Shown here: positions 1-64,000 of the stretch, one piece after another
Position numbering within the stretch: position 1 is the stretch's first letter
How the letters are laid out: each line of letters begins with the position of its first letter
From: a virus
Strand: one strand, 5' to 3'
IMG/VR virus record: IMGVR_UViG_3300018890_000001
Coordinates: 1 to 64,000 of that record
DNA length: 64,000 bases
Notes under the pieces: model-generated
What the model saw: only the letters and a program-made list of their open reading frames with translations
Told to the model about the DNA's origin: nothing
The model's database searches: none
Program-made: the position numbers and the translations under genes

Positions 1-151
1 TTTAAAAGTAAGCGCAATTGCAATACCCTTTGTACTGGTAGTTGTTTTGAGCGTATAGAGGTGCTTTGATAACGCCTTTGAGAGTTTTCGGATTCATTCA
101 AGAATCCCCGTGGTTTTAGCCCTGGGGAGTATCAAGCAGACTTACTCGAAA

Positions 152-181
152 GGGCGTCCACCAGAAGTGGGCGCTTTTTTT
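152..181 (+). terminator. Leader hairpin with U-tract just before the hub gene (attenuator-like)
   Basis: The stem GCGTCCAC / GTGGGCGC closes a 5-nt loop and is followed by seven T, ending 6 nt before the ATG at 188. A weak promoter (TTGTAC at 30, TATAGA at 54, 18-nt spacer) lies upstream, so the hairpin would sit in the leader of the hub mRNA. It could equally be the terminator of a gene upstream of the window. Confidence 0.6.
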
Positions 182-187
182 ATTTAT

Positions 188-2032
188 ATGGCAGACCTTA
201 CAGCAAAACCACCTATCCCGACAGTTCCGCCCAAGACCGACCCGATCGCCCCTAGTGCGGAACCAGCGAAAAAACCAAATCCCGGTGTGGAACTCGCTAA
301 TCCCAAACCAGGAAAGGCAGACCGCTTTGCCAAGATGACTCCGGAGCAACTAAAAGCAGTTCAAACAGATAAGGCGATCGACCTCGGTAAATTAGCGACG
401 GCTCCACCAAAAGGTTCTGTGGTAGGTGCGGCTAACGACCCACCTCCGGGACCGCGCTACAAAACGTACATCGAAGTAAAAATAGCCAATCAAACCTATA
501 CCAATTTAGACGGTGATTTTTTGGGAAGTCCGAAAGTGGTTTCGGCAACGCGACAGTATTCCCACGCTCGGATTTTGCTTAACGATCTAGATGAAGAAAT
601 CCTGAAGAATACGAGCGATCAATCCGACTGTGAAGTGATCATCGGATTTGCCGACGGTGAAAAGCGCACGAAGCTGAAGGGAAAAATTTGGTCGATCGGG
701 CGCATCCCGCCAGACACTACCGTAATTATGATTGTCGATCCTTCCGCCGGTATTAAAGGAAGTACGTCCGCAACCAATTCAGCGGCAGAAAAACCTTCAG
801 AACTAGAGCGTCCCGAATCAGACAAAATAGACCCGCACAAACTAGCGGTCGCGCTCAAAAAAGGGAAGATGGACCCGAAGAAAGTAGCTGAAGAACTAGC
901 AGATCCGAAAAAAGCTGTCGGCGAGAAGAAAACATCAAAATTTACTGCAAGTGGTTCAGGCGCAGCCACTAAGCCTGAAGAGAAAGAAGAGGAAAAACCG
1001 GATCTGTCTCCAGTCAAACCACCAGAAAAAACCGCAACAGAACCTAAAAAAGAAGAGCAGTTTCAAGCAACTTTCAAAGGTCAGTCTCCTAGTTTCGACA
1101 AACTGATGGACAAGGTTAAGGAGACGAGCGCATTAGCTAACGGTAATAAATTAAACTATTCCACCGCAGAACGTCTGTCATACACGGGTGCCAGTGGTGG
1201 CGCTCAGCTCAAATTCCAAAATAGTACCGACTTTAACGGTTCCAAAGGTGGGGAGGTACTGCTGGGTGCAGGAAAAGGTCACGCTGCAGCACTCGAAGCC
1301 ATTCTCCAGGGAGACGTGATTGTCGTACCCCAAGGCGAGACGATGAAACAAGTCGGTCCCGGTCAAGGTGAACCGTCGGGAGTGATCCTAGATTACGCCA
1401 ACAACCGAGCAGTATTTATCGGTAGACCGGAAATCACCAAGAGATCCCCGCTGCAACTTTCGTCAGGGCAAGGTGCAATCACCGTCGTCTCTCCGAATAT
1501 CGAGCAAAAAACGGTGAACGGCGCGACTGTTGCAACTCCAGGCAAACCGGCACAACATCCTACGGGAATCGTAAAAATACCAAGCAAGGGTGAAATAAAG
1601 TTGGCCGATCCACTATCTCCTGGCTGTCCTTACACTTGGGGCGATATGACCCGAGAAGGGAAATTCACGGATGACCTAAAAGCAAGTCACATTGAAGGCG
1701 CGGTAAAAATATCGCAGTACCTCACGCAATGGACGGCGGAAACTGGCGGTAAAAAATGGGAAATTACTTCTTGGTTCAGACCGAGTTGGTACAACGTGCA
1801 GGTCGCTAGCAGTGGTGCGGACGGACCGCACACGCACGGCTCTGCGGTTGATTGTTGGTTTGAGGGATTCATGAAATTTTACGACAAGCTTGACGCTTCT
1901 TGGGATCACGGCGTCGCCATCAGTCCAGCCGGTAGTCCGACAGGTGAATTTATGCACATCGATTTAATTGCACCACCAAAACGACGCTGGGCGTACAGTC
2001 ACCTCAGTTACACCTCTACGGGACTATTCTAA
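188..2032 (+). CDS. Phage baseplate hub / late-control-D-like protein with C-terminal M15 peptidase
   Basis: A 614-residue protein. Residues 1-90 are Pro/Ala/Lys-rich. Residues 95-200 resemble the beta-rich start of phage hub proteins (gp27 / gene D type), including a conserved-looking run of charged residues around LLNDLDEEIL. A long charged Lys/Glu/Pro linker follows (about 200-320). The C-terminal 140 residues match peptidase family M15: H548, G551 and D555 form the HxxGxxxD motif and H590-I-D592 supplies the last zinc ligand. The likely role is to sit at the tail tip and cut host peptidoglycan cross-links during DNA injection. The open frame extends upstream to 110, but that part encodes the leader hairpin, so the start at MADLTAKPP is preferred. 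It overlaps the next gene by 1 nt (TAATG), indicating translational coupling. Lytic domain confident; hub role inferred. Confidence 0.72.
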   Translation: MADLTAKPPIPTVPPKTDPIAPSAEPAKKPNPGVELANPKPGKADRFAKMTPEQLKAVQTDKAIDLGKLATAPPKGSVVGAANDPPPGPRYKTYIEVKIANQTYTNLDGDFLGSPKVVSATRQYSHARILLNDLDEEILKNTSDQSDCEVIIGFADGEKRTKLKGKIWSIGRIPPDTTVIMIVDPSAGIKGSTSATNSAAEKPSELERPESDKIDPHKLAVALKKGKMDPKKVAEELADPKKAVGEKKTSKFTASGSGAATKPEEKEEEKPDLSPVKPPEKTATEPKKEEQFQATFKGQSPSFDKLMDKVKETSALANGNKLNYSTAERLSYTGASGGAQLKFQNSTDFNGSKGGEVLLGAGKGHAAALEAILQGDVIVVPQGETMKQVGPGQGEPSGVILDYANNRAVFIGRPEITKRSPLQLSSGQGAITVVSPNIEQKTVNGATVATPGKPAQHPTGIVKIPSKGEIKLADPLSPGCPYTWGDMTREGKFTDDLKASHIEGAVKISQYLTQWTAETGGKKWEITSWFRPSWYNVQVASSGADGPHTHGSAVDCWFEGFMKFYDKLDASWDHGVAISPAGSPTGEFMHIDLIAPPKRRWAYSHLSYTSTGLF

Positions 2033-3708
2033 TGGCTGACACAAAACCGACAACCACCAGTCCGATCGCCCCACAGACTACGATCGCAGATCCGACAAAA
2101 CCAGCTACTCCGACTGCTGGCACAGCAACAACTCCCGCGACCGCAACGACACCAGGCGCAACACCAACTGGAGGCACGGCAGCAGCGCCTGCCAAACCAG
2201 CGGAACCCATGTATCCGAGCGTGGAAGACATTATGTTTGTCTGTCCGACAGCCAAGAAAGAAAATGTTGTTAAAAACCTGTCAGGAATTGTCGAGGAGAT
2301 GGCGAAAGCTGGTTTAAATTCAAAAAATAATTTAGTTGGAATTGTTGCAACTATTCACGTAGAAACAGAGATAGATCCGTTTAATCCAATTGAAGAAATC
2401 GATGGTCCGCGTCAGGCAATACTGAACGGTTACAAAGGTGGTGCTGATTTTTTTGGACGTGGGTATATTCAAATCACACATGATTATAACTATAGAGATG
2501 CAGGTAAAGGAATTGGACTAGGAGATCAGTTAGTTAATAGTCCAAAAATGGCATTACAGCCAGAAGTTGCAGCAAAAGTTACAACGTGGTATTGGAAAAC
2601 AAATGGTGTAGATAAAGCATCTGATGCAGGAGATTGGAGACAAGTTCGTAGGCTTGTCAACGGTGGTTATAATCACTACGACAAATTTTTTGCAGCGGTT
2701 CAACGCGGACTTGAAAGATTCACTAGAGGAATTAATTCTACTGGCGCGATCAACATGGGCACGTCCTATGGTGCTAGCGATGTAGATACCGGGGGAGGGC
2801 AATCGCGAACGGTTGTTGCAACAGGAGTACAAGGTCAAGCCGACATACTTGCGTATGCGTTAAACCTCCACGCACGAGATCGCATGAACTCTCATGAATT
2901 TTATGCGGTACTCGATTGTGCAGCAGATCCAAGAATTCTTGATTTAGAAGCGCAGAAAACTTTTGAATTAAAAGGAATGTCGAAGGATCTTGACGGCGTT
3001 TACACCGTTGACGAGGTGACTTTTTTGCCGTTGACTGAAACTGTGCAGGCGATCGTCAAAGCAAAACGTCCAGATCCAAAAGCCGGTGCAGCAAACGCTT
3101 TCTTGTTTAACGCGCAGGGATTAGATCCGAAAGCTGGGGCCGCAGCCGATACGAATTCTACACCAGGGCAACCGGGTTCTGTCACGAAAATAAATGGGGA
3201 AGTAAAACTGGGTGTTCCTTTCAAATCGCAGAACGACAACGCTTTCAATCCAGGCGGTGCTTGTAATGCAACCAGCTTAGCGATGGCCTTGGAATTTTTA
3301 GGTGTAAAAGGGAAGGGTCCTGGTCAGTTCGAGGATGAAATTTATGAGCAATTACAAGCTTCTGGTGTTCACCCAGGGACACCAGGAGCAATGGTTGATA
3401 TCGTTAAAAAATACGGAAAAACAGACAACCATAACGGCGTCGCAACAGACGACGAAATCAGGAAACATCTCGACAAAGGCAAACCTGTAGTAATACACGG
3501 CGATTTCACAGAGAGTGGTCACATTCTTTGTGTGATTGGCTACAACGCCAAAGGATTTATAGTTAATGACCCTTATGGTAAATTCTTAGGCTCAATCGGA
3601 AGCTATGACAACAACGCTTCAGGTGCCAGCAATCTACATGAATATGCCACTGTCGTTAATACATTCTGGCACCAAAACGGGACAAACTCAGCCCATTTTA
3701 TAGAATAA
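2032..3708 (+). CDS. Two-domain lysin: GH19 chitinase/lysozyme-like plus C39-like cysteine peptidase
   Basis: A 558-residue protein. Residues 1-55 are low-complexity Thr/Pro/Ala. Residues 60-225 look like a glycoside hydrolase family 19 domain, with VETE carrying the probable catalytic Glu, GRGYIQITHDYNY (the GRG-x-IQ-x-T-x-x-x-NY signature), and NGGYN. Residues 270-350 hold a short block ending KDLDGVYTVDEV, which resembles the end of hub proteins and may anchor the enzyme at the tail tip. Residues 391-558 match a Peptidase_C39-like fold: C411 in GACNATS, H497 in SGHILC, and D513 in VNDPYG. Together with the M15 hub upstream, this gives three different wall-cutting domains in two adjacent genes. 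It could serve as tail-associated lysin, endolysin, or both. The 1-nt overlaps on both sides indicate an operon. Confidence 0.75.
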   Translation: MADTKPTTTSPIAPQTTIADPTKPATPTAGTATTPATATTPGATPTGGTAAAPAKPAEPMYPSVEDIMFVCPTAKKENVVKNLSGIVEEMAKAGLNSKNNLVGIVATIHVETEIDPFNPIEEIDGPRQAILNGYKGGADFFGRGYIQITHDYNYRDAGKGIGLGDQLVNSPKMALQPEVAAKVTTWYWKTNGVDKASDAGDWRQVRRLVNGGYNHYDKFFAAVQRGLERFTRGINSTGAINMGTSYGASDVDTGGGQSRTVVATGVQGQADILAYALNLHARDRMNSHEFYAVLDCAADPRILDLEAQKTFELKGMSKDLDGVYTVDEVTFLPLTETVQAIVKAKRPDPKAGAANAFLFNAQGLDPKAGAAADTNSTPGQPGSVTKINGEVKLGVPFKSQNDNAFNPGGACNATSLAMALEFLGVKGKGPGQFEDEIYEQLQASGVHPGTPGAMVDIVKKYGKTDNHNGVATDDEIRKHLDKGKPVVIHGDFTESGHILCVIGYNAKGFIVNDPYGKFLGSIGSYDNNASGASNLHEYATVVNTFWHQNGTNSAHFIE

Positions 3709-4157
3709 TGATGTTACACCCAGCCTTTTTTCAGATGCCATTGTTCGGAGATTCAAGAACAAAAAAAAGACCAGATCCTGCTGAAGTGGGTTGGCGAATT
3801 ATAGGTTATTCGACTTACGGTGGATATACGCTAGTTCGCTGGAGAGTCAAATCAGAACCAAGTCCCAGAGGGAAAAACCCGAACGCGATCTTCTTGCGTC
3901 GCGACATTGAGGGCGACATGAACGATGGCGAAACGCTGTATCGAGGAATTCCACCCAACCACGAAGTTATAGGTTCTGCTTGGTGGCGGATTTCGTTTTA
4001 CGACGAAACGCTCAAGCTCGAAGCGGCACCTCGTGGTGGGATGGAGAATCCCTCGGTATGGAACCGTCCCGCATGGAAAGCGGGAGCGTTTGGTCTGTCA
4101 ACCGCCACGGCTCGCGCTTTGCGAGATCCGCTCAACTACGTTACTTTTGAACCCTGA
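3708..4157 (+). CDS. Hypothetical protein in the lysin operon
   Basis: A 149-residue protein of no recognised family, rich in Arg, Trp and Tyr, with no signal peptide or membrane helix. It starts in a TAATG overlap with the lysin stop (a second ATG follows at 3711) and precedes the putative holin, so it is likely a small baseplate or lysis accessory protein. Function unknown. Confidence 0.6.
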   Translation: MMLHPAFFQMPLFGDSRTKKRPDPAEVGWRIIGYSTYGGYTLVRWRVKSEPSPRGKNPNAIFLRRDIEGDMNDGETLYRGIPPNHEVIGSAWWRISFYDETLKLEAAPRGGMENPSVWNRPAWKAGAFGLSTATARALRDPLNYVTFEP

Positions 4158-4162
4158 AATTT

Positions 4163-4393
4163 ATGACGGAAAATACGATTCGCGCACTTACACCAGTTTG
4201 GTTATCGACGATCGGTCTTTTGATTTTTGCGATCGCCGCGTTTTCTAAATTAGATCCACCATCATTTTCGATCGCCGCAACTTTGGCATCAACGGCGATC
4301 GGTGCCGCCGGAGGCGCTTCGGTGCAGTCGAGCGGTAAGCGAATTAGTGCTGAAAATGTTGAGAACATTGAAATGGAAGCTCCCAAGCCATAA
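4163..4393 (+). CDS. Small membrane protein, holin candidate
   Basis: A 76-residue protein with a hydrophobic helix at about residues 11-28 and a second, weaker, Ala/Gly-rich helix at about 35-54, ending in a charged tail. Size, topology and position directly after two lysin genes fit a phage holin, which would let endolysin through the inner membrane. No sequence family is recognised, so the call rests on context. A strong terminator follows at once, closing the operon. Confidence 0.5.
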   Translation: MTENTIRALTPVWLSTIGLLIFAIAAFSKLDPPSFSIAATLASTAIGAAGGASVQSSGKRISAENVENIEMEAPKP

Positions 4394-4395
4394 AA

Positions 4396-4438
4396 AACGA
4401 AAGCCCCAACTAATTAATTTAGTTGGGGCTTTCGTTTT
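4396..4438 (+). terminator. Rho-independent terminator
   Basis: An 18-bp stem (AACGAAAGCCCCAACTAA and its complement) with a 4-5-nt loop and T-rich tail. It ends the hub-lysin-holin operon and works on either strand by sequence. Confidence 0.9.
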
Positions 4439-4629
4439 AAAGTTTATCTTCCACCACTTCCGGATCTGCCGTCCCCTCTATTTACAGGACCTTCACCTGA
4501 GTTTTCTGGTTGTACAAAGTATCTCAATTGCATACTAAACCTTTGATAAACTACATTAGAAGTCATTTTTAACTTCTATATATTATAATACTTCATAAAT
4601 GAATATCTTGTCAATGACAACTAACAACG

Positions 4630-4911
4630 ATGAACAAAAAAGAACTGGTAGACCGCGTAGCACTAGCCACAGGATTGTCAAAGCAAACCATTACACAGGT
4701 AGTCAATGCTGTTATTGACGCGGTAATGAAAGCCGTCTGTGCTGGCGAAAAAGTACAAATCGTAGACTTTGGTTCGATCGAACCTCGCAAGCGGAAAGCG
4801 CGTTCGGGTCGCAGTCCAAAAACAGGAGCTGAAATTACTATTCCCGAAACCGTCGTTCCTGCGTTCAGCGCCGGCAAAGCCTTCAAAGACATGGTAAACA
4901 CCTCTCGTTAA
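4630..4911 (+). CDS. HU-family DNA-binding protein
   Basis: A 93-residue protein with the usual bacterial HU length and layout: MNKKELVDRVA at the N-terminus, the VDFGSIEPRKRKAR turn, a basic arm with GRSPKTGAEI, and the C-terminal PAFSAGKAFKDMV helix. It would bend and compact DNA, helping replication, packaging or recombination. It is monocistronic, with an AT-rich upstream region and a terminator directly after. Phage- and plasmid-borne HU proteins are common, so this could be element-specific rather than a host copy. Confidence 0.93.
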   Translation: MNKKELVDRVALATGLSKQTITQVVNAVIDAVMKAVCAGEKVQIVDFGSIEPRKRKARSGRSPKTGAEITIPETVVPAFSAGKAFKDMVNTSR

Positions 4912-4943
4912 TTGGTTCGGTATCCGAGCGATCGCGAACAAAA

Positions 4944-4984
4944 TAAAACCCCCGTCACTCAAAAAATGACGGGGGTTTTATTTT
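4944..4984. terminator. Bidirectional terminator between HU and the 4983 gene
   Basis: The stem AAAACCCCCGTCA / TGACGGGGGTTTT has T-runs on both strands and serves the convergent HU gene and the minus-strand gene whose stop lies at 4983. Confidence 0.9.
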
Positions 4985-5519
4985 ATGCAGCAAGTTGCTG
5001 TTGAATGTGTATAACTAATTTAGTCAGTACGTCATAGCATTCGTTATGCGGACTTTCAAACCAACCTACGTTTGGGCGATCGGATTGTCCAAAATCTTCC
5101 GGATCGTAATCGTCCCAGAATGAAACACCATGACCTACGGATCTCAGGATTTCTCGACAAGCAACACCTTTATCTGTTTCCCACATTTTTGCAAACGTGA
5201 AATTATCCTTTAGATTGGAATCGATAACAAAAATCATCCGCATTACACTTGTCTCGATCGCGCGCAACTCTGATTCAATATCTATTTTTGCCTCTTCGAT
5301 AGCGATGGTAAATAATTCACAAATCTCTCCTCCGGGACGAACAAACTCTTTTCGCAACAAGTAAAATTCAGCGTTTTCTTCTGAATTTTCAACTTCACTT
5401 GCTACACAGTCTGCCAAAAGCATTATTGCGAGTTCTCGCAAATTGACTTCGGATTCTGCATCTGGAATACCTGTAGCTACATACGGTAATAACTGTTTGT
5501 TAGATGGCATATATTTCAT
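4983..5519 (-). CDS. Hypothetical acidic protein
   Basis: A 178-residue acidic protein with several Glu-rich helices (around NSEENAEFYLL and EEAKIDIESELRAIE) and a Trp/Asp-rich stretch near residue 140. No membrane segment or known motif is seen. It is expressed alone, from a promoter of the shared GTAGTC class directly upstream, and shares the bidirectional terminator with HU. Function unknown. Confidence 0.6.
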   Translation of the reverse strand: MKYMPSNKQLLPYVATGIPDAESEVNLRELAIMLLADCVASEVENSEENAEFYLLRKEFVRPGGEICELFTIAIEEAKIDIESELRAIETSVMRMIFVIDSNLKDNFTFAKMWETDKGVACREILRSVGHGVSFWDDYDPEDFGQSDRPNVGWFESPHNECYDVLTKLVIHIQQQLAA

Positions 5520-5524
5520 TGAAC

Positions 5525-5565
5525 GACTACTATTTAAGTATATAAGATTTGCTTATAAAAAACAA
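5525..5565 (-). promoter_or_regulatory. Promoter of the shared GTAGTC class
   Basis: On the minus strand: TTGTTT (5565-5560), 17 nt, TATACT (5542-5537), 6 nt, GTAGTC (5530-5525), then the gene start at 5519. The predicted transcript begins at the GTAGTC. Confidence 0.7.
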
Positions 5566-5577
5566 CAGAATAGGATA

Positions 5578-5635
5578 CCAATATAAAGAAAAGCCCCAAT
5601 CACAAGACAGTAACTGGGGCTTTTCTTTATATTGG
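5578..5635. terminator. Long bidirectional terminator
   Basis: The arms AAAGAAAAGCCCCA and their complement are extended by flanking CCAATAT / ATATTGG to a stem of about 21 bp. It lies 20 nt past the stop of the minus-strand gene at 5655. Confidence 0.85.
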
Positions 5636-5654
5636 CTTCAATTGATAAAGGCTT

Positions 5655-5870
5655 TTAGAATTTAGCCTTTATCGTGTTTGGCGACCAATGCGATCGCACG
5701 AGGTCGTAACGCGCTTTACCTTGAGAAGGGTGCGTGTTCCGAAGCCAAACTCTTTTGCTTTCAGGACAAACGATGCAGTCTGGATAGACTGGCGCACCGT
5801 TTTCTGCGATTAATTCAATACGAGCGATTTCAAAGCTTTCACCATCGCGTAATGTGACATCTACAAACAT
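5655..5870 (-). CDS. Hypothetical small protein
   Basis: A 71-residue protein, beta-rich by appearance, opening MFVDVTLRDGESFEIARIE. No recognised family. A terminator follows the stop. It lies just downstream of the 93-codon frame at 5887 and may share its transcript. Confidence 0.5.
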   Translation of the reverse strand: MFVDVTLRDGESFEIARIELIAENGAPVYPDCIVCPESKRVWLRNTHPSQGKARYDLVRSHWSPNTIKAKF

Positions 5871-5886
5871 GGATTTTCCCTCTTAG

Positions 5887-6108
5887 TTATTTAGCTTGGT
5901 AGATTTTGGTCGTTACCCAACACCCATTTTTAAGTCGCTCTATAGTCACCTGATTGTCGTAAGGCATACCATCGGCAACAGTCATCCGAGAAAGTAAAAC
6001 CCGCATATTTGCGGTTTCAATCTTCACATTATCAAAATGCCCACTATGTAGTGTAGGCAGGTTTTCTAGATACTCAAGTGTGTAATGTGTTTTAGATTTA
6101 GATGGCAT
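5887..6108 (-). CDS. Hypothetical small protein
   Basis: The start chosen is MPSKSKTHYTLEYL because a GAGG ribosome site lies 8 nt upstream; the frame stays open a further 20 codons upstream without one. The product is 73 residues, with no recognised family. It is separated from the next minus-strand gene by 16 nt, so the two probably form a small operon ending at the 5578 terminator. Confidence 0.5.
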   Translation of the reverse strand: MPSKSKTHYTLEYLENLPTLHSGHFDNVKIETANMRVLLSRMTVADGMPYDNQVTIERLKNGCWVTTKIYQAK

Positions 6109-6207
6109 TACAATTACCTCTGAAACAACTATATTAATAGTAACATTATTACAATAATATACAAACAATTTATTATACTAAATATATACTTCACAAACCT
6201 TTTGATC

Positions 6208-6366
6208 ATGAATGCTTCAGCACTTCGCATAAAAGAAATCTTTACTGAAAACACGACCAAAGAGATTAAAAGCGTACAATCGCCCGAGCAATCTACACAA
6301 CCATTTTCCACATATCTACTAGGTGGGTTCGATCACCCGTTATTACCTAAATCTTGGCTAGAATAA
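6208..6366 (+). CDS. Possible 52-residue protein or leader peptide before the spike gene
   Basis: A 52-codon frame, beginning MNASALRIKEIF and ending LLPKSWLE. It lies after an AT-rich stretch with TATACT near 6174 and before the attenuator-like hairpin at 6393. No clear ribosome site is visible. It may be a small tail protein or a leader peptide for the spike mRNA. Weakly supported. Confidence 0.33.
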   Translation: MNASALRIKEIFTENTTKEIKSVQSPEQSTQPFSTYLLGGFDHPLLPKSWLE

Positions 6367-6392
6367 TTACAGCTCAATATCGTCGCTCAACC

Positions 6393-6428
6393 ATCCCTGG
6401 CAGCTCAAAACTGCTGGGGATTTTTATT
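6393..6428 (+). terminator. Leader hairpin with U-tract just before the spike gene (attenuator-like)
   Basis: ATCCCTGGCAG pairs with CTGCTGGGGAT (two G.U pairs, 7-nt loop), followed by TTTTTATT, ending 10 nt before the ATG at 6439. It may end the 6208 reading frame or attenuate spike expression. Confidence 0.6.
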
Positions 6429-6438
6429 GGAAAAAAAT

Positions 6439-9400
6439 ATGGATCTCAATCAATTCATCAACCCAGAACTTCCCGAATCGCACTTCCCAAACTTGCAGTC
6501 GGGTCAAGTTATCGGCTGGGTGCCAGCTACAGTTACCGACTTAGACGATCCAAAAGGTCTGGGTCGAATTCGTGTCAAAGTCGATTTAATCGATCCAAAT
6601 ACTTCAATCAGCAACCTTGAAGACGGTTGGTGCTGGGTAGGAGAACGTTACACCGTCAACGAAAAAGCGGGTGGCAGTCACCGACTGCTGCAAACGGGAA
6701 CCCAAATTGCAGCGTTACCAATGTTGGGTGATATGCGTCAACTACTGTTGCTCGACTGTTTACCGAATATGTACGATCGCCCGAATCCTGATTTCAATCG
6801 CGCGCAAGGTCGGCATGGCGAAACGACTCCGGGAGGAGTGACCGTTGCAAACGATGATACGAACCAAAGTCGAGTTGAAGCGTACCCGCACGGCGTAGTG
6901 AAATCAGTGTCAGGAGAAGGTGATGTTCAAACTTCAACTGCTGGTGGTGCCAGGTCGCAACTTACTAGAAACGGCGACGCGCGGATCGAATCACCCAAAG
7001 CGTTTTTACACGCGCTTGAAAATGGAGATTTGTCGGTCGCCAACGGTAGTGGCGCTGGCATGGCATTACAGGCTAACGGAAACACGACCGTGAAGTCGGC
7101 CTTTGGATCTGGTGTAACTCTCGGAGAAAAAGGAGCTACTTACACGGGACCGCTCAGTGAAGCTTCTGAATCTGTCAAGAAAGCCCGCAACTTGCTACTA
7201 GGTAATATCGGTCGCGGGTTAAAAATCATGGAATTACTCGAAGAAATAATGGGTGCGCTCAAGAGTGAAGACGCAGATCCGCAGCTTGCGAGTTCGGCTA
7301 TCAACAATTTGCTCGATCGCCTCGAAAAATATTTCTCAACGGATTTTGAGCAAGGTATCGAAACAATGATCGAGCTCGCGAAGCTTTCAGAAAAGGAGCT
7401 CGGTCGAACAATTGGAGATCAAATTGGACAAGCTTACGATATTGATTTAGCGTCGATTGTAGGCGAAGTTAAAGGAATTGTTGGCGGCGGTTTTCCTGAA
7501 AGTTCCCTCAGCAAAATCCGAGAGAAAGCGGCTCAGATAATTGCAACTAGCTTAGAAAAAGTTTTCACTTATTTTCCTTCACGGTTGCGCAATGTTAGCG
7601 CAAATATGTATTTGTCGGCGGTAACACGCGAGGAAGCGGACAAATGGGCCGATGAAGTCCTCAGCGGGAATCCCGGAACACAAGCAATGGACTTTATTAC
7701 TCGAATTCTGCAAGACGAACCAGGTGCGGGAACAGTATTGGCGGCGATCGAGCAGATTAAGGATGGAGATCCTGGGTATGATGATCTGCTTAAAAAATTA
7801 GGGAAGGCGATCGTACCTGCGGTGAGAGCTGCGTTTGGCGTTGAAGTAGAAGCAGAAGAAGAAATCAAACTAACAGACATCTTTTCAAAGCTGGCTGAAG
7901 ATGAGGAAGTAGTAAAAGAACTCGCTGCTTCATTGAATATCGAAAAGAAGGATCTTGAAAGTCAGCTTACTCGTGGCGTTGCACTATCCAACTTACGGGC
8001 GAGACTCAAGGAAGTGGTGCCAGCACAGCTCGTGGAGACTGGTACATTTCCATCTAAAGAGCTGCGCAACAAACTTATTCCGATCATGGAAGGCTTAAAA
8101 CACGATCCTGAAATGCAAATGCAGGTTCTAGTTTCTGAATGCGTCCCCAAAGGTTATGAATCAGTTAAGAATTTACTTGGTCTGGATGTCATTAACGGAA
8201 TCAAAGTCACCGAAAAACCTTGGGCGATCCTACGTCCTGGTGAGATTGAATCGACTAAAGACAAAGAAGAAATTACCGAAAAAATTGGAGCTGAGCAAAA
8301 AGCACTTTGCGAAAAAGCTGTTGGACCACTGGAAGCTTGTAAAGTTTTTGTCAAATTAATTCCTACCGCTAGGCAAGCGGTACAAGCAGTAATTCGATCT
8401 GACGTGGAGCAGCTAGACTGGACAATGACTCAGATTAAGGAATTGCTGCCTGAGAATGAAATCAAGATTGATTCTGTGCTGGCGATCGCAGAAAGCGCCT
8501 GCCGACCTCTGATTTCTCAGATGAAACCAAAACTAACAGAAGCTTTGGCTGCGCTACAACCCTTGATTAACGCCATTCCCGACAATTTCCATGCAACCTC
8601 TTTTGAGATATCAGAAGCGTCTGGCGAAATTGTAGCTGCTGGTAAAAATGTAGGGGGTCGCCTCGTCCTCAACTCAACACAGGGTGCGATGTTTTCCCCC
8701 AACGGCAAAAGTTCGGTGTTCGCTGCGCCCAAAGATATGGGAATGAAACTCGGTAAAGAAAACTCATTCAACGTGCACCACGACGCTGACAAAAAGGATG
8801 ATGACGGTCTAGAAGAGGCGTGGCAAACCAATTTCAACAAAGGATCGATCGCCACGCGCAATTCAGAAGAAAAGGTTAAGTCCGCCGGGTGGGTAATGGA
8901 TCGCAAAGGAGAATTTAAAGTTGCAAGCTATCCAGAAACCGAAAAAAATGAGAAACACAAATTTGATTTACATAAAGCCGGATTGGATTGGACAGGCCAA
9001 ACTTCGGAGATGGGCGTTTCGGAGAAAAAAATGGGGGCTAAAACTTTTATAGATGAAGTCGCTCAATCAGCTTTTGGGATGGAGTCATCCGACGAGCTTA
9101 AAGGGGGAATCACATCACTTCAAACCTTTAAAGAAGGTCTGCCCCAAACAATGATGCGCTTCGCTGCGAACGAAGCTCTCGGTGCCGGCGGTGTAGCGAC
9201 ATTGCAGTCAATTCGCGAAGGCAAACCCGAAGCGGTATTCGATTTAATCGGTGGGAAAGCAGGCGAAGCCGCAAAAGCAGCACTCCAAACCCTCAAAGAT
9301 GGCAATTTGGAGGCGGGCTTAGAATTTGCATCTGGATTATTAGGTGAAAACGGCGCAAGTCAAGGTGCCAAAGCGCTTATGCAGACACTGAAAGACGGTA

Positions 9401-10182
9401 AACCTGAAGCATTAATGCAGTTTGCCGCCAGTCAATTAGGTGAAGGTGGAGGCTCTGCTGCTCAGGGTGCAAAAGCGCTTATGCAGACGCTAAAAGACGG
9501 CAAACCTGAAGCATTGTTAGAATTCTTGGCTGGTGATGGAAAAGAAGATGGCGAAACTGCATCTACTACTATGCAGACCATGAAAGATGGTAAACCTGAG
9601 ACAAAAATGGAATTCAAAGCCGGTAAAGCAGGTAAACCAGCTAAGGCAATGATGCAGACCTTGAAAGATGGCGAACCAGAAACTCAACTCGATCTTGCCA
9701 GTGGTGAAGGTGGAAAAAAAGCGATGGCTGGATTACAAACTTTCAAGGGTGGACTCCCCGAGACGTTCTCCGGTATTAAAGGTGGTGTCGCAATGTTCCA
9801 AAGTTTTATCGAAGATCCAACATCAAAACTCAGTTTTGCAGGGATTGCTGGTATGGCAATGGAGGCTTATCTTGGCGCGAATCCACAGGCAGCAATGGCG
9901 ATCCAGGGCGGAAAAATGCTAATGCAATCTTTGGATGGAGGGAAGTTTGAACTTGGTGATAAGTTAAAACTTGGTGGTTTTGGTGGTGGTGGAATCGATA
10001 TCGGAAACGAAATCAAACTTGAAAATGCGCTAGGTGCGATGGTTAAAGTCGGATCGACGTTACAGATGATTAGTCCTGACGGCGGTAATCTAGTAGTAAG
10101 TAACGTTGTAAAAATTGGCGGTCGCGATATTATTTCCGATATTATTGGAATTTTGGATCGACTTAGTAACGCTGGGTTGTAA
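6439..10182 (+). CDS. Giant gpV/VgrG-like tail spike (baseplate) protein with tandem repeats
   Basis: A 1247-residue protein. Residues 15-115 fit the phage baseplate-V / gp5 OB fold: GWVPATVTDLDDPKGLGRIRVKV, a WCWVGERY strand, and an AALPMLGDMRQLLLLDCL strand. A beta-prism-like segment with regular short repeats follows (about 130-240), then a long mostly helical region (about 250-780). From about residue 892 to 1110 there are eight or nine imperfect repeats centred on QTLKDGKPE, each followed by a short hydrophobic stretch and Gly/Ala spacer. A Gly-rich C-terminus ends the protein. It probably forms the trimeric membrane-puncturing spike; the extra 1000 residues are far beyond ordinary gpV and may be a carried effector or an extended needle. 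The start at MDLNQFI follows a weak GGAAAAAAAT leader. Confidence 0.72.
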   Translation: MDLNQFINPELPESHFPNLQSGQVIGWVPATVTDLDDPKGLGRIRVKVDLIDPNTSISNLEDGWCWVGERYTVNEKAGGSHRLLQTGTQIAALPMLGDMRQLLLLDCLPNMYDRPNPDFNRAQGRHGETTPGGVTVANDDTNQSRVEAYPHGVVKSVSGEGDVQTSTAGGARSQLTRNGDARIESPKAFLHALENGDLSVANGSGAGMALQANGNTTVKSAFGSGVTLGEKGATYTGPLSEASESVKKARNLLLGNIGRGLKIMELLEEIMGALKSEDADPQLASSAINNLLDRLEKYFSTDFEQGIETMIELAKLSEKELGRTIGDQIGQAYDIDLASIVGEVKGIVGGGFPESSLSKIREKAAQIIATSLEKVFTYFPSRLRNVSANMYLSAVTREEADKWADEVLSGNPGTQAMDFITRILQDEPGAGTVLAAIEQIKDGDPGYDDLLKKLGKAIVPAVRAAFGVEVEAEEEIKLTDIFSKLAEDEEVVKELAASLNIEKKDLESQLTRGVALSNLRARLKEVVPAQLVETGTFPSKELRNKLIPIMEGLKHDPEMQMQVLVSECVPKGYESVKNLLGLDVINGIKVTEKPWAILRPGEIESTKDKEEITEKIGAEQKALCEKAVGPLEACKVFVKLIPTARQAVQAVIRSDVEQLDWTMTQIKELLPENEIKIDSVLAIAESACRPLISQMKPKLTEALAALQPLINAIPDNFHATSFEISEASGEIVAAGKNVGGRLVLNSTQGAMFSPNGKSSVFAAPKDMGMKLGKENSFNVHHDADKKDDDGLEEAWQTNFNKGSIATRNSEEKVKSAGWVMDRKGEFKVASYPETEKNEKHKFDLHKAGLDWTGQTSEMGVSEKKMGAKTFIDEVAQSAFGMESSDELKGGITSLQTFKEGLPQTMMRFAANEALGAGGVATLQSIREGKPEAVFDLIGGKAGEAAKAALQTLKDGNLEAGLEFASGLLGENGASQGAKALMQTLKDGKPEALMQFAASQLGEGGGSAAQGAKALMQTLKDGKPEALLEFLAGDGKEDGETASTTMQTMKDGKPETKMEFKAGKAGKPAKAMMQTLKDGEPETQLDLASGEGGKKAMAGLQTFKGGLPETFSGIKGGVAMFQSFIEDPTSKLSFAGIAGMAMEAYLGANPQAAMAIQGGKMLMQSLDGGKFELGDKLKLGGFGGGGIDIGNEIKLENALGAMVKVGSTLQMISPDGGNLVVSNVVKIGGRDIISDIIGILDRLSNAGL
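9115..9770 (+). repeat. In-gene tandem repeat encoding the QTLKDGKPE units
   Basis: Related DNA blocks of about 50-110 nt repeat the coding core for MQTLKDGKPEA; the copies near 9375 and 9480 are almost identical, indicating recent duplication. Confidence 0.75.
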
Positions 10183-10225
10183 AAACAAAGGGCGATCGAA
10201 TTACATTGATCACCCTTTGTTTTAT
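10182..10225 (+). terminator. Terminator after the spike gene
   Basis: AAAACAAAGGGCGATCGAA pairs with TTGATCACCCTTTGTTTT across a short loop. One of a family of terminators with a GATCG core in the stem. Confidence 0.88.
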
Positions 10226-10265
10226 TGCAAATAAAATGATTTACGCATATAATAATAGTGTAGTA
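10225..10265 (+). promoter_or_regulatory. Promoter of the shared GTAGTC class
   Basis: TTGCAA (10225), 17 nt, TATAAT (10248), 6 nt, GTAGTA (10260). Confidence 0.7.
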
Positions 10266-10281
10266 AATCACAGGTTTTTCT

Positions 10282-10644
10282 ATGCTATTAATTCGCTTAG
10301 ACTGGGACACATTCAATGAAGAATTAGCAAAACGATATCTCAACAACTTCACAAAAGAAGGTCGTTGGGTATTGTGGCGGTATCTCGAAGACGTATCCGA
10401 ACAAAGAGAACTGCGAGGTCTGTCTAATATTCAAATAGACTTCGTTGTTATTGCTCTCACTTTTAAACAACGCTCTCTAAAAGCGTTTGCAAAAGAATAC
10501 TATCTTGACGATCGTGACTACGACAATTTGCACAAAACAATTCGTGACCGACTGATGGAAGTAGAACGGTTAATCGACTTTTGTGAAGAGTCTGGAGACA
10601 TTGTGTATCGCAACAGCACCCGGACACCGACTGACAGCTACTAA
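10282..10644 (+). CDS. Hypothetical protein, possible distant member of the 12.1-13.4 kb paralogue family
   Basis: A 120-residue protein. Its first 40 residues (MLLIRLDWDTFNEELAKRYL...FTKEGRWVLWRYLE) follow the same pattern as the products at 12136, 12583 and 13056: a short strand, a helix, F-T/S-x-E/K-G, then a second helix; the C-terminus has IVYRN where the others have TVVY. Likely an all-in-one small helical domain of unknown role. It has its own promoter and terminator. Confidence 0.6.
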   Translation: MLLIRLDWDTFNEELAKRYLNNFTKEGRWVLWRYLEDVSEQRELRGLSNIQIDFVVIALTFKQRSLKAFAKEYYLDDRDYDNLHKTIRDRLMEVERLIDFCEESGDIVYRNSTRTPTDSY

Positions 10645-10652
10645 CTTTGATT

Positions 10653-10696
10653 AAAAAACCCAACAAGATAACGCATATCTTGTTGGGTTTTTATTT
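10653..10696 (+). terminator. Rho-independent terminator
   Basis: AAAAAACCCAACAAGATA / TATCTTGTTGGGTTTTT with a 5-nt loop. Confidence 0.9.
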
Positions 10697-10758
10697 TCTA
10701 TTGGTCTAAAATACAATCACTTTATAGGTTTCCACTTATCACCAGCAGCGATCACCTC

Positions 10759-10935
10759 TTACGCAAATTTAACAGCAGCCGTGTGGCTATCAAAACCACG
10801 TTTGCAAATAGCTAATTGAGCTAGACCAAGACCCCACCAAGTAGGCTTGTCTGCCCAGACAATTATTTCTCCATTTCCTTCCTCTGTCCAAATCCTGATT
10901 GGACAACCGTCATGAATTGTTTCCTATTCTTTCAT
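10759..10935 (-). pseudogene. Small gene with an in-frame TAG at codon 4
   Basis: GAGGTG lies just upstream of ATG AAA GAA TAG. After the amber codon the frame stays open for 54 codons with clearly protein-like content (GCPIRIWTEEGNGEIIVWAD, then WWGLGLAQLAICKRG), to TAA at 10761. No other start codon with a ribosome site serves this frame. Either a nonsense mutation inactivated a small gene or the amber codon is read through. The region between 10697 and 10963 holds nothing else that I can recognise. Confidence 0.5.
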
Positions 10936-10963
10936 AAGACACCTCTAATTTTTACCTCAAATC

Positions 10964-11002
10964 AAAAAAAACTCCAGCGCGATTTGCACTGAAGCTTTTT
11001 TG
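10964..11002 (-). terminator. Terminator of the 11003 gene
   Basis: On the minus strand CTTCAGTGC pairs with GCGCTGGAG (two G.U pairs) and is followed by a run of T. Confidence 0.75.
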
Positions 11003-11455
11003 TTATTTTTTGATTGCGTCCTGTAATATTTGTGCAACTTTCCTCAAACTTCCACTTGAAGAGTAGCGTGCATCCATCACCGTTTTCAAGATGGTCACGT
11101 AATCGTCAGCATTCCAATGATTGTTCAAAACCAAAACACTCAAAGCTTCTCGAAACGCTTCTATCGGGACAATGGGAGTGTTTTTAGCGAGGCATCCTCT
11201 GACTATAGAGGTCTGCGCTCGTCTATCCCAGTCTTCTTGAATTTCGGGAGTGACAATTGATATTTGATAACCAGCAGCCTCTTTCTTAGTAGCAAAGCCG
11301 TCTACTTTTTTGAATTTAATACTTGGATCACTTTCTACCGTAATAGAGCGATCGGTAACAGCCAAAACTATAGTCTGATACCACGGTCTACTCGAAGAGG
11401 GCTTAACCGCGACGATATCACCAACACTCAAGTCACGCAAACATCTAATTGCCAT
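11003..11455 (-). CDS. Hypothetical protein
   Basis: A 150-residue protein. The N-terminal third (LSVGDIVAVKPSSSRPWYQTIVLAV) looks like a small SH3-like barrel; the C-terminal half is helical. No family recognised. It is divergent from the plus-strand pair at 11645-12034, with a perfect palindrome in the shared upstream region. Confidence 0.55.
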   Translation of the reverse strand: MAIRCLRDLSVGDIVAVKPSSSRPWYQTIVLAVTDRSITVESDPSIKFKKVDGFATKKEAAGYQISIVTPEIQEDWDRRAQTSIVRGCLAKNTPIVPIEAFREALSVLVLNNHWNADDYVTILKTVMDARYSSSGSLRKVAQILQDAIKK

Positions 11456-11510
11456 TGGATTCGACAGATAAACTACATTTAAATCATATACATCTCCAGC
11501 GAGAAAGTCA

Positions 11511-11528
11511 ACATATTGTACAATATGT
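11511..11528. promoter_or_regulatory. Perfect 18-bp palindrome, candidate operator
   Basis: ACATATTGTACAATATGT is a perfect inverted repeat in the region between divergent genes, upstream of a ribbon-helix-helix-like gene. Such regulators often bind palindromes in front of their own operon; the link is inferred. Confidence 0.45.
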
Positions 11529-11644
11529 ACATACCATCAAAACCGTCAATATTTATGTTATATCGAATACTGCCAACAAAATCAGGACAATACCCGCTGA
11601 CTGGAGATATCTCGTGTATTCAAACAGCCGCCGATCACCAACAC

Positions 11645-11797
11645 ATGATCGGTAATTTAAAAGCATTTGCTCTGCGGTTAACTTGCATGGCAAGTTTGCT
11701 TGAGATTTACGATATGCCCGGAGGACTGGAAGAGGCTGTCGAGACTTTAGAATCGATCGCCAAGTTTTACGATAAAACCGACACACAATCTAAATAA
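11645..11797 (+). CDS. Small acidic protein upstream of an RHH-like gene
   Basis: The start at MIGNLKAFALRL is preferred. The frame stays open to 11516, but that part overlaps the palindrome and reads less like protein. The product is about 50 residues with two helices and an acidic core (PGGLEEAVETLESIAK). It is 3 nt from the next gene, so the two are surely co-translated. It may be the partner of the RHH-like protein; no toxin family is recognised. Confidence 0.45.
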   Translation: MIGNLKAFALRLTCMASLLEIYDMPGGLEEAVETLESIAKFYDKTDTQSK

Positions 11798-11800
11798 GCC

Positions 11801-12034
11801 GTGCCCAACCAAAACACGAACGAACCACATCATGTAATTGTCACGCTATCTGACGACGCCTTCAATCTATTAAAAGAGCTTGCCGAAAATCAAGACATCG
11901 ATCTCGATGAAGCAGTTCGACGGGCGATCTCAACAGAAGAGTTCTTTTATAGTCGCCGTAAAGAAGGCTGTATTGTGCTAACAGTTAAAAACAAGAAAAT
12001 TGAAGAGGTTTATTTTAGAGTGCCTATCACTTAG
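11801..12034 (+). CDS. Ribbon-helix-helix-like protein
   Basis: A 77-residue protein starting at GTG. HVIVTLSDDAFNLLKELAE gives the strand and first helix and DIDLDEAVRRAISTEEFF the second helix of a CopG-like RHH fold. The tail SRRKEGCIVLTVKNKKIEEVYF forms beta strands, as in RHH proteins common in cyanobacteria. It probably binds DNA as a dimer, possibly autoregulating through the palindrome at 11511. Confidence 0.6.
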   Translation: MPNQNTNEPHHVIVTLSDDAFNLLKELAENQDIDLDEAVRRAISTEEFFYSRRKEGCIVLTVKNKKIEEVYFRVPIT

Positions 12035-12079
12035 TGGAATAATGGTGATCGAAAAGCAATGCGATCGCCATTATCTTGA

Positions 12080-12121
12080 TTGATTTTTACCTAGAAGTAT
12101 TTTATACTGATAAAGTAAGTC
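12080..12121 (+). promoter_or_regulatory. Promoter of the shared GTAGTC class
   Basis: TTGATT (12080), 17 nt, TATACT (12103), 6 nt, GTAAGTC (12115; one inserted A relative to the consensus), then an AGGAG ribosome site. Confidence 0.65.
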
Positions 12122-12135
12122 GATAGGAGTCAATC

Positions 12136-12477
12136 ATGTTAATCGTAACCGAAAAAATGTTTAGAGATGTCATGGGTAGCGCTTACCCACTGTCCTTCTC
12201 TCAAGAGGCGCTAGAGCTAATTCATCAATATTTCAGTCAAGAAAAGAGTTGCCATACTGAATTTCGCCCGATGGATATCGACATCAATTTCAACGAGGAA
12301 TCTTATTTTGATTGTGTAGAAAACAATGATGTTCCGATAGAAGGTCTAGAAGAAGCGTCTTCTGAATTCGAGAGAATCGAAATCGTTAAAGAGGCAATAT
12401 CAACTTTTTTGGAAGAGAAAGGTACTTTGGTAGGTTTTACATCCCGGCACACCGTTGTCTACAAAACTAATCGCTAA
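12136..12477 (+). CDS. Hypothetical protein, paralogue family A
   Basis: A 113-residue acidic protein. It shares with the products at 12583 and 13056 a helix - F-(S/T) - helix N-terminus, an acidic centre, and a C-terminal GFTSRHTVVYKTN motif (GFTSDKTVVYTRN and AFTDEGTVVYFYN in the others). The family is unknown to me. Each copy has its own promoter and terminator, which suggests dosage or rapid diversification rather than an operon. Confidence 0.65.
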   Translation: MLIVTEKMFRDVMGSAYPLSFSQEALELIHQYFSQEKSCHTEFRPMDIDINFNEESYFDCVENNDVPIEGLEEASSEFERIEIVKEAISTFLEEKGTLVGFTSRHTVVYKTNR

Positions 12478-12525
12478 AACAAAGAAGCCCGGAACTAACA
12501 TTAGTCCTAGGCTTCTTTGTTTTTA
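12477..12525 (+). terminator. Rho-independent terminator
   Basis: AACAAAGAAGCC and GGCTTCTTTGTT pair around an imperfect inner stem, followed by T5. Confidence 0.8.
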
Positions 12526-12526
12526 G

Positions 12527-12567
12527 TTGTGTTAATTTGTATAGTCTAATATAATTTAAGTGTAGCG
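12527..12567 (+). promoter_or_regulatory. Promoter of the shared GTAGTC class
   Basis: TTGTGT (12527), 17 nt, TATAAT (12550), 6 nt, GTAGCG (12562). Confidence 0.68.
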
Positions 12568-12582
12568 ATCTTAAGGCGACTT

Positions 12583-12954
12583 ATGTATTTACCAGTAAAC
12601 AAAGAAACTTTTGTCAATTATATTAGTAAGCGCTTTCCTGATAGGTTCACAAAGAAAGGTTTAGGTATTTTATTTGACTACCTAAAACAACACGAAGAAC
12701 GGACAGGAATAGAAGAAGCTCTCGACCCACAGCAAATATTGCTGTCTTACGAGGAGTCAAACTATTACAGGTTTGCACCCAAACACCAGATTGAAGAGTC
12801 TATCGGTGAGGGAAAGAAACTTTGTAGTAGTATTGGCGCCAGTGGTCGCAGTTTTAAAGAGCTTCAGCAAAACGTGAAGAAACATATAGAAAGATCTAGT
12901 GCAATTTGTATTGGATTTACTTCTGACAAAACCGTAGTCTATACTCGGAACTAA
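12583..12954 (+). CDS. Hypothetical protein, paralogue family A
   Basis: A 123-residue protein and the longest intact copy of the family. The N-terminal MYLPVNKETFVNYISKRFP with RFTKKGLGILFDYLKQH aligns with 10282 (NFTKEGRWVLWRYLED), and the C-terminal GFTSDKTVVY with 12136. A conserved middle SYEESNYY corresponds to NFNEESYF at 12136 and EYNECDYA at 13056. Function unknown. Confidence 0.65.
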   Translation: MYLPVNKETFVNYISKRFPDRFTKKGLGILFDYLKQHEERTGIEEALDPQQILLSYEESNYYRFAPKHQIEESIGEGKKLCSSIGASGRSFKELQQNVKKHIERSSAICIGFTSDKTVVYTRN

Positions 12955-12995
12955 TAAAAGCCCAGTAGATCAAATTAATCTACTGGGCTTTTATT
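12953..12995 (+). terminator. Rho-independent terminator
   Basis: AATAAAAGCCCAGTAGAT and its exact complement, 7-nt loop. Confidence 0.9.
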
Positions 12996-12997
12996 GA

Positions 12998-13052
12998 TTG
13001 ACTATATATTGACTCAATGTTATAATTTAAATACAAATAAATCGAGGTAGTC
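12998..13052 (+). promoter_or_regulatory. Promoter with distant GTAGTC
   Basis: TTGACT (12998), 17 nt, TATAAT (13021). Here GTAGTC (13047) lies 20 nt beyond the -10 box, not 6, so it would be inside the leader rather than at the transcript start. Confidence 0.6.
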
Positions 13053-13055
13053 GAT

Positions 13056-13412
13056 ATGTATAATACTCTCAGAGAATCGGATTTCGCTGGACAGTAAGAC
13101 GACTGTCGTCCTGGTGAGTTCTCGGATGAAGGATTCAAACTCTTGTATGCAGAGTTAATCCGTATAGAGACAGAAGATGGCGAAGAATCGGAATTTGATC
13201 CAGAAAGAATCGCAGGCGAGTACAATGAATGCGATTATGCCGCGTTCATGGACGAGTATAAACTCGAACTAGATGAGGACGAAGAGTATGAAGACGAATT
13301 TGAAGAGGAGGAAGCCATTAAGGAATTAATTAAAGAATTCCTTGATAACAAGAGTGCATTCTGTGCTTTCACGGATGAAGGCACGGTTGTCTACTTCTAC
13401 AACTTCGAGTAA
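13056..13412 (+). pseudogene. Family A paralogue interrupted by an in-frame TAA at codon 14
   Basis: ATG at 13056 opens MYNTLRESDFAGQ, then TAA (13095-13097), then the same frame continues DDCRPGEFSDEGFKLLYAEL through to GTVVYFYNFE. The part before the stop and the part just after it align with the N-termini of 12136 and 12583, so the stop lies inside an otherwise complete family member. Promoter and terminator are intact. An internal re-start at 13143 would give a truncated 89-residue acidic protein. Nonsense mutation is the simplest explanation; read-through is possible. Confidence 0.6.
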
Positions 13413-13423
13413 CCTGAACGAAT

Positions 13424-13465
13424 AAAAAGCCCAGCAGATCTGAATTGGATCTGCTGGGCTTTTTA
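13424..13465 (+). terminator. Rho-independent terminator
   Basis: AAAAAGCCCAGCAGATC / GATCTGCTGGGCTTTTT; nearly the same stem as the terminator at 12953. Confidence 0.9.
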
Positions 13466-13484
13466 CTGATCGATCGCCCACTAA

Positions 13485-13661
13485 TTAAACTGACTTCGGT
13501 TGGCGACTAGAGAGATCGAGTTCACTGATAGTGGGCTTAATATCACGGGAAAGGGGGAGTCTTCTGGGTAAACCAAGCACGATCGCCCGCTCGTCAGATT
13601 TGGGTTTGCGAGATATGCGAGTCGTTACGGGTTGCTGTTTAACTTTAGGTAAGCGCGGCAT
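13485..13661 (-). CDS. Small basic protein coupled to the HNH gene
   Basis: A 58-residue, Arg/Lys/Pro-rich protein (MPRLPKVKQQPVTTR...). An AGAGGT ribosome site precedes the ATG, which overlaps the stop of the upstream HNH gene (TGATG). It is probably co-translated with the nuclease. No family recognised. Confidence 0.6.
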   Translation of the reverse strand: MPRLPKVKQQPVTTRISRKPKSDERAIVLGLPRRLPLSRDIKPTISELDLSSRQPKSV

Positions 13662-14002
13662 CAATACCTCTTGAGGTTGCTGTTTTTCTCGAATCTAGCA
13701 TATATCGAAAGTAGTCGGGCGATCGCCCGCAAGTAAAAATCAAGCAGATTCCGCAACCACGGAATTTTGCGATCGTAAATCCAGTGGACGAAGCTGTGGC
13801 ATTTTGAGTGCAGCGGAACGCAGTCGCGAGCGAACTCTTCGGATTCTAAATTTTGGTAATGTAGGTGGTGAGCGTGATTCGCTTTCAGCCACGGCAGCAG
13901 GACGCACCGATCGCCAGTCGCTGCTTTAAATGCTTTTGATTTATATCTCCATTCGGGCGATCGGATATAACGAGTGTATTGCGATGAAAATGTTTTACGC
14001 AT
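13661..14002 (-). CDS. HNH endonuclease of the cyanobacterial type
   Basis: The start at MRKTFSSQYTRYIRSPEW is chosen because the frame upstream covers an AT-rich region; this gives 113 residues. RSPEWRYKSKAF, then NHAHHLHYQNLESEEFARDCVPLHSKCH...H form the HNH beta-beta-alpha metal motif; the Cys pairs of classical HNH zinc sites are mostly absent. It may nick DNA as a homing enzyme or take part in phage DNA processing. It is coupled to a small basic protein. Confidence 0.62.
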   Translation of the reverse strand: MRKTFSSQYTRYIRSPEWRYKSKAFKAATGDRCVLLPWLKANHAHHLHYQNLESEEFARDCVPLHSKCHSFVHWIYDRKIPWLRNLLDFYLRAIARLLSIYARFEKNSNLKRY

Positions 14003-14065
14003 GACAGTAGATAAGCTGAAAATATAATTAGTTCTATAATAACAGTTACAGCAATCTATAACCAC

Positions 14066-14106
14066 TTTACTTTAATAGAATTAAATCGTATAATAAAAAA
14101 GTAGTC
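14066..14106 (+). promoter_or_regulatory. Promoter of the shared GTAGTC class
   Basis: TTTACT (14066), 17 nt, TATAAT (14089), 6 nt, GTAGTC (14101). Confidence 0.72.
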
Positions 14107-14121
14107 ATTCAGAGATCGATC

Positions 14122-14532
14122 ATGGTATTCGACATACATAGACCAGACGTTAATGGTGCCCCCCCGAAGATGCAAAGCCTGGTTGCTTTATTTAGTAACC
14201 CGGATCTTGAAAAGATCCCTTATTACAGAGTGCGGACTGATGACAATATACTATCAAGCATTATAATTTTCGGATCTTTTGATCCCGCAGAAAGCTGGGT
14301 CAATAAGATCTACGAAAATTCAAGGTACTTCAGATTTACTGTGTATTCTGAAAAAGGAAAACGCTATTACACTGAAGGAGAATCCGTAAGAATTGAGTTA
14401 TTGACATTTGGTCACAAACTCAAAACGTTTGAAGGATTCAAGAAGTTTCGGAAGTACACAGGTGCGCCTGAGCAGTGCGCTGATAAGCTCAAAAAATGGC
14501 TGATAGCGACCGCTGAACTGGTGAACTCCTAA
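14122..14532 (+). CDS. Hypothetical protein, paralogue family B
   Basis: A 136-residue protein. It is paralogous to the next gene: LVALFSNPDLEKIPYYRV matches LVPLFENPLPNKIPYWEV, GSFDPAESW matches GSLDPEESW, and YTGAPEQCADKLKKWL matches YTRTPKQCATRMRKWL. Appears to be a beta domain followed by a C-terminal helix. No known family. Confidence 0.65.
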   Translation: MVFDIHRPDVNGAPPKMQSLVALFSNPDLEKIPYYRVRTDDNILSSIIIFGSFDPAESWVNKIYENSRYFRFTVYSEKGKRYYTEGESVRIELLTFGHKLKTFEGFKKFRKYTGAPEQCADKLKKWLIATAELVNS

Positions 14533-14533
14533 T

Positions 14534-14574
14534 AAAAAGAGCGCAATATATTCGATATACATTGCGCTCTTTTT
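14534..14574 (+). terminator. Rho-independent terminator
   Basis: AAAAAGAGCGCAAT / ATTGCGCTCTTTTT. Confidence 0.9.
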
Positions 14575-14588
14575 CATTGTTGATTGCA

Positions 14589-14631
14589 TTTACATTACTT
14601 AAACAAAAAGATATACTAATAAGTAGTAGTT
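14589..14631 (+). promoter_or_regulatory. Promoter of the shared GTAGTC class
   Basis: TTTACA (14589), 17 nt, TATACT (14612), 5 nt, GTAGTA (14623). Confidence 0.68.
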
Positions 14632-14644
14632 TATTTCAATTACC

Positions 14645-15043
14645 ATGACATCAAACAATCAACCTGCTAAAAATAACCCAGCTTGTATGAGCGTATTGGT
14701 TCCTCTTTTTGAGAACCCATTACCAAATAAAATCCCCTACTGGGAAGTAAGCGCAAGCGATACCCCGATCGCCCACTTATCTGTTGCTGGCTCGCTCGAT
14801 CCAGAAGAATCATGGTCGCATGGAGTGTTGTTTCACTCTTTGTACTTCATGTTTCATATCAGCCCGACCATTGGGGTCAACAAGTTGGCGTGGGAACCTA
14901 GAGAAAAAATCCGAATAAATATTAGAGCGCGTGATAGCGTGTTACGGATCGCAAACTTCTCGGATTACACCAGGACACCTAAGCAATGTGCTACACGAAT
15001 GCGAAAATGGTTGAAAACCATCGTGACATATCTCGCAAAATAA
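14645..15043 (+). CDS. Hypothetical protein, paralogue family B
   Basis: A 132-residue paralogue of the 14122 product (shared NKIPYWEV, GSLDPEESW, KQCATRMRKWL positions). It has its own promoter and a perfect-palindrome terminator. Together the two genes look like a recent tandem duplication followed by divergence. Confidence 0.65.
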   Translation: MTSNNQPAKNNPACMSVLVPLFENPLPNKIPYWEVSASDTPIAHLSVAGSLDPEESWSHGVLFHSLYFMFHISPTIGVNKLAWEPREKIRINIRARDSVLRIANFSDYTRTPKQCATRMRKWLKTIVTYLAK

Positions 15044-15049
15044 ATGCTA

Positions 15050-15096
15050 ACAAAAGCCCCATGTACAGAATTCTGTACATGGGGCTTTTGTTTTTT
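15050..15096 (+). terminator. Perfect-palindrome terminator
   Basis: ACAAAAGCCCCATGTACAGAA is followed directly by its complement, then T6; 42-bp palindrome. Confidence 0.92.
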
Positions 15097-15131
15097 GTGC
15101 TCGCACCATGTAGTTAATATTATTGGTGATG

Positions 15132-15172
15132 TTTACAGGAATCTACAATATGTTAATATTATAAACGTAGTC
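15132..15172 (+). promoter_or_regulatory. Promoter of the shared GTAGTC class
   Basis: TTTACA (15132), 16 nt, TAATAT (15154), 7 nt, GTAGTC (15167). Confidence 0.62.
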
Positions 15173-15195
15173 AATGTGAGTATCCATGCCCGACA

Positions 15196-15951
15196 ATGAA
15201 AAATACTTCTAGAAACCAAAAAATTTCAGAGTTAAGCTGGCTAAGTATCATAAACAGAAATTCTTCTATAATGGTTGACATCAATGTAAGCCGGATAACC
15301 TTGATTGGTGGTTTGATCTACGATACAGTTCCTGGCATCGCAGAAACAGCGGGTCAAGCCTCGAAGTCATTTACAAAAGTTCGCCCAATACTACCATTCA
15401 CACGACGAAGCAGCGCTTGGACATCTGAACAATACAATCGAGTAGTTAAATCGACTGATACCGAAATGTTTTTAGAGATGCTTCAAATTGCTGACAGCAG
15501 TATCAAAGAAGTTGATATCGATATTAATTCGGAAGTGAGCATCTATAGAGCGAAGGGTTCCGAAAGGTTGGTCACGGCAGATCACGTTTTGCAAACACTG
15601 GCACAAGCAGCCTTCAGTTTGATCAATCACAAATTCTTGGCGATCGAACAAATCGAGAACGGTCTTTACATCAGTAGTTACAAAGATTTGTGGGTTCATT
15701 TGTTTGAGATGTCTGCTCTTTTCGAGGCTCAAATAATTGCTACAACCCACAGCACCAAGATGATCAAAGCTTTTGCTGAGGTGTCAGGTTCATTGGGGAA
15801 GGATGAATACTATAGTTCCAGTTCTTATGTAGAACTCGCCCGCAAAGAAAAAAGTAACGAACTTGTGACGGTCAGTCGCGATGCGGATACAGTGCTGTAT
15901 GCGCTAGAACATTCTAAAGACGTACAAGGAGGGTGTAGTATTGGAAGCTAG
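15196..15951 (+). CDS. N-terminally truncated, degenerate AAA_15/OLD-type ATPase
   Basis: A 251-residue protein that matches the second half of a cyanobacterial ABC-type AAA ATPase family. TRRSSAWTSEQYNRVV corresponds to the family's R-R-S-S block, FLAIEQIENGLYIS (148-160) replaces the usual Walker B LIDEIENGLHYS, and QIIATTHSTKMI (179-190) is the conserved H-loop. The N-terminal P-loop half is missing and the signature motif region (SERLVTADH) is altered, so ATP hydrolysis is doubtful. It is probably a decayed or repurposed ATPase, perhaps a decoy or regulatory subunit. The next gene starts inside its end. Confidence 0.6.
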   Translation: MKNTSRNQKISELSWLSIINRNSSIMVDINVSRITLIGGLIYDTVPGIAETAGQASKSFTKVRPILPFTRRSSAWTSEQYNRVVKSTDTEMFLEMLQIADSSIKEVDIDINSEVSIYRAKGSERLVTADHVLQTLAQAAFSLINHKFLAIEQIENGLYISSYKDLWVHLFEMSALFEAQIIATTHSTKMIKAFAEVSGSLGKDEYYSSSSYVELARKEKSNELVTVSRDADTVLYALEHSKDVQGGCSIGS

Positions 15952-16189
15952 TGAACCGTCAAGGGACGCGGCGTGGCATGAAGCTCGGAGCATTGCCTGT
16001 GTCAATATTGCCCGAATCCTTGCAAAACTGAATGTCGGTCGTCCGGGTAAACTTAGTATTCTCGAACGTAACTTGGCAGAAGCAAGGGAGCTGCTAGAGG
16101 AATCGAAAGGGTCGATCGCCCAGAAAGATATAAGTCAACCCAAACAGCAACCCGTCGAAAAAGAGGAGACTCCAGAAATCGACTGGTAA
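15941..16189 (+). CDS. Hypothetical helical protein coupled to the degenerate ATPase
   Basis: An 82-residue protein with TTG start; AAGGAGG lies 8 nt upstream, a strong site, and the gene overlaps the preceding stop by 11 nt. It has helical Ala/Leu/Glu-rich content (ARILAKLN, ERNLAEARELLEES) and ends in an acidic tail. Likely partner of the truncated ATPase; function unknown. Confidence 0.55.
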   Translation: MEASEPSRDAAWHEARSIACVNIARILAKLNVGRPGKLSILERNLAEARELLEESKGSIAQKDISQPKQQPVEKEETPEIDW

Positions 16190-16221
16190 TGTTAAGATTC
16201 CAAAATACCCAATTCTCAGAC

Positions 16222-16250
16222 AACCGATCACTGTATTTGATCGGTTTTTT
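16222..16250 (+). terminator. Rho-independent terminator
   Basis: AACCGATCA / TGATCGGTT with T6. Confidence 0.88.
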
Positions 16251-16293
16251 GTTGGATTCCAAATCCTAAAACCAACCTTAATTTTTTAAAAAT

Positions 16294-16800
16294 ATGCCTG
16301 TAACCGCTCCGCTGCTACCGCCATTTGAAGCAACTGTTACCAAGATTTCTGATGGAGACACGATAAAAGTTATGATTCCAGGGTCTTTAGAAGAAGTGAC
16401 GATCCGGTTTGCTTGTGTCGATACCCCAGAAAGGGGACAGCTTGGCGGAAGTGCCGCAACAGCCCATTTGAAATCTGTTTTACCTCCTGGCTCGGTCGTT
16501 CAAATTGTACCGACAAGCGTGAAAGACCGATACGATCGCCAGCCAGGATTTGTAATTTTCGACAAACTAAACGTAAACGTTGCCCAAGTCGCTACCGGAC
16601 ACGCTTGGGTTTACATCGAATACCTGGGAACTTGTCCACAGTACGTCAATGTCTTGAACGAAGCGCAAGAAGCAGCGCGGCTGAATGAACTAGGTCTGTG
16701 GCAGGGGAAAGTTAAACCATGCCCTCCCTGGGAATGGCGCGTAAATAGATGTATGCCACCAATGCCATTGCCGGATTGCAAACCCGTTTCTACTCCTTAA
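16294..16800 (+). CDS. Thermonuclease-family (SNase-like) nuclease
   Basis: A 168-residue protein with the staphylococcal nuclease fold: ATVTKISDGDTIKV, IRFACVDTPERG (the Arg, Asp and Glu of the active site), KDRYDRQPGFV (second catalytic Arg), then HAWVYIEYLG and a C-terminal helix EAQEAARLNELGLW. It is a calcium-dependent phosphodiesterase family acting on DNA and RNA. No signal peptide, so it probably acts inside the host, for example in breaking down host nucleic acid. All key residues are present. Confidence 0.85.
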   Translation: MPVTAPLLPPFEATVTKISDGDTIKVMIPGSLEEVTIRFACVDTPERGQLGGSAATAHLKSVLPPGSVVQIVPTSVKDRYDRQPGFVIFDKLNVNVAQVATGHAWVYIEYLGTCPQYVNVLNEAQEAARLNELGLWQGKVKPCPPWEWRVNRCMPPMPLPDCKPVSTP

Positions 16801-16858
16801 GCATGAGCGGGATGCTATTTCGATTTGTTAGCTTTACCCAAAGCGTAGAGGTGATGTT

Positions 16859-17125
16859 ATGGGAAAAATGGCATGGCTGTACGGGAGATCACCCAAATTC
16901 AGAATTCTCCATTTAAATGTCGATGGTAGTGGCTGGCGACCGTACACCCATTTTCCACAATATTCTGTACGCGATTACGAGATAAAAAGTGGTTCCAAAG
17001 GCTGGGCAACTTACCAAAAACTACGACACGCCGGATGGGAACTTATCGAAACTGCGATTGCTGAAAGCACACGATTGCCTGTATTGGCAATGATTGGTGG
17101 CGACGGACATAGAATGGGTGGATGA
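16859..17125 (+). CDS. Hypothetical protein, possibly frameshifted near its end
   Basis: An 88-residue protein, basic and Trp/Tyr-rich. The core EIKSGSKGWATYQKLRHAGWELIETAI reads like a conserved phage motif, but I cannot assign it. The last 10 residues (IGGDGHRMGG) look out of frame, while the +1 frame from 17094 continues with protein-like sequence for 41 codons. Its start follows GAGGTGATGTT. Confidence 0.5.
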   Translation: MGKMAWLYGRSPKFRILHLNVDGSGWRPYTHFPQYSVRDYEIKSGSKGWATYQKLRHAGWELIETAIAESTRLPVLAMIGGDGHRMGG

Positions 17126-17219
17126 AAAAGGAAAGTCGCACAACATGGTTTTGTTTACCGCCCTTACTTATCCGATCAAAACAATGATCGTACGCGGGCG
17201 ATCGGTCAACCTCAGTTAA
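17094..17219 (+). other. Protein-like frame, possible frameshifted tail of the 16859 gene
   Basis: 41 codons in the +1 frame relative to 16859 read VATDIEWVDEKGKSHNMVLF and on to RGRSVNLS. There is no ribosome site and the only upstream start is TTG. Either a separate tiny gene or the original C-terminus of the 16859 product after an indel near 17090. Confidence 0.3.
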
Positions 17220-17225
17220 AATAAA

Positions 17226-17573
17226 ATGGCATTCCTAAAACTAACAATTCCAAAGCAACAGAACGAAGAAACTCCGACCGACACATTAGAAGTAGAAGAT
17301 GAGGCGATCGTTATCACATCGATCGCCAGCTTCTACAAAGTAGGCTTAATTAGCTACTGGGTGCTAAGTCCGCAGGGCTTGACGTTTACAAAGAGCGGCA
17401 GTAATTTTTCTAGCCTCAAACTCAGGAAAGACAACGCAAACCCAGACGATTTGACGCTGGAAGTAAGGTACGCAACCAGCGACGCTAAAGAGGTTAGCGG
17501 AAACATAACCGTAGCTAAGATGCAATTTGTATCGGAACTACCACATGATGTCCATATTAAATTAAACCAATAA
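17226..17573 (+). CDS. Hypothetical beta-rich protein
   Basis: A 115-residue protein, mainly alternating beta-type sequence (ITSIASFYKVGLISYWVLS), without known motifs. A 40-bp palindromic terminator begins at its stop codon. Confidence 0.55.
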   Translation: MAFLKLTIPKQQNEETPTDTLEVEDEAIVITSIASFYKVGLISYWVLSPQGLTFTKSGSNFSSLKLRKDNANPDDLTLEVRYATSDAKEVSGNITVAKMQFVSELPHDVHIKLNQ

Positions 17574-17615
17574 AATAGCGGGTGATCGATTAATCGATCA
17601 CCCGCTATTTTATTT
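17572..17615. terminator. Bidirectional palindromic terminator
   Basis: AAAATAGCGGGTGATCGATT and its exact complement; it serves the convergent genes at 17226 and 17614. Confidence 0.92.
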
Positions 17616-17910
17616 ATTTGATTTTGAATCGCATTACAAGCTTAGGGATTCCAAGAAGTTCTACCCCAGTATTGACAATTGATTCGTTGTACGTTTCGCG
17701 CATTCTTTCTACAACCGCTTTTCTAGCAAGTTCTAAGTAGTCGTGGGTTGAATAAGATCCGAAACCTTGTAGTGGTAATTTCGCAGAAGCATGGTGACAG
17801 GGTTCCCAGTAGTCACCAACAACAATCAGCTCATTTTCATTAGCAGCAAAAGTACACCCGGAGCATTTATAGATACCGTTGTGTTCCGTTACGTGGATAG
17901 TTGGTGGCAT
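17614..17910 (-). CDS. Hypothetical protein with possible zinc site
   Basis: A 98-residue protein. YKCSGCTF near the N-terminus and EPCHH at about residue 39 suggest a small metal-binding knuckle of CxxC...CHH form. The rest is helical. No recognised family. It has its own GTAGTT-class promoter. Confidence 0.5.
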   Translation of the reverse strand: MPPTIHVTEHNGIYKCSGCTFAANENELIVVGDYWEPCHHASAKLPLQGFGSYSTHDYLELARKAVVERMRETYNESIVNTGVELLGIPKLVMRFKIK

Positions 17911-17925
17911 ATGATTGAATATTTA

Positions 17926-17966
17926 AACTACATCTATATAGTATGATATTTTTTATTGTCTGTAAA
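17926..17966 (-). promoter_or_regulatory. Promoter of the shared GTAGTC class
   Basis: Minus strand: TTTACA (17966-17961), 17 nt, TACTAT (17943-17938), 6 nt, GTAGTT (17931-17926). Confidence 0.7.
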
Positions 17967-18014
17967 GCTGTTTTGCAAAGGCGAGTAGTCAGTGTAAATC
18001 ACCCGCCCCTTTGT

Positions 18015-18236
18015 TTATATTGATTTTCTACGAAGGTTTTCGATCGTCAACCAATCAGAATTCATCAGTAATCGCATAAAATCTTTAGTTTCACCTGTAG
18101 GTGCGTCCCAATGATTAGCCATCACTGAAGCAACTAAATTAGAATCTAATGTATGATCGTAGTCAAGCAAGCTATGCGCATCTGCACCTGCAGCTACAGA
18201 GCCCATCATCGTCCACAAACTTGTATATTTTTCCAT
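18015..18236 (-). CDS. Hypothetical small protein
   Basis: 73 residues from MEKYTSLWTMM; the frame is open to a TTG at 18260. No known motif. Downstream of the broken KilA-N gene, with no clear promoter. Confidence 0.4.
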   Translation of the reverse strand: MEKYTSLWTMMGSVAAGADAHSLLDYDHTLDSNLVASVMANHWDAPTGETKDFMRLLMNSDWLTIENLRRKSI

Positions 18237-18399
18237 CGATCCAACCACGTCGTTTCTCAAAGAACATCTTGCGTACTATTGTGCAACACTCCCGCGCTTA
18301 TTTAAGCTTGTAATACACTTGCAAAATCCAATAATTGCGTCAGTGAGAAATTACATAGCCGCCCTTTTATTAGCGCAGACAACTGATCTCGCTCAATAT

Positions 18400-18771
18400 T
18401 CAGGATTTTACAAGTTTGCCCCAAGTACCTCCACCGTTATCGGGAACACCCTCAAACACTTGATATAACTCAAGCATGGGAATTCCCATATTTGATCCTA
18501 GGTGGTTTAAGCTCTCTTGAGTACGCTTATTCCGAAGCCAGTCGGCAACATTTTTCTGCGGCTCTCCTGGGTTTATGCTGGATACGGTATCAGACACAAC
18601 TGTTCGCGATTCTGTGATGCCCTTGGAGTAAGGATATGCGGTTTGTTTATCACCACAAACTCAGGAGAGCCTTTTCTGCTTACCAGTCGCTTGCTTATGT
18701 GCAGTCGCCATCGCCGTCGCATTGATATAGAACAGTTCATTTGAGTCGCTGAACGTTTTTGGTTTGTAGCT
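18400..18771 (-). pseudogene. KilA-N domain gene disrupted by a small inserted element
   Basis: The first half, ending NELFYINATAMATAHKQATGKQ, and the second half, starting KNVADWLRNKRTQESLNHLG and ending VPDNGGGTWG, are consecutive parts of a KilA-N domain (phage DNA-binding / antirepressor-type). They are split by a 112-bp element plus an 8-bp duplication, which introduces TGA. Deleting these 120 bp restores one open frame exactly across the junction. The C-terminus is also lost after GTWG, where intact KilA-N proteins continue, so the gene is broken twice. Its N-terminal boundary is uncertain because the upstream frame is not recognisable. Confidence 0.72.
18560..18671. mobile_element. 112-bp MITE-like element with terminal inverted repeats
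   Basis: The ends are perfect 10-bp inverted repeats, GGCTCTCCTG and CAGGAGAGCC; similarity extends to about 24 bp with a few mismatches. It is flanked by identical 8-bp direct repeats TTTTCTGC (18552-18559 and 18672-18679), as left by transposition. It has no coding capacity and so is non-autonomous. The GG-starting ends and 8-bp duplication resemble ISL3-family insertion, but the parent is not in this window. Confidence 0.75.
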
Positions 18772-18950
18772 GTGTCGATGCGCTAAAGTCCAGCACCGAT
18801 CGCCCGCAAGATTATCTGTTTCGCGCTCAGATGTTCCGTCAAAAAATAGCGGTGTACTCGATTTTTGAAGACAAGCTCTGGACGGGTAAGTGCCACCTTG
18901 GGAGCCACAAAATAATCTCATGTTAGGTTCCAGTTATTGGGTTTTAGATA

Positions 18951-19026
18951 TCAGTCATCAGTCATCAGTCATCAGTCATCAGTCATCAGTCATCAGTCAT
19001 CAGTCATCAGTCATCAGTCATCAGTC
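18951..19026. repeat. Heptanucleotide tandem repeat (TCAGTCA unit)
   Basis: Nearly 11 head-to-tail copies of a 7-bp unit. Short tandem heptamer repeats of this kind are typical of filamentous cyanobacteria. The last unit supplies the TGA stop codon of the minus-strand gene at 19025. Confidence 0.92.
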
Positions 19027-20596
19027 ACCAACCAATGTCGCCAAAGACTTGCTCCCCTTGAGAAGGGATTGATTCTTGGGCGATCGCCCGCTCAACCTTT
19101 GCTTTAGTTCGCTCAATTTTTTCCCCGCGACACATAGCTGAGAGCATGGCAAGATTGGCGCGACATTCTTCTTCCGACATTTCCAATGCGGGCGTCGTAC
19201 GAGATTCTGTCACGACCAGAGCGGGAGATCGCCCTTGGGCTTCTTCACTGGCTTCTTCGCTGGTGATCACCAATAGTTCTGACTGACAAGACTGAATTTG
19301 CGGTGTTTGATACTGGTGTAACTCTTGCAAAGCAGAAATGGCGTCCGCTGAAGTTGCTTTGCGCTTAGGTGTTAACCAAGGATCGAGCGCTGGATATTGC
19401 ACTCCAACTTTTGCCAATCTCTGACACTCATCGCGTAAGAACACTACGCGGTCTTTAATTGCTTGCCAAAGTATTTCCATCTGTCTGGGGCTTTCCAATA
19501 GTCGCCCAACTTGTATCGCAGCTTCTGCCGGCGTAGTACCCGGTTTTGACAAGTACCGCTCTTTAAGACACTGGAGCACTGCTTCACAAGGTACTCCCGG
19601 TTCTGCTTCCCACTCCCGACGATCGCCCGTCCCAATCGGCACCCCAGCTTTGAACTCTTCCCAGTAAGGGCTAGGCACGCCGTCGCGTGTCATGTTGCGG
19701 GCGATCGTGTACGCCCAACCTGACGGGTTTTTTTTGCCTGATTTTTCACCGTAAGCCTTGAGCTGTTCTTGGAAATCCTTGAGCTCGTTTTCATCAAAAG
19801 CAGACCCTACCTTAGTATAAGCGACCTCTGCTTTTATATAAGCGACCTCTGCTTTTATATAAGCGACCTCTGCTTTTATATAAGCGGACTCTACTTCTGG
19901 ACTAGCGAACTCGACCGTCGCGGAAAATTGATCCAATTTTTCAATCTCGGGGTTTACCCAAAAATCTTCTTCTTGATTAATAGGTGTGCAAATAACCTCA
20001 TGTTGCACTGGTTCCTGTAATTCGAGTTCAGTCTTTAAACCGAACCCTTCCTTTTGATTTTCTTCTTGAGAATTTATTTCTTTGTCAAAACCGCCTTCTC
20101 TCTCAAGATTTTGAAGAGGTAGATCTGAAAAGGTATCTTGATATGATTTGTCGCCAGTTGCAAAATCGATATGAGCGTTTCCGTCAGATCGATTTGTCTG
20201 TTTTGAACAAATCGATAGCGGCGCACCTTCCAGCAGCTCAGTCAGCTTGTCATGGTTGACGCTGTAATACTTACACTGATCCCAAGAATGTGCTCGAAGC
20301 TTGCGAGTCACTACCAGCCCAATTGCCTCAAGTCGTGAAAATATGCGTCGCAGTCTCCCAGGCGTAGCCCAGATAAAGTTGCTGAGCCAGTCTATTTGCT
20401 TACCGTGAGACTTACTCAACTTTCTGGGATTGGTGCAGGCGATCGGGTTACGGATCATCTTTAATCCATCGTGGGCGATCGTCCCGCCCATCTGCGGATT
20501 CTCGACGCACCACTGAAGCTTGTTGAAGATTACTGCTTCTTCTAGACCGATGACGGCGGCTAGCTCTGGGGAAAAATATCCTAATTCGTGGGTCAT
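19025..20596 (-). CDS. Replication-initiator-like winged-helix protein
   Basis: 523 residues from MTHELGYFSPELAAVIG; this start is chosen over the ATG 12 nt upstream because GGAGG lies 4 nt before it. The N-terminal 120 residues are a winged-helix of the type in phage/plasmid replication proteins: AVIGLEEAVIFNKLQWCVE, then PGRLRRIFSRLEAIGLVVTRKL (helix-turn-helix and wing), then KYYSVNHDKL. A charged linker contains 7-residue repeats of AYIKAEV. A second domain (NPSGWAYTIARNMTRDGVP) resembles cyanobacterial plasmid replication proteins. It probably melts or marks an origin. The leader carries a candidate antisense RNA and hairpins, as in copy-controlled replicons. The stop lies in the heptamer repeat. 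Confidence 0.6.
   Translation of the reverse strand: MTHELGYFSPELAAVIGLEEAVIFNKLQWCVENPQMGGTIAHDGLKMIRNPIACTNPRKLSKSHGKQIDWLSNFIWATPGRLRRIFSRLEAIGLVVTRKLRAHSWDQCKYYSVNHDKLTELLEGAPLSICSKQTNRSDGNAHIDFATGDKSYQDTFSDLPLQNLEREGGFDKEINSQEENQKEGFGLKTELELQEPVQHEVICTPINQEEDFWVNPEIEKLDQFSATVEFASPEVESAYIKAEVAYIKAEVAYIKAEVAYTKVGSAFDENELKDFQEQLKAYGEKSGKKNPSGWAYTIARNMTRDGVPSPYWEEFKAGVPIGTGDRREWEAEPGVPCEAVLQCLKERYLSKPGTTPAEAAIQVGRLLESPRQMEILWQAIKDRVVFLRDECQRLAKVGVQYPALDPWLTPKRKATSADAISALQELHQYQTPQIQSCQSELLVITSEEASEEAQGRSPALVVTESRTTPALEMSEEECRANLAMLSAMCRGEKIERTKAKVERAIAQESIPSQGEQVFGDIGW
19816..19895 (-). repeat. 21-bp tandem repeat within the replication-protein gene
   Basis: Three near-exact 21-bp copies plus a partial fourth encode repeated AYIKAEV heptapeptides; a repeat length divisible by three keeps the frame. 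Copy number could vary by slippage. Confidence 0.85.
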
Positions 20597-20608
20597 GACA
20601 TCCTCCAT

Positions 20609-20625
20609 GAGTTTCTCTGAAACTC
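20609..20625 (-). promoter_or_regulatory. Hairpin next to the replication-protein ribosome site
   Basis: GAGTTTC AGA GAAACTC is a perfect 7-bp hairpin ending 3 nt before GGAGG (20606-20601), able to affect ribosome access. Confidence 0.55.
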
Positions 20626-20631
20626 GCTGAT

Positions 20632-20775
20632 GCCTGCCGGATGGAAACTAATTAAGCGTGTAATACGAACAACTATTTTTTAGTGAGTTGACGCTTTTAC
20701 AATTATTCGCTATAATGAAGCGAATATGGTAAATCAATTTTCGTTGAGTTTCTTTGTTTCGCTATTCCGGCAGGC
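20632..20775. repeat. 10-bp inverted repeat flanking the replication-gene leader
   Basis: GCCTGCCGGA at 20632-20641 and its exact complement at 20766-20775. In a replication mRNA starting upstream of 20775 the arms can pair; the antisense RNA contains only one arm, so it would compete for this pairing. Confidence 0.6.
20688..20716 (+). promoter_or_regulatory. Strong consensus promoter, antisense to the replication-gene leader
   Basis: TTGACG (20688), 17 nt, TATAAT (20711). The -10 box lies inside the inverted repeat ATTCGC / GCGAAT, a possible operator. It is not of the GTAGTC class. Confidence 0.72.
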
Positions 20776-20791
20776 TTAGCGATTTTTTTTT
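20723..20791 (+). ncRNA. Candidate short antisense RNA controlling the replication gene
   Basis: From the promoter at 20688 a transcript of about 70 nt would end at the hairpin TCGCTA / TAGCGA followed by nine T. It has no reading frame and is entirely complementary to the leader side of the replication gene on the minus strand. Size, position and terminator loop (carrying one arm of the 10-bp inverted repeat) match copy-number control RNAs. Confidence 0.5.
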
Positions 20792-20846
20792 GTCTGCGTG
20801 ATCTGATACTTGGCAGAGTATACAGACTGACGATCCTATTGTACGC

Positions 20847-20880
20847 GATTTTGGCTCAGGCGCAAGGGCTTTCTGAGGAG
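20847..20880. repeat. Partial copy of the GGCTCAGG repeat
   Basis: TTTTGGCTCAGGCGCAAGGG, the left half of the palindromic element seen complete at 21687 and 22255. Confidence 0.6.
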
Positions 20881-20900
20881 TTCTATACCACGGTTTCAAT

Positions 20901-20940
20901 AAAAAGGGCGCACATCTAATATATAGATGTGCGCCCTTCG
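20901..20940 (-). terminator. Terminator of the pentapeptide gene
   Basis: AAGGGCGCACATCTA and its complement; T5 on the minus strand. Confidence 0.88.
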
Positions 20941-20943
20941 TCG

Positions 20944-21603
20944 TTAGTCAGGGAATACCGACAGTTCGCCAGCGGCGACTAATCGCAGTGCATCCATAAC
21001 TTCTTCATTTGGCGAAAAGAAGAATTTTGCCAATGTTGGACACATTCGAGACGCTTTCGGGCCTGGAAAGATCAAATCTGGGCATATCCAGCTAGTAAGG
21101 CTACGCGAGAAGCGGTAAGAACTTTTGTCCCAACTCGCTTGATCTAGCGAACCTTCACCTCGATCAAATATGTCAAGTAGCTTTTTCGCCAAGGAGACTT
21201 CACTGCTTTTGTCGGCAAGACCGATCACCCCTGCTAGGATAGCGCCAGTCAAATCAGCCCCACTTAAATCTACAAGATGCAAATTAGCATTGGTCAAATT
21301 AGCACTTCGCAAATTAGCAGCTAGTAAATTACAACTGCATAAATTTGCATTTGTCAGATTTACCTCTACAAGGCGTGTGTATTGTAAATTAGCGTCCATC
21401 AAGCTACTGTTTTCCAAATTTGCTCTAAACAGGATCGTGTAGAGTAGGTTTGCTTCTTTTAAGTTGGCTCCCGACAAATTCGCGTGACGTAACGTGGAGT
21501 GGGTTAAGTTTGCTTTGCACAAATTAGCGTTACTTAAATCTGCACGATCTAGCTGTTTTTCAGAAAGATTTGCCGCTTCTAACTCTTTGGTTGTGATTAT
21601 CAT
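20944..21603 (-). CDS. Pentapeptide-repeat protein
   Basis: A 219-residue protein. From residue 8 to about 130 there are some 24 pentapeptides of the A(D/N)Lxx type (ADLSNANLCKANLTHSTLRH and on). They form a right-handed four-sided beta-helix. The C-terminal 90 residues are not repetitive. Proteins of this kind mimic DNA in some cases (gyrase protection) and are abundant in cyanobacteria; which role applies here is unknown. It has its own GTAGTC-class promoter. Confidence 0.88.
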   Translation of the reverse strand: MIITTKELEAANLSEKQLDRADLSNANLCKANLTHSTLRHANLSGANLKEANLLYTILFRANLENSSLMDANLQYTRLVEVNLTNANLCSCNLLAANLRSANLTNANLHLVDLSGADLTGAILAGVIGLADKSSEVSLAKKLLDIFDRGEGSLDQASWDKSSYRFSRSLTSWICPDLIFPGPKASRMCPTLAKFFFSPNEEVMDALRLVAAGELSVFPD

Positions 21604-21618
21604 TTAATTTTGTTGAAT

Positions 21619-21659
21619 GACTACATCAATATATTACAATTTATTACGTACTAAGTAAA
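21619..21659 (-). promoter_or_regulatory. Promoter of the shared GTAGTC class
   Basis: Minus strand: TTTACT (21659-21654), 17 nt, TAATAT (21636-21631), 6 nt, GTAGTC (21624-21619). Confidence 0.68.
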
Positions 21660-21686
21660 GTGATTTCTGTGATTAAGGTATGATCG

Positions 21687-21733
21687 ATTTTGGTTCAGGC
21701 GCAAGGGATTTCCAGGTGGTCTTGCACCTGAGT
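21687..21733. repeat. Palindromic repeat element, complete copy
   Basis: GGTTCAGGCGCAAG and CTTGCACCTGAGTT form an imperfect 14-bp inverted repeat around a 15-nt loop. About 80% like the copy at 22255. Confidence 0.7.
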
Positions 21734-21740
21734 TATATAA

Positions 21741-21782
21741 AAGAGCGGGGGATCGATAAATTATCGATCGCCCCCTTTTTAT
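21741..21782. terminator. Terminator with GATCG core
   Basis: GCGGGGGATCGATAA / TTATCGATCGCCCCC with T5; downstream of the minus-strand gene at 21823. Confidence 0.85.
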
Positions 21783-21790
21783 TCGTAATC

Positions 21791-21810
21791 TTGGCTCAAG
21801 CGCAAGTGAT
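21791..21810. repeat. Partial copy of the GGCTCAGG repeat
   Basis: TTGGCTCAAGCGCAAGTGAT, a half copy of the element at 21687. Confidence 0.5.
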
Positions 21811-21822
21811 ATATCTTTGCGA

Positions 21823-22200
21823 TTAACTGAATTTAGCTTTTGCGGCTTGTACCGAGTCTTTAGCTTGTAAAAGTTCGATTAGACACCTTTTGAATTCGCC
21901 GCGCTGGACTTGAAATTCAATTTTTTCTGCAATATTTAACTCTTCGGTAACATTTCGTAAATCTCTAGTGAGTTGACCGCTAGTATTTTTGTTACTCCGA
22001 ATTCGTAACCAAATGCTTGTTTCTTCCTCAGCCGCTAACAGGGGAGGATGCAGATTAGCTAGCCTTTGCGTATCGATAACTGTGAGATTCTCACCGATTT
22101 TGTTGCACTCCTGTTGTACTGTACCAGGTAAGCTTTCGACTTGCTGGTATAGCGCCATAATAAAAGCTTGAAAGATTTCGTCTTGTGTATCTTGCATCAT
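21823..22200 (-). CDS. Hypothetical helical protein
   Basis: A 125-residue protein, mostly amphipathic helix (IFQAFIMALYQQVESL, LTRDLRNVTEELNIAEKIEFQVQ). No family recognised; may form a coiled coil. Flanked by palindromic repeats and terminators on both sides. Confidence 0.55.
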   Translation of the reverse strand: MMQDTQDEIFQAFIMALYQQVESLPGTVQQECNKIGENLTVIDTQRLANLHPPLLAAEEETSIWLRIRSNKNTSGQLTRDLRNVTEELNIAEKIEFQVQRGEFKRCLIELLQAKDSVQAAKAKFS

Positions 22201-22254
22201 AGTTTTTGGGAATTTTGACAGTAGGTGTGTGTGAATTTAGGCTCATTGTACAAG

Positions 22255-22302
22255 GTTTTGGCTCAGGTGCAAGGTATTTTCAGATGGTCTTGTACCTGAG
22301 CC
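22255..22302. repeat. Palindromic repeat element, complete copy
   Basis: GGCTCAGGTGCAAG and CTTGTACCTGAGCC pair with one mismatch around a 15-nt loop. A further partial unit (GGCTCATTGTACAAGG) lies directly before it at 22240. Confidence 0.72.
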
Positions 22303-22304
22303 AC

Positions 22305-22348
22305 AAAAAGAGCGGGCGATCGATAATTTCGATCGCCCGCTCTTTTTT
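22305..22348. terminator. Terminator with GATCG core
   Basis: AAAAAGAGCGGGCGATCGA / TCGATCGCCCGCTCTTTTTT; downstream of the minus-strand gene at 22403. Confidence 0.9.
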
Positions 22349-22402
22349 ATTGAGTGATTTTACGCAGGTAATTTCATCGCCTGCATAAGCGTTTTACATT
22401 TT

Positions 22403-22741
22403 CTAGGGTGTACGGAATTTTACCGTTCCAGTTTCCACCCAGGGGGCGTCCCATTCTGTGACCAGCTTTGATAATCGCACCGCTACAGCTTCAATGTCTT
22501 GCGGCGAGCGCATAGGAATGCGTTTATGTAACGTGCTGGACGCTCGATAACGATCTTTTGGTCCAGCCTCGATAATTTCGTCTAGTGACATTTCAATCAC
22601 AAAATTGATATTTATCGAGCAATCACCAGTCGGCACATGAGGTGGTTCCATATCTAACTGTTGTAAGATAGATATCAATGTGAATATGCCAGAAATCTTG
22701 CTATTAACGTTGAATGTGTTGAAGATAAGTTTGAATGACAT
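22403..22741 (-). CDS. Hypothetical protein
   Basis: A 112-residue protein with no recognised family; hydrophobic N-terminal stretch (KISGIFTLISILQQL), then acidic. Start is ATG at 22741; a later Met (MEPPHVPTG) is possible. Confidence 0.5.
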   Translation of the reverse strand: MSFKLIFNTFNVNSKISGIFTLISILQQLDMEPPHVPTGDCSININFVIEMSLDEIIEAGPKDRYRASSTLHKRIPMRSPQDIEAVAVRLSKLVTEWDAPWVETGTVKFRTP

Positions 22742-22868
22742 AACGTTGCATTTTTTGTGTATAATTTAGTCTGCCATAATAATAAGTAGATAAATGTTGT
22801 TTTATTTTAAATTAACTTATTGAAAGTAGCTACAGCGCAAATACATTTGCCGACAGTAGCCAAATATA

Positions 22869-22909
22869 TTGACGCATACATAATTTCTTGGTAAGATTAA
22901 ATAGTAGTG
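22869..22909 (+). promoter_or_regulatory. Promoter of the shared GTAGTC class, best match
   Basis: TTGACG (22869), 17 nt, TAAGAT (22892), 6 nt, GTAGTG (22904). Since transcription would begin at 22904, the GTG at 22907 cannot be the start codon of the next gene. Confidence 0.72.
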
Positions 22910-22927
22910 ATCCAATCAATAAAAGTC

Positions 22928-23350
22928 ATGACAAATCTTACAGCAACAATTTCAGAAACAAAACTGATTGACGTAAAAGGGCGACTTTCTAAGGACAGCG
23001 ATAAATTCGTCGCCAAATGTGTCCTCATTGATTTGCGTACTGGAGAACACGTAATTACGATAGAGTTCCATAAGTGGCGAAACTATCGATGTGATGTTTT
23101 TATCCAACACAAAGCTACGGGACTGCACTTAGTGAGCACTATTAGAGATAGCTCTAAGGCTTATGCCTTGGTTGCGGTCTTAAGAAAAGTAGGGATTACG
23201 TTTGAGCCACGGATTTGGGATATCTGTCCTGATGTTCACAATTCAACACCGACTGACTTGGTGATGAATGCGATCGCCAATACCCTGGCAATACCCCCAG
23301 AAAGTAGAACAACCGTTTTGGCGGAAGCCGAAAACATCAATGCCCGTTAA
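22928..23350 (+). CDS. Hypothetical protein
   Basis: 140 residues from MTNLTATISETKL; this ATG is chosen because the promoter overlaps the earlier GTG. Beta-rich first half, helical end. No recognised family. Terminator follows. Confidence 0.58.
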   Translation: MTNLTATISETKLIDVKGRLSKDSDKFVAKCVLIDLRTGEHVITIEFHKWRNYRCDVFIQHKATGLHLVSTIRDSSKAYALVAVLRKVGITFEPRIWDICPDVHNSTPTDLVMNAIANTLAIPPESRTTVLAEAENINAR

Positions 23351-23374
23351 TCTCTAATTCTAAATAGAATACAG

Positions 23375-23419
23375 AAAGCCCACGTATTTTAAAAGCTTAA
23401 AATACGTGGGCTTTTAGTT
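23375..23419 (+). terminator. Rho-independent terminator
   Basis: AAAGCCCACGTATTTTAA / TTAAAATACGTGGGCTTTT. Confidence 0.9.
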
Positions 23420-23498
23420 TTGTCGATCACCTCTTTGTTAGACACTCATAGTTTGCTAAAATAAGACCGATCACCCACCAATCGTAAAGGAGCTTTCT

Positions 23499-23747
23499 AT
23501 GTCAGTAGATGCAGGTACAGTACCAGAACTCGCACACCATCGACTCGATACGTCGGGAACACTGATGACCGTCGAGGCGGGTTCAAGCTATGACGAGCTA
23601 CGAGAGAAGCTCATATCTGGTGAGGTGAAACTCAATTTTAGTTATCTGCCACCACGACCGATCGAACTAAAGAATCTCAATATCGGTCCAGCAGCGCGCC
23701 CGTTAGTCGATCCGAACAAGACACCAGAGCGTATAATTTATTTGTGA
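23499..23747 (+). CDS. Hypothetical small protein
   Basis: An 82-residue protein with a good AAAGGAG ribosome site. No recognised family; Pro-rich C-terminus. Terminator directly after. Confidence 0.55.
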   Translation: MSVDAGTVPELAHHRLDTSGTLMTVEAGSSYDELREKLISGEVKLNFSYLPPRPIELKNLNIGPAARPLVDPNKTPERIIYL

Positions 23748-23760
23748 ATCAGTTTTAACA

Positions 23761-23806
23761 AAAAAAGGGGGTGATCGGATTAAACTCCGATCACCCCCTT
23801 TTTTTT
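23761..23806 (+). terminator. Terminator with GATCG-like core
   Basis: GGGGGTGATCGGA / TCCGATCACCCCC with flanking A6 and T8. Confidence 0.92.
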
Positions 23807-23810
23807 ATCA

Positions 23811-23852
23811 TTGACGATTTATACGTTTGTTGTTATACTAAATCATGTAGTT
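23811..23852 (+). promoter_or_regulatory. Promoter of the shared GTAGTC class
   Basis: TTGACG (23811), 17 nt, TATACT (23834), 7 nt, GTAGTT (23847). It directly follows the previous terminator. Confidence 0.72.
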
Positions 23853-23871
23853 GATTTAGTTTGGTGATTTC

Positions 23872-24141
23872 ATGTGTAATGAGATAGAAAGGACAACATT
23901 AGTCACACTCACGAACTTCCGCTTTCGACCAGTTGATGTTAGATGGGTGGAATTAGAGGTTCAAGCACCATTTTCTAAGAAACGGCAAACAAAATTACAA
24001 TTACGTGATGGTAAGCTGTTTGTGTGTGAAAGTGATGCCCCAGGTTATAGTGAAGACGTAGCCACTATAAGATTTACGACCGATCCAGATAATTGGATTC
24101 GTGGCGAACGTAACCTGAAGGTCGCTGAAGAAGAAGTGTAA
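23872..24141 (+). CDS. Hypothetical small protein
   Basis: An 89-residue protein with a beta-rich central stretch (VELEVQAPFSKKRQTKLQL) and acidic end. No recognised family. Confidence 0.55.
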   Translation: MCNEIERTTLVTLTNFRFRPVDVRWVELEVQAPFSKKRQTKLQLRDGKLFVCESDAPGYSEDVATIRFTTDPDNWIRGERNLKVAEEEV

Positions 24142-24151
24142 TTTCTGGTAT

Positions 24152-24197
24152 AAAAAGAGTGGGTGATCGAAGTTAATCGATCGCCCGCTCTTTTTTT
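24152..24197 (+). terminator. Terminator with GATCG core
   Basis: AAAAAGAGTGGGTGATCGA / TCGATCGCCCGCTCTTTTT. Confidence 0.9.
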
Positions 24198-24215
24198 AGC
24201 ATCCGTGAGTAGGTA

Positions 24216-24464
24216 TTATTCCTTTCCTGTGTTGCCTAATTTAGTTTTGACTAACGATTGAACTCTTTGTGTTATCGTCGCTCGAATTGTATTCGCGATA
24301 GATGCCGTCTCTAATAGGGTTTTCCCATCCGTGCTTAACCCTACTTTTATCTTATGTTTTAATTCGCCATATTCACGTTCTAATTCGCAAAGCTTTGCTA
24401 AGAGCTTCACAAAAGTGGTTTTCTTGTCTTTCAGTAAATCTTTTGCTTCTTCAATGTAGCTCAT
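24216..24464 (-). CDS. Hypothetical helical protein
   Basis: An 82-residue protein with a Lys/Glu-rich coiled-coil-like first half (MSYIEEAKDLLKDKKTTFVK, then LCELEREYGELKHK). No family recognised. Confidence 0.5.
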   Translation of the reverse strand: MSYIEEAKDLLKDKKTTFVKLLAKLCELEREYGELKHKIKVGLSTDGKTLLETASIANTIRATITQRVQSLVKTKLGNTGKE

Positions 24465-24513
24465 TGCATTACTTGTGTGAGATTAAAGCTCAACACCTAA
24501 TAAATATAGTATC

Positions 24514-24559
24514 AAAAAAGAGTGGGCGATCGACTGACTTCGATCGCCCACTCTTTTTT
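24514..24559. terminator. Terminator with GATCG core
   Basis: AAAAAAGAGTGGGCGATCGA / TCGATCGCCCACTCTTTTTT; it overlaps the stop of the minus-strand gene at 24558. Confidence 0.9.
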
Positions 24560-24941
24560 ATTTCTCTGATTCCCGCCCGAGGAACTTGACTTCGTAGTCG
24601 TAGATTATTGAGCGCCAACCTTCAATTTCGTATTCAATTGCCCACGATATGCCGTCGATTATTTGCCAATAGCCCAAGTAATGCCCAGGAATGTTTATTT
24701 CTTTTTCAACCTCTTCTACAGCCTGTTTAGTGTACGGATAAATTGCAAACGTTTTTTCCCAGGCTGTTTGTGGATTGTTGCGTAGGTCTTTTGCGCTTTC
24801 ACAAAGTGGAATATCATTAACCGCTTTATTCTCAAAAATATTAGCGGAGTAAAGCTTCTCTGCCAAAAGTGCTTGTTCGTAAAGCCTAAGAGCGCCCGCA
24901 TGAACGTGTGGTACTGACTGTGTATCTTTTTGCAATCGCAT
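24558..24941 (-). CDS. Hypothetical protein
   Basis: A 127-residue protein, acidic and aromatic (GHYLGYWQIIDGISWAIEYE). No recognised family. Divergent from the exonuclease gene at 25022. Confidence 0.52.
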   Translation of the reverse strand: MRLQKDTQSVPHVHAGALRLYEQALLAEKLYSANIFENKAVNDIPLCESAKDLRNNPQTAWEKTFAIYPYTKQAVEEVEKEINIPGHYLGYWQIIDGISWAIEYEIEGWRSIIYDYEVKFLGRESEK

Positions 24942-24968
24942 ATCCAGTGACTCTAATTTTTAATAGAT

Positions 24969-24997
24969 TTTACCATAAATACATATTCGTGTATAAT
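24969..24997 (+). promoter_or_regulatory. Promoter of the exonuclease gene
   Basis: TTTACC (24969), 17 nt, TATAAT (24992); followed 6 nt later by GTCCTA, only a partial match to the GTAGTC class. Confidence 0.55.
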
Positions 24998-25021
24998 GGT
25001 ATTGTCCTAATATGGCTGTTG

Positions 25022-25540
25022 ATGGTTGTGATATATTTTATAGACACGGAATTCATTGAGCCAGTTGAACCAGGCGAAATTGATTTGATCTCGATCGCCC
25101 TCGTTGACAAAAATGGACGTGAGTATTATGCAATCAGTAACGAGTTCGATCCAAGCAAAGCTAACGAATTTGTGAAGGAGAATGTGTTACCAAAACTTGA
25201 CGATTCAAGCACTTGGAAGTCGCGGGCAGTCATCAAGCAGGAACTGTTGGATTTCGTGGTTGGAGATGGCGAGGGGATCGAATTTTGGGGTGAATATTCA
25301 GCTTATGACTGGGTGGTTTTCTGTCGGATATTCGGAAGTATGGTTGACCTGCCACCTGGGTATCCTTATTACTGCAATGACTTAATTCAGTGGATGAAAC
25401 AGTTGGGATTGGGGCAAATTCCAGTTCCGATAGAGTCGACAGAGGTGCACAACGCTTTATTCGATGCTCGCTGGAATAAGAAAGCTTATGCTTTTCTCGA
25501 ACAGAAACAGTCCGAAATTCTTCGAGGTTCCGGACTTTGA
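25022..25540 (+). CDS. DEDD-family 3'-5' exoribonuclease (Rv2179c-like)
   Basis: 172 residues from MVVIYFIDTEFIEP; the frame is open further upstream but includes the promoter. Conserved acidic motifs: DTEF (Exo I), SAYDWVV (Exo II, Asp after Tyr), and HNALFDARW (Exo III, His and Asp). Spacing and the DLISIALVDKNGREYY strand fit the RNase T-like family of small 3'-exoribonucleases annotated as DUF5051. Likely trims or degrades RNA during infection. The stop overlaps the next start (TGATG). Confidence 0.75.
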   Translation: MVVIYFIDTEFIEPVEPGEIDLISIALVDKNGREYYAISNEFDPSKANEFVKENVLPKLDDSSTWKSRAVIKQELLDFVVGDGEGIEFWGEYSAYDWVVFCRIFGSMVDLPPGYPYYCNDLIQWMKQLGLGQIPVPIESTEVHNALFDARWNKKAYAFLEQKQSEILRGSGL

Positions 25541-25881
25541 TGACGTTTCTACCTCAAGACACGGAACTGGGGACGATCGCCTTGATCGAGATTTACATTT
25601 ATTACGATCGCCCGTGTTTCTTCTCGTGTCTCAACGCGGAGGGGAAATATTTCCTAGCACTTTGGATTGACGAGACTTTGAAATCCGATCGCTGGCTGTA
25701 TGCGCCTGTCGCTAAAGCTGTGTTAAATAACATTCAAGCGCCTGACTTTAATTTTAGAAGCGCGTTTCAGGATGCTGCGGGCGATCGTGTTTTTGATGTT
25801 GAAGTTTTCAATGATGGGCGATCGTCTAATGTAACCATACTAAACTGTTCTGAATTGTTAGATGAATTATTACCGATTTAA
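25540..25881 (+). CDS. Hypothetical protein, DUF6575-like
   Basis: A 113-residue protein. ALIEIYIYYDRPCFFSCLN, then YFLALWIDE, then RWLYAPVAKAVL resemble a domain found in cyanobacteria with the pattern YYD-x-P-x-F followed by W-L-Y-x-P-V, which I believe is annotated DUF6575. Function unknown. Translationally coupled to the exonuclease. Confidence 0.55.
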   Translation: MTFLPQDTELGTIALIEIYIYYDRPCFFSCLNAEGKYFLALWIDETLKSDRWLYAPVAKAVLNNIQAPDFNFRSAFQDAAGDRVFDVEVFNDGRSSNVTILNCSELLDELLPI

Positions 25882-25943
25882 TTGTCTCCGTAGAACAGGT
25901 GTGTTATGATTTGTTCATCCAATCAAAATGTAGTAGGTTGATT

Positions 25944-26300
25944 ATGCTTTATGGTGCGCTTATAGGGTGGGACGCAGAGGTTCCCTTTATACATTACTCT
26001 GCTCAAGATGCAACAACGGAAAGAGTTGTTTTCGGACAGCATGACGATCAGTTGAAATATACCTATGATGATCGATTAATGCAGTGGAATTATAAAAAAT
26101 GGAAATCTAGTAGAGAGTCTGTAGAACTACCTGCGGGAACCCCACGGTATTGGCAAGAGGTTTTACGAAAATTCTGGGACGATCCTGAATTGGAATTAGG
26201 TTGTATTATTACAGCCGTCAATCAAAGTAATGGGTTTCAATATCTAATCTTTGGTTGCAAAATCTCTGAAAAACCAACGCAAGCAGTCAGTAACCCATAA
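25944..26300 (+). CDS. Hypothetical protein
   Basis: 118 residues from MLYGALIGWDAEVPF. GTAGTAGG lies just before the start, but no good -10 box sits 6 nt upstream of it. No recognised family. Its stop codon lies inside a long palindromic terminator shared with the convergent gene. Confidence 0.52.
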   Translation: MLYGALIGWDAEVPFIHYSAQDATTERVVFGQHDDQLKYTYDDRLMQWNYKKWKSSRESVELPAGTPRYWQEVLRKFWDDPELELGCIITAVNQSNGFQYLIFGCKISEKPTQAVSNP

Positions 26301-26347
26301 AAATATGAGGTGATCTCAATACTGAGATCACCTCATATTTTTATGGG
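26294..26347. terminator. Long palindromic terminator containing the stop codon of the plus-strand gene
   Basis: CCCATAAAAATATGAGGTGA and its complement form a stem of about 26 bp between the convergent genes at 25944 and 26348. Confidence 0.9.
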
Positions 26348-26773
26348 TTATTCTAGGCAATCGTCGCCTGTAGGGATTTCATCGTCACAGCTAAAGCCGT
26401 TAAAATTCAATAGCTCGTTTCCGTTAAAGGTGACGCTTGTGACTTCAAGCGTGTCGTTTAGTGACGTTAGATCGCGCAGGTATTGAATCGCACGACCGTA
26501 AACGTCGGCATCTGTCCAAAACGCTTTAACGTGATCGCGTCCTTCGCGACCTGCGTTCTGGATGACACCGAACGGTTTCCCTTCAAACCAAACACTCGCG
26601 AGCTGCCAGTATCGACGGTGATCGAAATTAATCCTCCTGACGATTCTTGTTTCTATTTTTGTGTTTTCAAGATCGCAATCAAAATATTCCCCAATGTGTT
26701 GGAGAAAATTGTACAAATGGAGATTTGTTGATTCCGGATTTAGTGTGTAAAGCTGCTGAATGGTAATACGCAT
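26348..26773 (-). CDS. Hypothetical protein
   Basis: A 141-residue acidic protein with a WFEGKPFGVIQNAGREG stretch. No recognised family. TATAAT lies upstream on its strand, but no GTAGTC. Confidence 0.55.
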   Translation of the reverse strand: MRITIQQLYTLNPESTNLHLYNFLQHIGEYFDCDLENTKIETRIVRRINFDHRRYWQLASVWFEGKPFGVIQNAGREGRDHVKAFWTDADVYGRAIQYLRDLTSLNDTLEVTSVTFNGNELLNFNGFSCDDEIPTGDDCLE

Positions 26774-26890
26774 TTGGTTTTATTGTGAACATCATAGATA
26801 TTATACAATTGTATTTACTGTATACCAATATATTTATTGCTACAAGCAAGATAAGATTGTATAATAATTGTACTTTATAAAGTAAAACGA

Positions 26891-27238
26891 ATGATTACTG
26901 CAACAAGTAACGAATGGGGTACGGTTAAAGTGAATGGTCTATGCAACAAAGGTGAGCAATTTGGTGATCCTTGGTTAATAGTCATTGGCAATGGTGGGTA
27001 CACGAGTCTTTGTTTAGTCGTTATTGCTAACGATGCTGATGAAGCGATGGACATCTATGCGGATTCTAACTACGTTCATTTGACACAAATGGCAACACCA
27101 CCACCTCCAGAAGAAGAAGACTGGTATAGCCAGTTAGGTAACTCTGGGGAATGGCACGATTTGTCCTATACGACTAGAAATAGTTGTGTTCGTTGCACTG
27201 TAAATTATTTTGCGAAGGCCGACAGTTTGAGTTCGTAG
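26891..27238 (+). CDS. Hypothetical protein
   Basis: A 115-residue protein. First half is beta-rich with PWLIVIGNGGYTSLCLVVIA; then a Pro/Glu-rich hinge (PPPPEEEDW). No recognised family. TATAAT lies at 26857-26862. Confidence 0.52.
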   Translation: MITATSNEWGTVKVNGLCNKGEQFGDPWLIVIGNGGYTSLCLVVIANDADEAMDIYADSNYVHLTQMATPPPPEEEDWYSQLGNSGEWHDLSYTTRNSCVRCTVNYFAKADSLSS

Positions 27239-27247
27239 ATCAATCAA

Positions 27248-27289
27248 CAAAAAGCCCGACAGACGAAAATCTGTCGGGCTTTTTCATTG
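27248..27289. terminator. Bidirectional terminator
   Basis: AAAAAGCCCGACAGA / TCTGTCGGGCTTTTT between convergent genes. Confidence 0.9.
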
Positions 27290-27294
27290 GTTGA

Positions 27295-27765
27295 TTACGT
27301 TTGCAATCGGTCTAACTCACCGTTTAGCACGGTACCGACAATTTCAGAGCCTTTAAATAGTTCATACTCACCATTTAGCTCTGGTTTGTAATCCTTGATG
27401 TAAGCATCTGGGTATCCGTGGACTTTGTAAGTACGCCGTATTGTTTTCCTTAGTGCGTCATGATCGCCGCGAAGCGGTATCGTTGGTGACTGCGCGTACC
27501 CGATTTGAACTTGTGGCGGTGGCGCGAGCCATACCGTGCATTTGGTTGCCAGTATGAACTCCCAACGTTTTCTAGCAGGCAGTTTAATTCGCAAGAGTAG
27601 CGGATTCCGCCATTGATTTTTAGGTTCCTTGAAAAACGAATCTTCGTAGCGGTCAGTTACGATCGCCCCGGTCTGAGAAATTGCTCGTTCTAACAATTTC
27701 AATCGTCGTTTCGACTGATTTCTTAACTCTGCGTCCCAGTATTCGTAGATAATTTCTGTGTCCAT
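27295..27765 (-). CDS. Hypothetical protein
   Basis: A 156-residue basic protein. Its start overlaps the end of the upstream gene by 43 nt, so they are co-translated. No recognised family. Confidence 0.52.
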   Translation of the reverse strand: MDTEIIYEYWDAELRNQSKRRLKLLERAISQTGAIVTDRYEDSFFKEPKNQWRNPLLLRIKLPARKRWEFILATKCTVWLAPPPQVQIGYAQSPTIPLRGDHDALRKTIRRTYKVHGYPDAYIKDYKPELNGEYELFKGSEIVGTVLNGELDRLQT

Positions 27766-28007
27766 TTTTTGATTGCTAAATTTGTTTGTCCGCCAGCTTC
27801 TTCGTGGTAAATGTCTAGTAAATCAAGTCTTTCCGTAGCATAGAGTTCGTTTAGCTTTGGGTTTTGCTCGACGGTTGCCGCTAGTGCGAGTATTTGTTGC
27901 GTTAGTGTATCCTCTAATTCTTCAATGTCTATGTCTATATCACCACAATTGATTTTACCCAAAGTTATTGCGATAGCTTGCAGGTGAAGGATTATTGTTG
28001 CTTTCAT
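27723..28007 (-). CDS. Hypothetical acidic helical protein
   Basis: 94 residues from MKATIILHLQAIAITL; the frame is open 4 codons further. Acidic repeat DIDIDIEELED in the middle. No recognised family. Confidence 0.5.
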   Translation of the reverse strand: MKATIILHLQAIAITLGKINCGDIDIDIEELEDTLTQQILALAATVEQNPKLNELYATERLDLLDIYHEEAGGQTNLAIKKWTQKLSTNTGTQS

Positions 28008-28082
28008 GATAATGATCATCGATTATATTACCAACCAGTATACAATATAAAGTACACTGTTGTAATAGAATAAGGAGTTTAT

Positions 28083-28427
28083 ATGGCTAGTTATTCGGAC
28101 GCTGAATACGATGAATGGTATGACAAACTAATGGGTGCAAGAAACACTGACGTTTTGGTATCTTTAGATCGCGATTTACGAAAAATCACGATTTATTTAG
28201 CTTGTGCAGACTACAAGCGAGATTGTTTGTTGGATGCGATAAGTGATTTTGATAGCGCTAGTCTGGTGGGATTGCATTTTGAGAGAGAAACTGGCAGCCC
28301 AGATACTTACGTCATTGAAGTTAACGGAGCGTGGAATATTGATAAAATTTGCTTGCAGTTGATAGAAAGAATCAAACTGGAGGGTGTCGGTATTGATGTG
28401 CAGGTTCAGGATACTTCACTGTCCTAG
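28083..28427 (+). CDS. Hypothetical protein
   Basis: A 114-residue acidic protein with AAGGAG ribosome site 6 nt before ATG. Alternating beta strands and helices (SLDRDLRKITIYLACADYK). No recognised family. Confidence 0.55.
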   Translation: MASYSDAEYDEWYDKLMGARNTDVLVSLDRDLRKITIYLACADYKRDCLLDAISDFDSASLVGLHFERETGSPDTYVIEVNGAWNIDKICLQLIERIKLEGVGIDVQVQDTSLS

Positions 28428-28429
28428 CG

Positions 28430-28525
28430 CTAATACCCGTATTCTTCCAGCCAGCGATACAGATTGTCTAAATCTTTGTCGCTGGGTACCCCACGCTGAG
28501 CCAGAAAACGAGTGGAGTTAGTAAC
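28430..28525 (-). pseudogene. C-terminal gene fragment
   Basis: A start-less frame of about 30 codons reads RFLAQRGVPSDKDLDNLYRW and ends WLEEYGY-stop. It looks like the preserved C-terminus of a lost gene; an in-frame TAA precedes it. Confidence 0.4.
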
Positions 28526-28534
28526 GGTTTAACT

Positions 28535-28657
28535 TCAGAAAAGGCGGCACCTTGGATTTTGCCAAATAATCAAGGGTATCCAAACGATGACGATCGATAC
28601 GCCTAGCGAAAGGCAACTGGCTAGCAAGCAATCAGATGCAAATGAATTAATTGTCAT
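28535..28657 (-). CDS. Small single-helix membrane protein
   Basis: 40 residues from MTINSFASDC; GGAG lies 9 nt before this ATG. One strong transmembrane helix (LGVSIVIVWIPLIIW) with a short basic tail. A further ATG at 28681 is in frame. No recognised family. Confidence 0.45.
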   Translation of the reverse strand: MTINSFASDCLLASCLSLGVSIVIVWIPLIIWQNPRCRLF

Positions 28658-28718
28658 TTCGGCAACTCCATTTCTGTCCATTCTGCAATTCTACGCTCGA
28701 AGCAACTGATTTCTTGAA

Positions 28719-28760
28719 TAAAAAGAGGGTGATCGGTTAATTCCGATCGCCCTCTTTTTA
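28719..28760. terminator. Terminator with GATCG core
   Basis: AAAAAGAGGGTGATCGG / CCGATCGCCCTCTTTTT, overlapping the stop of the gene at 28758. It ends the RNR-cluster transcript. Confidence 0.9.
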
Positions 28761-29129
28761 TTCAACTGCCACCAGGGAACTTTCTCGTTCGCGATGTCTC
28801 CTGATTATTTTTGCGAACAATTTTTCAGCGGTGGTAATTGCTGAAAGTTTGAGCAAATTACGGGCAACGTATCTATCTTGTTCGGACAACTTGTACCGAC
28901 GGTCGATCGCCGCCAGTTCAGCTATCCGGGCTTCGTAGTTCGTGCAGTTATGGCGCAAGTGAGCTTTCACCATTTCTTCGGTTACTTTTTCTACTGGGAT
29001 TTTCCAGTATACCGCTGTCGATTGCACGAAATCCGCGAGTTCGGGTGTGCGACGCACCGTAGGATAAATGCGTACTTTTGATGCCCATTCAACTGCCAGC
29101 GTCGTTTTTTCTCGCCAGGTTTTGCCCAT
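28758..29129 (-). CDS. Hypothetical basic helical protein
   Basis: A 123-residue protein, strongly helical, Arg/Glu-rich. Last gene of the minus-strand RNR cluster, 2 nt after the preceding gene. No recognised family. Confidence 0.55.
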   Translation of the reverse strand: MGKTWREKTTLAVEWASKVRIYPTVRRTPELADFVQSTAVYWKIPVEKVTEEMVKAHLRHNCTNYEARIAELAAIDRRYKLSEQDRYVARNLLKLSAITTAEKLFAKIIRRHRERESSLVAVE

Positions 29130-29131
29130 AG

Positions 29132-29341
29132 CTACGCCACCAATCCCTTCCTTTTTGGTGTTTTCCTCCGCTGCCCCTTCCCTTGTCGGGTATGCGTTGC
29201 TGGAACTTTTACAGGTTGCTCTGCTGTGACTTTACCCGATTCGTCTTTTACAGCAACACTGGCAATTAAGCGCAGTACGCGAGAAACTTCTGCGGGCGAT
29301 CGGTAGTCGAGCACTTGATATTTATTCGGTTTCGGTTTCAT
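29132..29341 (-). CDS. Hypothetical basic protein
   Basis: 69 residues from MKPKPNKYQVLDYR, chosen for GGAGG 6 nt upstream. Very basic C-terminus (RQGKGQRRKTPKRKG), suggesting nucleic-acid binding. Overlaps the upstream gene end by 20 nt. Confidence 0.55.
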   Translation of the reverse strand: MKPKPNKYQVLDYRSPAEVSRVLRLIASVAVKDESGKVTAEQPVKVPATHTRQGKGQRRKTPKRKGLVA

Positions 29342-29720
29342 TGTGTTTCCTCCATTCTTCGTATTGAACCTTGATTTTCTCGGAATACTTGGCAAACAAA
29401 CGTGAATCTCGCTGTGTCCATTCAAATTCATTTCCGGTAATAAGCCCCTTTAGTAAATAAGAAGGGTACTTGCCAAGTTCTGGAATCGTACAGTTTGTGC
29501 GCCCTTGATAAAGGTGGGGATGTGCAATACCGTTTTCGTCAACATAATCGCGATCGATGCGACGGATTACTTTTCCAATTATTTCACCAGAGGTGCTATG
29601 GCGCACAATATCTCCTGGTTGGTACAGATACTGAGGGTCTGGTTCTGGTAGGGGCATATCGGCTTGACATCCCCACATCTTGCATTCTCGTGTACCACAC
29701 GTTCGTTTGCAGTCTTTCAT
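29322..29720 (-). CDS. Hypothetical Cys-rich protein downstream of RNR
   Basis: 132 residues from MKDCKRTCGTRECKMWGC; five Cys in the first 18 residues suggest a metal or redox site. PGDIVRHSTSGEIIGKVIRR looks like a small barrel. It overlaps the RNR stop by 4 nt (ATGA-type), so it is coupled to RNR and may serve it. Confidence 0.55.
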   Translation of the reverse strand: MKDCKRTCGTRECKMWGCQADMPLPEPDPQYLYQPGDIVRHSTSGEIIGKVIRRIDRDYVDENGIAHPHLYQGRTNCTIPELGKYPSYLLKGLITGNEFEWTQRDSRLFAKYSEKIKVQYEEWRKHNETETE

Positions 29721-30883
29721 GTTTGTGGTTCCGACAATGGTATCAAGCACTTGTCGGAATCGCAAGCTGCTGGTCCTTCGACTTCCTCTGGCGAAGTGTA
29801 CCTAGAAAGTGCTTTGTAGAAATCGTCGCAGGTGCGTCGAGCTTCTACTTCTTGGCAGAGACAGTCATAAGTTTCTCGGGTGATCGGTTGAAAAGGCATT
29901 CGGGGGAACGTTTCATATTCATCGAAGCGGGCGAGGATCGCTGCTGATACGTAACCTTCGTCATTTTGGATTGCATCAAAAATAGCTTTCGCTAAATCGG
30001 CAACTTCATGTTCTCGCACCTCAATTGTCGCTGAAGTGTTGTGGGTGGTGTAGTTTTTCTGCACATTCAGGTAGTAGTCAAGTTGGGCGGTTGCTGAAAA
30101 TTGACTAATATCGATTTTTTCTACACCAGGTAAGTTGGCCCAGCTCACGGCAGTCGGAATTTCAATCAACCATTCAGTGCAGCGCTCATCAAACGGATCG
30201 TCGAGCAATTGTCCGTTTTCGTCTTTGTCGGATTGTGCCGGTACGACCGTATATCCGTACTCGATCGCAGCAAGGGCGATCGGATTGTTTTTGCCGATCG
30301 TAATCCTGCGAATAAACCACTGTGCTTTTGGCGGATGCCAACCTGGAGACGCACCTGTCAGCAAAGCTTTGCTGCCCGAGGGCTGGATCGTATTACATCG
30401 ATTCGGACACTTCAACCCATGTTGATCGCAATAATCTCGCACCGTAGTTTCGACTGTTTTTCGCCAGCGCACTAAGTAAGCCGTTTCGATATCTCGATAC
30501 AGCGTCCCAAAATTCCAACCAGATTCGTCAACGAGTTCATAATTGTCAACATAAATGTCGAGTAATTGGGAGATTTTTTGAACATTTTGCTCAACTATTG
30601 GTTGTGGATAAAAGTCTGGGCGACCATCAGCAAACCATTGCAACCATTTAGCTCCTAGTGCATTGACACAGAAATCAAACCAGCCAGTAAAGGAAACTCC
30701 GACAATCGGATCGAGATCGCGACTGTACTGATATAGTGGCTCTGCAAATTGGTGTTGAAGCAAAGTCGAAACGAGTAAGCCGCCAGCGTAAAAAGCAGTA
30801 TCCTGTTCTTCTAAATTGAATGGATCAAGTTGGTTAAGGTGTACCTCAGAGAGATTACATAAAAAATTTGAGCCGATAATTTC
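29717..30883 (-). CDS. nrdJ: Class II ribonucleotide reductase, exon 2
   Basis: The C-terminal 388 residues of an adenosylcobalamin-dependent ribonucleoside-triphosphate reductase of the Lactobacillus leichmannii monomeric type. It starts E-I-I-G-S-N-F-L-C, where Glu and Cys correspond to E410 and C419 of that enzyme, includes NTIQPSGSKALLTG, and ends with the CDSDKC redox pair (C731/C736 equivalents). The frame seems to start at a TTG formed by the last intron bases, but the true protein is made by joining to exon 1. Joined length is 788 residues, close to the 739 of the model enzyme. Supplies dNTPs for replication without oxygen dependence. Confidence 0.92.
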   Translation of the reverse strand, partial: EIIGSNFLCNLSEVHLNQLDPFNLEEQDTAFYAGGLLVSTLLQHQFAEPLYQYSRDLDPIVGVSFTGWFDFCVNALGAKWLQWFADGRPDFYPQPIVEQNVQKISQLLDIYVDNYELVDESGWNFGTLYRDIETAYLVRWRKTVETTVRDYCDQHGLKCPNRCNTIQPSGSKALLTGASPGWHPPKAQWFIRRITIGKNNPIALAAIEYGYTVVPAQSDKDENGQLLDDPFDERCTEWLIEIPTAVSWANLPGVEKIDISQFSATAQLDYYLNVQKNYTTHNTSATIEVREHEVADLAKAIFDAIQNDEGYVSAAILARFDEYETFPRMPFQPITRETYDCLCQEVEARRTCDDFYKALSRYTSPEEVEGPAACDSDKCLIPLSEPQT

Positions 30884-31132
30884 CAATTTGTTATCCCAAG
30901 GGCTTTTTATCCTTTGGTTCTACAGATTTAAGTTTTCTGTAGGTCGGCGTACTTTTTGTATGTATATTCTTGTTACATACCTCCGCACTCTTGCCAATTT
31001 TATATTCTCTTTCGAGGTTCAATTGGTACGCTCTACGGTGTCATGAGTTTTTTGGCTCTCGTGATTACCTCGGAATTGGCGTTTCAGCTTTCTCCGATTT
31101 TGCGAAGTTTTTAACGTGAGGCAAAATTATCT
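30884..31132 (-). ncRNA. Group I intron in the ribonucleotide reductase gene, 249 nt
   Basis: Exon 1 ends CGTGTGGU and the intron starts AGATAATTTTG. The exon end pairs with the internal guide GCCTCACG to form P1, with a U.G pair exactly at the 5' splice site (one internal mismatch). The intron ends in G, and the 3' exon GAAATTATC pairs with GATAATTTT in the intron to form P10. These are the defining group I features. Splicing restores N-P-C-G-E across the junction in frame. The intron holds no reading frame and is near the minimum size for this class. I could not lay out the P4-P8 core with certainty by eye. Confidence 0.82.
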
Positions 31133-32332
31133 ACCACACGGATTTAGACCTAATCGCGATAAGCGATGATCTAACTCTTTAACAGGCATTGACGGATAAC
31201 CATCTTGCATCCATTTTCGAGATTCACCGCGATCGTAGGCTTCTAAGAATGAGGTTCTAAGGAGTTCGTTTGTAAGTAAATCTACATTGCATCTCGCAAC
31301 CGCTTCGCCACCCCATTGGATCGCTCCTTCACCAGAGCGATATTGTTTAGCAACAGATTCTTTGCATTCTTCAAGTGTGGGTTTATGATGAAATACAAGC
31401 GAGTGATTAGCCATTCTTAAAGCATCACGCTTTGGATCAATACGCCAATTTCCTTCCGTATCTTGCCCCCAAAGATTGTCCTTAGCGGATGCTCCGATTT
31501 TGTCGTTATGATTGAACTGTCGAATTCCTGCTGTTCGCCTAACGTTTCCGGCAACAATTACAATTGCCGCTTCATCAATTAACAAACTGCACTCAACTGA
31601 ATTCAATCTGCGCCCGATTGCCCCATTTAATATTAAAGCGCACTTATCAAACAATTCGGGTAGTTTGATAGGGTTGGAAATGCCTCCGAACCCCTTAAGC
31701 TTTTCGCCAGCAGGACGTACAGAGCCTAGTCCAATATGGACTTTGATTGGTTCGTTAGCCAGATAACTACAATCGAACGCTAGATTGATCAACGCTTGAT
31801 ATGCGTCCACCCAACCTTTGCGGCTATCTCCAACCCAAATCACAGATGTTATTGAGTTGTTGATCTGTTTAGTTTCATTTTTTCGTTGGTGTGGTGCGTA
31901 CTCACCAATTTCAGAGAAGATTTCAATCTTCAGTTGATTGCGGACTATCGGCAGGCGATCGATACAATCTTCAGTTAGGACTGCGCCAGTGCCGCAACCT
32001 TGCATTCCTAAATCCATCAACAAACCAAAAACTTCCAAGGATGTCAGCTTTAAACTGGTGCAGTTGTAAGCTCCTGGGAAGTTTTCTGGTTGTTCTATCC
32101 ATTCTCGGCCGCCTACCCAAAGCCAGCGACCGGACGATAGACATTTGAAATTATACTGTTGCTCGTACAATAGGTCGTACTCCTCTTCACTTAACTTTCC
32201 TAGCTTTGAAATACCATCAATTGTCCGATCGCACACTTCTTTCCAGGTTTCTCGGACACCGTTGTTGTTGTGTGAGTAGGAACGAAAAAATACAAATGGG
32301 GCTGATGGTGCATTTTCTGGGAACATTGGCAT
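31133..32332 (-). CDS. nrdJ: Class II ribonucleotide reductase, exon 1
   Basis: The N-terminal 400 residues, exactly 1200 nt. The start at MPMFPENAPSAPF is chosen for AAGGA about 10 nt upstream. Recognisable: SSGRWLWVGG, YNCTSLKL (with the redox Cys equivalent to C119), GCGTGAV, SVRPAGEKLKGFGG, AGNVRRTAGI, and the terminal LGLNPCG with the thiyl-radical Cys (C408 equivalent). The gene is cut by the intron one codon after that cysteine, the most conserved place in the protein. The unspliced message would end in Arg-stop and be inactive, so expression depends on splicing. Confidence 0.92.
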
Positions 32333-32358
32333 AATTGTTATTTCCTTGTGTTTCAATC

Positions 32359-32907
32359 CTAGAATGGTAGCTCTAGTTGTACGTGATTGGATTTGAACCG
32401 TCGTTTGCGAGGTGATCCGGGTTGAATGTTTTCCCAGCGTTTCCCACTTATAATTTTAGACACGTTAGAACCCGATATCTCGAATTTGTCGGCAATTTCT
32501 TTGTGTGTGTATTTACCACTTTGCCCAAGCTTTCTAATTTGCAAGATTTGCTTTTTGTTTAGCTTGGTATTACCAGATCCGATCTTTTTTTTGTGGGTTC
32601 CGTGTCTAATTTTATCAGCGGTGTTTTCAGCTTTTGTCCCCCATTTCAAATTGGTAAGACAATTGTTTAATCGATCGCCATCTCGATGACAACCTTCGTA
32701 ACTAGAGTCTGGTGGGTATCCGTAGAAAGCGAGTAACACCACGCGGTGTAGTGCTTTTAACTTTCCCCTTATTCTGACATAAAAATAACCGTCACTGAGT
32801 ATCCAGCACGGTTGTTTTTTTTCTAACAGAAAAACATTTCCAAATATATCGACTTCATATTCGGGGGCGTATGGTATTGGTTTTTGGAATAATGCTGGTT
32901 GCAGCAT
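32359..32907 (-). CDS. HNH homing endonuclease (NUMOD4-HNH type), free-standing
   Basis: A 182-residue protein. NUMOD4-like start (YEVDIFGNVFLLEKK), an HNH core LHRVVLLAFYG...CHRDGDRLNNCLTNLKWGT, then a helix-turn-helix DNA-binding tail (LGQSGKYTHKEIADKFEISGSNVSKIISGKRW). It lies 26 nt upstream of the RNR gene in the same direction. Free-standing nucleases next to an intron-bearing gene can drive spread of the ORF-less intron (collaborative homing), which fits here. Catalytic residues look intact. Confidence 0.88.
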   Translation of the reverse strand: MLQPALFQKPIPYAPEYEVDIFGNVFLLEKKQPCWILSDGYFYVRIRGKLKALHRVVLLAFYGYPPDSSYEGCHRDGDRLNNCLTNLKWGTKAENTADKIRHGTHKKKIGSGNTKLNKKQILQIRKLGQSGKYTHKEIADKFEISGSNVSKIISGKRWENIQPGSPRKRRFKSNHVQLELPF

Positions 32908-32964
32908 ACCTGAGATATAGTTGACTACTCTTCAAGTATGCCACAACCTATCGATTATGCCCGA

Positions 32965-35103
32965 TTAAAATGTGAGGTAATTTGGTTCATCTAATGCTTC
33001 CAGAATCACTTCGACGTGTCTTGATTGTGCGTCGCCTTTGTTGCAGAATTCTTGCAAGGCTTCGCATGAAATCACGTCGCTCAATGAAAGCCCGTAGTCT
33101 CGCATTTGGTTGAACGCATTATCGCAATGGTTACTTGTTAACAAGTTGGTGCGAATCAGTTCGACATTAGGTTGACCTACATCTGGTAGTTTGATTTCGA
33201 TAGGTGTCGTTTCGACTCCCTGAATTTGTTTTTCAACTTTGGGTGTCGTCTTCGCGACCTTCTTGGGTTTAACCGCGTTCTCCGTTGCAACCTTACCGTT
33301 TTTCCCGATCGCCAATCGTTCTTCTTTGCTCAAGCAACCGTATTGTGCTGCAACTTTCAATCGCGAATCAAGTGGCTTGATAGCTTCTTTGTTTCCAGCT
33401 CGGTACAATTCGGCGGCTTCGTAAACTTCAGTGCTTGCTAATTGGAGACGGTCACAGATCACCTCGGTGTTTAGGTCGCTCCAGTGACCTTTGATGTAGC
33501 TACCGACAGCGCCCCAAGCTTCTGAGGCAATCACTGCGAGAAAGTGACGCCCGACGGAATGCGTTAAAAACGTTTTGACTTCGGGATTGTTGATTGCACC
33601 TTGAAAGGTTGCGATCGGGCTTTCAGGCAAAGGTTCGTTATTTTTTCGAGCCTGTGCGCGTTCGTGGTTTGTGCGGTAGGTATCGAAAGCTGTTTTCAGA
33701 ATCTCTTCTGCTTTTTTAATGAGTTCACCGTCTAACTCTGGTTCTCGCTCAGGTTCCGGAGATTCCGGTGTTGGGTCGGACGCAACTTCTTTTGTGACGA
33801 TTGGTGGCTCTGGAATTGGTTCAGGAGTGACGTGCGTCAAAAAGTCAACCACGTCCTCAGCTTGAATTTCGATCGCCCGCTCAACATCCAAAGGAGGTAG
33901 CGGTGGTTTTGGAACAATCTGCGACAGTACGATCGCCTGCTTTTCAGAAGGCATTGCAGTAAAAGCACCGACAAATACTTCTGGTTGAACTTCGCTTAAG
34001 TTGCTGGCAGCGAAAATCTGCCCATCAGTGTAGTTAGCTTCTGCGGTTGCTCTCAGTTTGTCAATTTCTTGGAGCAGTGGCTTTTCTGCGTGCTCTACTG
34101 CGAGCTTGATTTTGTCGAGGTGTCCTTTTTCGGAAACCAGGTGTAGTAAATCCCCGACTACTTTGGCATCTTTCGGCTTTGCACGTACCAGATCTTTGGT
34201 TGGAATTTTTTCGCTTGTACCGTCAAGGCACAACACTTCGACAAGTTCAGAATTTCCAGGTTCGTGATTCTGTATGACTACCGTATGACCGTACAGCGCT
34301 TGATGATCCCCTCTGACAATTGCGGCTTCGTGGAGTCGGGCGATCGGTTCGCCCGTAAATTTCTTTTCGCCTCGGAGTAATTTTTTCTCCTCTCCCGAGT
34401 TGTCGAGACGCACAATCACGGCGTCCATTACATTAGACAGTACATTACCGTCTGAAGATATTTCTTCGTCGATAATTTCGACAGCGACGCCTCTCATGGT
34501 TTTGTCGAACTCTACCCGATCACCGACTTCAGGCAACGTATAGGTTTTAATCAAATTACCGACGCGGGCGACAACTAAATCGTTTTTGGGATCTGTTTCA
34601 TTCGCCACGGTTACGTCCCCTACCAATTCATCCAAAATGGCGATCGCCACCTGCCTGCGTCGTTCTGTATCCGTGGCACGCACATTTGGTTTGGAGTAGG
34701 TATCCGGTAATTTGCCTAACAGCCCAAAACCAACACCAAGGCCGACTTCTGAAAAAATAGTTTGCAGTGCCGCTTCGGTATCTTCCGGGCGATCGAGCGC
34801 CTGCTCCCATTCGATGAGTTTGCGCCCAATTTCAATGTCTTTGCGGTATGAGGCTTTTAATTGGCGATATTTAGAGCGGAGTTTCTTCTCTTCCCCAGAT
34901 GCAGCCGCTTGTTCGCGGATCTCGATGTCGCGCTTACCCAGATCCATATAGTGCTGTCGAATCAAATCTGTCAACTTTGGAGTTTCTTCCAATATCGTAG
35001 CGTTTAGATCTTCAAGCGCCAACTCCCAATCCTTGCCCATATCGACTTCCTTGGTTTTTTCGGTGGAAGTATTTTCCGAGAGATCCAGTCTTTCGTCGCT
35101 CAT
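32965..35103 (-). CDS. Large hypothetical protein
   Basis: 712 residues, acidic, with no recognised domain. Residues 45-115 form a charged coiled coil, about 130-330 mix strands and helices, about 415-460 are Pro/Glu-rich linker, and the rest is helical. It has a few KOW-like short barrels (LPEVGDRVEFDKTMRGVAVE). Size and linkers suggest a scaffold or virion-internal protein. No terminator is seen between it and the nuclease gene. Confidence 0.55.
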   Translation of the reverse strand: MSDERLDLSENTSTEKTKEVDMGKDWELALEDLNATILEETPKLTDLIRQHYMDLGKRDIEIREQAAASGEEKKLRSKYRQLKASYRKDIEIGRKLIEWEQALDRPEDTEAALQTIFSEVGLGVGFGLLGKLPDTYSKPNVRATDTERRRQVAIAILDELVGDVTVANETDPKNDLVVARVGNLIKTYTLPEVGDRVEFDKTMRGVAVEIIDEEISSDGNVLSNVMDAVIVRLDNSGEEKKLLRGEKKFTGEPIARLHEAAIVRGDHQALYGHTVVIQNHEPGNSELVEVLCLDGTSEKIPTKDLVRAKPKDAKVVGDLLHLVSEKGHLDKIKLAVEHAEKPLLQEIDKLRATAEANYTDGQIFAASNLSEVQPEVFVGAFTAMPSEKQAIVLSQIVPKPPLPPLDVERAIEIQAEDVVDFLTHVTPEPIPEPPIVTKEVASDPTPESPEPEREPELDGELIKKAEEILKTAFDTYRTNHERAQARKNNEPLPESPIATFQGAINNPEVKTFLTHSVGRHFLAVIASEAWGAVGSYIKGHWSDLNTEVICDRLQLASTEVYEAAELYRAGNKEAIKPLDSRLKVAAQYGCLSKEERLAIGKNGKVATENAVKPKKVAKTTPKVEKQIQGVETTPIEIKLPDVGQPNVELIRTNLLTSNHCDNAFNQMRDYGLSLSDVISCEALQEFCNKGDAQSRHVEVILEALDEPNYLTF

Positions 35104-35152
35104 AATATATACTTGGGTAAGTGGTTTAAGTAGCCTAAGTGGTTCTGGACTG

Positions 35153-35404
35153 TTACTTATTGCGATTAAGGGGCGAAACTGTTTTAGCTGTCAGTTTCGC
35201 CTTTTTGTTTGCGTGTGAACGAGACTGAATGCGTTTCCGTGCGAGATTTTCGTTTAAGACACCGCTGGCGACTGTATCGACTGATACGCCACGTCGAGCG
35301 GCTTCATCAATCAGGTAGGGGTGCAAGCCTTCGACGATACTTACGGATACTGTAATCGTTACGTATTGTACTTCGTAACTAGGTGTGGTTTTGGCGATTG
35401 GCAT
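35153..35404 (-). CDS. Possible ribbon-helix-helix protein
   Basis: An 83-residue protein. A strand (QYVTITVSVSIVE) followed by GLHPYLIDEAARRGVSVDTVASGVLNENL gives a strand-helix-helix pattern like Arc/MetJ regulators, then a basic tail. Sequence identity to a known family is not evident. Confidence 0.42.
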   Translation of the reverse strand: MPIAKTTPSYEVQYVTITVSVSIVEGLHPYLIDEAARRGVSVDTVASGVLNENLARKRIQSRSHANKKAKLTAKTVSPLNRNK

Positions 35405-35560
35405 AAACTTTACTACATTTACTTGTTCACTACTTTAGCGCGGTTTTGTCTCGAAAATCATTTTGTTACAAAACTTAACGATTAGACTGCAATCTTTGAT
35501 GATGTGTTCGCTTTGTTTTATGGGTTGTGTTAGGTTAAGAAATATTTACACCTAAAATCG

Positions 35561-35935
35561 ATGCTACATTGGCTGATTATTGCTGGTGAAATAATTGTCG
35601 CAACTATACTAATAGTGCTGGCCGTAAAAAATGGGCGCAAAATTGACAATCAATTGTCAACTGAAGGCAAGCTTAGAGCTGTTAATGAAAAATTGCAAGC
35701 TAGAGTGCTGCGTCTAGAGCTGACTGACAAACAACATTCTGATGATATTGATCTTTTACAAAAACAAATGCTTCAAGTTCACGAGTGGGTTAGTCAAGTT
35801 ACCTTTAGTGATTTCATTGATAAAGTTGACACGTTAAGAGATCGTGTCAAAGAAACCAAAGAGCAACGTGAACGTCGTCTCGATCGCAATATACAAGCAC
35901 AAGAATATTACGAACCCCCTAATCACCAGAAGTAA
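35561..35935 (+). CDS. Membrane-anchored coiled-coil protein
   Basis: A 124-residue protein with an N-terminal transmembrane helix (residues 4-22) followed by coiled coil to the end. Its 3' end overlaps the convergent gene at 35919, which has the same architecture. Together they might act as an envelope pair (spanin-like), but this is speculative. Confidence 0.52.
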   Translation: MLHWLIIAGEIIVATILIVLAVKNGRKIDNQLSTEGKLRAVNEKLQARVLRLELTDKQHSDDIDLLQKQMLQVHEWVSQVTFSDFIDKVDTLRDRVKETKEQRERRLDRNIQAQEYYEPPNHQK

Positions 35936-36281
35936 AATCTGTGGGATAAGCATCGGGTGGGAGTTCTCTTCGTGGATTAAAACCACTTTTCTTGGTTAAA
36001 AATAGTTCCATTTCTGTATTTCTGTGTTTTAGGATACCAAGTTTTAGGCGGTAGTTGTCAAGACTTTTTTGAACATCTAGTCTAAAGCCTTCATTAGTCA
36101 TATCCAGGGTGCGTTGAACTTCTTCACGGAACATCATTTGTTCTTCACGAATTTTTAATTGCAATTCTTTTAAAAGCATTTGCGATCGCCATGAAGCCAG
36201 CCAAAAAGCACCAGCAGCAACCGCTGAGCCAAAGGTGAAAATTGTAATAAACAATTCAAAAGTGGTCTTAGAATCAGACAT
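35919..36281 (-). CDS. Membrane-anchored coiled-coil protein
   Basis: 120 residues from MSDSKTTFELFITI; one helix near residues 8-29, then heptad-type sequence (MLLKELQLKIREEQMMFREE). Convergent, 17-nt overlap with the 35561 gene. No family. Confidence 0.5.
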   Translation of the reverse strand: MSDSKTTFELFITIFTFGSAVAAGAFWLASWRSQMLLKELQLKIREEQMMFREEVQRTLDMTNEGFRLDVQKSLDNYRLKLGILKHRNTEMELFLTKKSGFNPRRELPPDAYPTDFTSGD

Positions 36282-36459
36282 TGTTATTACTGACAGCATA
36301 AAATTTTAATAAAAATACACCGAAAAGCATTGCTGATTTCTCGGTGCAAATATTCTTTGTGGATAAAATTGCGCTAGTAAACCTGCTGTCGAGCGGGTCT
36401 TGCCTCATTTTAACAAGTTTTGCACAGCGAAAATAAATATCGGGAACCAGCAAATTTGC

Positions 36460-36500
36460 TTGAGTCTCGGAAGTGACTTCGGTATACTCACTTTGTAGTC
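36460..36500 (+). promoter_or_regulatory. Promoter of the shared GTAGTC class
   Basis: TTGAGT (36460), 17 nt, TATACT (36483), 6 nt, GTAGTC (36495). Confidence 0.72.
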
Positions 36501-36514
36501 GATTTGGTTCAATT

Positions 36515-37111
36515 ATGGACGTACAGACGCTTCTGAGTCATTATCAGGAGTCACAAGATGCTTTTTGGCAATCCTGGGGCTTTCTGTGTCGCAGTTACTT
36601 GCTGTTGCGAAAGGTAAATCCGCTACTCGGAGACGGTATTGTCGTTCTGGGTGGACTTGCTGGTTTGTTGGCTGCTTTGGAAGTTTTTACTTTGGTGTCC
36701 AAAATCTTTAGTGAGAAATATATTACAGCGCTCTGTAACTTCCAAAAAGGAATCTGCAAAATTCTACATTGGGTTTTCCGACAGATTCGTAATACCTTAA
36801 GTTCGCTACTCGTTTTCTGTCGATTTTTAAGAAGAAAAACCCGACAGAAAAGTGTGGTCGCTCTGTCTGAAACCGAAACAATAAATCGGAAACAGTTGGC
36901 GATCGAAACACGGAGCTTGCTTTTAGAAGTTCTAGCAACCGATGCGCGTCACCGCACGGCAATGAGACCGTTGCTCCGCGAAGCGGATACAAAGCTGCGA
37001 ATCTTAGATCGCGGTGACTGTGCTTCGTTAGTACAGAAAGCGCTGATTGAAACAAAAGGTACGGCTATAAAGCGGTATGCACAGTCTATTTTAGAAATAT
37101 GTAATTTCTAA
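36515..37111 (+). CDS. Hypothetical membrane protein
   Basis: 198 residues from MDVQTLLSHYQES; the promoter overlaps the upstream open frame, so this ATG is chosen. One or two hydrophobic helices near residues 38-58 (GIVVLGGLAGLLAALEVFTL), then a basic cytoplasmic-type domain. No recognised family. Confidence 0.55.
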   Translation: MDVQTLLSHYQESQDAFWQSWGFLCRSYLLLRKVNPLLGDGIVVLGGLAGLLAALEVFTLVSKIFSEKYITALCNFQKGICKILHWVFRQIRNTLSSLLVFCRFLRRKTRQKSVVALSETETINRKQLAIETRSLLLEVLATDARHRTAMRPLLREADTKLRILDRGDCASLVQKALIETKGTAIKRYAQSILEICNF

Positions 37112-37112
37112 A

Positions 37113-37157
37113 AATAAACCATCCAAATTAAAACAATTTGGATGGTTATTTGTTTTA
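37113..37157 (+). terminator. Rho-independent terminator
   Basis: AATAAACCATCCAAATT / AATTTGGATGGTTATT. Confidence 0.88.
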
Positions 37158-37220
37158 ATTTACTTTACTTAATGTATTAATAACTGTATAATCTTAGAGT
37201 AAAAAGATTTGGATACGTTT

Positions 37221-38378
37221 ATGTATTTCACAAGTAGAAAACTGTCAAATAACTTAATTGTTGGTCTAAAAAAGGCTGAAGTTGTTTTCAATAACAAGAA
37301 GGATTGTTATGAGGTAAAGATACCACAACTCGATCGCCAAGATTACGAGGAGTTTAAACAAGTTCTCGAAGAAATCCACGGTAAGTGGAACCATTCAGCA
37401 AACGCACACGTTTTCGAGTCCGATCCGACAGAAATGTTAAATGCGGTGATTGAAGTGGGTTGTTTCCCTCAAAGGAAACCGCATGATGCGTTTTTTACGC
37501 CTCCAGATGTTGTAGACGATTTATTGCGATGGGGTGGCTTTCACTACTCTCAAGGAGTGAGTCATTATTACAAATGTTTAGAGCCTTCTGCCGGACACGG
37601 CTTTATAATCGATGTACTCAGAAGGAAATACCCAGGAGTTGAAAAATGTTTTGACTGCTGCGAAATAGACGGTTTTAATCGGGATATTTTACAGCGAAAA
37701 GGTTACAACATTGTTGGCGATAATTTTTTACAAACCAAGCTCGAACCACAATATCACTGGGTAATTATGAACCCACCTTTCAACGGGAAGGCTGGCGATT
37801 ATATAGCACATATTGAAGCTGCATTTGAATTGCTGCTTCCAGGTAGAGATTTGCTGGCGATCGTGCCCGAATCATTTCTAACTTCACAGGCTAAGCGCGT
37901 TGTGAAGTTTAGGAATAAAGTGTTTACCTATGGTGAACACGCCAATTTACCCGACAAGGTTTTTGCTGAATCGGGAACTCAAATCAAATGCTGCATGATA
38001 AAAATGCAGAAGTACAGTCCTGTAAAGATTCAAGAATTTGAAACACCAGGATATCTATACGATTACTTTGATCTTTATACAGGTCAAATTATCGTCAGCT
38101 TAACGAGTGAGTCAGAATGGTTTAAACGTTTTAGCGCACTCGTCAATCAAGTCGAGCAAGGTAGGATAACTACAAAAGATATTTTTTTGAAGGAAGTTGT
38201 ACGTGATGCGGATGATATTGTTTTATCTGCAATTTCACGTCATGAAGCTAGTTTCAGATGGGATGATTTCACCAAACAGAGATTAGCTGAATACTTTCTT
38301 CAAGATATGATTGATGAATATTTGGATGGGCAGAATCCTTTCCAGAGTACAAAGCCTAGACAGTTATCGCTGTTCTAG
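37221..38378 (+). CDS. DNA N6-adenine methyltransferase
   Basis: 385 residues from MYFTSRKLSNN. LEPSAGHGFIIDVLRRKYP is the SAM-binding motif I, DCCEID motif II, and NPPFNG the catalytic motif IV of adenine methyltransferases. The first 90 residues are a small extra domain common in phage versions (KKAEVVFNNKKDCYEVKIP). It likely protects phage DNA from host restriction. The TATAAT at 37187 is followed 6 nt later by GTAAAA, a partial GTAGTC-class promoter. No restriction partner nearby. Confidence 0.82.
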   Translation: MYFTSRKLSNNLIVGLKKAEVVFNNKKDCYEVKIPQLDRQDYEEFKQVLEEIHGKWNHSANAHVFESDPTEMLNAVIEVGCFPQRKPHDAFFTPPDVVDDLLRWGGFHYSQGVSHYYKCLEPSAGHGFIIDVLRRKYPGVEKCFDCCEIDGFNRDILQRKGYNIVGDNFLQTKLEPQYHWVIMNPPFNGKAGDYIAHIEAAFELLLPGRDLLAIVPESFLTSQAKRVVKFRNKVFTYGEHANLPDKVFAESGTQIKCCMIKMQKYSPVKIQEFETPGYLYDYFDLYTGQIIVSLTSESEWFKRFSALVNQVEQGRITTKDIFLKEVVRDADDIVLSAISRHEASFRWDDFTKQRLAEYFLQDMIDEYLDGQNPFQSTKPRQLSLF

Positions 38379-38385
38379 AACAAAT

Positions 38386-38427
38386 AAAAAAACCGTCCGA
38401 GTTAATCAACTCGGACGGTTTTTTTAT
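38386..38427. terminator. Bidirectional terminator
   Basis: AAAAAACCGTCCGAGTT / AACTCGGACGGTTTTTTT between convergent genes. Confidence 0.92.
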
Positions 38428-39605
38428 CAAGATCCCTTTATGTCACCGATCGCCCCACGTACCAGTCCACCAAGGACAATCCGAAACGACTGCACATTAA
38501 GTCCTGGCAGCACTCTCAACTTAGTTCCTGAATCGACACCTCCAGCGATCGATATCGGGATTTTTTTTCCCCAAGGGTGCAGTTCTAAAAACGCAGTTTC
38601 TGGATTGTCTATGATGCTTAACAGTTTGTCGCAGATTGCCCGAACATCTTTACCTTCTTGGGCGATCGCCACGACTTCCACGACTTGATCAAAACTGTAG
38701 GCAGCGATCCACTTAAACTCTTTCTGGTTCGCTGCCTTGATCCATTCCGGGAGTACGGTGTACTGGCGGTTTTTCTCTTCAATCGACATCAGGGCGATCG
38801 ACGGTGTGCTACTTACCTGGAAGATGTCACCGGCGGCTTCGACTTCTGGTTTAAAGGAGAACATCAACACCCCTCGGCTACCAGGAGTGACGGTACGATT
38901 TAAAAGGATTTTAGATTCTTGAACCGATGCACCAACGAAAAACGAACCGGGTGCTAAGAATGAAGCGGATTCGATCTTATCTTTGGCAATTCCTGGCGGT
39001 AATGCTACGCTCACACCGTCATCACCGACAATTACTGTGCGCGTCAATTTAACAGGTTGCCCCAATCGCTCAGGCAGTGCGAAGCTTAGTGCGTAATCAA
39101 CCATATCGCCAAGGGCGACGCTGTAACCGAGTTTGATCTGCGAAACAAATGGACTGCCAGAGAGCGCTGCGGGAATATCAACTGTCAATTGTCGAGTCGC
39201 AATTTCTTGGGGCGTGCCGACGCTTACTGACAAGCTATAGTTCTCCGGGATCTGTTCGAGCTTTAATCTGAATTTTATTGAACCACTCCACAGTGGCAGT
39301 GTTTCTCTGATTGCTTCACAACTAACAAATACGGGTTCTTCTACCGGAATCCATTCACCCAGAAAAAATTTCATAAATTGGTTTGGCGGTCGGATGACAG
39401 CGACGCTCACCCAACCTTCGCTTGGTACGACTTGAAATCCTTGGAATCCGTAACCGAGGCGCGCCCGACATTCTGGTGATGTTAAATATCCGATACTCGC
39501 TCCAGGTGCCAAACTCCAACAAAAAAAACCGCCCGGTGCTGTCCAAGGCTTTAAGTTTGTGATGTTGATTGCTTTTTCTAAATCTAATGTGTGCGTGAGT
39601 TCCAT
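38427..39605 (-). CDS. Hypothetical beta-rich protein, possibly structural
   Basis: A 392-residue protein, mostly beta-strand-like with Gly/Pro turns (two or three successive jelly-roll-like segments), no membrane helix. GGFFCWSLAPGASIGYLTS near the start and PGSRGVLMFSFKP in the middle resemble virion surface proteins. Not recognised. Confidence 0.52.
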   Translation of the reverse strand: MELTHTLDLEKAINITNLKPWTAPGGFFCWSLAPGASIGYLTSPECRARLGYGFQGFQVVPSEGWVSVAVIRPPNQFMKFFLGEWIPVEEPVFVSCEAIRETLPLWSGSIKFRLKLEQIPENYSLSVSVGTPQEIATRQLTVDIPAALSGSPFVSQIKLGYSVALGDMVDYALSFALPERLGQPVKLTRTVIVGDDGVSVALPPGIAKDKIESASFLAPGSFFVGASVQESKILLNRTVTPGSRGVLMFSFKPEVEAAGDIFQVSSTPSIALMSIEEKNRQYTVLPEWIKAANQKEFKWIAAYSFDQVVEVVAIAQEGKDVRAICDKLLSIIDNPETAFLELHPWGKKIPISIAGGVDSGTKLRVLPGLNVQSFRIVLGGLVRGAIGDIKGS

Positions 39606-39679
39606 AGCGGTATATCTAAAGGCTTAGTCGATGTTGACATAGATTGAGGAATTGTGGGCGATCGGTACTCGGTTCCCAA

Positions 39680-39727
39680 AACAAAAGCCCCAAGAGATTT
39701 TAGATCTCTTGGGGCTTTCTTTATTTT
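39680..39727. terminator. Terminator of the 39754 operon
   Basis: ACAAAAGCCCCAAGAGAT / ATCTCTTGGGGCTTTCT. Confidence 0.88.
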
Positions 39728-39753
39728 AAGGATTACAGTCGATCGCCAACAAT

Positions 39754-40014
39754 TCAATCTTTCTCTTCTAGTTCTAGACGGTGCTTTTCAACAAGCTGTT
39801 TATGTTGCGCGTACTCTTTGGTTAGGCGACGTTCTTCTGTAGCTGCAACGAATGCAATACTACCGATTACAGTTAGACCGATCGCTGTTGGTGAGGGCTT
39901 ACCACCTGTCATTACGAGCATCAAACCAAATCCGAGTCCGACTTGAGCTGTTTGTGTTACGAGGGAACTCAATCTGGATTTTGCTACTTCTTTGAGACTT
40001 TCTTGATCACTCAT
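39754..40014 (-). CDS. Small two-helix membrane protein
   Basis: 86 residues: helix at about 25-38 (GLGFGLMLVMTGG) and 44-58 (AIGLTVIGSIAFVAA), then a charged coiled-coil tail. Holin-like in shape, but not beside lysins. End of the minus-strand operon from 43.4 kb. Confidence 0.5.
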   Translation of the reverse strand: MSDQESLKEVAKSRLSSLVTQTAQVGLGFGLMLVMTGGKPSPTAIGLTVIGSIAFVAATEERRLTKEYAQHKQLVEKHRLELEEKD

Positions 40015-40026
40015 AATCCCTCTCGG

Positions 40027-40518
40027 TTAATATTTTATTGGTTCAAGATCTTTCATTATTTGGCGGTTGCTGACGGTGACAATCAACTTAATGTTTTTAC
40101 CTTTAAGTGGAGGTTGCCTATCAGGAATAGTCGTTTTCTTTAGCCATTTGGGACTGTCATCCACAATAAGTTTGGATTCAACCAGCCCATCAAGTAGGAA
40201 CTTTCGAGCACCTTCTAAATTGTCGTCATCTATGCGATTGTCTACAAAAAACAGTAAATTTACCCAAGTGGGTTCTCTGTACTTGATTAATTGTCGACTT
40301 TCGACGATGTGAATTATTTTACTAATCCATATTTTCTTTTGCCTTTCGTACTCGCTCGATCTCCGAAACCTTTTCCCACGGTTGGTTGCGCCAGAGACAC
40401 AAAGCGTCCGCATTGCCAGCATCTCATTTGTGGTCGGCGGAATCTCATCTAGCGCAAAATTTTGTACCAAATGTGCGATTTTTACTATTTTGAAATCTTT
40501 TTTGCTTGTTCTTGTCAT
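40027..40518 (-). CDS. RusA-like Holliday-junction endonuclease
   Basis: A 163-residue protein. DNRIDDDNLEGARKFLLDGL...KLIVDDSPKWL fits the RusA pattern of D-x-D-N and a following D-D for metal binding, on a strand-helix frame. RusA enzymes resolve branched replication or recombination intermediates in phages. The N-terminal 60 residues are less typical. Confidence 0.62.
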   Translation of the reverse strand: MTRTSKKDFKIVKIAHLVQNFALDEIPPTTNEMLAMRTLCVSGATNRGKRFRRSSEYERQKKIWISKIIHIVESRQLIKYREPTWVNLLFFVDNRIDDDNLEGARKFLLDGLVESKLIVDDSPKWLKKTTIPDRQPPLKGKNIKLIVTVSNRQIMKDLEPIKY

Positions 40519-40548
40519 GTTGATACCTTTAAATTTTTGTTGAGTTAC

Positions 40549-41157
40549 TCAGAAATTCTTTTGACGCAATCCGCCTATATAGCCACGCAAATACGCTTCA
40601 GATAAGTTTATAAGCTCTTGTCCTTTAAGTGCTTTAGGGCTGTTAACGTGATGCGTTACTACGCGGTCTTCATCATTGTGGTTGAATTTAGCTACGAATA
40701 AGCGCTGATCTGTGTTGTCTAGATTTAGTCCATCCAGACAACCTATATTTTGCGTAAACAAAAGTAGAGTTTTTTTGTGCGTTTTTGCGAGCTTAAATAG
40801 GTCTTCTGTTAATCTCCGACAAAGGCGCGGATCTAGATATAACCCAAAGTCTTCAAAACCTACAATGTGAGGTGAAAGGCTTGACGAAACTACAGTCAAA
40901 TAAAAACAAACAAGCCGCTCATGTCTTTTGCGGATTGTCTTTTCTGTTAAGAGCGTGCGATCGAATCCCATCGCGTGAAGCAATTCTTCGAGTTTAAATG
41001 GATATTCCTTGAAGGCGTTTACGAGATTATCAATTTGCGAATCAGAGTGATCAGTCTTGTAAATAAATTCAATGTCAATCAGTTTGTCAGCAAGCCCGTC
41101 AAGGGCTCCTGTTTCTCCAATAAAGACGTTAAATTGTGACAAATTCAGTTTTAACAT
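40549..41157 (-). CDS. Degenerate ABC/RecF-type ATPase
   Basis: A 202-residue protein with the outline of an AAA_21 ATPase: LKLNLSQFNVFIGETGALDGL sits where the P-loop should be but lacks the GKS/T. HIVGFEDFGLYLDPRLCRRL takes the Walker B position with the key acidic pair changed to E-D-F. LLLFTQNIGCLDGL takes the place of the H-loop and lacks the His. The fold is kept while the catalytic residues are lost. Likely a non-hydrolysing regulator or decoy. Confidence 0.5.
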   Translation of the reverse strand: MLKLNLSQFNVFIGETGALDGLADKLIDIEFIYKTDHSDSQIDNLVNAFKEYPFKLEELLHAMGFDRTLLTEKTIRKRHERLVCFYLTVVSSSLSPHIVGFEDFGLYLDPRLCRRLTEDLFKLAKTHKKTLLLFTQNIGCLDGLNLDNTDQRLFVAKFNHNDEDRVVTHHVNSPKALKGQELINLSEAYLRGYIGGLRQKNF

Positions 41158-41240
41158 TCGTTGTGTAAAATGAATTTCCTTTCTGCAACCGCAATTAAGC
41201 CCAACCTTTGGATGGTTGGGTCTTCACGGTGTTTGACATT

Positions 41241-41489
41241 CTATTGGAATTCGGAAAGAATGGTACGGTATTCCTCACACGTTCTTTCGAGGTGTTCGAG
41301 TTTGCGGTAGCAATTGCGTTCGCTTCTAGTCACTTGGTTCAACATTGTTGAGTAAACCTGTTGTTGTTCCGCGTTTTTGTGGGCTAATTGCATGAACAGT
41401 TTCTGTAACTCGCAAATATCTAGTTCTCGTATTTCGTGACTCAAGCTAGCGAGCCGCGCCTGTACTTCGAGCGGTAATTCAATATCCAT
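41241..41489 (-). CDS. nblA: NblA-like phycobilisome degradation protein
   Basis: 82 residues from MDIELPLEVQARLASL. Residues 3-47 follow the NblA/Ycf18 pattern: L-x-L-E-x-Q-x-R-L...I-R-E-L...ELQKLFMQL...VYSTML, matching the family's LSLEQQF-x-R..., REQAQDFL, and E-N-M-Y positions in hydrophobic spacing. NblA directs host Clp protease to phycobilisomes. Several cyanophages carry it, presumably to free amino acids or limit light damage. The C-terminal 30 residues are an unusual helical extension. Its ATG overlaps the -1-frame end of the CAP gene by 11 nt. Confidence 0.58.
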   Translation of the reverse strand: MDIELPLEVQARLASLSHEIRELDICELQKLFMQLAHKNAEQQQVYSTMLNQVTRSERNCYRKLEHLERTCEEYRTILSEFQ

Positions 41490-41942
41490 ACCACGGTTTC
41501 TCTCTTGCAAAAAGTTGGGTTACGTAAATGCGGAAGCCGTTAGTACCGTCTTCATCGTGAACTTCGCTGTCGATCACCTGTTCTCGAAATTTCTGTAACG
41601 ATATTCTGAAACTTCTGCGGTCGCTACGTTTTCTCTGATTTCGATAAGCCTAAGTGCTTTCACTTTGTCAGCTCGCGGATCGGACCCGGTGTGACAAATT
41701 GCACCTTCCCAAACATCAGCGTCGCACATCCACTGACTGTGCTCTCGCGCGATGTCGCTTATTTTATCTACAAGCTTTAAGGGGGGTAGCTTGAGACTTG
41801 TTCGGTGCTGATTGACGACATCAAATATTACAGACTCGAATTCGATATCATTGTTCGACTGATGGATTTCGATGGGTAGGCGATCGACAGAAGGCTCTGG
41901 GGTTGGGAATAGATTGAAAAAGTTGAAAAGTGTACTTGTCAT
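41479..41942 (-). pseudogene. CAP/SCP-domain protein, frameshifted near the end
   Basis: The 122-codon frame (41574-41942) holds a CAP-domain start: VNQHRTSLKLPPLKLVDKIS, EHSQWM, ICHTGSDPRA, IRENVAT, as in YkwD-like proteins. It stops at TGA in the middle of the domain. In the -1 frame the DNA continues QVIDSEVHDEDGTNGFRIYV, then TQLFAREKPW, which matches the expected CAP C-terminus, ending at 41479 inside the NblA start. A one-base deletion near 41579 is the simplest reading. The role of cytosolic or secreted CAP proteins in phages is unknown. Confidence 0.55.
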
Positions 41943-41992
41943 GAGCGCAAATCCTCCTATCTGTTGATGTCTATTTGATAATGCTGACGGTA

Positions 41993-42670
41993 TTACGATC
42001 GCCCAGCTTCGACCAAAGTAAAAGCTTCTGGGTCTGATATTCCAACTCGAACGGGTTCGCCAAAAAAGTCAACAAGGGTATAGCTCGTTTGGTAGCGAAG
42101 ACGTGCGCCGTCGTCGGGGCGGATTAAGTCGTATTCGTAATTAGGCACGACATCATCGTCGTACAGTTTCTTAATTAGCTCTAAATACTCATTGCTCAAG
42201 TTTGTACCATCGAGCTTCCATGACTGGCGGTAATCGTAGCCAGTCCAGTCGGGAGCTAGTCGCAGACCGCGTTTTGGTGGAACGGTGCTGTGCTTGCACC
42301 GATCGTTCAACATACTGACGATCGTGATTAGCTTTCCTTCGCTATCTGCTTGGAGTAATGGCTCCAAAGAATGTGCAAGTTTTGGATTCGATCGACCAAC
42401 AGCTTCAACGGTCACTTCCGAGAACAGCGAGAATAGTGCTGGCGGAAAAGCCAAAATCTGATACGGCTGTTTGCCGGCACCTCTTGATATGTATGCGCTT
42501 TTCAGCCCGCGTCGTTGCGCTTCTTTTTGAATCCAAGTTCTTGTAGATTCAAATTTGTTGAGCTGACTGGACAAGATACTAGCTGAGTGTCTGGGAGTTA
42601 CAAACAAATCTTTCCCGTCATCTGCGATCTCGCAGTGGTCTAGAAGTGACACCGAATTATTTAATTGCAT
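41993..42670 (-). CDS. Hypothetical protein
   Basis: A 225-residue protein with no recognised domain; a basic helix near residues 40-60 (TRTWIQKEAQRRGLKSAYIS) could bind nucleic acid. It overlaps the upstream gene by 14 nt. Confidence 0.52.
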   Translation of the reverse strand: MQLNNSVSLLDHCEIADDGKDLFVTPRHSASILSSQLNKFESTRTWIQKEAQRRGLKSAYISRGAGKQPYQILAFPPALFSLFSEVTVEAVGRSNPKLAHSLEPLLQADSEGKLITIVSMLNDRCKHSTVPPKRGLRLAPDWTGYDYRQSWKLDGTNLSNEYLELIKKLYDDDVVPNYEYDLIRPDDGARLRYQTSYTLVDFFGEPVRVGISDPEAFTLVEAGRS

Positions 42671-43019
42671 TTTTTAACTCCTCCGGGCGATCGAATTCTA
42701 GTTTGCGACCCTGAAACAGTTGTTCCAAGGTATAAGGAATATTGTCGGAAGCCGCCAAGAATGAAAGATCTGAATCTGTCGGTCGATCTCCCGCAGTTAT
42801 ACTTTCTAACCGCTCCATCGGTATTTGTACGTCCTCGACTAGCGATTGCCAATCGATATTTTCTAAGACTTGGGCAATCGGCGGTGCCGGATTTAAAAAA
42901 GGATCATCTATGATATGTATCCCATATGTCTCAAAGTATCTTTGTGCTACAGTAACCAGCTCGCTTAAATACACGTACTGTGCAATCCGCTTCGTTGCAG
43001 CTAAAACATTTAAAGCCAC
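42657..43019 (-). CDS. Hypothetical protein, GTG start
   Basis: 120 residues. GTG at 43019 is chosen because GGAG lies 5 nt before it; the longer frame overlaps the upstream gene. Helical, acidic, with no known motif. Confidence 0.48.
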   Translation of the reverse strand: MALNVLAATKRIAQYVYLSELVTVAQRYFETYGIHIIDDPFLNPAPPIAQVLENIDWQSLVEDVQIPMERLESITAGDRPTDSDLSFLAASDNIPYTLEQLFQGRKLEFDRPEELKNAIK

Positions 43020-43053
43020 TTTGACTCCTATTGGGAATATGACTTTAAATGTT

Positions 43054-43449
43054 TTAGTTTCTGTTGCCTTTTCTTTTTTCACGTTGTAAAACTTCCCATT
43101 TTTCTTCAAGTACCAAGTCCATGATGTAAGCAATGCGCTTGACGAAGTACGGTGCGCCTTTACCTTCAAAACCCCAGTGAAGCGCGGCACTGGAACCGAT
43201 ATCCCAAGCTTCAACTTCTCGGAGCCAAGCCTGTTTCCAAGTTAGCGTCAATCGCTTGTCAGTTCGGAAGCAGGTTACTTCTTGTGAACACTTTTTGTGT
43301 TTTTCGATCCCGCGATACAGCAAAGGAAGCCATTTATCACAGAACTGATCGAGTGGCATAGAGCCACCAGGATTCATGATCAGTTTGTTGAGTGCGCTTA
43401 GTTCTGTTTTTTGGGGAACCGCATTCGGTCGAACAGTCGTTGTTAGCAT
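43054..43449 (-). CDS. Hypothetical protein
   Basis: 131 residues from MLTTTVRPNAVPQK; AAGGAG lies 18 nt upstream, rather far, so the exact start is uncertain. Trp-rich core (WKQAWLREVEAWDIG). First gene of the minus-strand run to 39.7 kb. Confidence 0.5.
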   Translation of the reverse strand: MLTTTVRPNAVPQKTELSALNKLIMNPGGSMPLDQFCDKWLPLLYRGIEKHKKCSQEVTCFRTDKRLTLTWKQAWLREVEAWDIGSSAALHWGFEGKGAPYFVKRIAYIMDLVLEEKWEVLQREKRKGNRN

Positions 43450-43545
43450 GGTTGTACAACAGATTATGTCTCCTTCGATCGCCCCCACTTTTGTTGCAAG
43501 CAAATTAATCGGGCGATCTTTTTTATGTTAACGCTAGGGGTAAAA

Positions 43546-43614
43546 GGTGTCAAGGGTGTCAAGGGTGACAAAGGTGACAAAGGTGTTGACAATCCCGTAA
43601 TACTCTATTAGATT
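43546..43614 (+). promoter_or_regulatory. Iteron-like repeats overlapping the promoter of the membrane-ATPase operon
   Basis: Four contiguous 9-bp direct repeats (GGTGTCAAG twice, GGTGACAAA twice) and a fifth divergent unit run into TTGACA (43586), which is followed by 17 nt and TAGATT (43609). The repeats lie where an activator or repressor would touch RNA polymerase. The unit length of 9 bp is not a helical turn, so cooperative filament-like binding or an origin-type role is also possible. Confidence 0.65.
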
Positions 43615-43646
43615 GAAAGGTATCTATATCTAATGAGGTTGAGTTT

Positions 43647-44114
43647 ATGCAACTCAAAGAAATGGTCGGTTCCATATTCGCTGATTTCAGCAAACGAGTT
43701 TCTCACACGTTAACCAGCGGAAAAGGTTTAGGTGTTTATTACCGTACTCCAGAAGAGGCACGTCTACTTCAAGAGCAAGCGCAACTGGCAAAAGCAGCAG
43801 TAGATCCAACGGTTGCTAGCTTAAACGCGCAAATTGACATCATAAAAGCAGAAACAACAATGACGGTCGCCGGCATTAAATATGTTGGTGCGGAAGTAGA
43901 ATCTCTAGCTGACAAGCTGGACGCGGTTGCTGACTTGTCAGATGTTGTAGCAAACGCTTCACCGAGAGCTCAAGCTGCTATTTCGCGAATGAACGAAAAC
44001 GCTTTGGCGTTTGGCGACGAATTTGAGCGGATGCTCAACCCAGATTCTGGTCAACAATCTGGTCGGGCGATCGAACCAGCGCCTCAGCAGAAATTCCTGT
44101 ACGCTTCGCGTTAA
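43647..44114 (+). CDS. Hypothetical helical protein, first gene of the ATPase operon
   Basis: A 155-residue protein, Ala-rich and helical (VASLNAQIDIIKAETTMTVA), with no membrane helix. No recognised family. Confidence 0.55.
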   Translation: MQLKEMVGSIFADFSKRVSHTLTSGKGLGVYYRTPEEARLLQEQAQLAKAAVDPTVASLNAQIDIIKAETTMTVAGIKYVGAEVESLADKLDAVADLSDVVANASPRAQAAISRMNENALAFGDEFERMLNPDSGQQSGRAIEPAPQQKFLYASR

Positions 44115-44163
44115 CGCTTTCAATCAAGTCAACTAATCAAAAGGTAGTTTAGGATCATCGATC

Positions 44164-44442
44164 ATGAAATTCATAGATTTCGTTCCAGTCACTGGCAGTG
44201 TAATCGTAGTAGGCGTTTTAGCTGCACTAGCTAAGTCAGCGATCCAACCGATCGCCCTTTACGCAATTTGTGGTTTAATTTGCATTGTTTTAGCAAAACT
44301 TTTGGGTCTCAAATATGTTGGGAGCCTTTCTGACGTTACCCGTTTACGTCCATCAGTCATTAACCTTCATTTGTGCGCGTCGCTTTTAGCTTCGGCGTTT
44401 GTTCTCGCTATCACACTCGGAGGCGAAAATGTACGACCCTAA
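44164..44442 (+). CDS. Small membrane protein
   Basis: 92 residues with three predicted transmembrane helices (about 10-28, 29-47, 68-86). The next gene starts inside its end. No known family. Confidence 0.55.
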   Translation: MKFIDFVPVTGSVIVVGVLAALAKSAIQPIALYAICGLICIVLAKLLGLKYVGSLSDVTRLRPSVINLHLCASLLASAFVLAITLGGENVRP

Positions 44443-44764
44443 AAAACACGTTGCTAAAGAGTGGCAGATTATCGGTTGCGGGGCTGTCACCGCAGTCGCT
44501 GTGACAGGTGCATTTTTTGCACCAATCAAGTCTGGCGAAATTCCGGTGGCTCGTTTGATGGCGTTTGCCATTGCAGGTTCAGCTCTGACCGCAGGAGCAT
44601 TGATCGAAAAATCGAAAGAACCGCTCGATCGCCAGAAAGAAGTGATAGATGCAAAAAATAGAAAAGTCTTTGCCAAGACACAGGGACTCGATGCTGCGTT
44701 TTTGATTGAGACTAAACAAGCTCAGAGTACAGAAGCGCTCGTCAAGGAGTGCGACAAAAACTAA
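44429..44764 (+). CDS. Small membrane protein
   Basis: 111 residues from MYDPKKHVAKEW, chosen for GGAGG 5 nt upstream. Two helices (about 14-34, 43-60), then a charged tail. Overlaps both neighbours (14 nt and 1 nt). Confidence 0.55.
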   Translation: MYDPKKHVAKEWQIIGCGAVTAVAVTGAFFAPIKSGEIPVARLMAFAIAGSALTAGALIEKSKEPLDRQKEVIDAKNRKVFAKTQGLDAAFLIETKQAQSTEALVKECDKN

Positions 44765-45693
44765 TGGCTAGCAAGCGAGAACCGACAGTCAAAGACGTTC
44801 AGAAGATTCTGGATTTGCTTAAGACAGAAGATCCGTACAAAGAAAATGGGGGTTTAATTTACTGGGACGGCACCGTAACGTCAGAGCACAATTACGCGAT
44901 CTGTCGAAGTGCGATTTTACTCGATCTTGACTCTTATGACTGGAAGAAAGTTAAAGCACTTTGGATTTGCGCGGAGTTGCCAAAACCACCGGGCTATATC
45001 GATGAGTGCTGTGGTGGTTGTGAAGATCGAGAACTTTCTCGATTAGAACTCTCGAAGTTCGATTACGCGGAATTTGTTTCTACAGTTCCGCGCAAGGATT
45101 GGGTAACTCCGGGTCAAAAAGCTTGGGCGGATAAATTTGGAATCCCGGTCATTGTTTATCAGCGACCTTACCCAAATCCAGCAAAAGGGGAAAAGTTCGG
45201 GACGTGGGATATTTACGATCCAATCAAAACTAATGATAAGGCGATCGGTGTAAATCTCGGTCAATTATCGAAGTTCGCTGGAATTTCCGCAGTGGAAGAT
45301 CGGGAACATTTGACCACGGTTGCCAGGCTGGCAATCGAGGAACGCGAATTGCACGAAGCAGCTATCCATGCAGCTTGGTTGAAAATGTGCAACGCTCATA
45401 ATGAGGGGCTTCAGGAATGCCAGTTGGCTTACGAGCAATTGCAAGCACAAACTGAAGTGTTCGATCGTCGCATAAAAACTGCGTTGCACCGTATCGATCG
45501 CCAAGAAATACAATCACTAGCGCTGTCTGCAACGAAAGCTGCGCCTGTAAATATTCGGGCGCGATCGAAATCTAATACGGCAACTCCAGTGATGTCGGTA
45601 TTACCACCAGCTAGTGCTGAGAAATTGGACAGTCCGCTTTACACAACGCCCCCCATTGAAACGTTTCAGTATATAGAGGTGCGAAGAATTTAA
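44764..45693 (+). CDS. Hypothetical protein of the ATPase operon
   Basis: 309 residues from MASKREPTVKDVQKIL (TAATG overlap). ECCGGCEDRE near residue 80 may bind metal; the C-terminal half is a long helix and a Ser/Thr/Pro-rich tail. No recognised family. Confidence 0.52.
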   Translation: MASKREPTVKDVQKILDLLKTEDPYKENGGLIYWDGTVTSEHNYAICRSAILLDLDSYDWKKVKALWICAELPKPPGYIDECCGGCEDRELSRLELSKFDYAEFVSTVPRKDWVTPGQKAWADKFGIPVIVYQRPYPNPAKGEKFGTWDIYDPIKTNDKAIGVNLGQLSKFAGISAVEDREHLTTVARLAIEERELHEAAIHAAWLKMCNAHNEGLQECQLAYEQLQAQTEVFDRRIKTALHRIDRQEIQSLALSATKAAPVNIRARSKSNTATPVMSVLPPASAEKLDSPLYTTPPIETFQYIEVRRI

Positions 45694-45742
45694 TATGGTC
45701 TGGTGCATCTACCTATCCAACAAAGCAAACTAAAGGGGTTGA

Positions 45743-46126
45743 ATGAATCGCAAACTAACTGAGAAAGCCAAACATCGTGGTTGCGGGATTGAAATGTATG
45801 AAATGTGGAATTGTCATGAATTTGACGGAATTGGTTACTCCTACGTCATTATCAATCACCAAGGGGTACCGCGTACTGATCAAACCGATGAATACTGGAT
45901 AGATAGTGTGTCATACGCACTGACAAAAGCAATCGCGTCAATAGACGAGGATCTTGATTCGTGGTGGGCGATTTCTTGTTTAGCGATGTACCGAAACAAG
46001 TTTGAGCATTTCGCTTTGGTTTATTTTGGCGAAGAGACGGGTGCGATCGCAAAAGGAATGGAAGAATTGCAAAAACGCTATCCCAAACACAAATATTCGG
46101 TGAAAATATTAGGCGCGGATATGTAG
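45743..46126 (+). CDS. Hypothetical protein
   Basis: A 127-residue protein, alpha/beta by appearance (SWWAISCLAMYRNKFEHFAL). No recognised family. In line with the ATPase operon. Confidence 0.5.
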   Translation: MNRKLTEKAKHRGCGIEMYEMWNCHEFDGIGYSYVIINHQGVPRTDQTDEYWIDSVSYALTKAIASIDEDLDSWWAISCLAMYRNKFEHFALVYFGEETGAIAKGMEELQKRYPKHKYSVKILGADM

Positions 46127-46346
46127 ATACAAGTCAACCATAAAAGTGAGAAAACGTAAATGCTAGTTACAACCAAGTATTGTATCAAGATTTTATGCAA
46201 CTTTTAATATGGGAGATCTTGCTATTAACTGCTAGTCCCTTCGTTACCACTGAAACGCAAACACCGACTTTTGTGAAGCAAGCTGCGATTTTACAGCGAT
46301 TGTCGATCACCACCCGATCTTAACGGCGCTCATTCAAGCGGATGCA

Positions 46347-46445
46347 ATGCTCAAAGTTTTTGGTTTACAGGGTGAGGACGCTGACGATTTGGTTAAGGGT
46401 GCATTGCGTTATGTAGCTATGTTGTGTTCTGAGGTACAGAAATGA
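46347..46445 (+). CDS. Small frame coupled to the next gene; probably partial
   Basis: 31-32 codons from MLKVFGLQGEDADDLV, ending in an ATGA overlap with the next start, as in real operons. The frame is open and protein-like upstream to about 46252 (VDHHPILTALIQADAM) without a start codon, so the gene may have lost its beginning. The rest of 46127-46346 shows only short, shifting frames, consistent with decay. Confidence 0.38.
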   Translation: MLKVFGLQGEDADDLVKGALRYVAMLCSEVQK

Positions 46446-46648
46446 AAATTACGGTTGAAGGTACACCCGAAGAATGTGATACTTTGCTGAATGTATTGCG
46501 TGGTGTGAAAAAACTTGACAACAAGCTGGAAGTAGAAGTGGTCGCGATCGAAACCGTCGTAGAACCAGCACCTAGAGTACCGCTTGTGCTAATAAACGGT
46601 GGTTTGGGCGATCGAAAGCAGCGGGTGATCGAACTACCTAAATTTTAG
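46442..46648 (+). CDS. Hypothetical small protein
   Basis: 68 residues; MKITVEGTPEECDTLLNVLR looks like a strand-helix start of a small ferredoxin-like domain. A terminator follows. Confidence 0.5.
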   Translation: MKITVEGTPEECDTLLNVLRGVKKLDNKLEVEVVAIETVVEPAPRVPLVLINGGLGDRKQRVIELPKF

Positions 46649-46664
46649 GGATACACTAATCAGC

Positions 46665-46703
46665 AAAAAAAAGACGCGATTTATAAAAATCGCGTCTTTT
46701 TTA
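46665..46703 (+). terminator. Rho-independent terminator inside the ATPase gene cluster
   Basis: AAAAGACGCGATTT / AAAATCGCGTCTTTT. It divides the cluster into an upstream and a downstream transcription unit. Confidence 0.88.
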
Positions 46704-46756
46704 TCGTGTTCGTTGAAACTGCGTGATATTTGTGCAAATATCGGAACAATCGTTGC

Positions 46757-46890
46757 TTGTGTACTAATTGGGTGTAATAGTATTACACATAGGTCACTAC
46801 ACAAGACTTTTGTGTAATGCAAATTTGTGTAGCAAGTAAATCAAAGTTCAATTGTTGTAAGCGTTTGGGGAGGGTTGTATTTGTGTAATG
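46757..46890. promoter_or_regulatory. Cluster of TTGTGTA half-sites, candidate operator array
   Basis: TTGTGTA(A) occurs at 46757, 46810, 46825 and 46881, in reverse at 46798, and a 17-bp palindrome GTGTAATAGTATTACAC lies at 46772-46788. The last copy overlaps the start codon at 46888. Seven half-sites in 134 bp suggest cooperative repression of the second transcription unit. Confidence 0.6.
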
Positions 46891-47361
46891 AATAATCTGG
46901 ATGACACGCCCGCGATCGTGTATCAGGTTGCTGTATTAAATGCCCGCGAATTTGCTGCTTGCAGATCGGCTCTAACAAATGGGTACTCGATCAAGCGAAG
47001 TGAGCTTTATATCCTTAATCGGAGAACTGGAAAGCTCGTAACGCGAAAAACGCTTTGGGAATGGGATTGCATATTGCAAGCACACCCCAAAATGATCAAC
47101 TATCGTCGGGATAGCACGCAGCAATCCCTGTGGAATCCTGGGCAAGCCTGGAACCCTCATCAGGTATGGTGTTTAGAAAAAGTTGCGGACTTTATGGCGA
47201 CCAAAGCCATCTACCGCAACACTGAAAGCAAAAAGAGAAAGTACAAAAGCAAAGGGGTGTTGCGGTTCCCAACTTACGAAGAACTCAACCAATACCTTGC
47301 CGACAATCACGAAAAATTCACCCACAAACAATTTCTGAAGGAGAGATTTCATGTCAGTTAA
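46888..47361 (+). CDS. Hypothetical protein
   Basis: A 157-residue basic, Trp-rich protein; LYILNRRTGKLVTRKTLWEW, and a Lys-rich C-terminal region. Could bind nucleic acid. The next gene starts 11 nt before its end. First gene after the operator array, so a regulator is possible. Confidence 0.52.
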   Translation: MNNLDDTPAIVYQVAVLNAREFAACRSALTNGYSIKRSELYILNRRTGKLVTRKTLWEWDCILQAHPKMINYRRDSTQQSLWNPGQAWNPHQVWCLEKVADFMATKAIYRNTESKKRKYKSKGVLRFPTYEELNQYLADNHEKFTHKQFLKERFHVS

Positions 47362-48231
47362 ATTTGATGATTTGGCTACCGAATTAAAGACCACCGTCGG
47401 TCAATTGACTACTCTGGCGGAAATCCTAAATGAGGAAACAGCCAATTCTGAAACACCATTAAATTTACCAATTGGAGCAAAGGTAAATTTGACTAACGAA
47501 GACGCTGTGCTGCTGCGAAATGAGTTCAAGAAAAGACAACAAAGTAATGTTCCGGCGAACCCCACTCCGCAGTTGAATCCCGGTCCGATGCGCAATACAA
47601 GCGATATTCAGCAAGCGGAAGCATCTGACGTTCCAACTGCTCAGCAAGAAGCCCCGACGGCATCTGAAATGGATACTGTGCATATAAATTTCGAGCAGGC
47701 AATTTCTGCTCAAGAAACACAGGATCAACAGCTTTTTGAGAACGATCTTTCCACAATCAAACACCATCAATTCCAGCTTGGTGTACTCAAGGCTATATAT
47801 GGTGCAACGGCTAATACTGAAGGGTTTATGGCAGGGCAGAATGCACTTGCAGCCGCTAGGAATGCACAGGCTGTTGAGGCGCTTAAGCGTAAAGCAAGGA
47901 TGCTGGCGGGAACCGAGGGCGCTGATTTTTTGCCCAAATATCCAAATGTAGCCCAGCTCTCGACGGAGATCCCGGAAGCGCCGAAGTCACTGAATCAACA
48001 GAATTCAAACAGTTTGGATCGCCTGAAGAAATCGTCGCCGCAATAGACAAGCTTCGCGAAGAGAATCGATCGGTAACGTTTATTCTCTTCGTTAGTTCAA
48101 ATCAAAATCTGTGGAGTCGAATATTGGTTATGAATTGGCTACGGAATCGGATCAACAATTTTTTAGCAGCACCATCCCCCAGTTATACCGAATTTAGCTC
48201 TATTTGCGCTAATTTGATGGGTTTACCTTAA
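47351..48231 (+). CDS. Hypothetical protein with candidate -1 frameshift extension (231 or about 293 residues)
   Basis: The zero frame ends at 48046 (231 residues): a helical Glu/Gln-rich protein. At 47926-47932 lies T_TTT_TTG, a textbook slippery heptamer in the correct phase. The -1 frame opens directly after a TGA adjoining this site and runs 99 codons to 48231, with protein-like content (FGSPEEIVAAIDKLREENRS, VTFILFVSSNQN, and a basic WLRNRINNFLAA). That frame has no good start codon of its own. The zero-frame tail is low-complexity. Either programmed frameshifting makes a longer form, or a recent indel split one gene. Confidence 0.58.
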
Positions 48232-48240
48232 GGAGGCAAA

Positions 48241-48540
48241 ATGACAGTATCAAACGCAAACATTCCTTTCGATCGCGAGCAAGTCCGGTCTACTAAGCCT
48301 GAAGTTCAACAAGCGGAATCTCGCGTCACTGACGAGTTTGAAAGAATTATTCCGATTGACGAACAGACTTTTAATCGCTTGCGATTAGGTGGAATTGATG
48401 AATCAGAGTATGGAACTATTGAAGACCGTTTGTTTGTATCGAGAACGGCATTTAATTCAAAAGGTGATTGCAGCCCTACTGACAATACCTGGAGGGTACT
48501 CAAGTCGATCGCCCGCAAAATTAGCAAAATAGGGGGTTGA
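48241..48540 (+). CDS. Hypothetical protein
   Basis: 99 residues with an AAGGAGG ribosome site. Acidic; no recognised family. Confidence 0.52.
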   Translation: MTVSNANIPFDREQVRSTKPEVQQAESRVTDEFERIIPIDEQTFNRLRLGGIDESEYGTIEDRLFVSRTAFNSKGDCSPTDNTWRVLKSIARKISKIGG

Positions 48541-48545
48541 ATTAA

Positions 48546-49355
48546 ATGAATCAAGGAAAAGGTGGGGCGCTAGTTCCGTTGGCAGACCGCATGATAGTTC
48601 CCACTGGTTCTGCGATGCTAGCGAACGACTACAACATCGATGGCTTGGACATCCCAAGCACTTTGACGCTTGACGATTTTGAAGCCTTGGGTCAGCGGGC
48701 GATCGAGATCCAATGGCTTTTAGATAATTTACCAACTATCAAAGATAAGTTGATGCTTGTCATCAGGGGGCAGGTTTCCTGGGAGCAAATGAAGTGTGAA
48801 TTGATGAAAGCTGGGTACAAGGGTGCCGGCGATATCAAAAAGAGCACTATCGACGCTCTTATTGCAGAACAAGCTTTCAATGCCAAGGTTGCCCAGCAGG
48901 ATTACAGATTAAGCGCAAACACGAAGAAATTCGGTCAAGAGACTACCGAAGTCAATGCCTTTACGGATTCGTTAATCGAGCTGGATTTGGCGTCACTCAG
49001 AGCGCGGAACGCTGCAATTCTCGAACAAAAAAGACAAGCTGCCAACAGTGAAGATGCCGCAGCTATCGCAGAATGGGAGACTGCTCGAAAAAACAACGAT
49101 CTACAAGCAGCTTCAATGTTGCTTCAGTACGGAACCGCAGCTCGATCGCACCCTAAATTTCCCGGTGGAGCGCAGGCGATCGGTGGTTCCTCCCGGCAAC
49201 AAGCGTCATTCGGTGGTTTTAGTGGAACCCGTCAACAACCCAAAGATCGTTTAAAAATCGAACTCGAAGGTAATGTCGCTGGCGCAGCAAACCGTTTTGC
49301 TAACCGCGCTGGCAATGGCGTCAAAAAGCTGAAAAATTTCTTTTTTGGAGGGTAG
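48546..49355 (+). CDS. Hypothetical protein with Gly/Arg-rich tail
   Basis: A 269-residue helical protein. The C-terminal 70 residues are Gly/Gln/Arg-rich (GGSSRQQASFGGFSGTRQQP), suggesting a flexible or nucleic-acid-binding tail, ending LKNFFFGG. 2 nt from the next gene. Confidence 0.52.
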   Translation: MNQGKGGALVPLADRMIVPTGSAMLANDYNIDGLDIPSTLTLDDFEALGQRAIEIQWLLDNLPTIKDKLMLVIRGQVSWEQMKCELMKAGYKGAGDIKKSTIDALIAEQAFNAKVAQQDYRLSANTKKFGQETTEVNAFTDSLIELDLASLRARNAAILEQKRQAANSEDAAAIAEWETARKNNDLQAASMLLQYGTAARSHPKFPGGAQAIGGSSRQQASFGGFSGTRQQPKDRLKIELEGNVAGAANRFANRAGNGVKKLKNFFFGG

Positions 49356-49357
49356 TC

Positions 49358-49753
49358 ATGTTTTCGTTAGCTAATCGACCAGAGCCACCCACAGTTGAAG
49401 TTGATGTGGAAGTCCCGAAATCCGCATATTATCTACGTTTGAAATCCCAAAGCAACGTAGCCTTTTTGGGGATCTGCTTTGGGGTGGGAGTGGTCGCTAC
49501 CAATGTTATCCGGCTGTTCCCGGAATACTACGTTTTTTACGCTCTCCTGTCTGTCTCAGGAATAATTGCATTGCTTGCGTTTCCTTCGGCAGACCTTGGA
49601 GCTAAATATTTGTGGAGATGGGGTGCAATCGCGCTTCTGGGTGGTTTAGCGCTGCCTTGGTGGGAAATCCTACATCTCATCCCTAAATGGGTGTGGATAG
49701 GCTTATTTTTGGCGATTGTTGGGATTGTAGTGGCGATCGGAGGTAATCACTAA
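49358..49753 (+). CDS. Polytopic membrane protein of the ATPase operon
   Basis: 131 residues with four predicted transmembrane helices (about 34-52, 58-76, 83-101, 110-127). TAATG overlap with the ATPase gene: the two are certainly co-translated, so this is a likely membrane partner. Confidence 0.6.
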   Translation: MFSLANRPEPPTVEVDVEVPKSAYYLRLKSQSNVAFLGICFGVGVVATNVIRLFPEYYVFYALLSVSGIIALLAFPSADLGAKYLWRWGAIALLGGLALPWWEILHLIPKWVWIGLFLAIVGIVVAIGGNH

Positions 49754-51537
49754 TGAAGCACATCGCTGCAAAGCTTGTTTTAAGTGGTTTAGCGATTTTA
49801 ATGGCGGTCGCGCCAGTTCCATTTGAAAAGTGGGCTTGGCAGCGAGTTGGGCTTGGCATTCTGGGATTGGCGGGAATAACTTCTACTAAGTCCAAAATTG
49901 ACCAGGAGATGGAGGAACAGCATTTAGTTGATGTTCAAGTTTTTGAAGAAAAACTGTACGAAAGACAACTTACTGAATTACAGCGCGGGCTAGCCCTGGA
50001 AGCTGCGCGACAACAAGAAGCTATTCGGTTTGACTTACAAACTAAAATGGCGACCGCTGACTACCAAGGCGCGTTTGTCACCATCATGGAAGAAAAGCAC
50101 CCTTACTACCTTGATGCTTTACAAGCACAACAACAAGCTGCTTTAGAGGCTCAAAAACGAGCGTATTCTGCTGAAGGTGGATTGGTTGACCGTGTTGGTG
50201 AAATGATTGAAGTTGGGGTGATCGGAGCTGAGACAGGTATTAACCTAGAAACTGGTGTACAGCAAAATTCAATCCCTAAATATTTAAGGAGTTTCGTTTC
50301 AACTACTTGTTTGGCTTGGGGCGCGCAAGGTAGCGGTAAATCGTGGTTTGTTCGCTATTTAGCAAAAATTAAGGTTGATAAAGGATATCGCGTTATCGTC
50401 TTCGATCCAAACAGCAATCAAGCTGCTTGGAGAGGTGTAGAACTCATCAATACTTACGAAGCTATTGAAGAGAAGATGCGTTGGTATATCGAAGAAGTAA
50501 TGTCGCGCTACCAAGTGTTTACAGCTTCTGATTATGACGAAGACGTTTGGCGGGCGCAACTTTGGACTGACGGTAAAGCAATTAGTGTTATTTGCGAAGA
50601 GGTTACAACCTATGCCGATTTTATCCCAGACACCGAATTAGTTAAACAGTTTATCAAGGTGGCGACTACATTAAGTCGAAAGCAAGAGATGCCAGTTACG
50701 TTTGTTACCCACAACAATACGCAAACTTGTTTCGGCAATATCAAAGGTCTTGGTCAGTTAATCGCGGATATGCAACAAATTAAGTTGATTCCCAAAACAG
50801 ACCCACAAACAGATCAGCCAGTTGCATCTGGTCGGGCGCAGGTGCGATCGAACAGCGAACAAAATTGGGTGGATGTTACAGTACCGAGAATTACCTCAAA
50901 AATTACAGATTTTACCCGAATAACACAGGTTATTTCTACCCAAGAACAGTCAGATATTGTTGATACTGAGACATCGAATCCTGTGGATAATTCCGTAGAG
51001 CTAGATCAAAACGAGATTAATTTGATTACCAGTATCGAAACTCAAAAAGAGCAACTCGACGCGACTTTCAATAAAACCTACAATCCGCTAGATCACTTCA
51101 TGCAAGAAGCTAGTCAAGAGCAGTTGGAAGAGATGATCAAAAGTTGGCGAGCGTTGGCTGATACGTCGCGATCAGACGTATCAGATACTTTGATACAAAA
51201 AAACGCATCTGATACGCATCAATCGCCAGAACCTGCACAGGATAACGGTTCGCGACGTATTTGGGATGTATCAGATTTCCGTAAAAACCTACCAGATCGC
51301 CAAGAGGAGGTGATGTTTCGAGAGTTGGATACATTTTTTCAAAACGTATCTCGTAGTCCCAACAGAATTATTAAAGAAGCGTGGGGACTCTCAAATGGGA
51401 ATGTTTACAGTTCAATTGGAAAACCATGTTTTGTCTATTTAGTGACAAAATATGGCACTGACGAGCACAAGACTTCCCCGAAGTTCGCAAAACACATTGG
51501 AGAATACTTGGGTTCTGATGACGCTAATGACGAGTAA
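49753..51537 (+). CDS. Membrane-anchored P-loop ATPase, FtsK/HerA/VirD4-like
   Basis: 594 residues. Two short N-terminal membrane helices (about 5-22, 30-45), a coiled-coil region (50-150), then the motor: CLAWGAQGSGKSWF (Walker A near residue 195), YRVIVFDPNSN, ISVICEEVTTYADF (Walker B), VTFVTHNN (sensor). The C-terminal 100 residues look like a winged helix (FRELDTFFQNVSRSPNRIIK), as in FtsK gamma, after a linker repeating S-D-T/V. It probably moves DNA or protein at the membrane. VirD4-like coupling, packaging and segregation are all possible. It is the core of the operon. Confidence 0.68.
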   Translation: MKHIAAKLVLSGLAILMAVAPVPFEKWAWQRVGLGILGLAGITSTKSKIDQEMEEQHLVDVQVFEEKLYERQLTELQRGLALEAARQQEAIRFDLQTKMATADYQGAFVTIMEEKHPYYLDALQAQQQAALEAQKRAYSAEGGLVDRVGEMIEVGVIGAETGINLETGVQQNSIPKYLRSFVSTTCLAWGAQGSGKSWFVRYLAKIKVDKGYRVIVFDPNSNQAAWRGVELINTYEAIEEKMRWYIEEVMSRYQVFTASDYDEDVWRAQLWTDGKAISVICEEVTTYADFIPDTELVKQFIKVATTLSRKQEMPVTFVTHNNTQTCFGNIKGLGQLIADMQQIKLIPKTDPQTDQPVASGRAQVRSNSEQNWVDVTVPRITSKITDFTRITQVISTQEQSDIVDTETSNPVDNSVELDQNEINLITSIETQKEQLDATFNKTYNPLDHFMQEASQEQLEEMIKSWRALADTSRSDVSDTLIQKNASDTHQSPEPAQDNGSRRIWDVSDFRKNLPDRQEEVMFRELDTFFQNVSRSPNRIIKEAWGLSNGNVYSSIGKPCFVYLVTKYGTDEHKTSPKFAKHIGEYLGSDDANDE

Positions 51538-51576
51538 TCTATGTTTAATTAATCAAACTACCAAACCAGGGGTTAA

Positions 51577-51882
51577 ATGCAACTTATCCAATTTCTTTTT
51601 TTGATTGGGGTTTCGTGTCTACTTTTCATGTTTCTTTTTTCAGGGGTGATCGGTTACTTCTTTTACTCTTTGTCACACGGTGCTCCGCCGCTGGAAGTAA
51701 CGACACCAACACTTCTTCATTGGGAAAACCTACCGAAAGTTTCCAAGAAAACGTTACTTCCAGCGATTACTATGCTTACCGCTCTCTGGGTGTTAATCGG
51801 TTCAGGGGAATCTAAGAAAGAAGACGACAAAAGTGGAAAAAGCAAAGGACGTACTCGGAGACGCCACCAAGATGAAGATTAA
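51577..51882 (+). CDS. Small membrane protein
   Basis: 101 residues: helix at about 5-25, a second at about 60-76, then a Lys/Arg/Asp-rich tail. No family recognised. Confidence 0.55.
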   Translation: MQLIQFLFLIGVSCLLFMFLFSGVIGYFFYSLSHGAPPLEVTTPTLLHWENLPKVSKKTLLPAITMLTALWVLIGSGESKKEDDKSGKSKGRTRRRHQDED

Positions 51883-51907
51883 AAATTCACACTCTTGAGG
51901 AAAACCC

Positions 51908-52603
51908 ATGTATTTAGAAAAGACGGATTGTGACAACTTTGTTGAAGACCTTTGGATCAATAATATGGATGAAGGGATTCAGGTTGTAGGTGCTAAAGAT
52001 TCGTTCAAGTTAAACGCTATTTGCCAGCTACTTGAAAAATTAAGTCCAGACCCTACTGAGATTTTTGTGTTGAGTCCAGATATCGAGCAGAAACAATTTT
52101 GGGATTTGGCAGGTATCCCGATCGCCCAAGATTTGAATCAAATTGCGTCCTCGCTCCGTCAATTACTTCAGGAATTGCATAAAAGGCAAAGCATTTTCCG
52201 CATTTTTATCGGACATCACATCAACTGCGTAATCGAGATCGATGATTTGCATGATGCACTTGTTGAGCGAGGGCTCAGTTTGGGTATTGAGTACGACGCG
52301 CGAGAATTGAATGAAGCTGTGGCAGAACTTCGAGATCTTGGTCCAAGAGTTGGCATTACTGTTATTGCATGTACAAAATCTGAACCGTATTGGAACCACT
52401 GCCTTTATTCGGGAGAATCAGCGATCCGATTCGCGAAAACCGCGAGTCAAGATGTTCTTGAGGAAGTTAGTAACCAAGCATACCCGTGTTGCTTTACGAT
52501 CGCCAACGATGTCTATTTAATGTCGGTGACAGACCATCTTACGTCGTCTATACCTCGGGTGATCGCTTTGATTTCTGAAAACAAACGGGCGATCGCGCTG
52601 TAG
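51908..52603 (+). CDS. ATPase-like protein without P-loop, partner of the membrane ATPase
   Basis: A 231-residue protein. IQVVGAKDSFKLNAICQLLE aligns with a Walker A region but lacks GKS/T. NCVIEIDDLHDALVERG sits in the Walker B position and GITVIACTKSEPYWNHCL matches the sensor strand VTFVTHNN of the ATPase at 49753. Strand order is that of a RecA/HerA core. Likely an inactive paralogue of the motor, acting as a structural or regulatory subunit. Confidence 0.5.
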   Translation: MYLEKTDCDNFVEDLWINNMDEGIQVVGAKDSFKLNAICQLLEKLSPDPTEIFVLSPDIEQKQFWDLAGIPIAQDLNQIASSLRQLLQELHKRQSIFRIFIGHHINCVIEIDDLHDALVERGLSLGIEYDARELNEAVAELRDLGPRVGITVIACTKSEPYWNHCLYSGESAIRFAKTASQDVLEEVSNQAYPCCFTIANDVYLMSVTDHLTSSIPRVIALISENKRAIAL

Positions 52604-52648
52604 ATTCATTTTTCAAATACTAATCAAACACAACCATAGGAGGTTCTC

Positions 52649-52909
52649 ATGATTTCTCAAAATTACATCGGCGTCGAGTCAATCAATATTCATTCTTCAG
52701 CGAACGTGACAATTCATAAGGGAGATGCGTTTCAAGTAAAGATTACACCACTATCTGAGGGCAGATACAATATAGCGAATTATGGTATAATATGTATAGA
52801 AAAGAAAATGACACTACACAGATTCAACAAAGCGAATAAATCGAGACAACTCGAAGCAGCCATTGAAGTAGAAGATCGTCACTTTTGTAAAACCAAAATA
52901 AATATTTAA
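52649..52909 (+). CDS. Hypothetical small protein
   Basis: 86 residues with AGGAGG ribosome site. Beta-rich, no family recognised. Last gene of the operon. Confidence 0.5.
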   Translation: MISQNYIGVESINIHSSANVTIHKGDAFQVKITPLSEGRYNIANYGIICIEKKMTLHRFNKANKSRQLEAAIEVEDRHFCKTKINI

Positions 52910-52959
52910 TTTATTTCAAAAATAAATCAAGATATTTCGGATCAGTGATTCGTAAGTTG

Positions 52960-52988
52960 TTGAAAACGTTAAACACAGTCAGTATAGT
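52960..52988 (+). promoter_or_regulatory. Promoter of the candidate small RNA
   Basis: TTGAAA (52960), 17 nt, TATAGT (52983). Not of the GTAGTC class. Confidence 0.62.
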
Positions 52989-52994
52989 GCGCGA

Positions 52995-53115
52995 CATTAT
53001 ACAGATTAAGACCGAGAGATGAGAATTCTTGCGGTCAAAACTTGCTCCCACCAGAGGTGGATCTAGAGCGAACAAAAAGCCCGCCTTATCCTGACTGGAT
53101 TTGGAGGGCTTTTTG
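52995..53115 (+). ncRNA. Candidate structured small RNA, about 120 nt
   Basis: It has a promoter upstream, no reading frame of note, and three helices in order: GACCG / CGGTC (53010, 53032), CCACC AGA GGTGG (53048-53060), and a terminator AAAAAGCCC / GGGCTTTTT (53075, 53105) with T-rich tail. It lies between two coding units. No known RNA family is recognised. Confidence 0.52.
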
Positions 53116-53156
53116 TTTTAATATTTTCATAAATGCTGTATATTAACAATGTAGCT
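53116..53156 (+). promoter_or_regulatory. Promoter of the shared GTAGTC class
   Basis: Weak -35 (TTTTAA, 53116), TATATT (53139), 6 nt, GTAGCT (53151). Confidence 0.58.
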
Positions 53157-53169
53157 ATGAGCAACTAAT

Positions 53170-53484
53170 ATGCGCGTACATCTTAACAATCATGACAATC
53201 AATGTTCGGTAAAAGAGTATAATAGCCTGCAAAGAGAATATGGTTGTTGTTTTGAAAAACTAAAGGTAACGGATAGGTGTATGATTTTGGCTGTTTTAGC
53301 TGTTTCATTGCACAATTTGCTTATGAATGATCCGTTTAGAAGTATGACTACGTATAATTTGTATGAAACTGCTATGTCAATAATGGCAAGAGATTGCTGT
53401 ACAAGGTTGATGGGCTTGACTTTTGAACATATGACGTGTGCCTGTAGCGCACTTCTGTCTCAATTGAACTTACCACGAGAATAA
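53170..53484 (+). CDS. Hypothetical Cys-rich protein
   Basis: 104 residues with nine Cys, including CCF, CCTR and CAC, mostly in predicted helices. No recognised family. Confidence 0.5.
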   Translation: MRVHLNNHDNQCSVKEYNSLQREYGCCFEKLKVTDRCMILAVLAVSLHNLLMNDPFRSMTTYNLYETAMSIMARDCCTRLMGLTFEHMTCACSALLSQLNLPRE

Positions 53485-53487
53485 AAT

Positions 53488-53537
53488 AAAAAAAGCGGGC
53501 GATCGAATATATTGATTCGATCGCCCGCTTCTTTTTT
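53488..53537. terminator. Terminator with GATCG core
   Basis: AAGCGGGCGATCGAAT / ATTCGATCGCCCGCTT. Confidence 0.9.
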
Positions 53538-53546
53538 ATTTCAAAG

Positions 53547-53580
53547 AAAAACCGTCTATTGGATCAGAATAGACGGTTTC
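53547..53580 (-). terminator. Terminator of the 53631 gene
   Basis: AAACCGTCTATT / AATAGACGGTTT with T5 on the minus strand. Confidence 0.85.
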
Positions 53581-53630
53581 CTTATGAATGTGTTCCGCCG
53601 CTGTTTTAATAACGACTTCATTATCATACA

Positions 53631-54662
53631 TCATTTTTGCACGTTGTCAACTTTTATTTTTGCTTTATCTAAAATTGCTTTTACCTTTTTATACTTCTCT
53701 GCACCGACTTTGCTCCGACCTTCGTAATACGCTTCTATATTGTCGCGAAAAAAAGAAGCCACCTTTCCGACCACCTCCTGCGCGACAGCTTCGACTTTTT
53801 TCTCGGAGTTACCGATCGCCTTCGTTGCTGCTTCAAATCCAGCAACCGTCGCAGTACCGATATCGTTCATCATTTCTTGAGTGTTGCGACCAACTCGTTT
53901 AAGTTGTTCACGCGCTTCTGCTTGAGCTTCTTTGCGATCAAGTTCATTCTCGACTTTTTTTCTGGAACCTTCGTAAAATTCTTCGTCGGTAACATTTCTC
54001 TGGGTCGCAGTATCGATTGCTTTATTGATCACACCGTCAACCGCATCTTTGAAAGTTTGAACGACAACTTCTTTGAGGGTTCTACTTTTGATTGGGGCAC
54101 TTAAATCATTCAGTGTACGGTCGAGAGCTTCAGTTGTTCGGTCTTTTGCGTCGAGCAACATCTCCTTGTGTTCGTAATCGCTTACGTCAAGAATCAATTC
54201 GGTGATGAGTTTATTGGCTTCACTTTTGGGTAAAACTTTTTGTAATTCGTAATCAAGATCCGATATAGCGCGATCGCGCTCGTCAACATCAACACCTTTG
54301 AGATCTTTGCCAGATAGTGCTACAGCGGGCGCTAATTTTTTTAAAACCGCATCTCGGTAAGCCGTCTCGCCACCGGACACTTTTGCCCAGACTTTTGCGA
54401 CTGGATCTGACGTGCCTGCAAGTCTTTTAGCAATTGTGGCGATCGCCTCCTGGCGTTCAGGAGTATCGGCTTTCCATATTTTTTGTTCTTTATCGAGAAA
54501 AACATTTAATTTTTCACCGTCTGACATAGCTGACGCTGATTTTGCCCATTTACCGTCAGCGGATCGAACGCGGTTTTGCTCGCGATCGTAATCTGAGAGT
54601 TGGGCACCTGCTACGATTAGCTGTGTTTCTAAAATTTTTAATTGAAAATCAGTATATGTCAT
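53631..54662 (-). CDS. Coiled-coil protein, probable virion protein
   Basis: 343 residues from MTYTDFQLKILETQL. Almost all helix. YDREQNRVRSADGKWAKS near residue 30 resembles the R-x-x-x-G-K-W-A motif common at the start of phage virion and scaffold proteins. Several long amphipathic helices follow (EFYEGSRKKVENELDRKEAQ). It could be internal tail or scaffold protein. The TnpB element is inserted just upstream of its start. Confidence 0.52.
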   Translation of the reverse strand: MTYTDFQLKILETQLIVAGAQLSDYDREQNRVRSADGKWAKSASAMSDGEKLNVFLDKEQKIWKADTPERQEAIATIAKRLAGTSDPVAKVWAKVSGGETAYRDAVLKKLAPAVALSGKDLKGVDVDERDRAISDLDYELQKVLPKSEANKLITELILDVSDYEHKEMLLDAKDRTTEALDRTLNDLSAPIKSRTLKEVVVQTFKDAVDGVINKAIDTATQRNVTDEEFYEGSRKKVENELDRKEAQAEAREQLKRVGRNTQEMMNDIGTATVAGFEAATKAIGNSEKKVEAVAQEVVGKVASFFRDNIEAYYEGRSKVGAEKYKKVKAILDKAKIKVDNVQK

Positions 54663-54861
54663 CGGATTACCTGCGATAATACAGCAATTCAAAACGAGCT
54701 GCGGTTTTGGGTTTTTAGTTGATGTGAGCGTGAAGCCCTACGAGCCACCGAAGATGCGCGTCGGGACAAAAGCGCAGCCAAAAAATAAATTGAGCTGTAG
54801 CAAATAAATAATCGTTTTTGTGCGTTATGATGATTTTATCAGTATTCCGCACACCTGATAA

Positions 54862-56058
54862 ATGTATAAAGCTTACAAGTACAGAATTTACCCCACAAGT
54901 GATCAAGAGGTTTTGCTCGCAAAATCTTTTGGGTGCGCACGATGGTTCTGGAACTACGCTTTAAACCTGTGTCAAGAAACCTACAAGCATACTGGTAAGG
55001 GATTGTCTAGGGGCTACATACAAGGCTTACTTCCTACACTCAAAAAAGAGTACGAATGGCTAAAAGAGCCATATGCTCAATGTTTGCAGGCGGTTGCGCT
55101 CAATCTATCTACAGCCTACAAAAACTTTTTTGAGAAGCGGGCGATGCCCCCAAAGTTTAAAAACAAGTACAGTAGACAGTCGATCAGCTATCCGCAAAAC
55201 ATAAAGTTCGATGGGGACTATATCAACTTACCTAAGATTGGTCTAGTTTTCTGTCGAAGACACCGTGATTTCGTAGGTGACATTAAAACTGTTACCGTTT
55301 CTCGAAACCCAGACGGTAAACACTTTGTTTCTGTTTTGATTGACGACGGGAAAGAACACCCTGAGCTAGTCGCAGTAGATAAGACTATTGGCATTGACGT
55401 GGGGTTGACTCATTTTGCAGTCACCAGTGATGGTTCTAAATTTGACAATCCCAAGCATTTCGTCAAGCGTCAACGGAACTTAAAGCGCAAACAACAGAAG
55501 CTTTCTCGCAAAAAGAAAGGCAGTCAAAACCGGAAAAAGGCAAAACGGGCTGTAGCCAAAGTCCACTCCAAAATTGCCAGATGTCGCGAAGATTTTCTAC
55601 ATAAGCTATCCCGCAAGATAGTCAACGAAAACCAAGTTATTGCAGTAGAAAATCTCAATATCAAGGGCATGGTCAAAAATCATAATCTAGCCAAAGCTAT
55701 TAGTGACGTTGGTTGGGGGATGTTTTGCACGATGCTTAAGTACAAGTCGAAGAACGAAGGAAGAAGACAATACGTCGAAATCGATAGATGGTTCCCTAGC
55801 TCTAAGACTTGCCATGTATGCCTAAATCAAATCAAGCAGCTTACGCTTGACGTTAGAGCATGGACTTGCAAACATTGTGAAACACACCATGACCGTGATA
55901 TCAACGCAGCAATCAATATTAGAAATGAAGCCTTGCGGATTTTGGCATTAGGAATTAGTGCTTCTGCCTGTGGAGGGGATGTAAGTCGATCCGGTAAAAC
56001 TTCGGTTTTGTTGGACGCTATCCCCATTGAATCAGGAAGCCAGACGATGACCGATTAA
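54862..56058 (+). CDS. tnpB: TnpB RNA-guided nuclease
   Basis: 398 residues, full length. N-terminal MYKAYKYRIYPTSDQEVLL, OrfB zinc-ribbon protein layout. RuvC-like residues: D in GIDVGLTHFAV, E in AVENLNIKGM, D in HDRDINAAINI. Zinc finger from CHVC and CKHC. The C-terminus (GGDVSRSGKT...) is encoded over the right end, which serves as the guide RNA scaffold. It cuts DNA at sites matching its guide next to TTGAT-type motifs, which keeps the element in place. All key residues are present. Confidence 0.93.
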   Translation: MYKAYKYRIYPTSDQEVLLAKSFGCARWFWNYALNLCQETYKHTGKGLSRGYIQGLLPTLKKEYEWLKEPYAQCLQAVALNLSTAYKNFFEKRAMPPKFKNKYSRQSISYPQNIKFDGDYINLPKIGLVFCRRHRDFVGDIKTVTVSRNPDGKHFVSVLIDDGKEHPELVAVDKTIGIDVGLTHFAVTSDGSKFDNPKHFVKRQRNLKRKQQKLSRKKKGSQNRKKAKRAVAKVHSKIARCREDFLHKLSRKIVNENQVIAVENLNIKGMVKNHNLAKAISDVGWGMFCTMLKYKSKNEGRRQYVEIDRWFPSSKTCHVCLNQIKQLTLDVRAWTCKHCETHHDRDINAAINIRNEALRILALGISASACGGDVSRSGKTSVLLDAIPIESGSQTMTD

Positions 56059-56073
56059 TTGGCCGTCGTCTGG
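56040..56073 (+). ncRNA. Right-end hairpin of the element, end of the omega RNA
   Basis: CCAGACGATGACC and GGCCGTCGTCTGG form an imperfect 13-bp stem. In this superfamily the right-end RNA guides TnpB; the guide would be the bases just after the end, which here fall in the tail tube gene end. Confidence 0.6.
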
Positions 56074-56077
56074 TAAT

Positions 56078-56659
56078 TCACACAATACCAGCTCTGCCGG
56101 TCATACGGTTGAAGCGGTTTTGGTTTTGTAGATCACCCAAAGCAACGCCTCTAGAAGCTGCTCTGGTTACAACACGCGCATCATCGTAAGAAATAGTGCA
56201 TTCCAACATCGTTGCACCGTCGCCGTCGGTCGAATCGATATCGGCGTCCGGTATTGTATATTTCATGCACCATACGCCTTCCAGGTCTGCGAACGCTGAT
56301 TGTAAATCATCTCCAGATTCGGCAAACTGACCCGGTTTTCCTGTAAATGTTCGCAAAAACTCAATCTCGGCGTTGCGCTTGTAGTTCGGATTTACGCCAC
56401 CAAGCCCCTTGTCTACGGCTTGCTCGAACCAATCGAGGTAAGCTTCGCGGGAAGTGTCATCCGAAAAGTGCAACGTGATTGTAAACTCGCCCGGTTCAAC
56501 GCGACCACCAGTGACTTTTGTGCCATCGGGCAGTTCGATCGCCCCAACGGCCACATCAATAGTACCGCGCTGGGTAATTACGATTTCGGGCAGACCAGCA
56601 ACGCGGAAACGTTGCTTGGCTTTTTTGAAAATATTTTGCTGTAATGTCTGCTTTTGCAT
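56078..56659 (-). CDS. Phage tail tube protein (gp19-like)
   Basis: A 193-residue protein with the usual size and beta-rich pattern of contractile tail tubes: FRVAGLPEIVITQRGTIDVA, ELPDGTKVTGGRVEPGEFTITLHFSD, the Asp/Glu-rich loop, and LECTISYDDARV near the end. It forms the inner channel for DNA. It is next to the sheath gene on the same strand, as in most myophages; 274 nt separate the two. Confidence 0.75.
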   Translation of the reverse strand: MQKQTLQQNIFKKAKQRFRVAGLPEIVITQRGTIDVAVGAIELPDGTKVTGGRVEPGEFTITLHFSDDTSREAYLDWFEQAVDKGLGGVNPNYKRNAEIEFLRTFTGKPGQFAESGDDLQSAFADLEGVWCMKYTIPDADIDSTDGDGATMLECTISYDDARVVTRAASRGVALGDLQNQNRFNRMTGRAGIV

Positions 56660-56682
56660 GATGGAGTTTCCCAGATAAAAGG

Positions 56683-56884
56683 ATTGACACTCCCCAGACT
56701 GAAGTTGAGGGGATTCTTAATTCAGCGACTAACCTTAAAATTTCCTGTCCTTACGGCAATACTCAAACCTTTCAACCGTGGGATACACCAATTGACGAGT
56801 CTAAGTTCAGAAGCATCCCAGCGGGTTTGTCTCCAAAAGCGTACTAGGATATTTCCCTAGAGTTTGGGTATGCCCTACCCTACT
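56683..56884 (+). mobile_element. Probable IS200/IS605-derived remnant between sheath and tube
   Basis: TTGACACTCCCCAGACTGA, then GAGGGGATTCTT, forms the CCCC / GGGG subterminal hairpin seen at ends of cyanobacterial IS200/IS605 elements; the following 170 nt have no reading frame. I recognise the pattern from such elements but cannot place both ends. It may be a non-autonomous relative (PATE-like). Confidence 0.42.
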
Positions 56885-56891
56885 TAGCGAT

Positions 56892-56933
56892 TTCGACCGT
56901 CGAAAATTTTTCAACCTCGACGGTCAGTGAAAA
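56892..56933 (-). promoter_or_regulatory. Intergenic hairpin after the sheath gene
   Basis: GACCGTCGA and TCGACGGTC pair around a 14-nt loop, just after the sheath stop. It lacks a terminal T-run, so it is more likely an mRNA stabiliser or partial attenuator that sets the tube-to-sheath ratio than a terminator. Confidence 0.5.
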
Positions 56934-59915
56934 TCACATACTGTCGAGAATCGAAGGTCCGGTATTAATTACCAGGCGCTCAACTATTCCTGTGGGTGTC
57001 CACACAAAATTCGCCGTTAGTACGCCGTTAATGACTTCAACAAGCTGACCGCCACTTTGTCCAACGGTTGAATTTGAGTCGGCGTCTTGTCCGGTGTTAA
57101 TTCGGATTGCTTCATCAAAAGTCAGGTACTGCGAAAATACACCTTTGCTGTATTCGCGACGCGCAAAACTTCGCAAAATCATGCGGAACTGAGCTGCGAG
57201 GTCTGGTTGATTTGGTCGGAAAACCAACTCTTGCAAGTTATCAACTTCGATAAAGATCCGGTTGTAGTTTGACTGGCAGCGTCGAATGTGGAGAAAAATG
57301 TAAGCCGAACTAAGGCTTGGCGCTCTTGCGCCCCAGACGATGATATTGCCCTCGCTATACTTGAGCATTTGAACGCCCGAAGTGTTCGCAATTACCTCAT
57401 CGGATCGCCCAATTTCAAACGGCAACCCGATCGCCCTTGGTAATCTGGCTGCGCGTCCGGCAAACATGACGTGATACCCAGCGTTGTTTACCGCAAACAG
57501 GGATTCGCCGCCCATGATGTCACCAACGGCAGTAACCATCCGCTTCCCAGCACCGAATGGAGACGCGATGTAGATATAACTGGGCGCTGCTACGCTAGCA
57601 AAATCATTCCGACCTAATTCTTGTTTGATGTAGGATTCGATCGCCGCTGCTGTTGTTAGGTAGACAGGCAATTCATAACGGAATTCGTAAGACCGCGCTT
57701 CTGCGTAAGTTGCACCGGCTTTGTTTACGGTGATAGAGCTGATGCCCGGAAACGCCATACGCACCAATCCGAGGTTGCGACCGTAAACCGCGTTTTCTAC
57801 GTGATTCGTGTCAGGATCTACGTACTTTGTCCAATAGTAGGGAATTGTGTTTGCTGTGTTGCCGTCGTACCCACCTTCGAGGGCGATCGGATGATTCACG
57901 AAAAATGAATTCCCGGTTTGCGTTGCAACAGTTAGATCGTTGCCAACACCTACGTAAAAATAACCTGCTTTTTTAGCCTTCGTTTGCGCGGGAGCGTTGC
58001 TGGTAAATGCACGTTCGAGCAACACTTGAGTATCGCTAACAATCCGCACAATTTTCCGAGCTTCTTTTGAGTGGGGGCTATAAATATAGTCTCCAATCAC
58101 CAGCGAAGTCAAAAATGTCGTACCCGCGCCGTTAACGGTTGTTCCGGTTGACGAAATTGAACCTTCTAAATCTACAGGAGCGTAAGCTTCTTTGATTCGG
58201 ATCAGATTTCTGTATTGATCGTAAGGAGAGATGTACAGTGAGCTGCCAATCGTCTTGGTGTAGTCGAGATCGATTACCGTGTAAAGTCGGGTTTGAGTCA
58301 GCGCCAGAATTTTACTACCGGCGATCGGTCGCACGTCGGAGTCTTCTGCTGTAGTGTACGTACTTGTCCACAGCGATCGCGCTCGAATCCATGCCAAGAT
58401 ATTTTCGCCAGAGCTGCGATAGGCAACATTTCCCACAGTATCGGAAACAACTGTGTCCACGAAAAGTGGGTCGTTCGGATCGAGACTGGCATCGGGAATG
58501 TGCAACACCTGCGAATTGTTGAAAAATACTCGCAGTGAGAAATGTGTCTCTGGTCTGCTTTCACCTAGGGCGGTTTCAACGGTTAACCCTTCGCCTATCG
58601 GCTGTAAAAGTTTGACAGTTGCCCGTTTCGATTGCTTGGCGAGACTTACGTCGGTGAAGTCACTGGAAAATGGCTTCTCAATTTTTAACGAAGTTGCGGT
58701 GGGGATTGCCATAACTTTGATTGCTTCTCCAGCGCGCAACGGATCGACAATATAATCACCAACCTGAACTTGAGCGGTAAATGTCGTACCTGTGCCTGTA
58801 ACTGTTAAACCTTGTTGTTCAATTTGAGTACCGGCGGAGAGCGCTGCTGTAAATCCAGAAGTTAGTGTCAAGACCGTCGCGCTGGTAATTGCCTCGATTT
58901 TGCGTCCTTGGCGCGCCCCACCAATCGTTGCATAGATGGTGTCGCCCACATTCAGATCCGTAGTGAATGCGGTCCCAACACCAGTAACCGTTTTGTTGTC
59001 GCGCATCATAGTTTGATCCGCGACGTTACCCCCGGTATAAGAGTCGTTTACCGTCAGCGTAGTGTCGGAGGTAATTGACACGATTACGCGCCCCTCTGTG
59101 CCGAGATAGATATTGTCGCCAACGTCTAAATCTGTCGAGAAAGTGGTTCCCGTACCAGTCAAAATGTTGTCGTTGACCGTTACTGTTCCGGCGATCGGCT
59201 GCAATAGCGGAAATGTTACAGTGCCGGTAATATTCGGATAGCGATCGTAACTGGCGGTGCCACCCAGTACGCTTGGTCCGGAGATGCCTTCTTGCAGTAA
59301 GTTCCACTGTGCACCACAGGTGAAAACGGTTTCGCCCGCGCGACCAATAGCCTGAGTATTTGCAATAATGGTAAATCTTTTGCCTGGAGCAGACTCGAAT
59401 TCCACCTCAGCCCCAACATACTCGTTCGCCAACGTACCTGGCGCAATGATAGTAAAACTTCGAGCGGAAGCTACCAGCACGGGTGTTAATGCAATTTCAG
59501 ACGCTTGACCTCCCCAACGACCTTCGTTCGCGGCTTCAATTTCAAGCGCGTCTGCACCAAGCCAGTTTTTTAAAACTTTCTTGGCGCGTTTCGCTTTACC
59601 GTCCACATCAATCCTGGTTAGCCACAGTAAGCCGGCTCCGGCACCGTTTTGCCAAAAACCTTCAACTGCGTCTGGAGTTTGTTGGCTGGCATCCGGATAT
59701 AAAGCCCAATTGGGAGCTTTCGGATCGCCAAAAACTTCTAAATACTGCTTGCGAGACGTAACCGGAATCGGCGTTGACATCGGTCCGCGTTTCATGATTC
59801 CCCCGAACCAAACGCTACCGTAGCGAGGATCTGCCAAAATATTCGATGCCGGTCTTTCTTCGACTGAAACCCCTGGAGCGCCTGGAGGTGCACCGTATCT
59901 GCGAACGACGACCAT
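56934..59915 (-). CDS. Contractile tail sheath protein with large repeat insertions
   Basis: 993 residues from MVVVRRYGAPPGAPGVSVEE (AAAGGA 7 nt upstream); the upstream open frame covers the leader hairpin. N-terminal sheath motif (PGVSVEE, then YGSVWFGGIMKRGP), C-terminal sheath domain from about 760 (SYIYIASPFGAGKRMVT, VDNLQELVFRPNQPDL). About residues 235-412 and 582-642 hold four copies of a domain with the core TGTGTTFxxxLxxGDxI and a following KIxxIxSxTxLTL. Typical sheaths have 400-700 residues; the added repeats should decorate the outer surface of the tail. Role inferred from family. Confidence 0.82.
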   Translation of the reverse strand: MVVVRRYGAPPGAPGVSVEERPASNILADPRYGSVWFGGIMKRGPMSTPIPVTSRKQYLEVFGDPKAPNWALYPDASQQTPDAVEGFWQNGAGAGLLWLTRIDVDGKAKRAKKVLKNWLGADALEIEAANEGRWGGQASEIALTPVLVASARSFTIIAPGTLANEYVGAEVEFESAPGKRFTIIANTQAIGRAGETVFTCGAQWNLLQEGISGPSVLGGTASYDRYPNITGTVTFPLLQPIAGTVTVNDNILTGTGTTFSTDLDVGDNIYLGTEGRVIVSITSDTTLTVNDSYTGGNVADQTMMRDNKTVTGVGTAFTTDLNVGDTIYATIGGARQGRKIEAITSATVLTLTSGFTAALSAGTQIEQQGLTVTGTGTTFTAQVQVGDYIVDPLRAGEAIKVMAIPTATSLKIEKPFSSDFTDVSLAKQSKRATVKLLQPIGEGLTVETALGESRPETHFSLRVFFNNSQVLHIPDASLDPNDPLFVDTVVSDTVGNVAYRSSGENILAWIRARSLWTSTYTTAEDSDVRPIAGSKILALTQTRLYTVIDLDYTKTIGSSLYISPYDQYRNLIRIKEAYAPVDLEGSISSTGTTVNGAGTTFLTSLVIGDYIYSPHSKEARKIVRIVSDTQVLLERAFTSNAPAQTKAKKAGYFYVGVGNDLTVATQTGNSFFVNHPIALEGGYDGNTANTIPYYWTKYVDPDTNHVENAVYGRNLGLVRMAFPGISSITVNKAGATYAEARSYEFRYELPVYLTTAAAIESYIKQELGRNDFASVAAPSYIYIASPFGAGKRMVTAVGDIMGGESLFAVNNAGYHVMFAGRAARLPRAIGLPFEIGRSDEVIANTSGVQMLKYSEGNIIVWGARAPSLSSAYIFLHIRRCQSNYNRIFIEVDNLQELVFRPNQPDLAAQFRMILRSFARREYSKGVFSQYLTFDEAIRINTGQDADSNSTVGQSGGQLVEVINGVLTANFVWTPTGIVERLVINTGPSILDSM

Positions 59916-59941
59916 AATTTTATCCTTTGAGAATTGAACAC

Positions 59942-59970
59942 AAAAAAATCGATGCTGTGAAAGCACCGAT
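59942..59970 (-). terminator. Leader hairpin with U-tract before the sheath gene (attenuator-like)
   Basis: Minus strand: ATCGGTGCT / AGCATCGAT (one G.U), 5-nt loop, then T7, 27 nt before the sheath ATG. It may end the 60027 transcript or attenuate sheath expression. Confidence 0.65.
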
Positions 59971-60026
59971 TAAAGTTGGCTGGCAAATATTTAGGTTTGA
60001 ATTCTAACGGCGAAACCGATATTGAA

Positions 60027-60446
60027 TTACTCTTCGCCAGCCGGAAGCGACGGAACGCCGTTACCGTCGTAACCACCGTCTACACGGAGTATGATCACCC
60101 GTTCAAGAATGGTACGTTCTCCGCCATTAGGTGAAATACGGGTCGGTTGAAAACCTTCTTGACGCTCTAGTTTATCGAGCTGTGCCGGAGTCATTTTCAG
60201 TAACGGATCGTCTTCTTGCAAAACCCCTAAGTCGGTTCCAAAAATCAAAGATTGATCGTAGGGGAGTTTTTCAAGAAATTTTTCGACGACCGCAATCTCG
60301 TCGAGAGTTAGATCCGTCATTTCCGTGGTGATGAAAATCTCTTCGGATAGCTCCGGGTGCCGACGTTCACCTTTAAACCCTTTAGGATAAGGAATTTGAA
60401 GCGGTTCAACTGGACGTGCCAGGGCCGTTTGTCGAATTCGAGGCAT
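60027..60446 (-). CDS. Hypothetical protein upstream of the sheath, probable tail protein
   Basis: A 139-residue acidic protein: IFITTEMTDLTLDEIAVVEKFLEKL and GGERTILERVIILRVDGGYDG. No known family; its place before the sheath suggests a tail-completion or terminator protein. Confidence 0.52.
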   Translation of the reverse strand: MPRIRQTALARPVEPLQIPYPKGFKGERRHPELSEEIFITTEMTDLTLDEIAVVEKFLEKLPYDQSLIFGTDLGVLQEDDPLLKMTPAQLDKLERQEGFQPTRISPNGGERTILERVIILRVDGGYDGNGVPSLPAGEE

Positions 60447-60482
60447 AGATTTGTTTGTATAGCGTCAATCTAAGCCGAATAA

Positions 60483-60517
60483 CTACCCGACCTAAATCGA
60501 TCGCCGGGTAGGGTTTG
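60483..60517. promoter_or_regulatory. Hairpin in the intergenic region of divergent tail genes
   Basis: CTACCCG and CGGGTAG pair around a loop containing CGATCG. On the minus strand it lies in the leader of the 60446 gene. Confidence 0.45.
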
Positions 60518-60551
60518 ATGAGAATATTTATTTTATACTAACAAGCTTGGA

Positions 60552-60580
60552 TTGACACTGCAATGGCCTCGTGTTAGGAT
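60552..60580 (+). promoter_or_regulatory. Promoter of the 60687 gene
   Basis: TTGACA (60552), 17 nt, TAGGAT (60575). No GTAGTC; matches the type at 43586 (TTGACA, TAGATT), which may mark a second promoter class. Confidence 0.58.
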
Positions 60581-60621
60581 TTCGGAAGAAAAAAGAATAA
60601 ATTAAAAGACAAACTTTCAAA

Positions 60622-60670
60622 AAGCGTCACCCGGTCTGGGAACAGATCGGTTGGCGCTTTTTTATTTTGC
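60622..60670 (+). terminator. Leader hairpin with U-tract before the fibre-like gene (attenuator)
   Basis: AAGCGTCACCCGGTCTG pairs with CAGATCGGTTGGCGCTT (14 pairs plus two G.U and one mismatch), followed by TTTTTTATTTT, 17 nt before the ATG. Since no plus-strand gene lies upstream, this hairpin can only act on the leader of the 60687 transcript. Confidence 0.75.
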
Positions 60671-60686
60671 TAGATTATGCCAACTC

Positions 60687-62924
60687 ATGCCAAATTTTGA
60701 AAGAAATGTAAACGATTGGGCTGTTATCCAGGTTTCTCCAGCAAGCGAGACAGATCCGCGAGTGCCAATGGCGGATGAATTTGCACTTAACTCGCGGATC
60801 GAAACGGTTAACACATGGAAATCTCGGTTACAGCAAGGATGGATTTCTGTCCCTTCGGTTCAAGTTACAGGGGCAAGAACCTTCGTTCTCGCCAATGGTG
60901 TAGCACTCGTACCGTCACATAGCGAATACAAATTAGAAGTTGCTGGTTCGTTAGCGATCCCAGCACTTCCAAGTCCCGGTTCCGTCGTGAAGCGGGACGA
61001 TTTTTTATCATTGGTGGTTGTCGCAACAGAATTTAACAAAGACCATGATCCCACTCTTGGTCAAGTTGCTTTTTCTTATCGCAGACCACAAACCGCAGGT
61101 GGCTTCGTTGTTGAGACAACCCAAAAAGAAAACACAAGAAGAATGCGCTCCGTGTGGCTGATGGTACTAAGTCCACAACCACTAACCGGAGATGACTTTT
61201 TTAATGCGTTACCTCAAGACGCTTCTGGAAACCGAACGATCGGTATTGCCAACAAAACCCCTCAAGGATTTAGTCTGGGTGACCATAGGATTTATGCACT
61301 AGATCCGACACTCACATCAGGCCAGTCCTATTTTGTTTTTGCAGATTCGGCCTACGCTTTACCCTTGTTGCAAGTTCGCAGACTTCAAAATTACCTAGAA
61401 CGTGGATACGTGTGGGGCAATGGTGGCGAAGGAAACCTCAGTAAAGATGTGCATTTAAGCGACATCTCCGAATCCGCTACGCAACATCAAAACGACGATC
61501 TTGTTCGGCAAAGAGCGCTTCAGGTTTTTTCAGGGATTCCGTCAAAAGGTTTCACCTACTCACGAACTGTTCAAAATTTATTAGCTGGCAACGTTTCAGG
61601 CAACCCAGGACGACCGGGAGAGTCAGCCGCATCCCCGAACGGTTCGGTTTGTTTGGCAAACGATCAACGGGTTAGCTTTACTAATCAGCAAATTACTCAG
61701 AAACTTGCTTGCTTGCCAGTAACCGCCGGCAGCGATGGCTCTGGAAATGCGATCGTAATTTTCCCTCTGAACTCTAACGTTCCTTTAGGAACTAGATTTT
61801 CAGAGAAACGCGAAGATCATAAGGTTTATGCTGCAAATGGCACAGATCAAACCCCTTTTGGTGTTTTCCAGAATTTAGGGGCGACCGGCGCACTTACTTG
61901 GATTGCCGATTCAAACTCTGTAATTAAACCAGGAAATGTCTGTTACTTCGTGCCTGGTATAAATTTTCCGAGTGGTTCTGGCTTTTCTGTACCTTTTGAC
62001 AAATGTGAAGCTGGATGGGCAAACGGAATGTCGATGGATGGGGGCAACATCCTAGACGCAGCCGTTAACGATCTTGATGCCTACCGCGCGCCTACCGTAA
62101 ATCAAGAATTTATTGCTGTTTTTGGCCGAGAACGCGCCGCGCTTCACTATATATATAGGAAAGTCTCTGTAACTTCTGACGGAAATGGCATTGCTGTAAT
62201 CCCTTTGGCCGAAAGAGGTGTATTTGCTTTTATTGAAGGAATTCCAGGTCGTATTGATAAGCCAGTTGTTACTGGTTTATCAACAAATACAACTTATGCT
62301 GCTTTAGTTTATTACCCACCGCGATCGACAGAACAGTGGCAGTGGCAGTTGCGTTATTGCTCGTACCAGGGACTCAATGATCCCACCATTCTAAATGGTG
62401 CTGAGATTACATCAACCCCTCTGTTGTTTGCACACACTCAAGGTGGGGGTACCAGCGCTTTTTTTGGAGACTCGGAACTCAAGTATTCTGCGATTTCCAT
62501 GCACCTACCGATCGGAAATAGTACCACCAAGCATTACGGACTAAATACGCCAGTCAATTTACCTGGTGAAAATTATGCCGACCCAATTGCCTTCCGGGAA
62601 TTACAAACAGTTCCCGGAAGTGGATGCTCCTTGCCAAGAATAGGACGAAAAATTGTTTTTGTCGCAAATAACACAAATGCTCCAAGATCTGTAGCTGGAG
62701 CAACGCACCTCGACGATGGGGTTACACCGCCACCACCTGGTAGTCGTTTAGGTTGCCAGTTGCCCACATTGTCATCGAATAGACCTTTTCAAGGTGTTCT
62801 GTGTGTGGGACTTCAGTCAAACCAGCATAAATATTTGGCAATTGCGACTATCAATACTAAGGGGAGTGAATCTTTTGTGTTTGACAGTACAAGTGGTATT
62901 GGTTTTGATATTTATAAAATGTGA
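60687..62924 (+). CDS. Large phage structural protein (baseplate wedge or fibre-like)
   Basis: 745 residues from MPNFERNVNDWAVIQVSP. The open frame begins at a TTG within the hairpin; the ATG at 60687 is chosen. Beta-rich with a repetitive C-terminal half. LPSPGSVVKRDDFLSLVVVATE and SSVWLMVLSPQPL-like segments resemble DUF4815-type tail proteins; the match is uncertain. It is followed 9 nt later by another fibre-like gene, so the two probably form the tail-fibre operon. Confidence 0.58.
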   Translation: MPNFERNVNDWAVIQVSPASETDPRVPMADEFALNSRIETVNTWKSRLQQGWISVPSVQVTGARTFVLANGVALVPSHSEYKLEVAGSLAIPALPSPGSVVKRDDFLSLVVVATEFNKDHDPTLGQVAFSYRRPQTAGGFVVETTQKENTRRMRSVWLMVLSPQPLTGDDFFNALPQDASGNRTIGIANKTPQGFSLGDHRIYALDPTLTSGQSYFVFADSAYALPLLQVRRLQNYLERGYVWGNGGEGNLSKDVHLSDISESATQHQNDDLVRQRALQVFSGIPSKGFTYSRTVQNLLAGNVSGNPGRPGESAASPNGSVCLANDQRVSFTNQQITQKLACLPVTAGSDGSGNAIVIFPLNSNVPLGTRFSEKREDHKVYAANGTDQTPFGVFQNLGATGALTWIADSNSVIKPGNVCYFVPGINFPSGSGFSVPFDKCEAGWANGMSMDGGNILDAAVNDLDAYRAPTVNQEFIAVFGRERAALHYIYRKVSVTSDGNGIAVIPLAERGVFAFIEGIPGRIDKPVVTGLSTNTTYAALVYYPPRSTEQWQWQLRYCSYQGLNDPTILNGAEITSTPLLFAHTQGGGTSAFFGDSELKYSAISMHLPIGNSTTKHYGLNTPVNLPGENYADPIAFRELQTVPGSGCSLPRIGRKIVFVANNTNAPRSVAGATHLDDGVTPPPPGSRLGCQLPTLSSNRPFQGVLCVGLQSNQHKYLAIATINTKGSESFVFDSTSGIGFDIYKM

Positions 62925-62933
62925 TCACGTATT

Positions 62934-64000
62934 ATGGCAAAAAATCCAGCACTTTTCCCGGATACATTCATACTCGATGGTACAGTCTCTGATTCAGGGC
63001 TTGGTGCTTTAGAGATCGCCGTCAATAATTTAAATGTCGCCTCTAAATCCGGTGCGATGCGACAAGCTAATGCAATTCGCGTTAGTGGATTGAATTCAAT
63101 TAAAAATCAAAATAGTGGGATGCCTACATTAAACAGTTTGCTCCCAACTAGATCTGTGGGCAAGTTCACCGTTCTCCCTTCAGAGCCAACAGGTACTGTA
63201 GGGTACTTTATCAGTGGTTGGGGAGATACCTCACAGGATATATCTAATCAAAGAACAAGAACCGATCGATTCACTTTCGCAACGGACACGATAACGAATT
63301 TAGGTAGCAAAATAGAACCACACTTGCATTATACAACTGGAAATCCTACTTATGGGTACATTTTCGCGGGTGTGAGTGCCGCAAACAAAATATGGAGATT
63401 AACGTTTCAAACAGAAACGTATACGTTAATCGGGGCCGCATTATTCCCAAATCGTTATAACGGCGCTAGTCTAAAGAATCAATCTCGTGGGTATATTTGC
63501 GCGGGATCATCAGGAGGTACTGTTTATGGTGAGATAGATCGCTTTACATTTGCTGGAGAAGTTTGTGTTTCCATTGGTAGTATTTTACAAACAAGAAACT
63601 CAAGCTCAGGATTCGGCAACAAATTCAATGGTTATATTGGTGGGGGACTTGCTGACGGTATTAATACCAGTCCAACAAACAATCTAGAGAAATTTATTTA
63701 TGCTTCGGAGGTAAAATCAACAATTTCCGCAGCATTAAGTTTGGCAAGATCTGCGATGGGTACTTGGATGCCTGGATCTACACTTGCGGCATACTTACTT
63801 TCGGGATTAGCTTACGGGTCTTTTCCTACAGCGGGCGTTAGTCCGGCACGAAATTATTATCCAAATGTTATCGATAAGTTCACATTTACTGGAGAAACCT
63901 GCGCGGCATTAGGTACAACACTTTCTAAAGGTAGTACCAACTATGGAGCTATAGGTAATACAACACGATGTGTTATGGGTGGTGGTGTTACACATACAGA
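62934..64000 (+). CDS. Kelch-like tail fibre protein, cut by the window end
   Basis: At least 355 codons, open to the end. From residue about 80 there are repeats with the pattern GYF/IF-x-G-G/A-W followed by D-R/K-F-T-F and L-G: YFISGWGD, IDRFTFAGE, YIGGGL, IDKFTFTGE, VMGGGV. These are Kelch-like propeller blades common in phage receptor-binding proteins. It probably binds the host surface. It starts 9 nt after the previous stop, without a clear ribosome site. Confidence 0.72.
   Translation, partial: MAKNPALFPDTFILDGTVSDSGLGALEIAVNNLNVASKSGAMRQANAIRVSGLNSIKNQNSGMPTLNSLLPTRSVGKFTVLPSEPTGTVGYFISGWGDTSQDISNQRTRTDRFTFATDTITNLGSKIEPHLHYTTGNPTYGYIFAGVSAANKIWRLTFQTETYTLIGAALFPNRYNGASLKNQSRGYICAGSSGGTVYGEIDRFTFAGEVCVSIGSILQTRNSSSGFGNKFNGYIGGGLADGINTSPTNNLEKFIYASEVKSTISAALSLARSAMGTWMPGSTLAAYLLSGLAYGSFPTAGVSPARNYYPNVIDKFTFTGETCAALGTTLSKGSTNYGAIGNTTRCVMGGGVTHT

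What the first reader, a model, noticed from the sequence alone, without database searches (positions are those of the whole stretch)
5525..53156. Shared promoter class whose transcripts would all begin with GUAGUC
On both strands, single-gene units have a -10 box followed at nearly fixed distance (5-7 nt, usually 6) by GTAGTC or a variant: 5525, 10260, 12115, 12562, 14101, 14623, 15167, 17926, 21619, 22904, 23847, 36495, 53151. Most also have a fair -35 at 17 nt. Normal spacing places +1 at the first G. Upstream regions of the structural genes, HU, the antisense RNA and the small RNA lack it. A common initial sequence may be read by a phage regulator, affect promoter escape, or tag phage mRNA. 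This is not a known sigma-70 element.
Basis: partly seen in the sequence, partly recalled or inferred. Interest (0 to 1): 0.82.

Follow-up and report, generated by a model that had tools for sequence, protein, structure and literature searches.

The report
Phage promoters sharing one start sequence
A large virus that probably infects cyanobacteria starts about forty of its genes with the same five letters placed at exactly the same distance from the promoter, and a distant relative keeps those letters while the sequence around them has changed, which points to an unknown switch that controls these genes as a group.

Summary
The window is the first 64 kb of a 199.8-kb phage record, probably a cyanophage. 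In the 158 kb examined, GTAGT follows a -10-like hexamer at exactly 6 nt 30 times (next highest nearby offset 8, usually 0-3). A profile built without the -35 region recovers TTGAC upstream of a 17-nt spacer. About 40 genes carry TTGACW-N17-TATAAT-N6-GTAGTY; the ATG usually lies 19-26 nt after the G, normally with no Shine-Dalgarno sequence. One gene per paralogue family gives GTAG in 31 of 31.

A relative (61.6% mean protein identity) has the same class, and orthologues tend to share it (p = 5e-7). In 8 shared promoters GTAGT is identical at 40 of 40 positions, flanking columns at 106 of 232. Five cyanobacterial plasmids and four named cyanophages show no excess. Apparently unrelated phages also carry GTAG at +1; across IMG/VR the exact arrangement exceeds two pattern controls (43 groups, truncated, against 13 and 10).

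So this is a selected, phage-specific promoter class. I favour a phage transcription regulator whose site spans the -10 and start point; a 5' RNA tag is the main rival. No start site has been mapped.

The parts
5525..5565 (-). promoter, -35 to +6; GTAGTC at +1 (G at 5530), -10 TATACT, spacing 6; drives the 178/175-aa ORF ending at 4983
10225..10265 (+). promoter; GTAGTA at 10260, -10 TATAAT, spacing 6; ATG 22 nt downstream (10282)
12080..12120 (+). weak variant GTAAGT at 12115, -10 TATACT, spacing 6; the orthologue in the relative G037 has GTAGTT
12527..12567 (+). promoter; GTAGCG at 12562, -10 TATAAT, spacing 6; ATG 21 nt downstream
14066..14106 (+). promoter, exact TATAAT-N6-GTAGTC (G at 14101); ATG 21 nt downstream
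14588..14628 (+). promoter; GTAGTA at 14623, spacing 5 (a second GTAGT starts at 14626)
15132..15172 (+). promoter; GTAGTC at 15167, poor -10 (AATATT), spacing 6; ATG 29 nt downstream
17926..17966 (-). promoter; GTAGTT (G at 17931), -10 TACTAT, spacing 6; ATG 21 nt downstream
21619..21659 (-). promoter; GTAGTC (G at 21624), -10 TAATAT, spacing 6; gene product looks like a pentapeptide-repeat protein (by eye)
22869..22909 (+). promoter; GTAGTG at 22904, -10 TAAGAT, -35 TTGACG, spacing 6
23811..23852 (+). promoter; GTAGTT at 23847, -10 TATACT, spacing 7
36460..36500 (+). promoter; GTAGTC at 36495, -10 TATACT, spacing 6; GTAGTC also kept at the orthologue in G037
53116..53156 (+). promoter; GTAGCT at 53151, -10 TATATT, spacing 6; ATG 19 nt downstream

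Best explanation
GTAGT at +1 to +5 is the class mark of a phage regulon transcribed by the host's main sigma factor. The most likely reader is a phage-encoded regulator that recognises promoter DNA from the -10 box to about +6 and so switches some forty small transcription units together. A protein bound there would clash with RNA polymerase, so repression (prophage silencing or timed shut-off) is more likely than activation. Shown: the promoter class, the exact register, conservation of GTAGT, no excess in the host-like DNA tested. Unknown: the protein.
For: Exact 6-nt register (30 at offset 6) with an independent -35. One gene per family: GTAG 31 of 31. Relative G037: orthologues share the motif more than chance (both 10, only G000 7, only G037 9, neither 134; p = 5e-7), and in 8 shared promoters GTAGT is identical at 40 of 40 positions, flanks 106 of 232 (pairs were picked for having at least 4 of 5 letters of GTAGT on each side, so the first figure is inflated). 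The six start-site columns carry 9.5 bits, below the 13.05 bits needed to pick 47 sites in the genome; with the -10 (6.5 bits) it suffices. The centres of TATAAT and GTAGT lie about 11.5 bp apart, near one helical turn (arithmetic). Precedents: the SPbeta element bound by the repressor MrpR (PMC10516654, passages) adjoins a TANNNT box at one register in 5 of 10 copies examined; L5-type repressors read asymmetric sites oriented with transcription, as a monomer with two DNA-binding domains (PMC9283540, passages). Predicted promoters of equal strength without GTAG exist in the same phage, so the mark separates classes.
Against: No binding protein was identified. No PF00589 integrase was found in G000, so a lysogenic state is unsupported except by a BstA-like gene. 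GTAGT at other distances from the -10 is not enriched, whereas a free DNA-binding repressor often has some sites elsewhere. In SPbeta the known operator does not keep one register to a -10 in the other 5 of 10 copies, so the precedent for strict register is only partial; I lowered this reading from 0.42 to 0.38 after that recheck. The tight ATG distance and missing Shine-Dalgarno sequence are not explained by this reading. Phages with GTAG at +1 outside this group share no protein with G000 in the stretches compared.
Confidence: 0.38

Rival explanations
1. RNA tag: all these mRNAs begin GUAGU and have an AUG about 21 nt in, and the 5' end is read on the RNA by the ribosome or a phage RNA-binding protein, standing in for the missing Shine-Dalgarno sequence or controlling decay.
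For: Leader length 19-29 nt in 38 of 45, and 20 of 20 at 19-28 nt in the G037 stretches. Shine-Dalgarno-like sequence in 2 of 45 motif genes against 22 of 83 other called genes. The position is counted from the transcript start, which explains the exact register better than an operator does.
Against: In record G029, 14 GTAG sites stand at offset 6 and most leaders carry Shine-Dalgarno sequences by eye; in G006 and G023 several are not closely followed by an ATG, so there GTAG is not a translation signal. G000 leaders are barely less structured than shuffled ones. 4 of 20 G037 leaders have a Shine-Dalgarno-like sequence.
Confidence: 0.27
2. Intrinsic start-site effect: host RNA polymerase starts or escapes better on GTAGT, with no dedicated reader.
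For: Initial transcribed sequence is known to modulate escape (PMC12464699, start of abstract in a listing); several apparently unrelated phages share GTAG at +1; kayvirus start sites 6 bp after the -10 are described as enriched in G (PMC7698491, passages).
Against: In 131 non-redundant strong phage promoters +1 is A in 52% and G in 12%, and GTAG stands at +1 in 1 of 131. Predicted strong promoters in the same phage lack it. Five nearly invariant positions is more than a composition effect would need.
Confidence: 0.15
3. A phage small RNA pairs with GUAGUC at the 5' ends of all these mRNAs.
For: A shared 5' hexamer would be a natural seed target.
Against: Of 17 intergenic GACTAC outside the promoters none lies within 150 nt downstream of a predicted promoter; 4 of 19 AACTAC do (not pursued further). 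The promoter list used held only the 260 best of 158 kb.
Confidence: 0.05
4. No function: the promoters are copies spread by gene duplication.
For: 41 motif genes fall in 31 families, 6 of them with 2-3 members.
Against: One per family still gives GTAG in 31 of 31 while 14 of 15 spacer columns listed carry under 0.3 bit; the relative keeps GTAGT while flanks diverge.
Confidence: 0.02

Closest known systems
SPbeta repeated element (SPBRE) bound by MrpR
   Same: Repeated asymmetric element upstream of many dispersed genes of a large phage (found in 9 of 10 upstream regions examined), overlapping sigma-type promoters in part: a TANNNT box adjoins it at one register in 5 of 10 copies.
   Different: SPBRE is 15 bp (PMC10516654, passages) and lies in the spacer, not at the start site; register to the -10 is not kept in 5 of 10 copies. 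SPbeta shows no GTAGT at offset 6. Its reader is known, ours is not.
Operators/stoperators of cluster A mycobacteriophages (L5, TipsytheTRex)
   Same: 26 asymmetric sites in TipsytheTRex, oriented with transcription, read by a monomeric repressor (PMC9283540, passages).
   Different: 13-bp site, also found away from promoters; in G000 GTAGT is not enriched away from the promoter register.
Marine T4-like cyanophage early promoter (e.g. Synechococcus phage S-CAM22)
   Same: TTGACC-N17-TATAAT-TACAGG-GTAGTC with an ATG about 20 nt on; that it is early is assumed.
   Different: 2 clear cases in 50 kb of S-CAM22 and no excess over the whole record (21 against 27 in the control); the leader carries AAGAGG.
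Staphylococcus kayvirus early and late promoters
   Same: Start position 6 bp after the -10, described as enriched in G (PMC7698491, passages).
   Different: Only the first base is described in the passages seen; no GTAGT element is mentioned there.
T5 early promoters with a conserved transcribed region
   Same: A strong phage promoter family with conserved sequence after +1 (recalled; the effect of the initial transcribed sequence at T5 N25 seen as the start of an abstract, PMC12464699).
   Different: The T5 sequence is not GTAGTC and is held to act through RNA polymerase itself (both recalled).

Membership tests
Sigma-70/SigA-type promoter | -35 TTGACA-like and -10 TATAAT-like hexamers about 17 nt apart | tested here: met
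   -35 emerges from unscored columns with a 17-nt spacer; -10 6.5 bits, -35 2.7 bits
Sigma-70/SigA-type promoter | transcription starts about 7 nt after the -10 | not testable with these tools
   no RNA data; GTAGT lies where +1 is expected
SPBRE-type repressor operator | repeated element at many dispersed transcription units | tested here: met
   47 sites scoring 13 or more in 158 kb
SPBRE-type repressor operator | SPBRE sequence and MrpR-like (tyrosine-recombinase fold) reader | tested here: not met
   sequences differ; no PF00589 match in G000, which does not exclude a diverged one
L5-type stoperators | sites also away from promoters | tested here: not met
   no enrichment at other offsets; 77 GTAGTC remain against 71.9 expected when the 16 at offset 6 are set aside
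Dyad operator of a dimeric repressor | second half-site (GACTAC) near the first | tested here: not met
   GACTA within the 24 nt downstream in 0 of 47 sites, 1.1 expected
Phage-encoded sigma factor class | sigma-70 region 2 homologue in the phage | tested here: not met
   PF04542: 0 matches in G000; 10 of 14 control genomes rang; other sigma families not searched
T4 middle (MotA) promoter | MotA box near -30 in place of the -35 (recalled) | tested here: not met
   the class has an ordinary -35 and its extra element at +1

The most novel reading that the evidence does not exclude
A bacterial initiator element: GTAG at +1 to +4, in strict register with a sigma-70 -10 box, used independently by unrelated phage lineages (this cyanophage group, record G029, low-GC phages such as G006 and G023, and marine cyanophages) to mark viral promoters for a dedicated reader acting at the start site or on the nascent 5' end.
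Probability: 0.3. Interest if true: 0.82.

Novelty: new variant of a known kind. Interest (0 to 1): 0.62.

Why it matters
Large phages must keep their own genes apart from the host's while using the host polymerase. Known solutions put a mark upstream (MotA box), change the sigma factor or polymerase, or lay an operator over the promoter. Here the mark is five bases at the likely start point itself, in exact register, conserved in a relative, and it recurs in apparently unrelated phages. That gives a short, testable handle: one substitution series in a reporter would tell whether the mark is read on DNA, by polymerase, or on RNA.

Tried and rejected
Host feature: five Nostocales/Chroococcales plasmids gave 109 matches against 176 in the reversed control; rejected for these, though cyanobacterial chromosomes could not be searched.

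Small RNA seed: no promoter-driven GACTAC, 4 AACTAC not pursued. Dyad operator: 0 of 47; the GTAGTC...GACTAC dyads seen by eye at L029 and L109 are not in G000. Sigma-dependent pause element: +7 is not a fixed T, so a -10-like repeat in the transcribed region is not supported. A second placement, GTAG just upstream of a TATAAT-like box, occurs 12 times in the G037 stretches, in varied contexts; not pursued.

Strict-register precedent: I first read the SPbeta element as fixed to the -10 in 9 of 10 promoters; a recheck shows a TANNNT box at that register in 5 of 10 copies. I lowered the operator reading from 0.42 to 0.38 and raised the RNA tag from 0.25 to 0.27.

Relatives by protein: DNA polymerase, clamp and terminase queries found none in IMG/VR; two more protein queries found none among named phages, nor did the terminase-like one. 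The relative G037 came by chance from the GTAGTT scan. A protein common to GTAG-using phages was not found in the stretches compared. The IMG/VR scans for GTAGTC, GTAGTT and the general promoter stopped at 120 stretches, so those counts are lower bounds. No wrong-spacing control was run for GTAGTT. A GTDB scan also hit its limit and had no control, so it says nothing about enrichment in bacteria.

Papers: the searches listed no paper that I recognised as describing this element. In one search 1,706 papers hold GTAGTC, promoter and phage (as letters anywhere) and I saw only the first 15 listings. Most subscription papers are not held; the Syn9 transcriptome paper was not.
Full report
WHAT THE WINDOW IS. 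The window is bases 1-64000 of a virus record of 199,763 bases. It encodes a terminase-like protein (49753-51537), a baseplate-wedge-like protein at 99322-100518, a very long tape-measure-like protein, a family A DNA polymerase and sliding-clamp proteins. Its DNA polymerase is nearest, at 22-26% identity, to phages of Nodularia, Pseudanabaena, Microcoleus, Thermus and Erwinia. The cyanobacterial repeat GCGATCGC (its name HIP1 is recalled) occurs 48 times in 158 kb, and one TnpB is about 60% identical to copies on Trichormus and Cyanobacterium plasmids. A cyanobacterial host is therefore likely but inferred. Megablast of window bases 1-25000 found no similar phage record.

THE OBSERVATION. All 13 listed sites exist. 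Eleven have 6 nt between the -10-like box and GTAG or GTAA, one has 5 and one has 7; 5 of 13 are full GTAGTC. Over 158 kb, both strands, I took 1185 hexamers within one mismatch of TATAAT (A2 and T6 kept) and counted GTAGT at offsets -40 to +40: 30 at offset 6; 1 at 5; 3 at 7; 8 at 3 and 5 at 1, part of which is overlap between neighbouring AT-rich hexamers; 0-5 elsewhere, usually 0-3. Binomial p against the genome-wide GTAGT frequency is 5e-32. The whole-record pattern search gives 49 matches of TATAAT-N6-GTAGTC with up to 2 mismatches against 13 for the reversed pattern, and 24 against 1 with up to 1 mismatch.

ANATOMY. A profile using only columns -14 to +7 was iterated to 62 hits. TTGAC then appears at -35, before a 17-nt spacer, in columns never scored. 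Some of the 62 are chance; several lie inside called genes. With a stricter score and GTA at +1, 47 sites remain. Of the 45 with a usable ATG, 38 have it 19-29 nt from the G, median 21. The exceptions are 11 (5530, where another start lies at 20), 43, 55, 80, 143, 146 and 147. Shine-Dalgarno-like sequence stands before 2 of 45 motif genes, 22 of 83 other called genes, and 311 of 3787 of all ATGs. Predicted sigma-70 promoters of equal strength without GTAG also exist: among the 260 best, GTAG is at +1 in 26 of 139 intergenic and 2 of 114 coding ones, 7 lying in between (sums over the bins). So the element marks a subclass. Of the 47 sites, 15 lie in the window and 32 at 90-178 kb; none scored at 40-50 kb.

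NOT DUPLICATION. The 41 motif genes with a near ATG fall into 31 families. One per family gives G, T, A, G in 31 of 31, T at +5 in 97%, C at +6 in 65%, while 14 of the 15 spacer columns listed carry under 0.3 bit.

CONSERVATION. A relative, G037 (188,399 bases), surfaced in the GTAGTT scan because its promoter drives an orthologue of the G000 gene at 110863. I fetched 102 kb of it, chosen where its pattern matches lay, so its counts are enriched by choice; the whole-record count with up to one mismatch is 23 against 4 in the control. In the fetched part GTAGT stands at offset 6 after 21 of 745 hexamers, at most 5 at any other downstream offset, and 12 at offset -10, a different placement that I looked at and left. 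All 20 leaders with an ATG are 19-28 nt and 4 of 20 have a Shine-Dalgarno-like sequence. There are 160 reciprocal best hits at 61.6% mean identity: both have a motif in 10, only G000 in 7, only G037 in 9, neither in 134; these calls were lenient and include spurious matches, yet the association is clear (odds ratio 21, p = 5e-7). Clear G000 motif genes whose orthologue lacks it include 11455, 90982 and 143110. Of the 10 shared pairs I dropped 2 as misplaced. In the remaining 8, GTAGT agrees at 40 of 40 positions, -10 at 44 of 48, -35 at 36 of 48, spacer at 58 of 136, discriminator at 23 of 48, +7 to +12 at 25 of 48. Pairs were chosen for having at least 4 of 5 letters of GTAGT on both sides, which inflates the 40 of 40 and the Fisher p of 9e-13. 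Cases such as 12136 (GTAAGT in G000, GTAGTT in G037) show turnover.

NO EXCESS IN HOST-LIKE DNA. Five cyanobacterial plasmids: 109 matches, 176 in the control. Nodularia, Pseudanabaena and Microcoleus phages: 57 against 71. S-CAM22: 21 against 27 (sums mine).

ELSEWHERE. The same with N9 gave 17 and with the permuted word GATGTC 11, both complete. Much of the excess is one promoter family in marine T4-like cyanophages, judged by likeness to S-CAM22, but after clustering 43 groups remain from the truncated scan against 13 and 10. Record G029 has 14 GTAG at offset 6 in 20 kb, most leaders with Shine-Dalgarno sequences by eye; G006 has 7 in 9 kb and G023 has 6 in 16.7 kb, where offset 1 also has 6. 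In 131 non-redundant strong promoters picked without regard to the start, +1 is A in 52% and G in 12%, and GTAG is at +1 once. So GTAG at +1 belongs to particular lineages and is not a general preference.

MECHANISM. The six start-site columns carry 9.5 bits, the -10 6.5, and 13.05 bits are needed to single out 47 sites. GTAGT alone could not be found by a free DNA-binding protein, so its reader must also sense the promoter, the bound polymerase, or the RNA end. Three readings fit. (1) A phage regulator whose site includes the -10. In SPbeta the element of the repressor MrpR (PMC10516654, passages) was recovered upstream of 9 of 10 target genes, and a TANNNT box adjoins it at one register in 5 of 10 copies, with TAGACA 17 nt before it in 4: a partial precedent for an operator in register with a promoter. 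L5-type repressors show that a monomer can read an asymmetric oriented site (PMC9283540, passages). (2) A 5' RNA tag, supported by short leaders without Shine-Dalgarno sequences and by the strict register, weakened by G029. (3) An intrinsic effect on polymerase, weakened by the rarity of GTAG at other strong promoters. I put them at about 0.38, 0.27 and 0.15; the first two were moved by 0.04 and 0.02. G000 has no match to Sigma70_r2 or the phage integrase family. A BstA-like gene hints at a temperate past (its role in prophages is recalled).

NOVELTY. No paper that I saw describes this element; the searches and their limits are listed under tried and rejected. The nearest in print is the note that kayvirus start positions 6 bp after the -10 are enriched in G (PMC7698491, passages). 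I file it as a new variant of a known kind: a phage promoter class with an extra element, unusual in that the element lies at the likely start point.

Noticed in passing
G000 152684 to about 167281 (L012:6684-20000 and L013:25-1281), + strand: One reading frame of about 4,865 codons (arithmetic over two stretches), ending in a tape-measure-like segment: a very long tape-measure protein. My gene caller missed most of it because the stretches end at 166000.
   Followed up: partly
G000 125199-125993, + strand (L010:19199-19993): BstA-like abortive-infection protein (PHROG 6287, E 6e-43), divergent from a GTAGTT promoter at 125060.
   Followed up: no
G000 143759-147967: Two large divergent genes (720 and 652 aa), the first with a sliding-clamp-like stretch and the second with a weak one (below Pfam's cut-off), start from back-to-back promoters with identical TATAATAATAGAGTAGTC; the relative G037 has the same layout with its own identical pair (30214 and 30261).
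   Followed up: partly
G000 148873-150117, - strand: DndB-like protein (PF14072, E 3e-51) with a weaker GTAGTC promoter at 150141.
   Followed up: no
window 54862-56058 and L013:3975-5165: Two TnpB-family genes; the first is about 60% identical to TnpB of Trichormus and Cyanobacterium plasmids.
   Followed up: partly
L029, L109 (IMG/VR low-GC phage fragments): Here GTAGTC at +1 is often followed by AAGAG or similar and then ACTAC or ACTAT, a dyad at the very start of the transcript, unlike G000.
   Followed up: partly
G037 13741, 30226, 30249, 116650, 140865 and others: GTAG directly upstream of a TATAAT-like hexamer occurs 12 times in 102 kb of G037 and 4 times in 158 kb of G000; contexts differ and it is unexplained.
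   Followed up: partly
G000 167304-167321: A perfect 18-bp palindrome ATACTACAATTGTAGTAT in which each strand reads as a -10-like box followed at 6 nt by GTAGTA.
   Followed up: no

Follow-up and report, generated by a model that had tools for sequence, protein, structure and literature searches.

The interrupted nrdJ gene

The window analyzed here, a stretch of 64,000 nucleotides, is part of a virus record of 199,763 bp that carries endolysin, tail-fibre and terminase-like genes. On the minus strand of the window lies nrdJ, the gene for a class II (B12-dependent) ribonucleotide reductase (RNR), which is split by a 249-nt insert (31132..30884). The features of the locus, in the direction of transcription, are as follows.

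32359..32907, minus strand: free-standing HNH endonuclease gene, 182 aa (HNH_3, E 6e-10; phrog_59 HNH endonuclease, E 2.3e-37)
31133..32356, minus strand: nrdJ exon 1, residues 1-408 of the joined frame, ending in NPCG (phrog_367 ribonucleotide reductase, E 1.2e-73; Pfam RNR-II insertion domain)
31133..31140, minus strand: 5' strand of P1, CGUGUGGU, at the end of exon 1, with U.G at the splice site (7/7 pairs kept in 18/18 rows)
30884..31132, minus strand: probable group I intron of subgroup IA type, ORF-less and 249 nt long, with an in-frame UAA as its second codon (host-only covariance model R1, 222.3 bits; covariation)
31123..31130, minus strand: 5' strand of P10, AUAAUUUU, with its partner GAAAUUAU at the start of exon 2 (2/8 pairs changed on both sides)
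31115..31122, minus strand: internal guide sequence GCCUCACG, the 3' strand of P1 (drawn structure and homologue alignment)
31101..31107, minus strand: 5' strand of P3, CUUCGCA, with its partner UGCGGAG further 3' (6/7 pairs doubly changed, 100% of cells paired)
30946..30951, minus strand: 3' strand of P7, the guanosine-binding helix, UACGCC, with its partner G-(A bulge)-GCGUA (100% of cells paired, 3/6 pairs doubly changed)
29717..30883, minus strand: nrdJ exon 2, from EIIG to the stop in the joined frame (phrog_367, E 9.7e-58)

The insert separates NPCG (AAT CCG TGT GGT) from EIIG (GAA ATT ATC GGC). Reading of nrdJ proceeds through ...LGLNPCG into AGA UAA and resumes 249 nt further on at EIIGSNF. 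The length of each exon is divisible by three, the joined exons form 796 codons with no internal stop, and a shift of either intron boundary by a single base breaks the frame. The original prediction had placed a 249-nt insertion between these two motifs, with a reading frame restored exactly by splicing, and both statements hold to the base. It had also described an ORF-less intron with an HNH gene directly upstream of nrdJ, which is what we find: the last base of the intron is G, no ORF of note lies inside it, and the HNH gene immediately precedes exon 1. For nrdJ itself, an ATG near 32332, after AAGGA, is a more likely start than the TTG at 32356.

Both nrdJ exons are open and conserved along their whole length. 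Comparison with the nrdJ of a sister virus, L110, gives identities of 0.71/0.82/0.40 at the three codon positions, indicating purifying selection. A search of the virus record with PF02867 matched no other RNR. This blank leaves room for another class II enzyme, however, because PF02867 also fails to detect the known nrdJ of the window. Elsewhere within the virus genome, a transposase gene lies at window positions 54862-56058 (phrog_506, E 2e-131).

RNA structure and covariance-model searches

P1 of the insert is CGUGuGGU/GCCuCACG, and a U.G wobble occupies the 5' splice site in 18/18 rows. P10 (AUAAUUUU/GAAAUUAU) has 8 consecutive pairs in the window and is paired in 83-98% of cells among homologues, and every intron extracted ends in a guanosine. 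P1 with U.G at the splice site, a final G and a P10 pairing, which the original prediction had regarded as drawable, are each present in the insert. In the drawing of the window sequence, P4 is UCGGA/UCCGA, P5 is short, P6 is GGU/ACC with an additional P6a, and P8 is GUAUGUA/UACAUAC. P9 and P9.2 were also drawn; in the window, P9.2 contains a single A.C mismatch.

Covariation was assessed in 18 homologues, brought together in a sequence alignment that is independent of the structure. P3, P4, P5 and P7 are paired in 100% of cells, with double changes in all four, and P8 is paired in 76% of cells of this MAFFT alignment. The hairpin P7.1 between P7 and P3 (helices 9 and 10) is paired in 100% and 75% of cells, again with double changes; its presence places the window intron in subgroup IA (IA1 or IA2). 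Over the whole drawn structure, 95.1% of cells are paired and 38/69 pairs show double changes. Shuffled controls were paired in 80.4% of cells, with 0/500 shuffles reaching the observed values. Slid partners paired in 33-45% of cells, a comparison that favours the drawing because it was made on the window sequence; the double changes sit in other sequences.

R1, a covariance model built from ten cyanobacterial introns with the phage sequence left out, gives the window intron a score of 222.3 bits (rough E 3e-57) and matches nothing else in the 199,763-bp record. Rfam model RF00028, in gathering and permissive scans, gave no usable score for the window intron, which falls below the gathering cut-off. 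RF00028 also misses the homologous introns in L003, L031, L025, L079 and Bacillus phage PJN02, as well as the published intron of cyanophage Pf-WMP3; it does find the T4 nrdD intron, which served as positive control. Since the homologues and the Pf-WMP3 intron are missed as well, the silence of RF00028 reflects a gap in the model. The group I core anticipated from a covariance search is thus recovered with the homologue-built model and not with RF00028, and R1 and the covariation together strongly support a group I intron at the radical-cysteine motif of class II RNR. In other parts of the virus record (G000), RF00028 gives weak sub-threshold matches at 95038-95230 (plus strand, 13.6 bits) and 148011-148297 (plus strand, 10.5 bits).

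From its sequence, the insert is in all probability a group I intron. That it might be a dead, unspliced interruption, and nrdJ a pseudogene, is very unlikely: Rfam is silent on the insert and splicing is deduced from sequence, which would suit such a reading, but the core helices are all intact, with compensatory changes, and both exons are open and conserved throughout in a gene under purifying selection relative to L110. The suggestion that the insert is a SAM_alpha riboswitch or other structured RNA is most improbable, since SAM_alpha, although it tops the sub-threshold Rfam matches (20.2 bits, E 0.04), scores far under its gathering score of 36 bits, and the matching stretch shares bases with P1-P3 and runs across the coding exon.

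As a group I intron, the insert would be removed in two steps. An exogenous guanosine bound in P7 would attack after the U of the P1 U.G pair, and the freed end of exon 1 would then attack after the terminal G, at which point P10 would hold exon 2 in line. The expected ligated exons carry the junction CCGUGUGGU-GAAAUUAUC. In unspliced RNA, the stop at the second intron codon would halt translation before ribosomes reach the ribozyme core. The phage's own NrdJ would then need splicing. The host has a separate reductase, and the wider dependence of dNTP supply on splicing that the original prediction proposed can be no more than surmised.

Relatives and possible gain or loss of the intron

Homologous introns are present in cyanobacteria. 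In Phormidium sp. LEGE 05292, one interrupts the chromosomal nrdJ at the identical codon boundary, flanked by hydrogenase-maturation genes, and 21/386 sampled cyanobacterial genomes (~5%) match both ends of this intron at the expected spacing. According to tblastn, all 20 host introns extracted (L003, L022-L040) split nrdJ at codons 408/409. In 20/20 introns listed, the window intron included, the opening 9 nt contain an in-frame stop. Stops of this kind are known to keep ribosomes out of the intron core, and their position here is consistent with such exclusion. The RIR (nrdJ) gene of Nostoc punctiforme PCC 73102 has a published group I intron (Meng et al., 2007, as cited in PMC1995217 and PMC12702839); this kind of intron is therefore already known, and the phage adds a further member to it. 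The Phormidium genome (G002) has a second R1 match, of 52 bits, outside nrdJ (contig C78:58375-58594). More large insertions, probably inteins, lie in nrdJ close to the intron site or downstream from it (around codons 407-417 and 571-582): after codon ~416 in L029 and L032, and also in L238, L263, L264 and L261/L262.

Some members of the intron family carry an endonuclease of their own. The P8 loop of the cyanobacterial nrdJ intron in L031 holds an ORF for a 344-aa endonuclease (L031:497-1531) with weak similarity to Phage_endo_I (phage endonuclease I), a NUMOD3 and zinc-finger-like cysteines. It is homologous (32%) to an ORF in the viral intron of L079, and the L033 intron retains a decayed remnant of such an ORF.

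Among viruses, an exact 20-mer scan of viral contigs returned zero matches, and a looser 5' pattern returned 68 stretches with one real relative, L079. By comparison, at least 119 viral-contig stretches (L119-L237) contain the 3'-end pattern of the window intron, and R1 made 110 matches in 80 of them; at the 20 loci tested, nearly all such matches escape RF00028. RF00028 picked up three introns in 20 viral contigs that R1 matches strongly, and the single RF00028 match to overlap an R1 match (in L196) coincides with a weaker R1 one. These searches point to a broad group of phage introns that would be absent from Rfam's model, and so bring to light a large set that the standard model leaves unscored.

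At the nrdJ site itself, R1 with default settings found no match in 30 viral nrdJ loci from the protein search (L244 and L110 included). The NPCG|E site of the viral nrdJ in L244 is occupied by a group I intron of another sort (L244:6210-6444), which scores 86 bits with Rfam and just 16.5 bits with R1. In L226, an intein-like insert (L226:8556-9780, minus strand) splits NP|CG of a viral nrdJ, and a homologous group I intron (R1 219 bits) follows two codons past it; its guide, GCCUCAG, fits the last codons of the insert, CUGUGGU, which replace the usual CGUGUGGU. L079 has two group I introns in its viral nrdJ (L079:5755-5558 and 5552-4382, minus strand), the first one small and ending five bases upstream of the second, with a 5-nt exon, GTGGT, between them; the joined exons read NPCGE. 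The guide of the second intron, GCCUCACG, matches CGUGUGGU fully only once the first intron is removed, which implies ordered splicing. The NPCG|E boundary of nrdJ is a hot spot for insertions.

The NrdJ tree places the phage gene with L110 (support 0.992), outside the cyanobacterial clade. L110, a 188-kb virus whose NrdJ is 64% identical and whose nrdJ is uninterrupted, is the closest relative found and the sole sister virus available. The intron tree places the window intron among cyanobacterial introns, beside the viral intron of L079 (0.926); this tree is midpoint-rooted and its supports are moderate (0.79-0.93), so that it is a weak guide to the direction of transfer. Because the phage gene groups with the intronless L110, the intron either entered the phage gene by horizontal transfer or disappeared from L110. 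The nine 5' exon bases CCGTGTGGT are shared by the window and every intron-bearing host gene and are found in 0/34 distinct intronless genes; L110 carries CCCTGCGGA in their place. The shared bases fit horizontal gain with co-conversion of the exon, or selection for P1 pairing.

We lean towards horizontal gain combined with loss of the P8 endonuclease. The most likely donor would be the nrdJ of a cyanobacterium or else another virus, with some adjoining exon bases transferred along with the intron. The original mover was likely the endonuclease that some family members still carry in their P8 loop and that this copy would have lost. It is unlikely that the intron is instead ancestral in the phage lineage and was lost by L110, with no recent horizontal gain. 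Precise intron loss is possible, and the comparison hinges on a single sister virus, the closest relative found. Against this reading, however, the viral nrdJ relatives from the protein search are overwhelmingly intronless, the phage intron sits among cyanobacterial introns while the phage gene does not, and the 5' exon of the window matches intron-bearing hosts rather than L110. With one group I intron family at one nrdJ codon in both a cyanobacterial virus and many cyanobacteria, the locus is a clear case of intron sharing between viruses and hosts.

The HNH gene and known homing systems

The product of the HNH gene has a helix-turn-helix-like part at its C-terminus, and no second HNH_3 domain occurs in the record of 199,763 bp. 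L110 has a copy, 73% identical, in the equivalent place beside its intronless nrdJ, where the insertion site differs from that of the window at wobble positions. Identities at the three codon positions (0.75/0.86/0.45) indicate purifying selection, and the L110 arrangement shows that the HNH gene is maintained without the intron. All other viral nrdJ loci recovered lack the HNH gene of the window, among them L226 and L244, which do have an intron. When compared, the HNH gene proved unrelated to the P8 endonuclease of the intron family and to the transposase gene that precedes nrdJ in Cr-LKS4. In the Cylindrospermopsis phages L013 and L116, an IS605-family transposase gene lies upstream of nrdJ in the position of the HNH gene.

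The simplest interpretation takes the HNH protein as an independent, free-standing homing endonuclease, with two separate selfish elements settled at one gene. The original prediction had proposed a candidate collaborative-homing pair. In such a pair, the HNH enzyme would cut an nrdJ without intron in or close to NPCG|E, the phage's own gene would be shielded by its intron, and repair would copy intron and HNH gene together. The arrangement is indeed there: an ORF-less intron adjoins a free-standing gene for the sole HNH_3 domain of the record, itself under purifying selection, in the layout of the psbA intron of S-PM2 and its free-standing endonuclease F-CphI, a case of collaborative homing (PMC6083498). 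A tie between the HNH enzyme and the intron site did not emerge. L110 keeps the HNH gene in place with an uninterrupted nrdJ, the enzyme shows no relation to the P8 endonuclease of the intron family, and other recovered viral nrdJ loci, even L226 and L244 with their introns, are without it. We consequently think collaborative homing improbable, although the L110 evidence is not decisive, because its wobble-diverged site could be uncuttable.

Slightly more doubtful still is a homing locus in transition, in which the P8 endonuclease has been lost and the intron is now served by an HNH enzyme that stood beside nrdJ before the intron arrived. L110, with the HNH gene and no intron, suggests such an order of events. 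Collaborative pairs have been proposed to arise by endonuclease turnover, with their origin stated as an open question (PMC10448857); a locus in transition, if that is what this is, would answer how they arise. With the HNH gene present with the intron in the window virus and without it in L110, the origin of collaborative homing becomes directly testable.

Among RNR genes of phages, T4 nrdB and nrdD, Twort nrdE and that of SPbeta carry group IA introns. They resemble the window intron in being group I introns at conserved motifs of RNR genes, but their host genes belong to class I or III, whereas that of the window is class II, and R1 found no match in the T4 nrdD intron. The RIR intron of N. 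punctiforme, a group I intron in a cyanobacterial B12-dependent RNR gene, is of the same kind as that of the window; the window copy differs in residing in a virus gene, without insertion sequence and without ORF.

The DNA polymerase intron of Pf-WMP3 (I-PfoP3I, group IA2; PMC3428280) is likewise a cyanophage IA intron that RF00028 misses. It interrupts a different gene, however, encodes its HNH enzyme within the intron (PMC3428280), whereas the HNH gene of the window is free-standing, and was not matched by R1. The intron of Bacillus phage vB_BsuS_PJN02 scores 183 bits with R1; here, a RecD-like helicase gene is split, with an annotated 'mobile intron protein' and endonuclease, so that gene and host differ. 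With psbA/F-CphI of S-PM2, the window shares a key phage gene that is split by an ORF-less intron and has a free-standing endonuclease gene alongside. F-CphI is of the Endo VII type and has been shown to cleave the intronless allele, whereas the window enzyme is an HNH protein known from its sequence, and, unlike in the F-CphI system, an enzyme of the window type persists beside an intronless nrdJ in L110.

Follow-up and report, generated by a model that had tools for sequence, protein, structure and literature searches.

The window analysed here, a stretch of 64,000 nucleotides (positions 1 to 64,000 of the IMG/VR virus record IMGVR_UViG_3300018890_000001, a large cyanophage), contains a region of same-strand genes and associated control sites, laid out as follows.

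43647-52909, + strand: region of 15 ORFs, from the ORF calls
43543-43591, + strand: array of 9-bp iterons, AARGGTGWC, four exact units and one partial (repeats at 43543-43586)
43647-46648, + strand: upstream unit of six genes (43647, 44164, 44429, 44764, 45743, 46442)
46667-46702, no strand assigned: perfect 16-bp inverted repeat with a T run, terminator-like, splitting the region in two
46757-46887, + strand: five TTGTGTA copies (four on +, one on -), a probable operator array directly before the second unit
46888-47361, + strand: R, an HTH-like, DNA-binding-like protein matching the R profile
47351-48046, + strand: 231-aa protein in the place of plasmid gene B
48241-48540, + strand: 99-aa protein, relatives not found
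48546-49355, + strand: C, a coil-rich soluble protein, phrog_31528
49358-49753, + strand: M, a small membrane protein with four hydrophobic segments, phrog_36329
49753-51537, + strand: A, a membrane-anchored motor of the FtsK/TcpA/HerA superfamily
51577-51882, + strand: 101-aa membrane protein, relatives not found
51908-52603, + strand: A', a degenerate motor-domain copy in which Walker A is lost
52649-52909, + strand: 86-aa protein, last gene, relatives not found

The sequence-only reading had described this region as one operon of about 15 same-strand, often overlapping genes, with iterons at its first promoter and a TTGTGTA array at an internal one, and much of that description holds. The ORF calls return all 15 genes, with overlaps of 1-14 bases at 44429, 44764, 47351 and 49753; the iteron array runs into a promoter-like TTGACA (43586)-17-TAGATT (ending at 43614), six further lone units being dispersed across the 200-kb record; and the five TTGTGTA copies lie where they had been placed. 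In 300 Markov-simulated 64-kb windows TTGTGTA never exceeded two copies per 131 bp, a test applied to a cluster that was picked after it had been noticed. Hydropathy, in addition to a segment at the N terminus of 49753, finds four small membrane proteins (44164, 44429, 49358 and 51577) rather than the five or six counted before. Because the hairpin with its T run and a 239-bp gap part 43647-46648 from 46888-52909, the region probably forms two transcription units and not a single operon; the terminator scan did not list this hairpin. For the six genes of the upstream unit no relatives turned up in the related loci, and the unit may not belong to the machine discussed below. The second unit is the region's real finding.

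Several of the genes had been called ORFans, but R, C, M and A are related to genes of many plasmids and of several further mobile elements. Among 190 sequences compared with the R profile, R comes first (E 7.9e-5; score 32.2, against 23.6 for the next), which marks it as a homologue of the gene that opens some plasmid operons and that of an integrated element in Sphaerospermopsis. C matches phrog_31528 at E 4.5e-23, with a further match at E 3e-5, and M matches phrog_36329 at E 3.7e-12; in homology searches C reached E 1e-8 against 0.15 for the next phage protein, and M E 4.4e-4 against 0.2. For each of the adjacent genes A, C and M there is a matching phrog without assigned function (phrog_29669, phrog_31528 and phrog_36329), and one virus contig (L107) holds a near member of phrog_29669 (E 2e-159). 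The product of 47351 was rejected as a homologue of plasmid gene B, ranking 101 of 190 against the B profile. As judged from their sequences, R, C, M and A are homologous, gene by gene and in the same order, to a conserved plasmid operon of filamentous cyanobacteria, and fit the R-C-M-A mobile-element operon as defined here.

The membrane-anchored FtsK/HerA-like ATPase proposed earlier is confirmed in A by its P-loop, its DUF87 match and its hydrophobic N terminus. The protein carries the P-loop GAQGSGKS, the acidic pair E282-E283, R309, K310 and H320; Walker A and the other key residues do not vary across the 30 sequences compared, and it passes Pfam DUF87/HerA (PF01935) with 31.2 bits against a cut-off of 23.2 (E 3.1e-7). 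FtsK_SpoIIIE (PF01580) was not listed for it in Pfam at E<=1, and in a plasmid relative (L002) that family stays below the cut-off (19.3 against 24 bits). In PDB sequence searches A alone gave no match, and the profile A4 gave only matches at the level of the P-loop. The AF2 model has pLDDT >90 over most of residues 180-390, with a helical C-terminal part mostly <60. Structure comparison aligns it with TcpA (PDB 6o1x; Z 17.6, rmsd 3.0, 208 aligned residues, 15% identity) and with FtsK in the presence of dsDNA (Z 16.8 over 218 residues), HerA (12.9) and RecA/Rad51-like entries (12-13.5) scoring lower, and Foldseek returned TcpA at E 2.4e-7. TcpA and FtsK are thus the nearest folds to the model and score much alike, their Z values lying within 1 of each other, and the likeness to TcpA is not exclusive. 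Unlike the HerA/DUF87 ATPases, whose family cut-off it exceeds, A has an N-terminal membrane segment and C-M partners.

The ATPase-like partner lacking a P-loop is likewise real, going by its rank against the motor profile and its lost Walker A. Among 136 phage proteins of 120-450 aa, the product of 51908 ranks first against the motor-domain profile (score 28.8, next 21.7; E 0.0013), and the A motif GAQGSGKSW reads GAKDSFKLN. Its AF2 model is of low confidence (mean pLDDT 62), with no Foldseek match at E<=0.001; having been built with A motors as the alignment, it leans to the A fold and is not counted as proof. Profile comparison gave no signal for 51908 as a T4SS-type motor.

All or parts of the operon are also found on a tRNA-Gly element, a nifD-interrupting element, prophage-like loci and cultured Nodularia siphophages, and phages with packaging genes of their own carry it. 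One Nodularia phage, vB_NspS-kac65v151, has C, M and A together. One search placed it on 49 plasmids, all from filamentous genera going by name, and all 80 genome loci kept (90 were found) are filamentous going by title. CyRepA1-type plasmids, examined as a control (n=232), extend to unicellular hosts (Synechococcus 25, Acaryochloris 10, Synechocystis 7, Geminocystis 7). The filament association may reflect shared ancestry only, and the 33 matching genomes among 386 of the phylum, which include weak matches down to E 1e-3, have no bearing on it. Across 98 loci in total, the gene directly upstream of A has a membrane segment in 87 of 93, as counted from our own ORF calls with a hydropathy threshold, A lying at a contig edge in five loci; the six without such a segment are L040, L052, L056, L098, L101 and L110. 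In four loci (L102-L105) A is a protein of 307 aa, called without a membrane segment and close to a terminase-like gene. Locus L101 looks non-cyanobacterial, and weak A matches were also counted in Paracoccus, Verrucosispora and Micromonospora. Two chromosomal loci were set aside: G019, which adjoins a gene read by eye as terminase-like and is likely a prophage, and G346, a weak match in which C-M was not seen.

Single-sequence searches of viral_contigs with 49753, 51908 and 44764 returned no relatives, and a profile search of the same set found ten. A tblastn search of INPHARED with the window's A returned nothing beyond one Staphylococcus phage, a match attributable to chance (E 0.4), one with 56934 found no phage, and the Nodularia phages were retrieved only with a plasmid A as query and not with the A of L107. 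Among open-licence PMC papers we found no published report of the operon. Widespread and without annotation, the operon occurs in phages and plasmids that can be grown in culture.

Covariation was assessed in the 68 of 98 loci that passed size and spacing filters, the pairs not being independent. The N terminus of A covaries with C (rho 0.85) and M (0.66), whereas the motor domain does not (0.18 and 0.32). Scaffold and motor are accordingly separable modules, the motor being exchanged independently.

The earlier reading was right to see here a membrane-ATPase operon, not characterised before, that includes an inactive partner of the motor, and DNA transfer or segregation is its likeliest class of function. 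The reading we prefer, tentatively and at a little under an even chance, is that the phage carries, in 46888-52603, its copy of an operon of mobile elements that encodes an FtsK/TcpA-like pump, with which the element moves its own DNA across a membrane or septum. C, M and the N-terminal part of A would form the membrane scaffold, a hexamer of A would translocate the DNA, R would bind operators or the element's DNA, and A', its ATP binding lost, would assist the ring in a regulatory or structural capacity. The substrate would be the element's own dsDNA, which would cross the membrane and most likely enter an adjacent cell, in most hosts by way of the filament septum, and without a relaxase, as TraB does in Streptomyces. 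In favour of this reading are the motor fold, the invariant key residues, the membrane gene before A, the filamentous hosts, the AICE-like plan of the tRNA-Gly element, the joint variation of C, M and A's N terminus, and the presence of the operon in phages that have packaging genes of their own. Against it, a virulent phage would have little evident need for transfer from cell to cell; the Pfam match to DUF87/HerA and not to FtsK_SpoIIIE, the absence of a recognisable C before A in the tRNA-Gly element, and the short A of L102-L105 also weigh against it.

Known systems resemble this operon in part. TcpA, which serves the conjugative clostridial plasmid pCW3 as coupling protein, is membrane-anchored and, like A, a mobile-element ATPase with the same motor fold; unlike in the TcpA system, no Tcp channel or relaxase gene was recognised near A, which has C and M as partners as well as A'. 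Streptomyces TraB and the Tra proteins of AICEs share an FtsK-class fold, small membrane partners and multicellular filamentous hosts, and their elements combine an integrase, a replication gene and a pump at a tRNA 3' end. In contrast to these proteins, the window's A has no PF01580 match and the operons have an actin-like or R cassette in front; the C-terminal winged helix of TraB reads element repeats, whereas the C-terminal region of A is predicted at low confidence only. The AICE plan resembles not the phage but the Sphaerospermopsis element, which spans 16.0 kb, is integrated in tRNA-Gly with perfect 44-bp ends (att), and carries a PF00589 integrase, the operon motor and a large helicase-like replication gene. 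That replication gene is typed weakly (ResIII below cut-off) and the pump is not PF01580; among ten proteins scanned there was no recognised relaxase or capsid family, and the 796-bp stretch before A has no recognisable C. AICEs are described as transferring via an FtsK-type protein (PMC3218068), and TdtA of Thermus thermophilus as an ATPase of HerA/FtsK type that is associated with the membrane and required for donating DNA (PMC5365140). On the question whether every part can be assigned to a conjugation or packaging system already known, the motor does resemble TcpA and FtsK, but no relaxase (one family, PF03432), T4SS channel or terminase was recognised in the operon.

The main rival to a transfer pump is segregation, which we consider rather unlikely: a partition cassette of ParM or R type would act with a pump like FtsK, which would free the element's DNA from the septum as it closes and so secure inheritance in polyploid filaments. 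The phage, on this view, would employ it to maintain a plasmid-like prophage or to distribute genomes between daughter cells. An actin-like (ParM/StbA) gene lies upstream in 50 of the 98 loci, which points to segregation and against transfer, and in one phage locus (L108) it matches the 'partition protein' phrog_691 (E 2e-11). The operon lies near a replication gene in several plasmids, and FtsK, which nearly ties with TcpA in the fold comparison, is itself a septal pump. The window's virus, however, has no match to ALP_N/PF17989, ParA-type AAA_31 or a tyrosine integrase, and the operon also sits in integrated elements, which pass to daughter cells as part of the chromosome.

Some defence systems contain HerA-type ATPases, and the membrane complex might instead block or destroy incoming DNA of competing phages or plasmids. 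The mosaic motor domains across the 68 loci and the presence of the operon on competing kinds of element are consistent with such exclusion, but no effector was recognised among the ten proteins scanned of the region's 15 (neither NurA nor another nuclease in Pfam at E<=1), and we regard it as distinctly improbable. Also very improbable, in our view, is a T4CP-like role in which A delivers the element to a T4SS channel encoded elsewhere and so aids mobilisable plasmids. TcpA is the best fold match, the annotation 'type IV secretory system conjugative DNA transfer family protein' is attached to some related motors, and 33 of the 49 plasmids are typed mobilizable; yet 15 are typed non-mobilizable, the virus has no PF03432 match, and C and M usually accompany A, suggesting a membrane complex of its own. 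Genome packaging by A, one of the functions first entertained and prompted also by a match over the P-loop region to phrog_2666, 'terminase large subunit' (E 1e-5), is rejected as most unlikely because the virus has its own GpA-type TerL at 192404-194452 (Pfam E 1.4e-12; phrog_675 E 2.4e-20), the record has head and tape-measure genes, and plasmids with the operon lack capsid annotation.

A bolder version of the transfer pump, which we consider improbable, is that a tailed phage, in addition to forming virions, uses a machine of FtsK/TcpA type derived from plasmids to pump its replicated genome through host septa straight into adjacent cells, so that infection spreads along the filament without lysis or adsorption, and that the same machine provides the transfer function that small cyanobacterial plasmids, and the ancestors of nifD-type elements, otherwise lack. 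For nifD elements, PMC4874684 reports an element-only ATPase of unknown function. In filamentous cyanobacteria, a conserved operon of 'hypothetical proteins' is common to small plasmids, integrated and nifD elements, prophage-like loci and cultured phages. If it encodes a DNA pump, it would explain the movement or inheritance of plasmids without a recognisable conjugation system, would open to direct test the spread of DNA along a multicellular bacterial filament, and would offer a lead on the origin of nifD elements.

Four genes of the window, named by gene start and encoding an HTH-like protein (R, 46888), a coil-rich protein (C, 48546), a membrane protein (M, 49358) and a motor (A, 49753), are assigned on similarity to a plasmid-type operon. 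A is 57% identical across 265 residues to its counterpart in a Trichocoleus locus (L021), which is also matched by C (E 1e-8; next phage protein 0.15) and M (E 4.4e-4; next phage protein 0.2), these hhalign E-values applying to single comparisons and being weighed by rank within the phage's own protein set. Gene 46888 ranked first of 190 sequences (E 7.9e-5) when scored with the profile of R, which is the first gene in one class of plasmid operons and in a Sphaerospermopsis element. Gene 47351 holds the position of B, the second gene of some plasmid operons, and has no similarity to B in a profile comparison of 190 sequences.

At E<=1, tblastn with A returned 41 plasmid records, and the genera Nostoc, Tolypothrix, Calothrix, Microchaete, Scytonema and Kovacikia account for 36. 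A plasmid A used as query returned 49 records, all cyanobacterial; within the single strain Nostoc sp. UHCC 0870 the operon lies on at least six different plasmids. On the plasmids an actin-like ParM/StbA gene (or R-B) comes first, then a number of small genes, and after them C, M and A. Across 98 loci set with A on the plus strand, a membrane protein is encoded directly 5' of A in 87 of the 93 that have an upstream gene, often with a 4-base overlap, and an actin-like gene lies within 7 kb upstream of A in 50. Scanning 84,980 genomes with a profile turned up 90 relatives, and all 80 that were kept carry titles of filamentous cyanobacteria.

In the window, fifteen plus-strand ORFs run from 43647 to 52909, where the sequence-only reading had described about 15 same-strand genes, and its 9-bp iterons and TTGTGTA array are both real. 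Its single operon stood as a run of genes and probably not as one unit: a perfect hairpin ending in a T run (46667-46702) and a 239-bp gap containing the operator array separate 43647-46648 from 46888-52909. Since no gene of the first unit has a relative among the loci gathered, only the second is treated here as the machine. Past the last plus-strand ORF (53170-53484) lies an inverted repeat (26 nt, 88%; 53483-53540) that includes GGGCGATCG and resembles a strong bidirectional terminator. A transposase gene (54862-56058; phrog_506, E 2e-131; TnpB-like by eye) adjoins the operon, and a second ORF at record positions 169975-171165 resembles the same stretch of virus contig L109.

The IMG/VR record is 199,763 bp long, the window being its first 64 kb, and its genes for a GpA-type large terminase, major head protein, tape-measure protein, DNA polymerase, ribonucleotide reductase and thymidylate synthase identify it, by gene content, as a large tailed phage. 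In the window the octamer GCGATCGC is present 16 times where 0.54 would be expected, an abundance that is a cyanobacterial signature. Searches of the virus proteins for four families (actin-like ALP_N, tyrosine integrase, ParA-type AAA_31 and PF03432 relaxase) gave no match. The ribonucleotide reductase (window 29717-32332) consists of two ORFs matching successive halves of phrog_367 (27-389 and 390-696), a split that may reflect an intron, an intein or a frameshift; an HNH-like ORF was seen by eye nearby (32359-32907). Several phage proteins (record 183921-187326 and window 53631-54692) share, by eye, a motif close to the N terminus that resembles RSGDFETTYKxExGKEVxVKRSPDGKFANK / RSADGKWAK, and appear to form a small paralogous family to which no role is assigned.

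The operon has further carriers:
G001:C1:2572288-2588338 (L111/L112), Sphaerospermopsis kisseleviana NIES-73 element, 16.0 kb between perfect 44-bp repeats, tRNA-Gly(gcc)
G314:C2:3232496-3253701 (L119/L120), nifD-interrupting element of genome G314, about 20 kb
L125:5179-11127 and L126:1982-8127, C, M, A region of cultured Nodularia siphophages (Ravarandavirus)
L102-L110, virus contigs carrying relatives of A, from a profile search

Alongside R, B, M and A, the NIES-73 element has genes for an integrase and a 1372-aa helicase-like protein; no recognisable C was found, nor any capsid family among the ten proteins scanned. In G314, a recombinase and a DUF3854/D5_N replication gene accompany C, M and A between two nifD parts (PF00148, E 2.5e-53; NifD, E 5.8e-56), which suggests a mobile element of plasmid or AICE type as the ancestor of this nifD element. 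Uncharacterised genes of 277 and 344 aa adjoin the operon repeatedly, in G314 (L119:11720-18460) and at L021:15252-17313, and a similar 272-aa gene was seen by eye in G346:C1:1201747-1205979, a region bounded by 145-bp direct repeats. Nine INPHARED records of cultured Nodularia siphophages are among the carriers. In L125, C, M and A are labelled as hypothetical proteins and A has a different motor domain; L126 is taken to be alike from its layout. Phage kac65v151 has C (E 4e-23) and M (E 3e-34), and its A, of 712 aa, matches plasmids in the N-terminal part (E 1e-36) and carries a different motor. Among the virus contigs, L107 is related to the window phage and L108 carries an actin-like 'partition' gene. 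L102-L105 represent a small virus in four metagenome contigs, with an A of 307 aa in which no membrane segment was called and a terminase-like ORF a few genes downstream. Contig L101, at 56% GC and with relaxase-like and ParA-like genes by eye, looks non-cyanobacterial.

AF2 models A with confidence over residues ~171-390 only. Among solved structures the model lies nearest to TcpA of pCW3 (Z 17.6) and, tied with it, dsDNA-bound FtsK (Z 16.8); ESX/EssC ATPases (Z about 13-15) and HerA (12.9) come next. Residues G190, G193, G195, K196, S197, E283, R309, K310 and H320 do not vary among 30 sequences. The inactive ATPase partner proposed earlier was borne out as a degenerate motor copy: 51908 ranked first of 136 phage proteins in the motor-profile comparison and has lost Walker A. 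No relative of it was found in viral contigs, and it thus seems, on sequence, peculiar to this phage. Across 68 loci, identity in the N terminus of A tracks C (rho 0.85) and M (0.66), whereas motor identity tracks neither (0.18 and 0.32). A of Nostoc edaphicum pNe_4 is a mosaic: residues 1-272 share 93% identity with A of Nostoc C057, which has a different motor, and the motor and C terminus share 87% identity with the A encoded on a Tolypothrix plasmid. This mosaic and the joint variation indicate that C, M and the N terminus of A behave as one scaffold onto which motors are swapped, a modularity that would fit a membrane complex that has to keep its motor apart from those of co-resident elements.

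The carriers share little beyond being mobile DNA, and the presence on such dissimilar elements of an FtsK/TcpA-type motor with a co-varying membrane scaffold points to a role in carrying the element's own DNA across a membrane. That this movement is transfer we hold tentatively, at a little under even chances. Segregation, favoured by the actin-like genes, is the main rival, and we consider it rather unlikely. The NIES-73 element appears to have the plan of the actinobacterial AICEs, of which it is possibly a cyanobacterial counterpart; the AICE transfer protein is an FtsK-type Tra in the account of PMC3218068, and TraB is among the proteins described in PMC5365140. Whereas CyRepA1 plasmids occur in unicellular hosts too, the operon is nearly restricted to filamentous ones, a distribution that could reflect common descent and would fit passage through septa.
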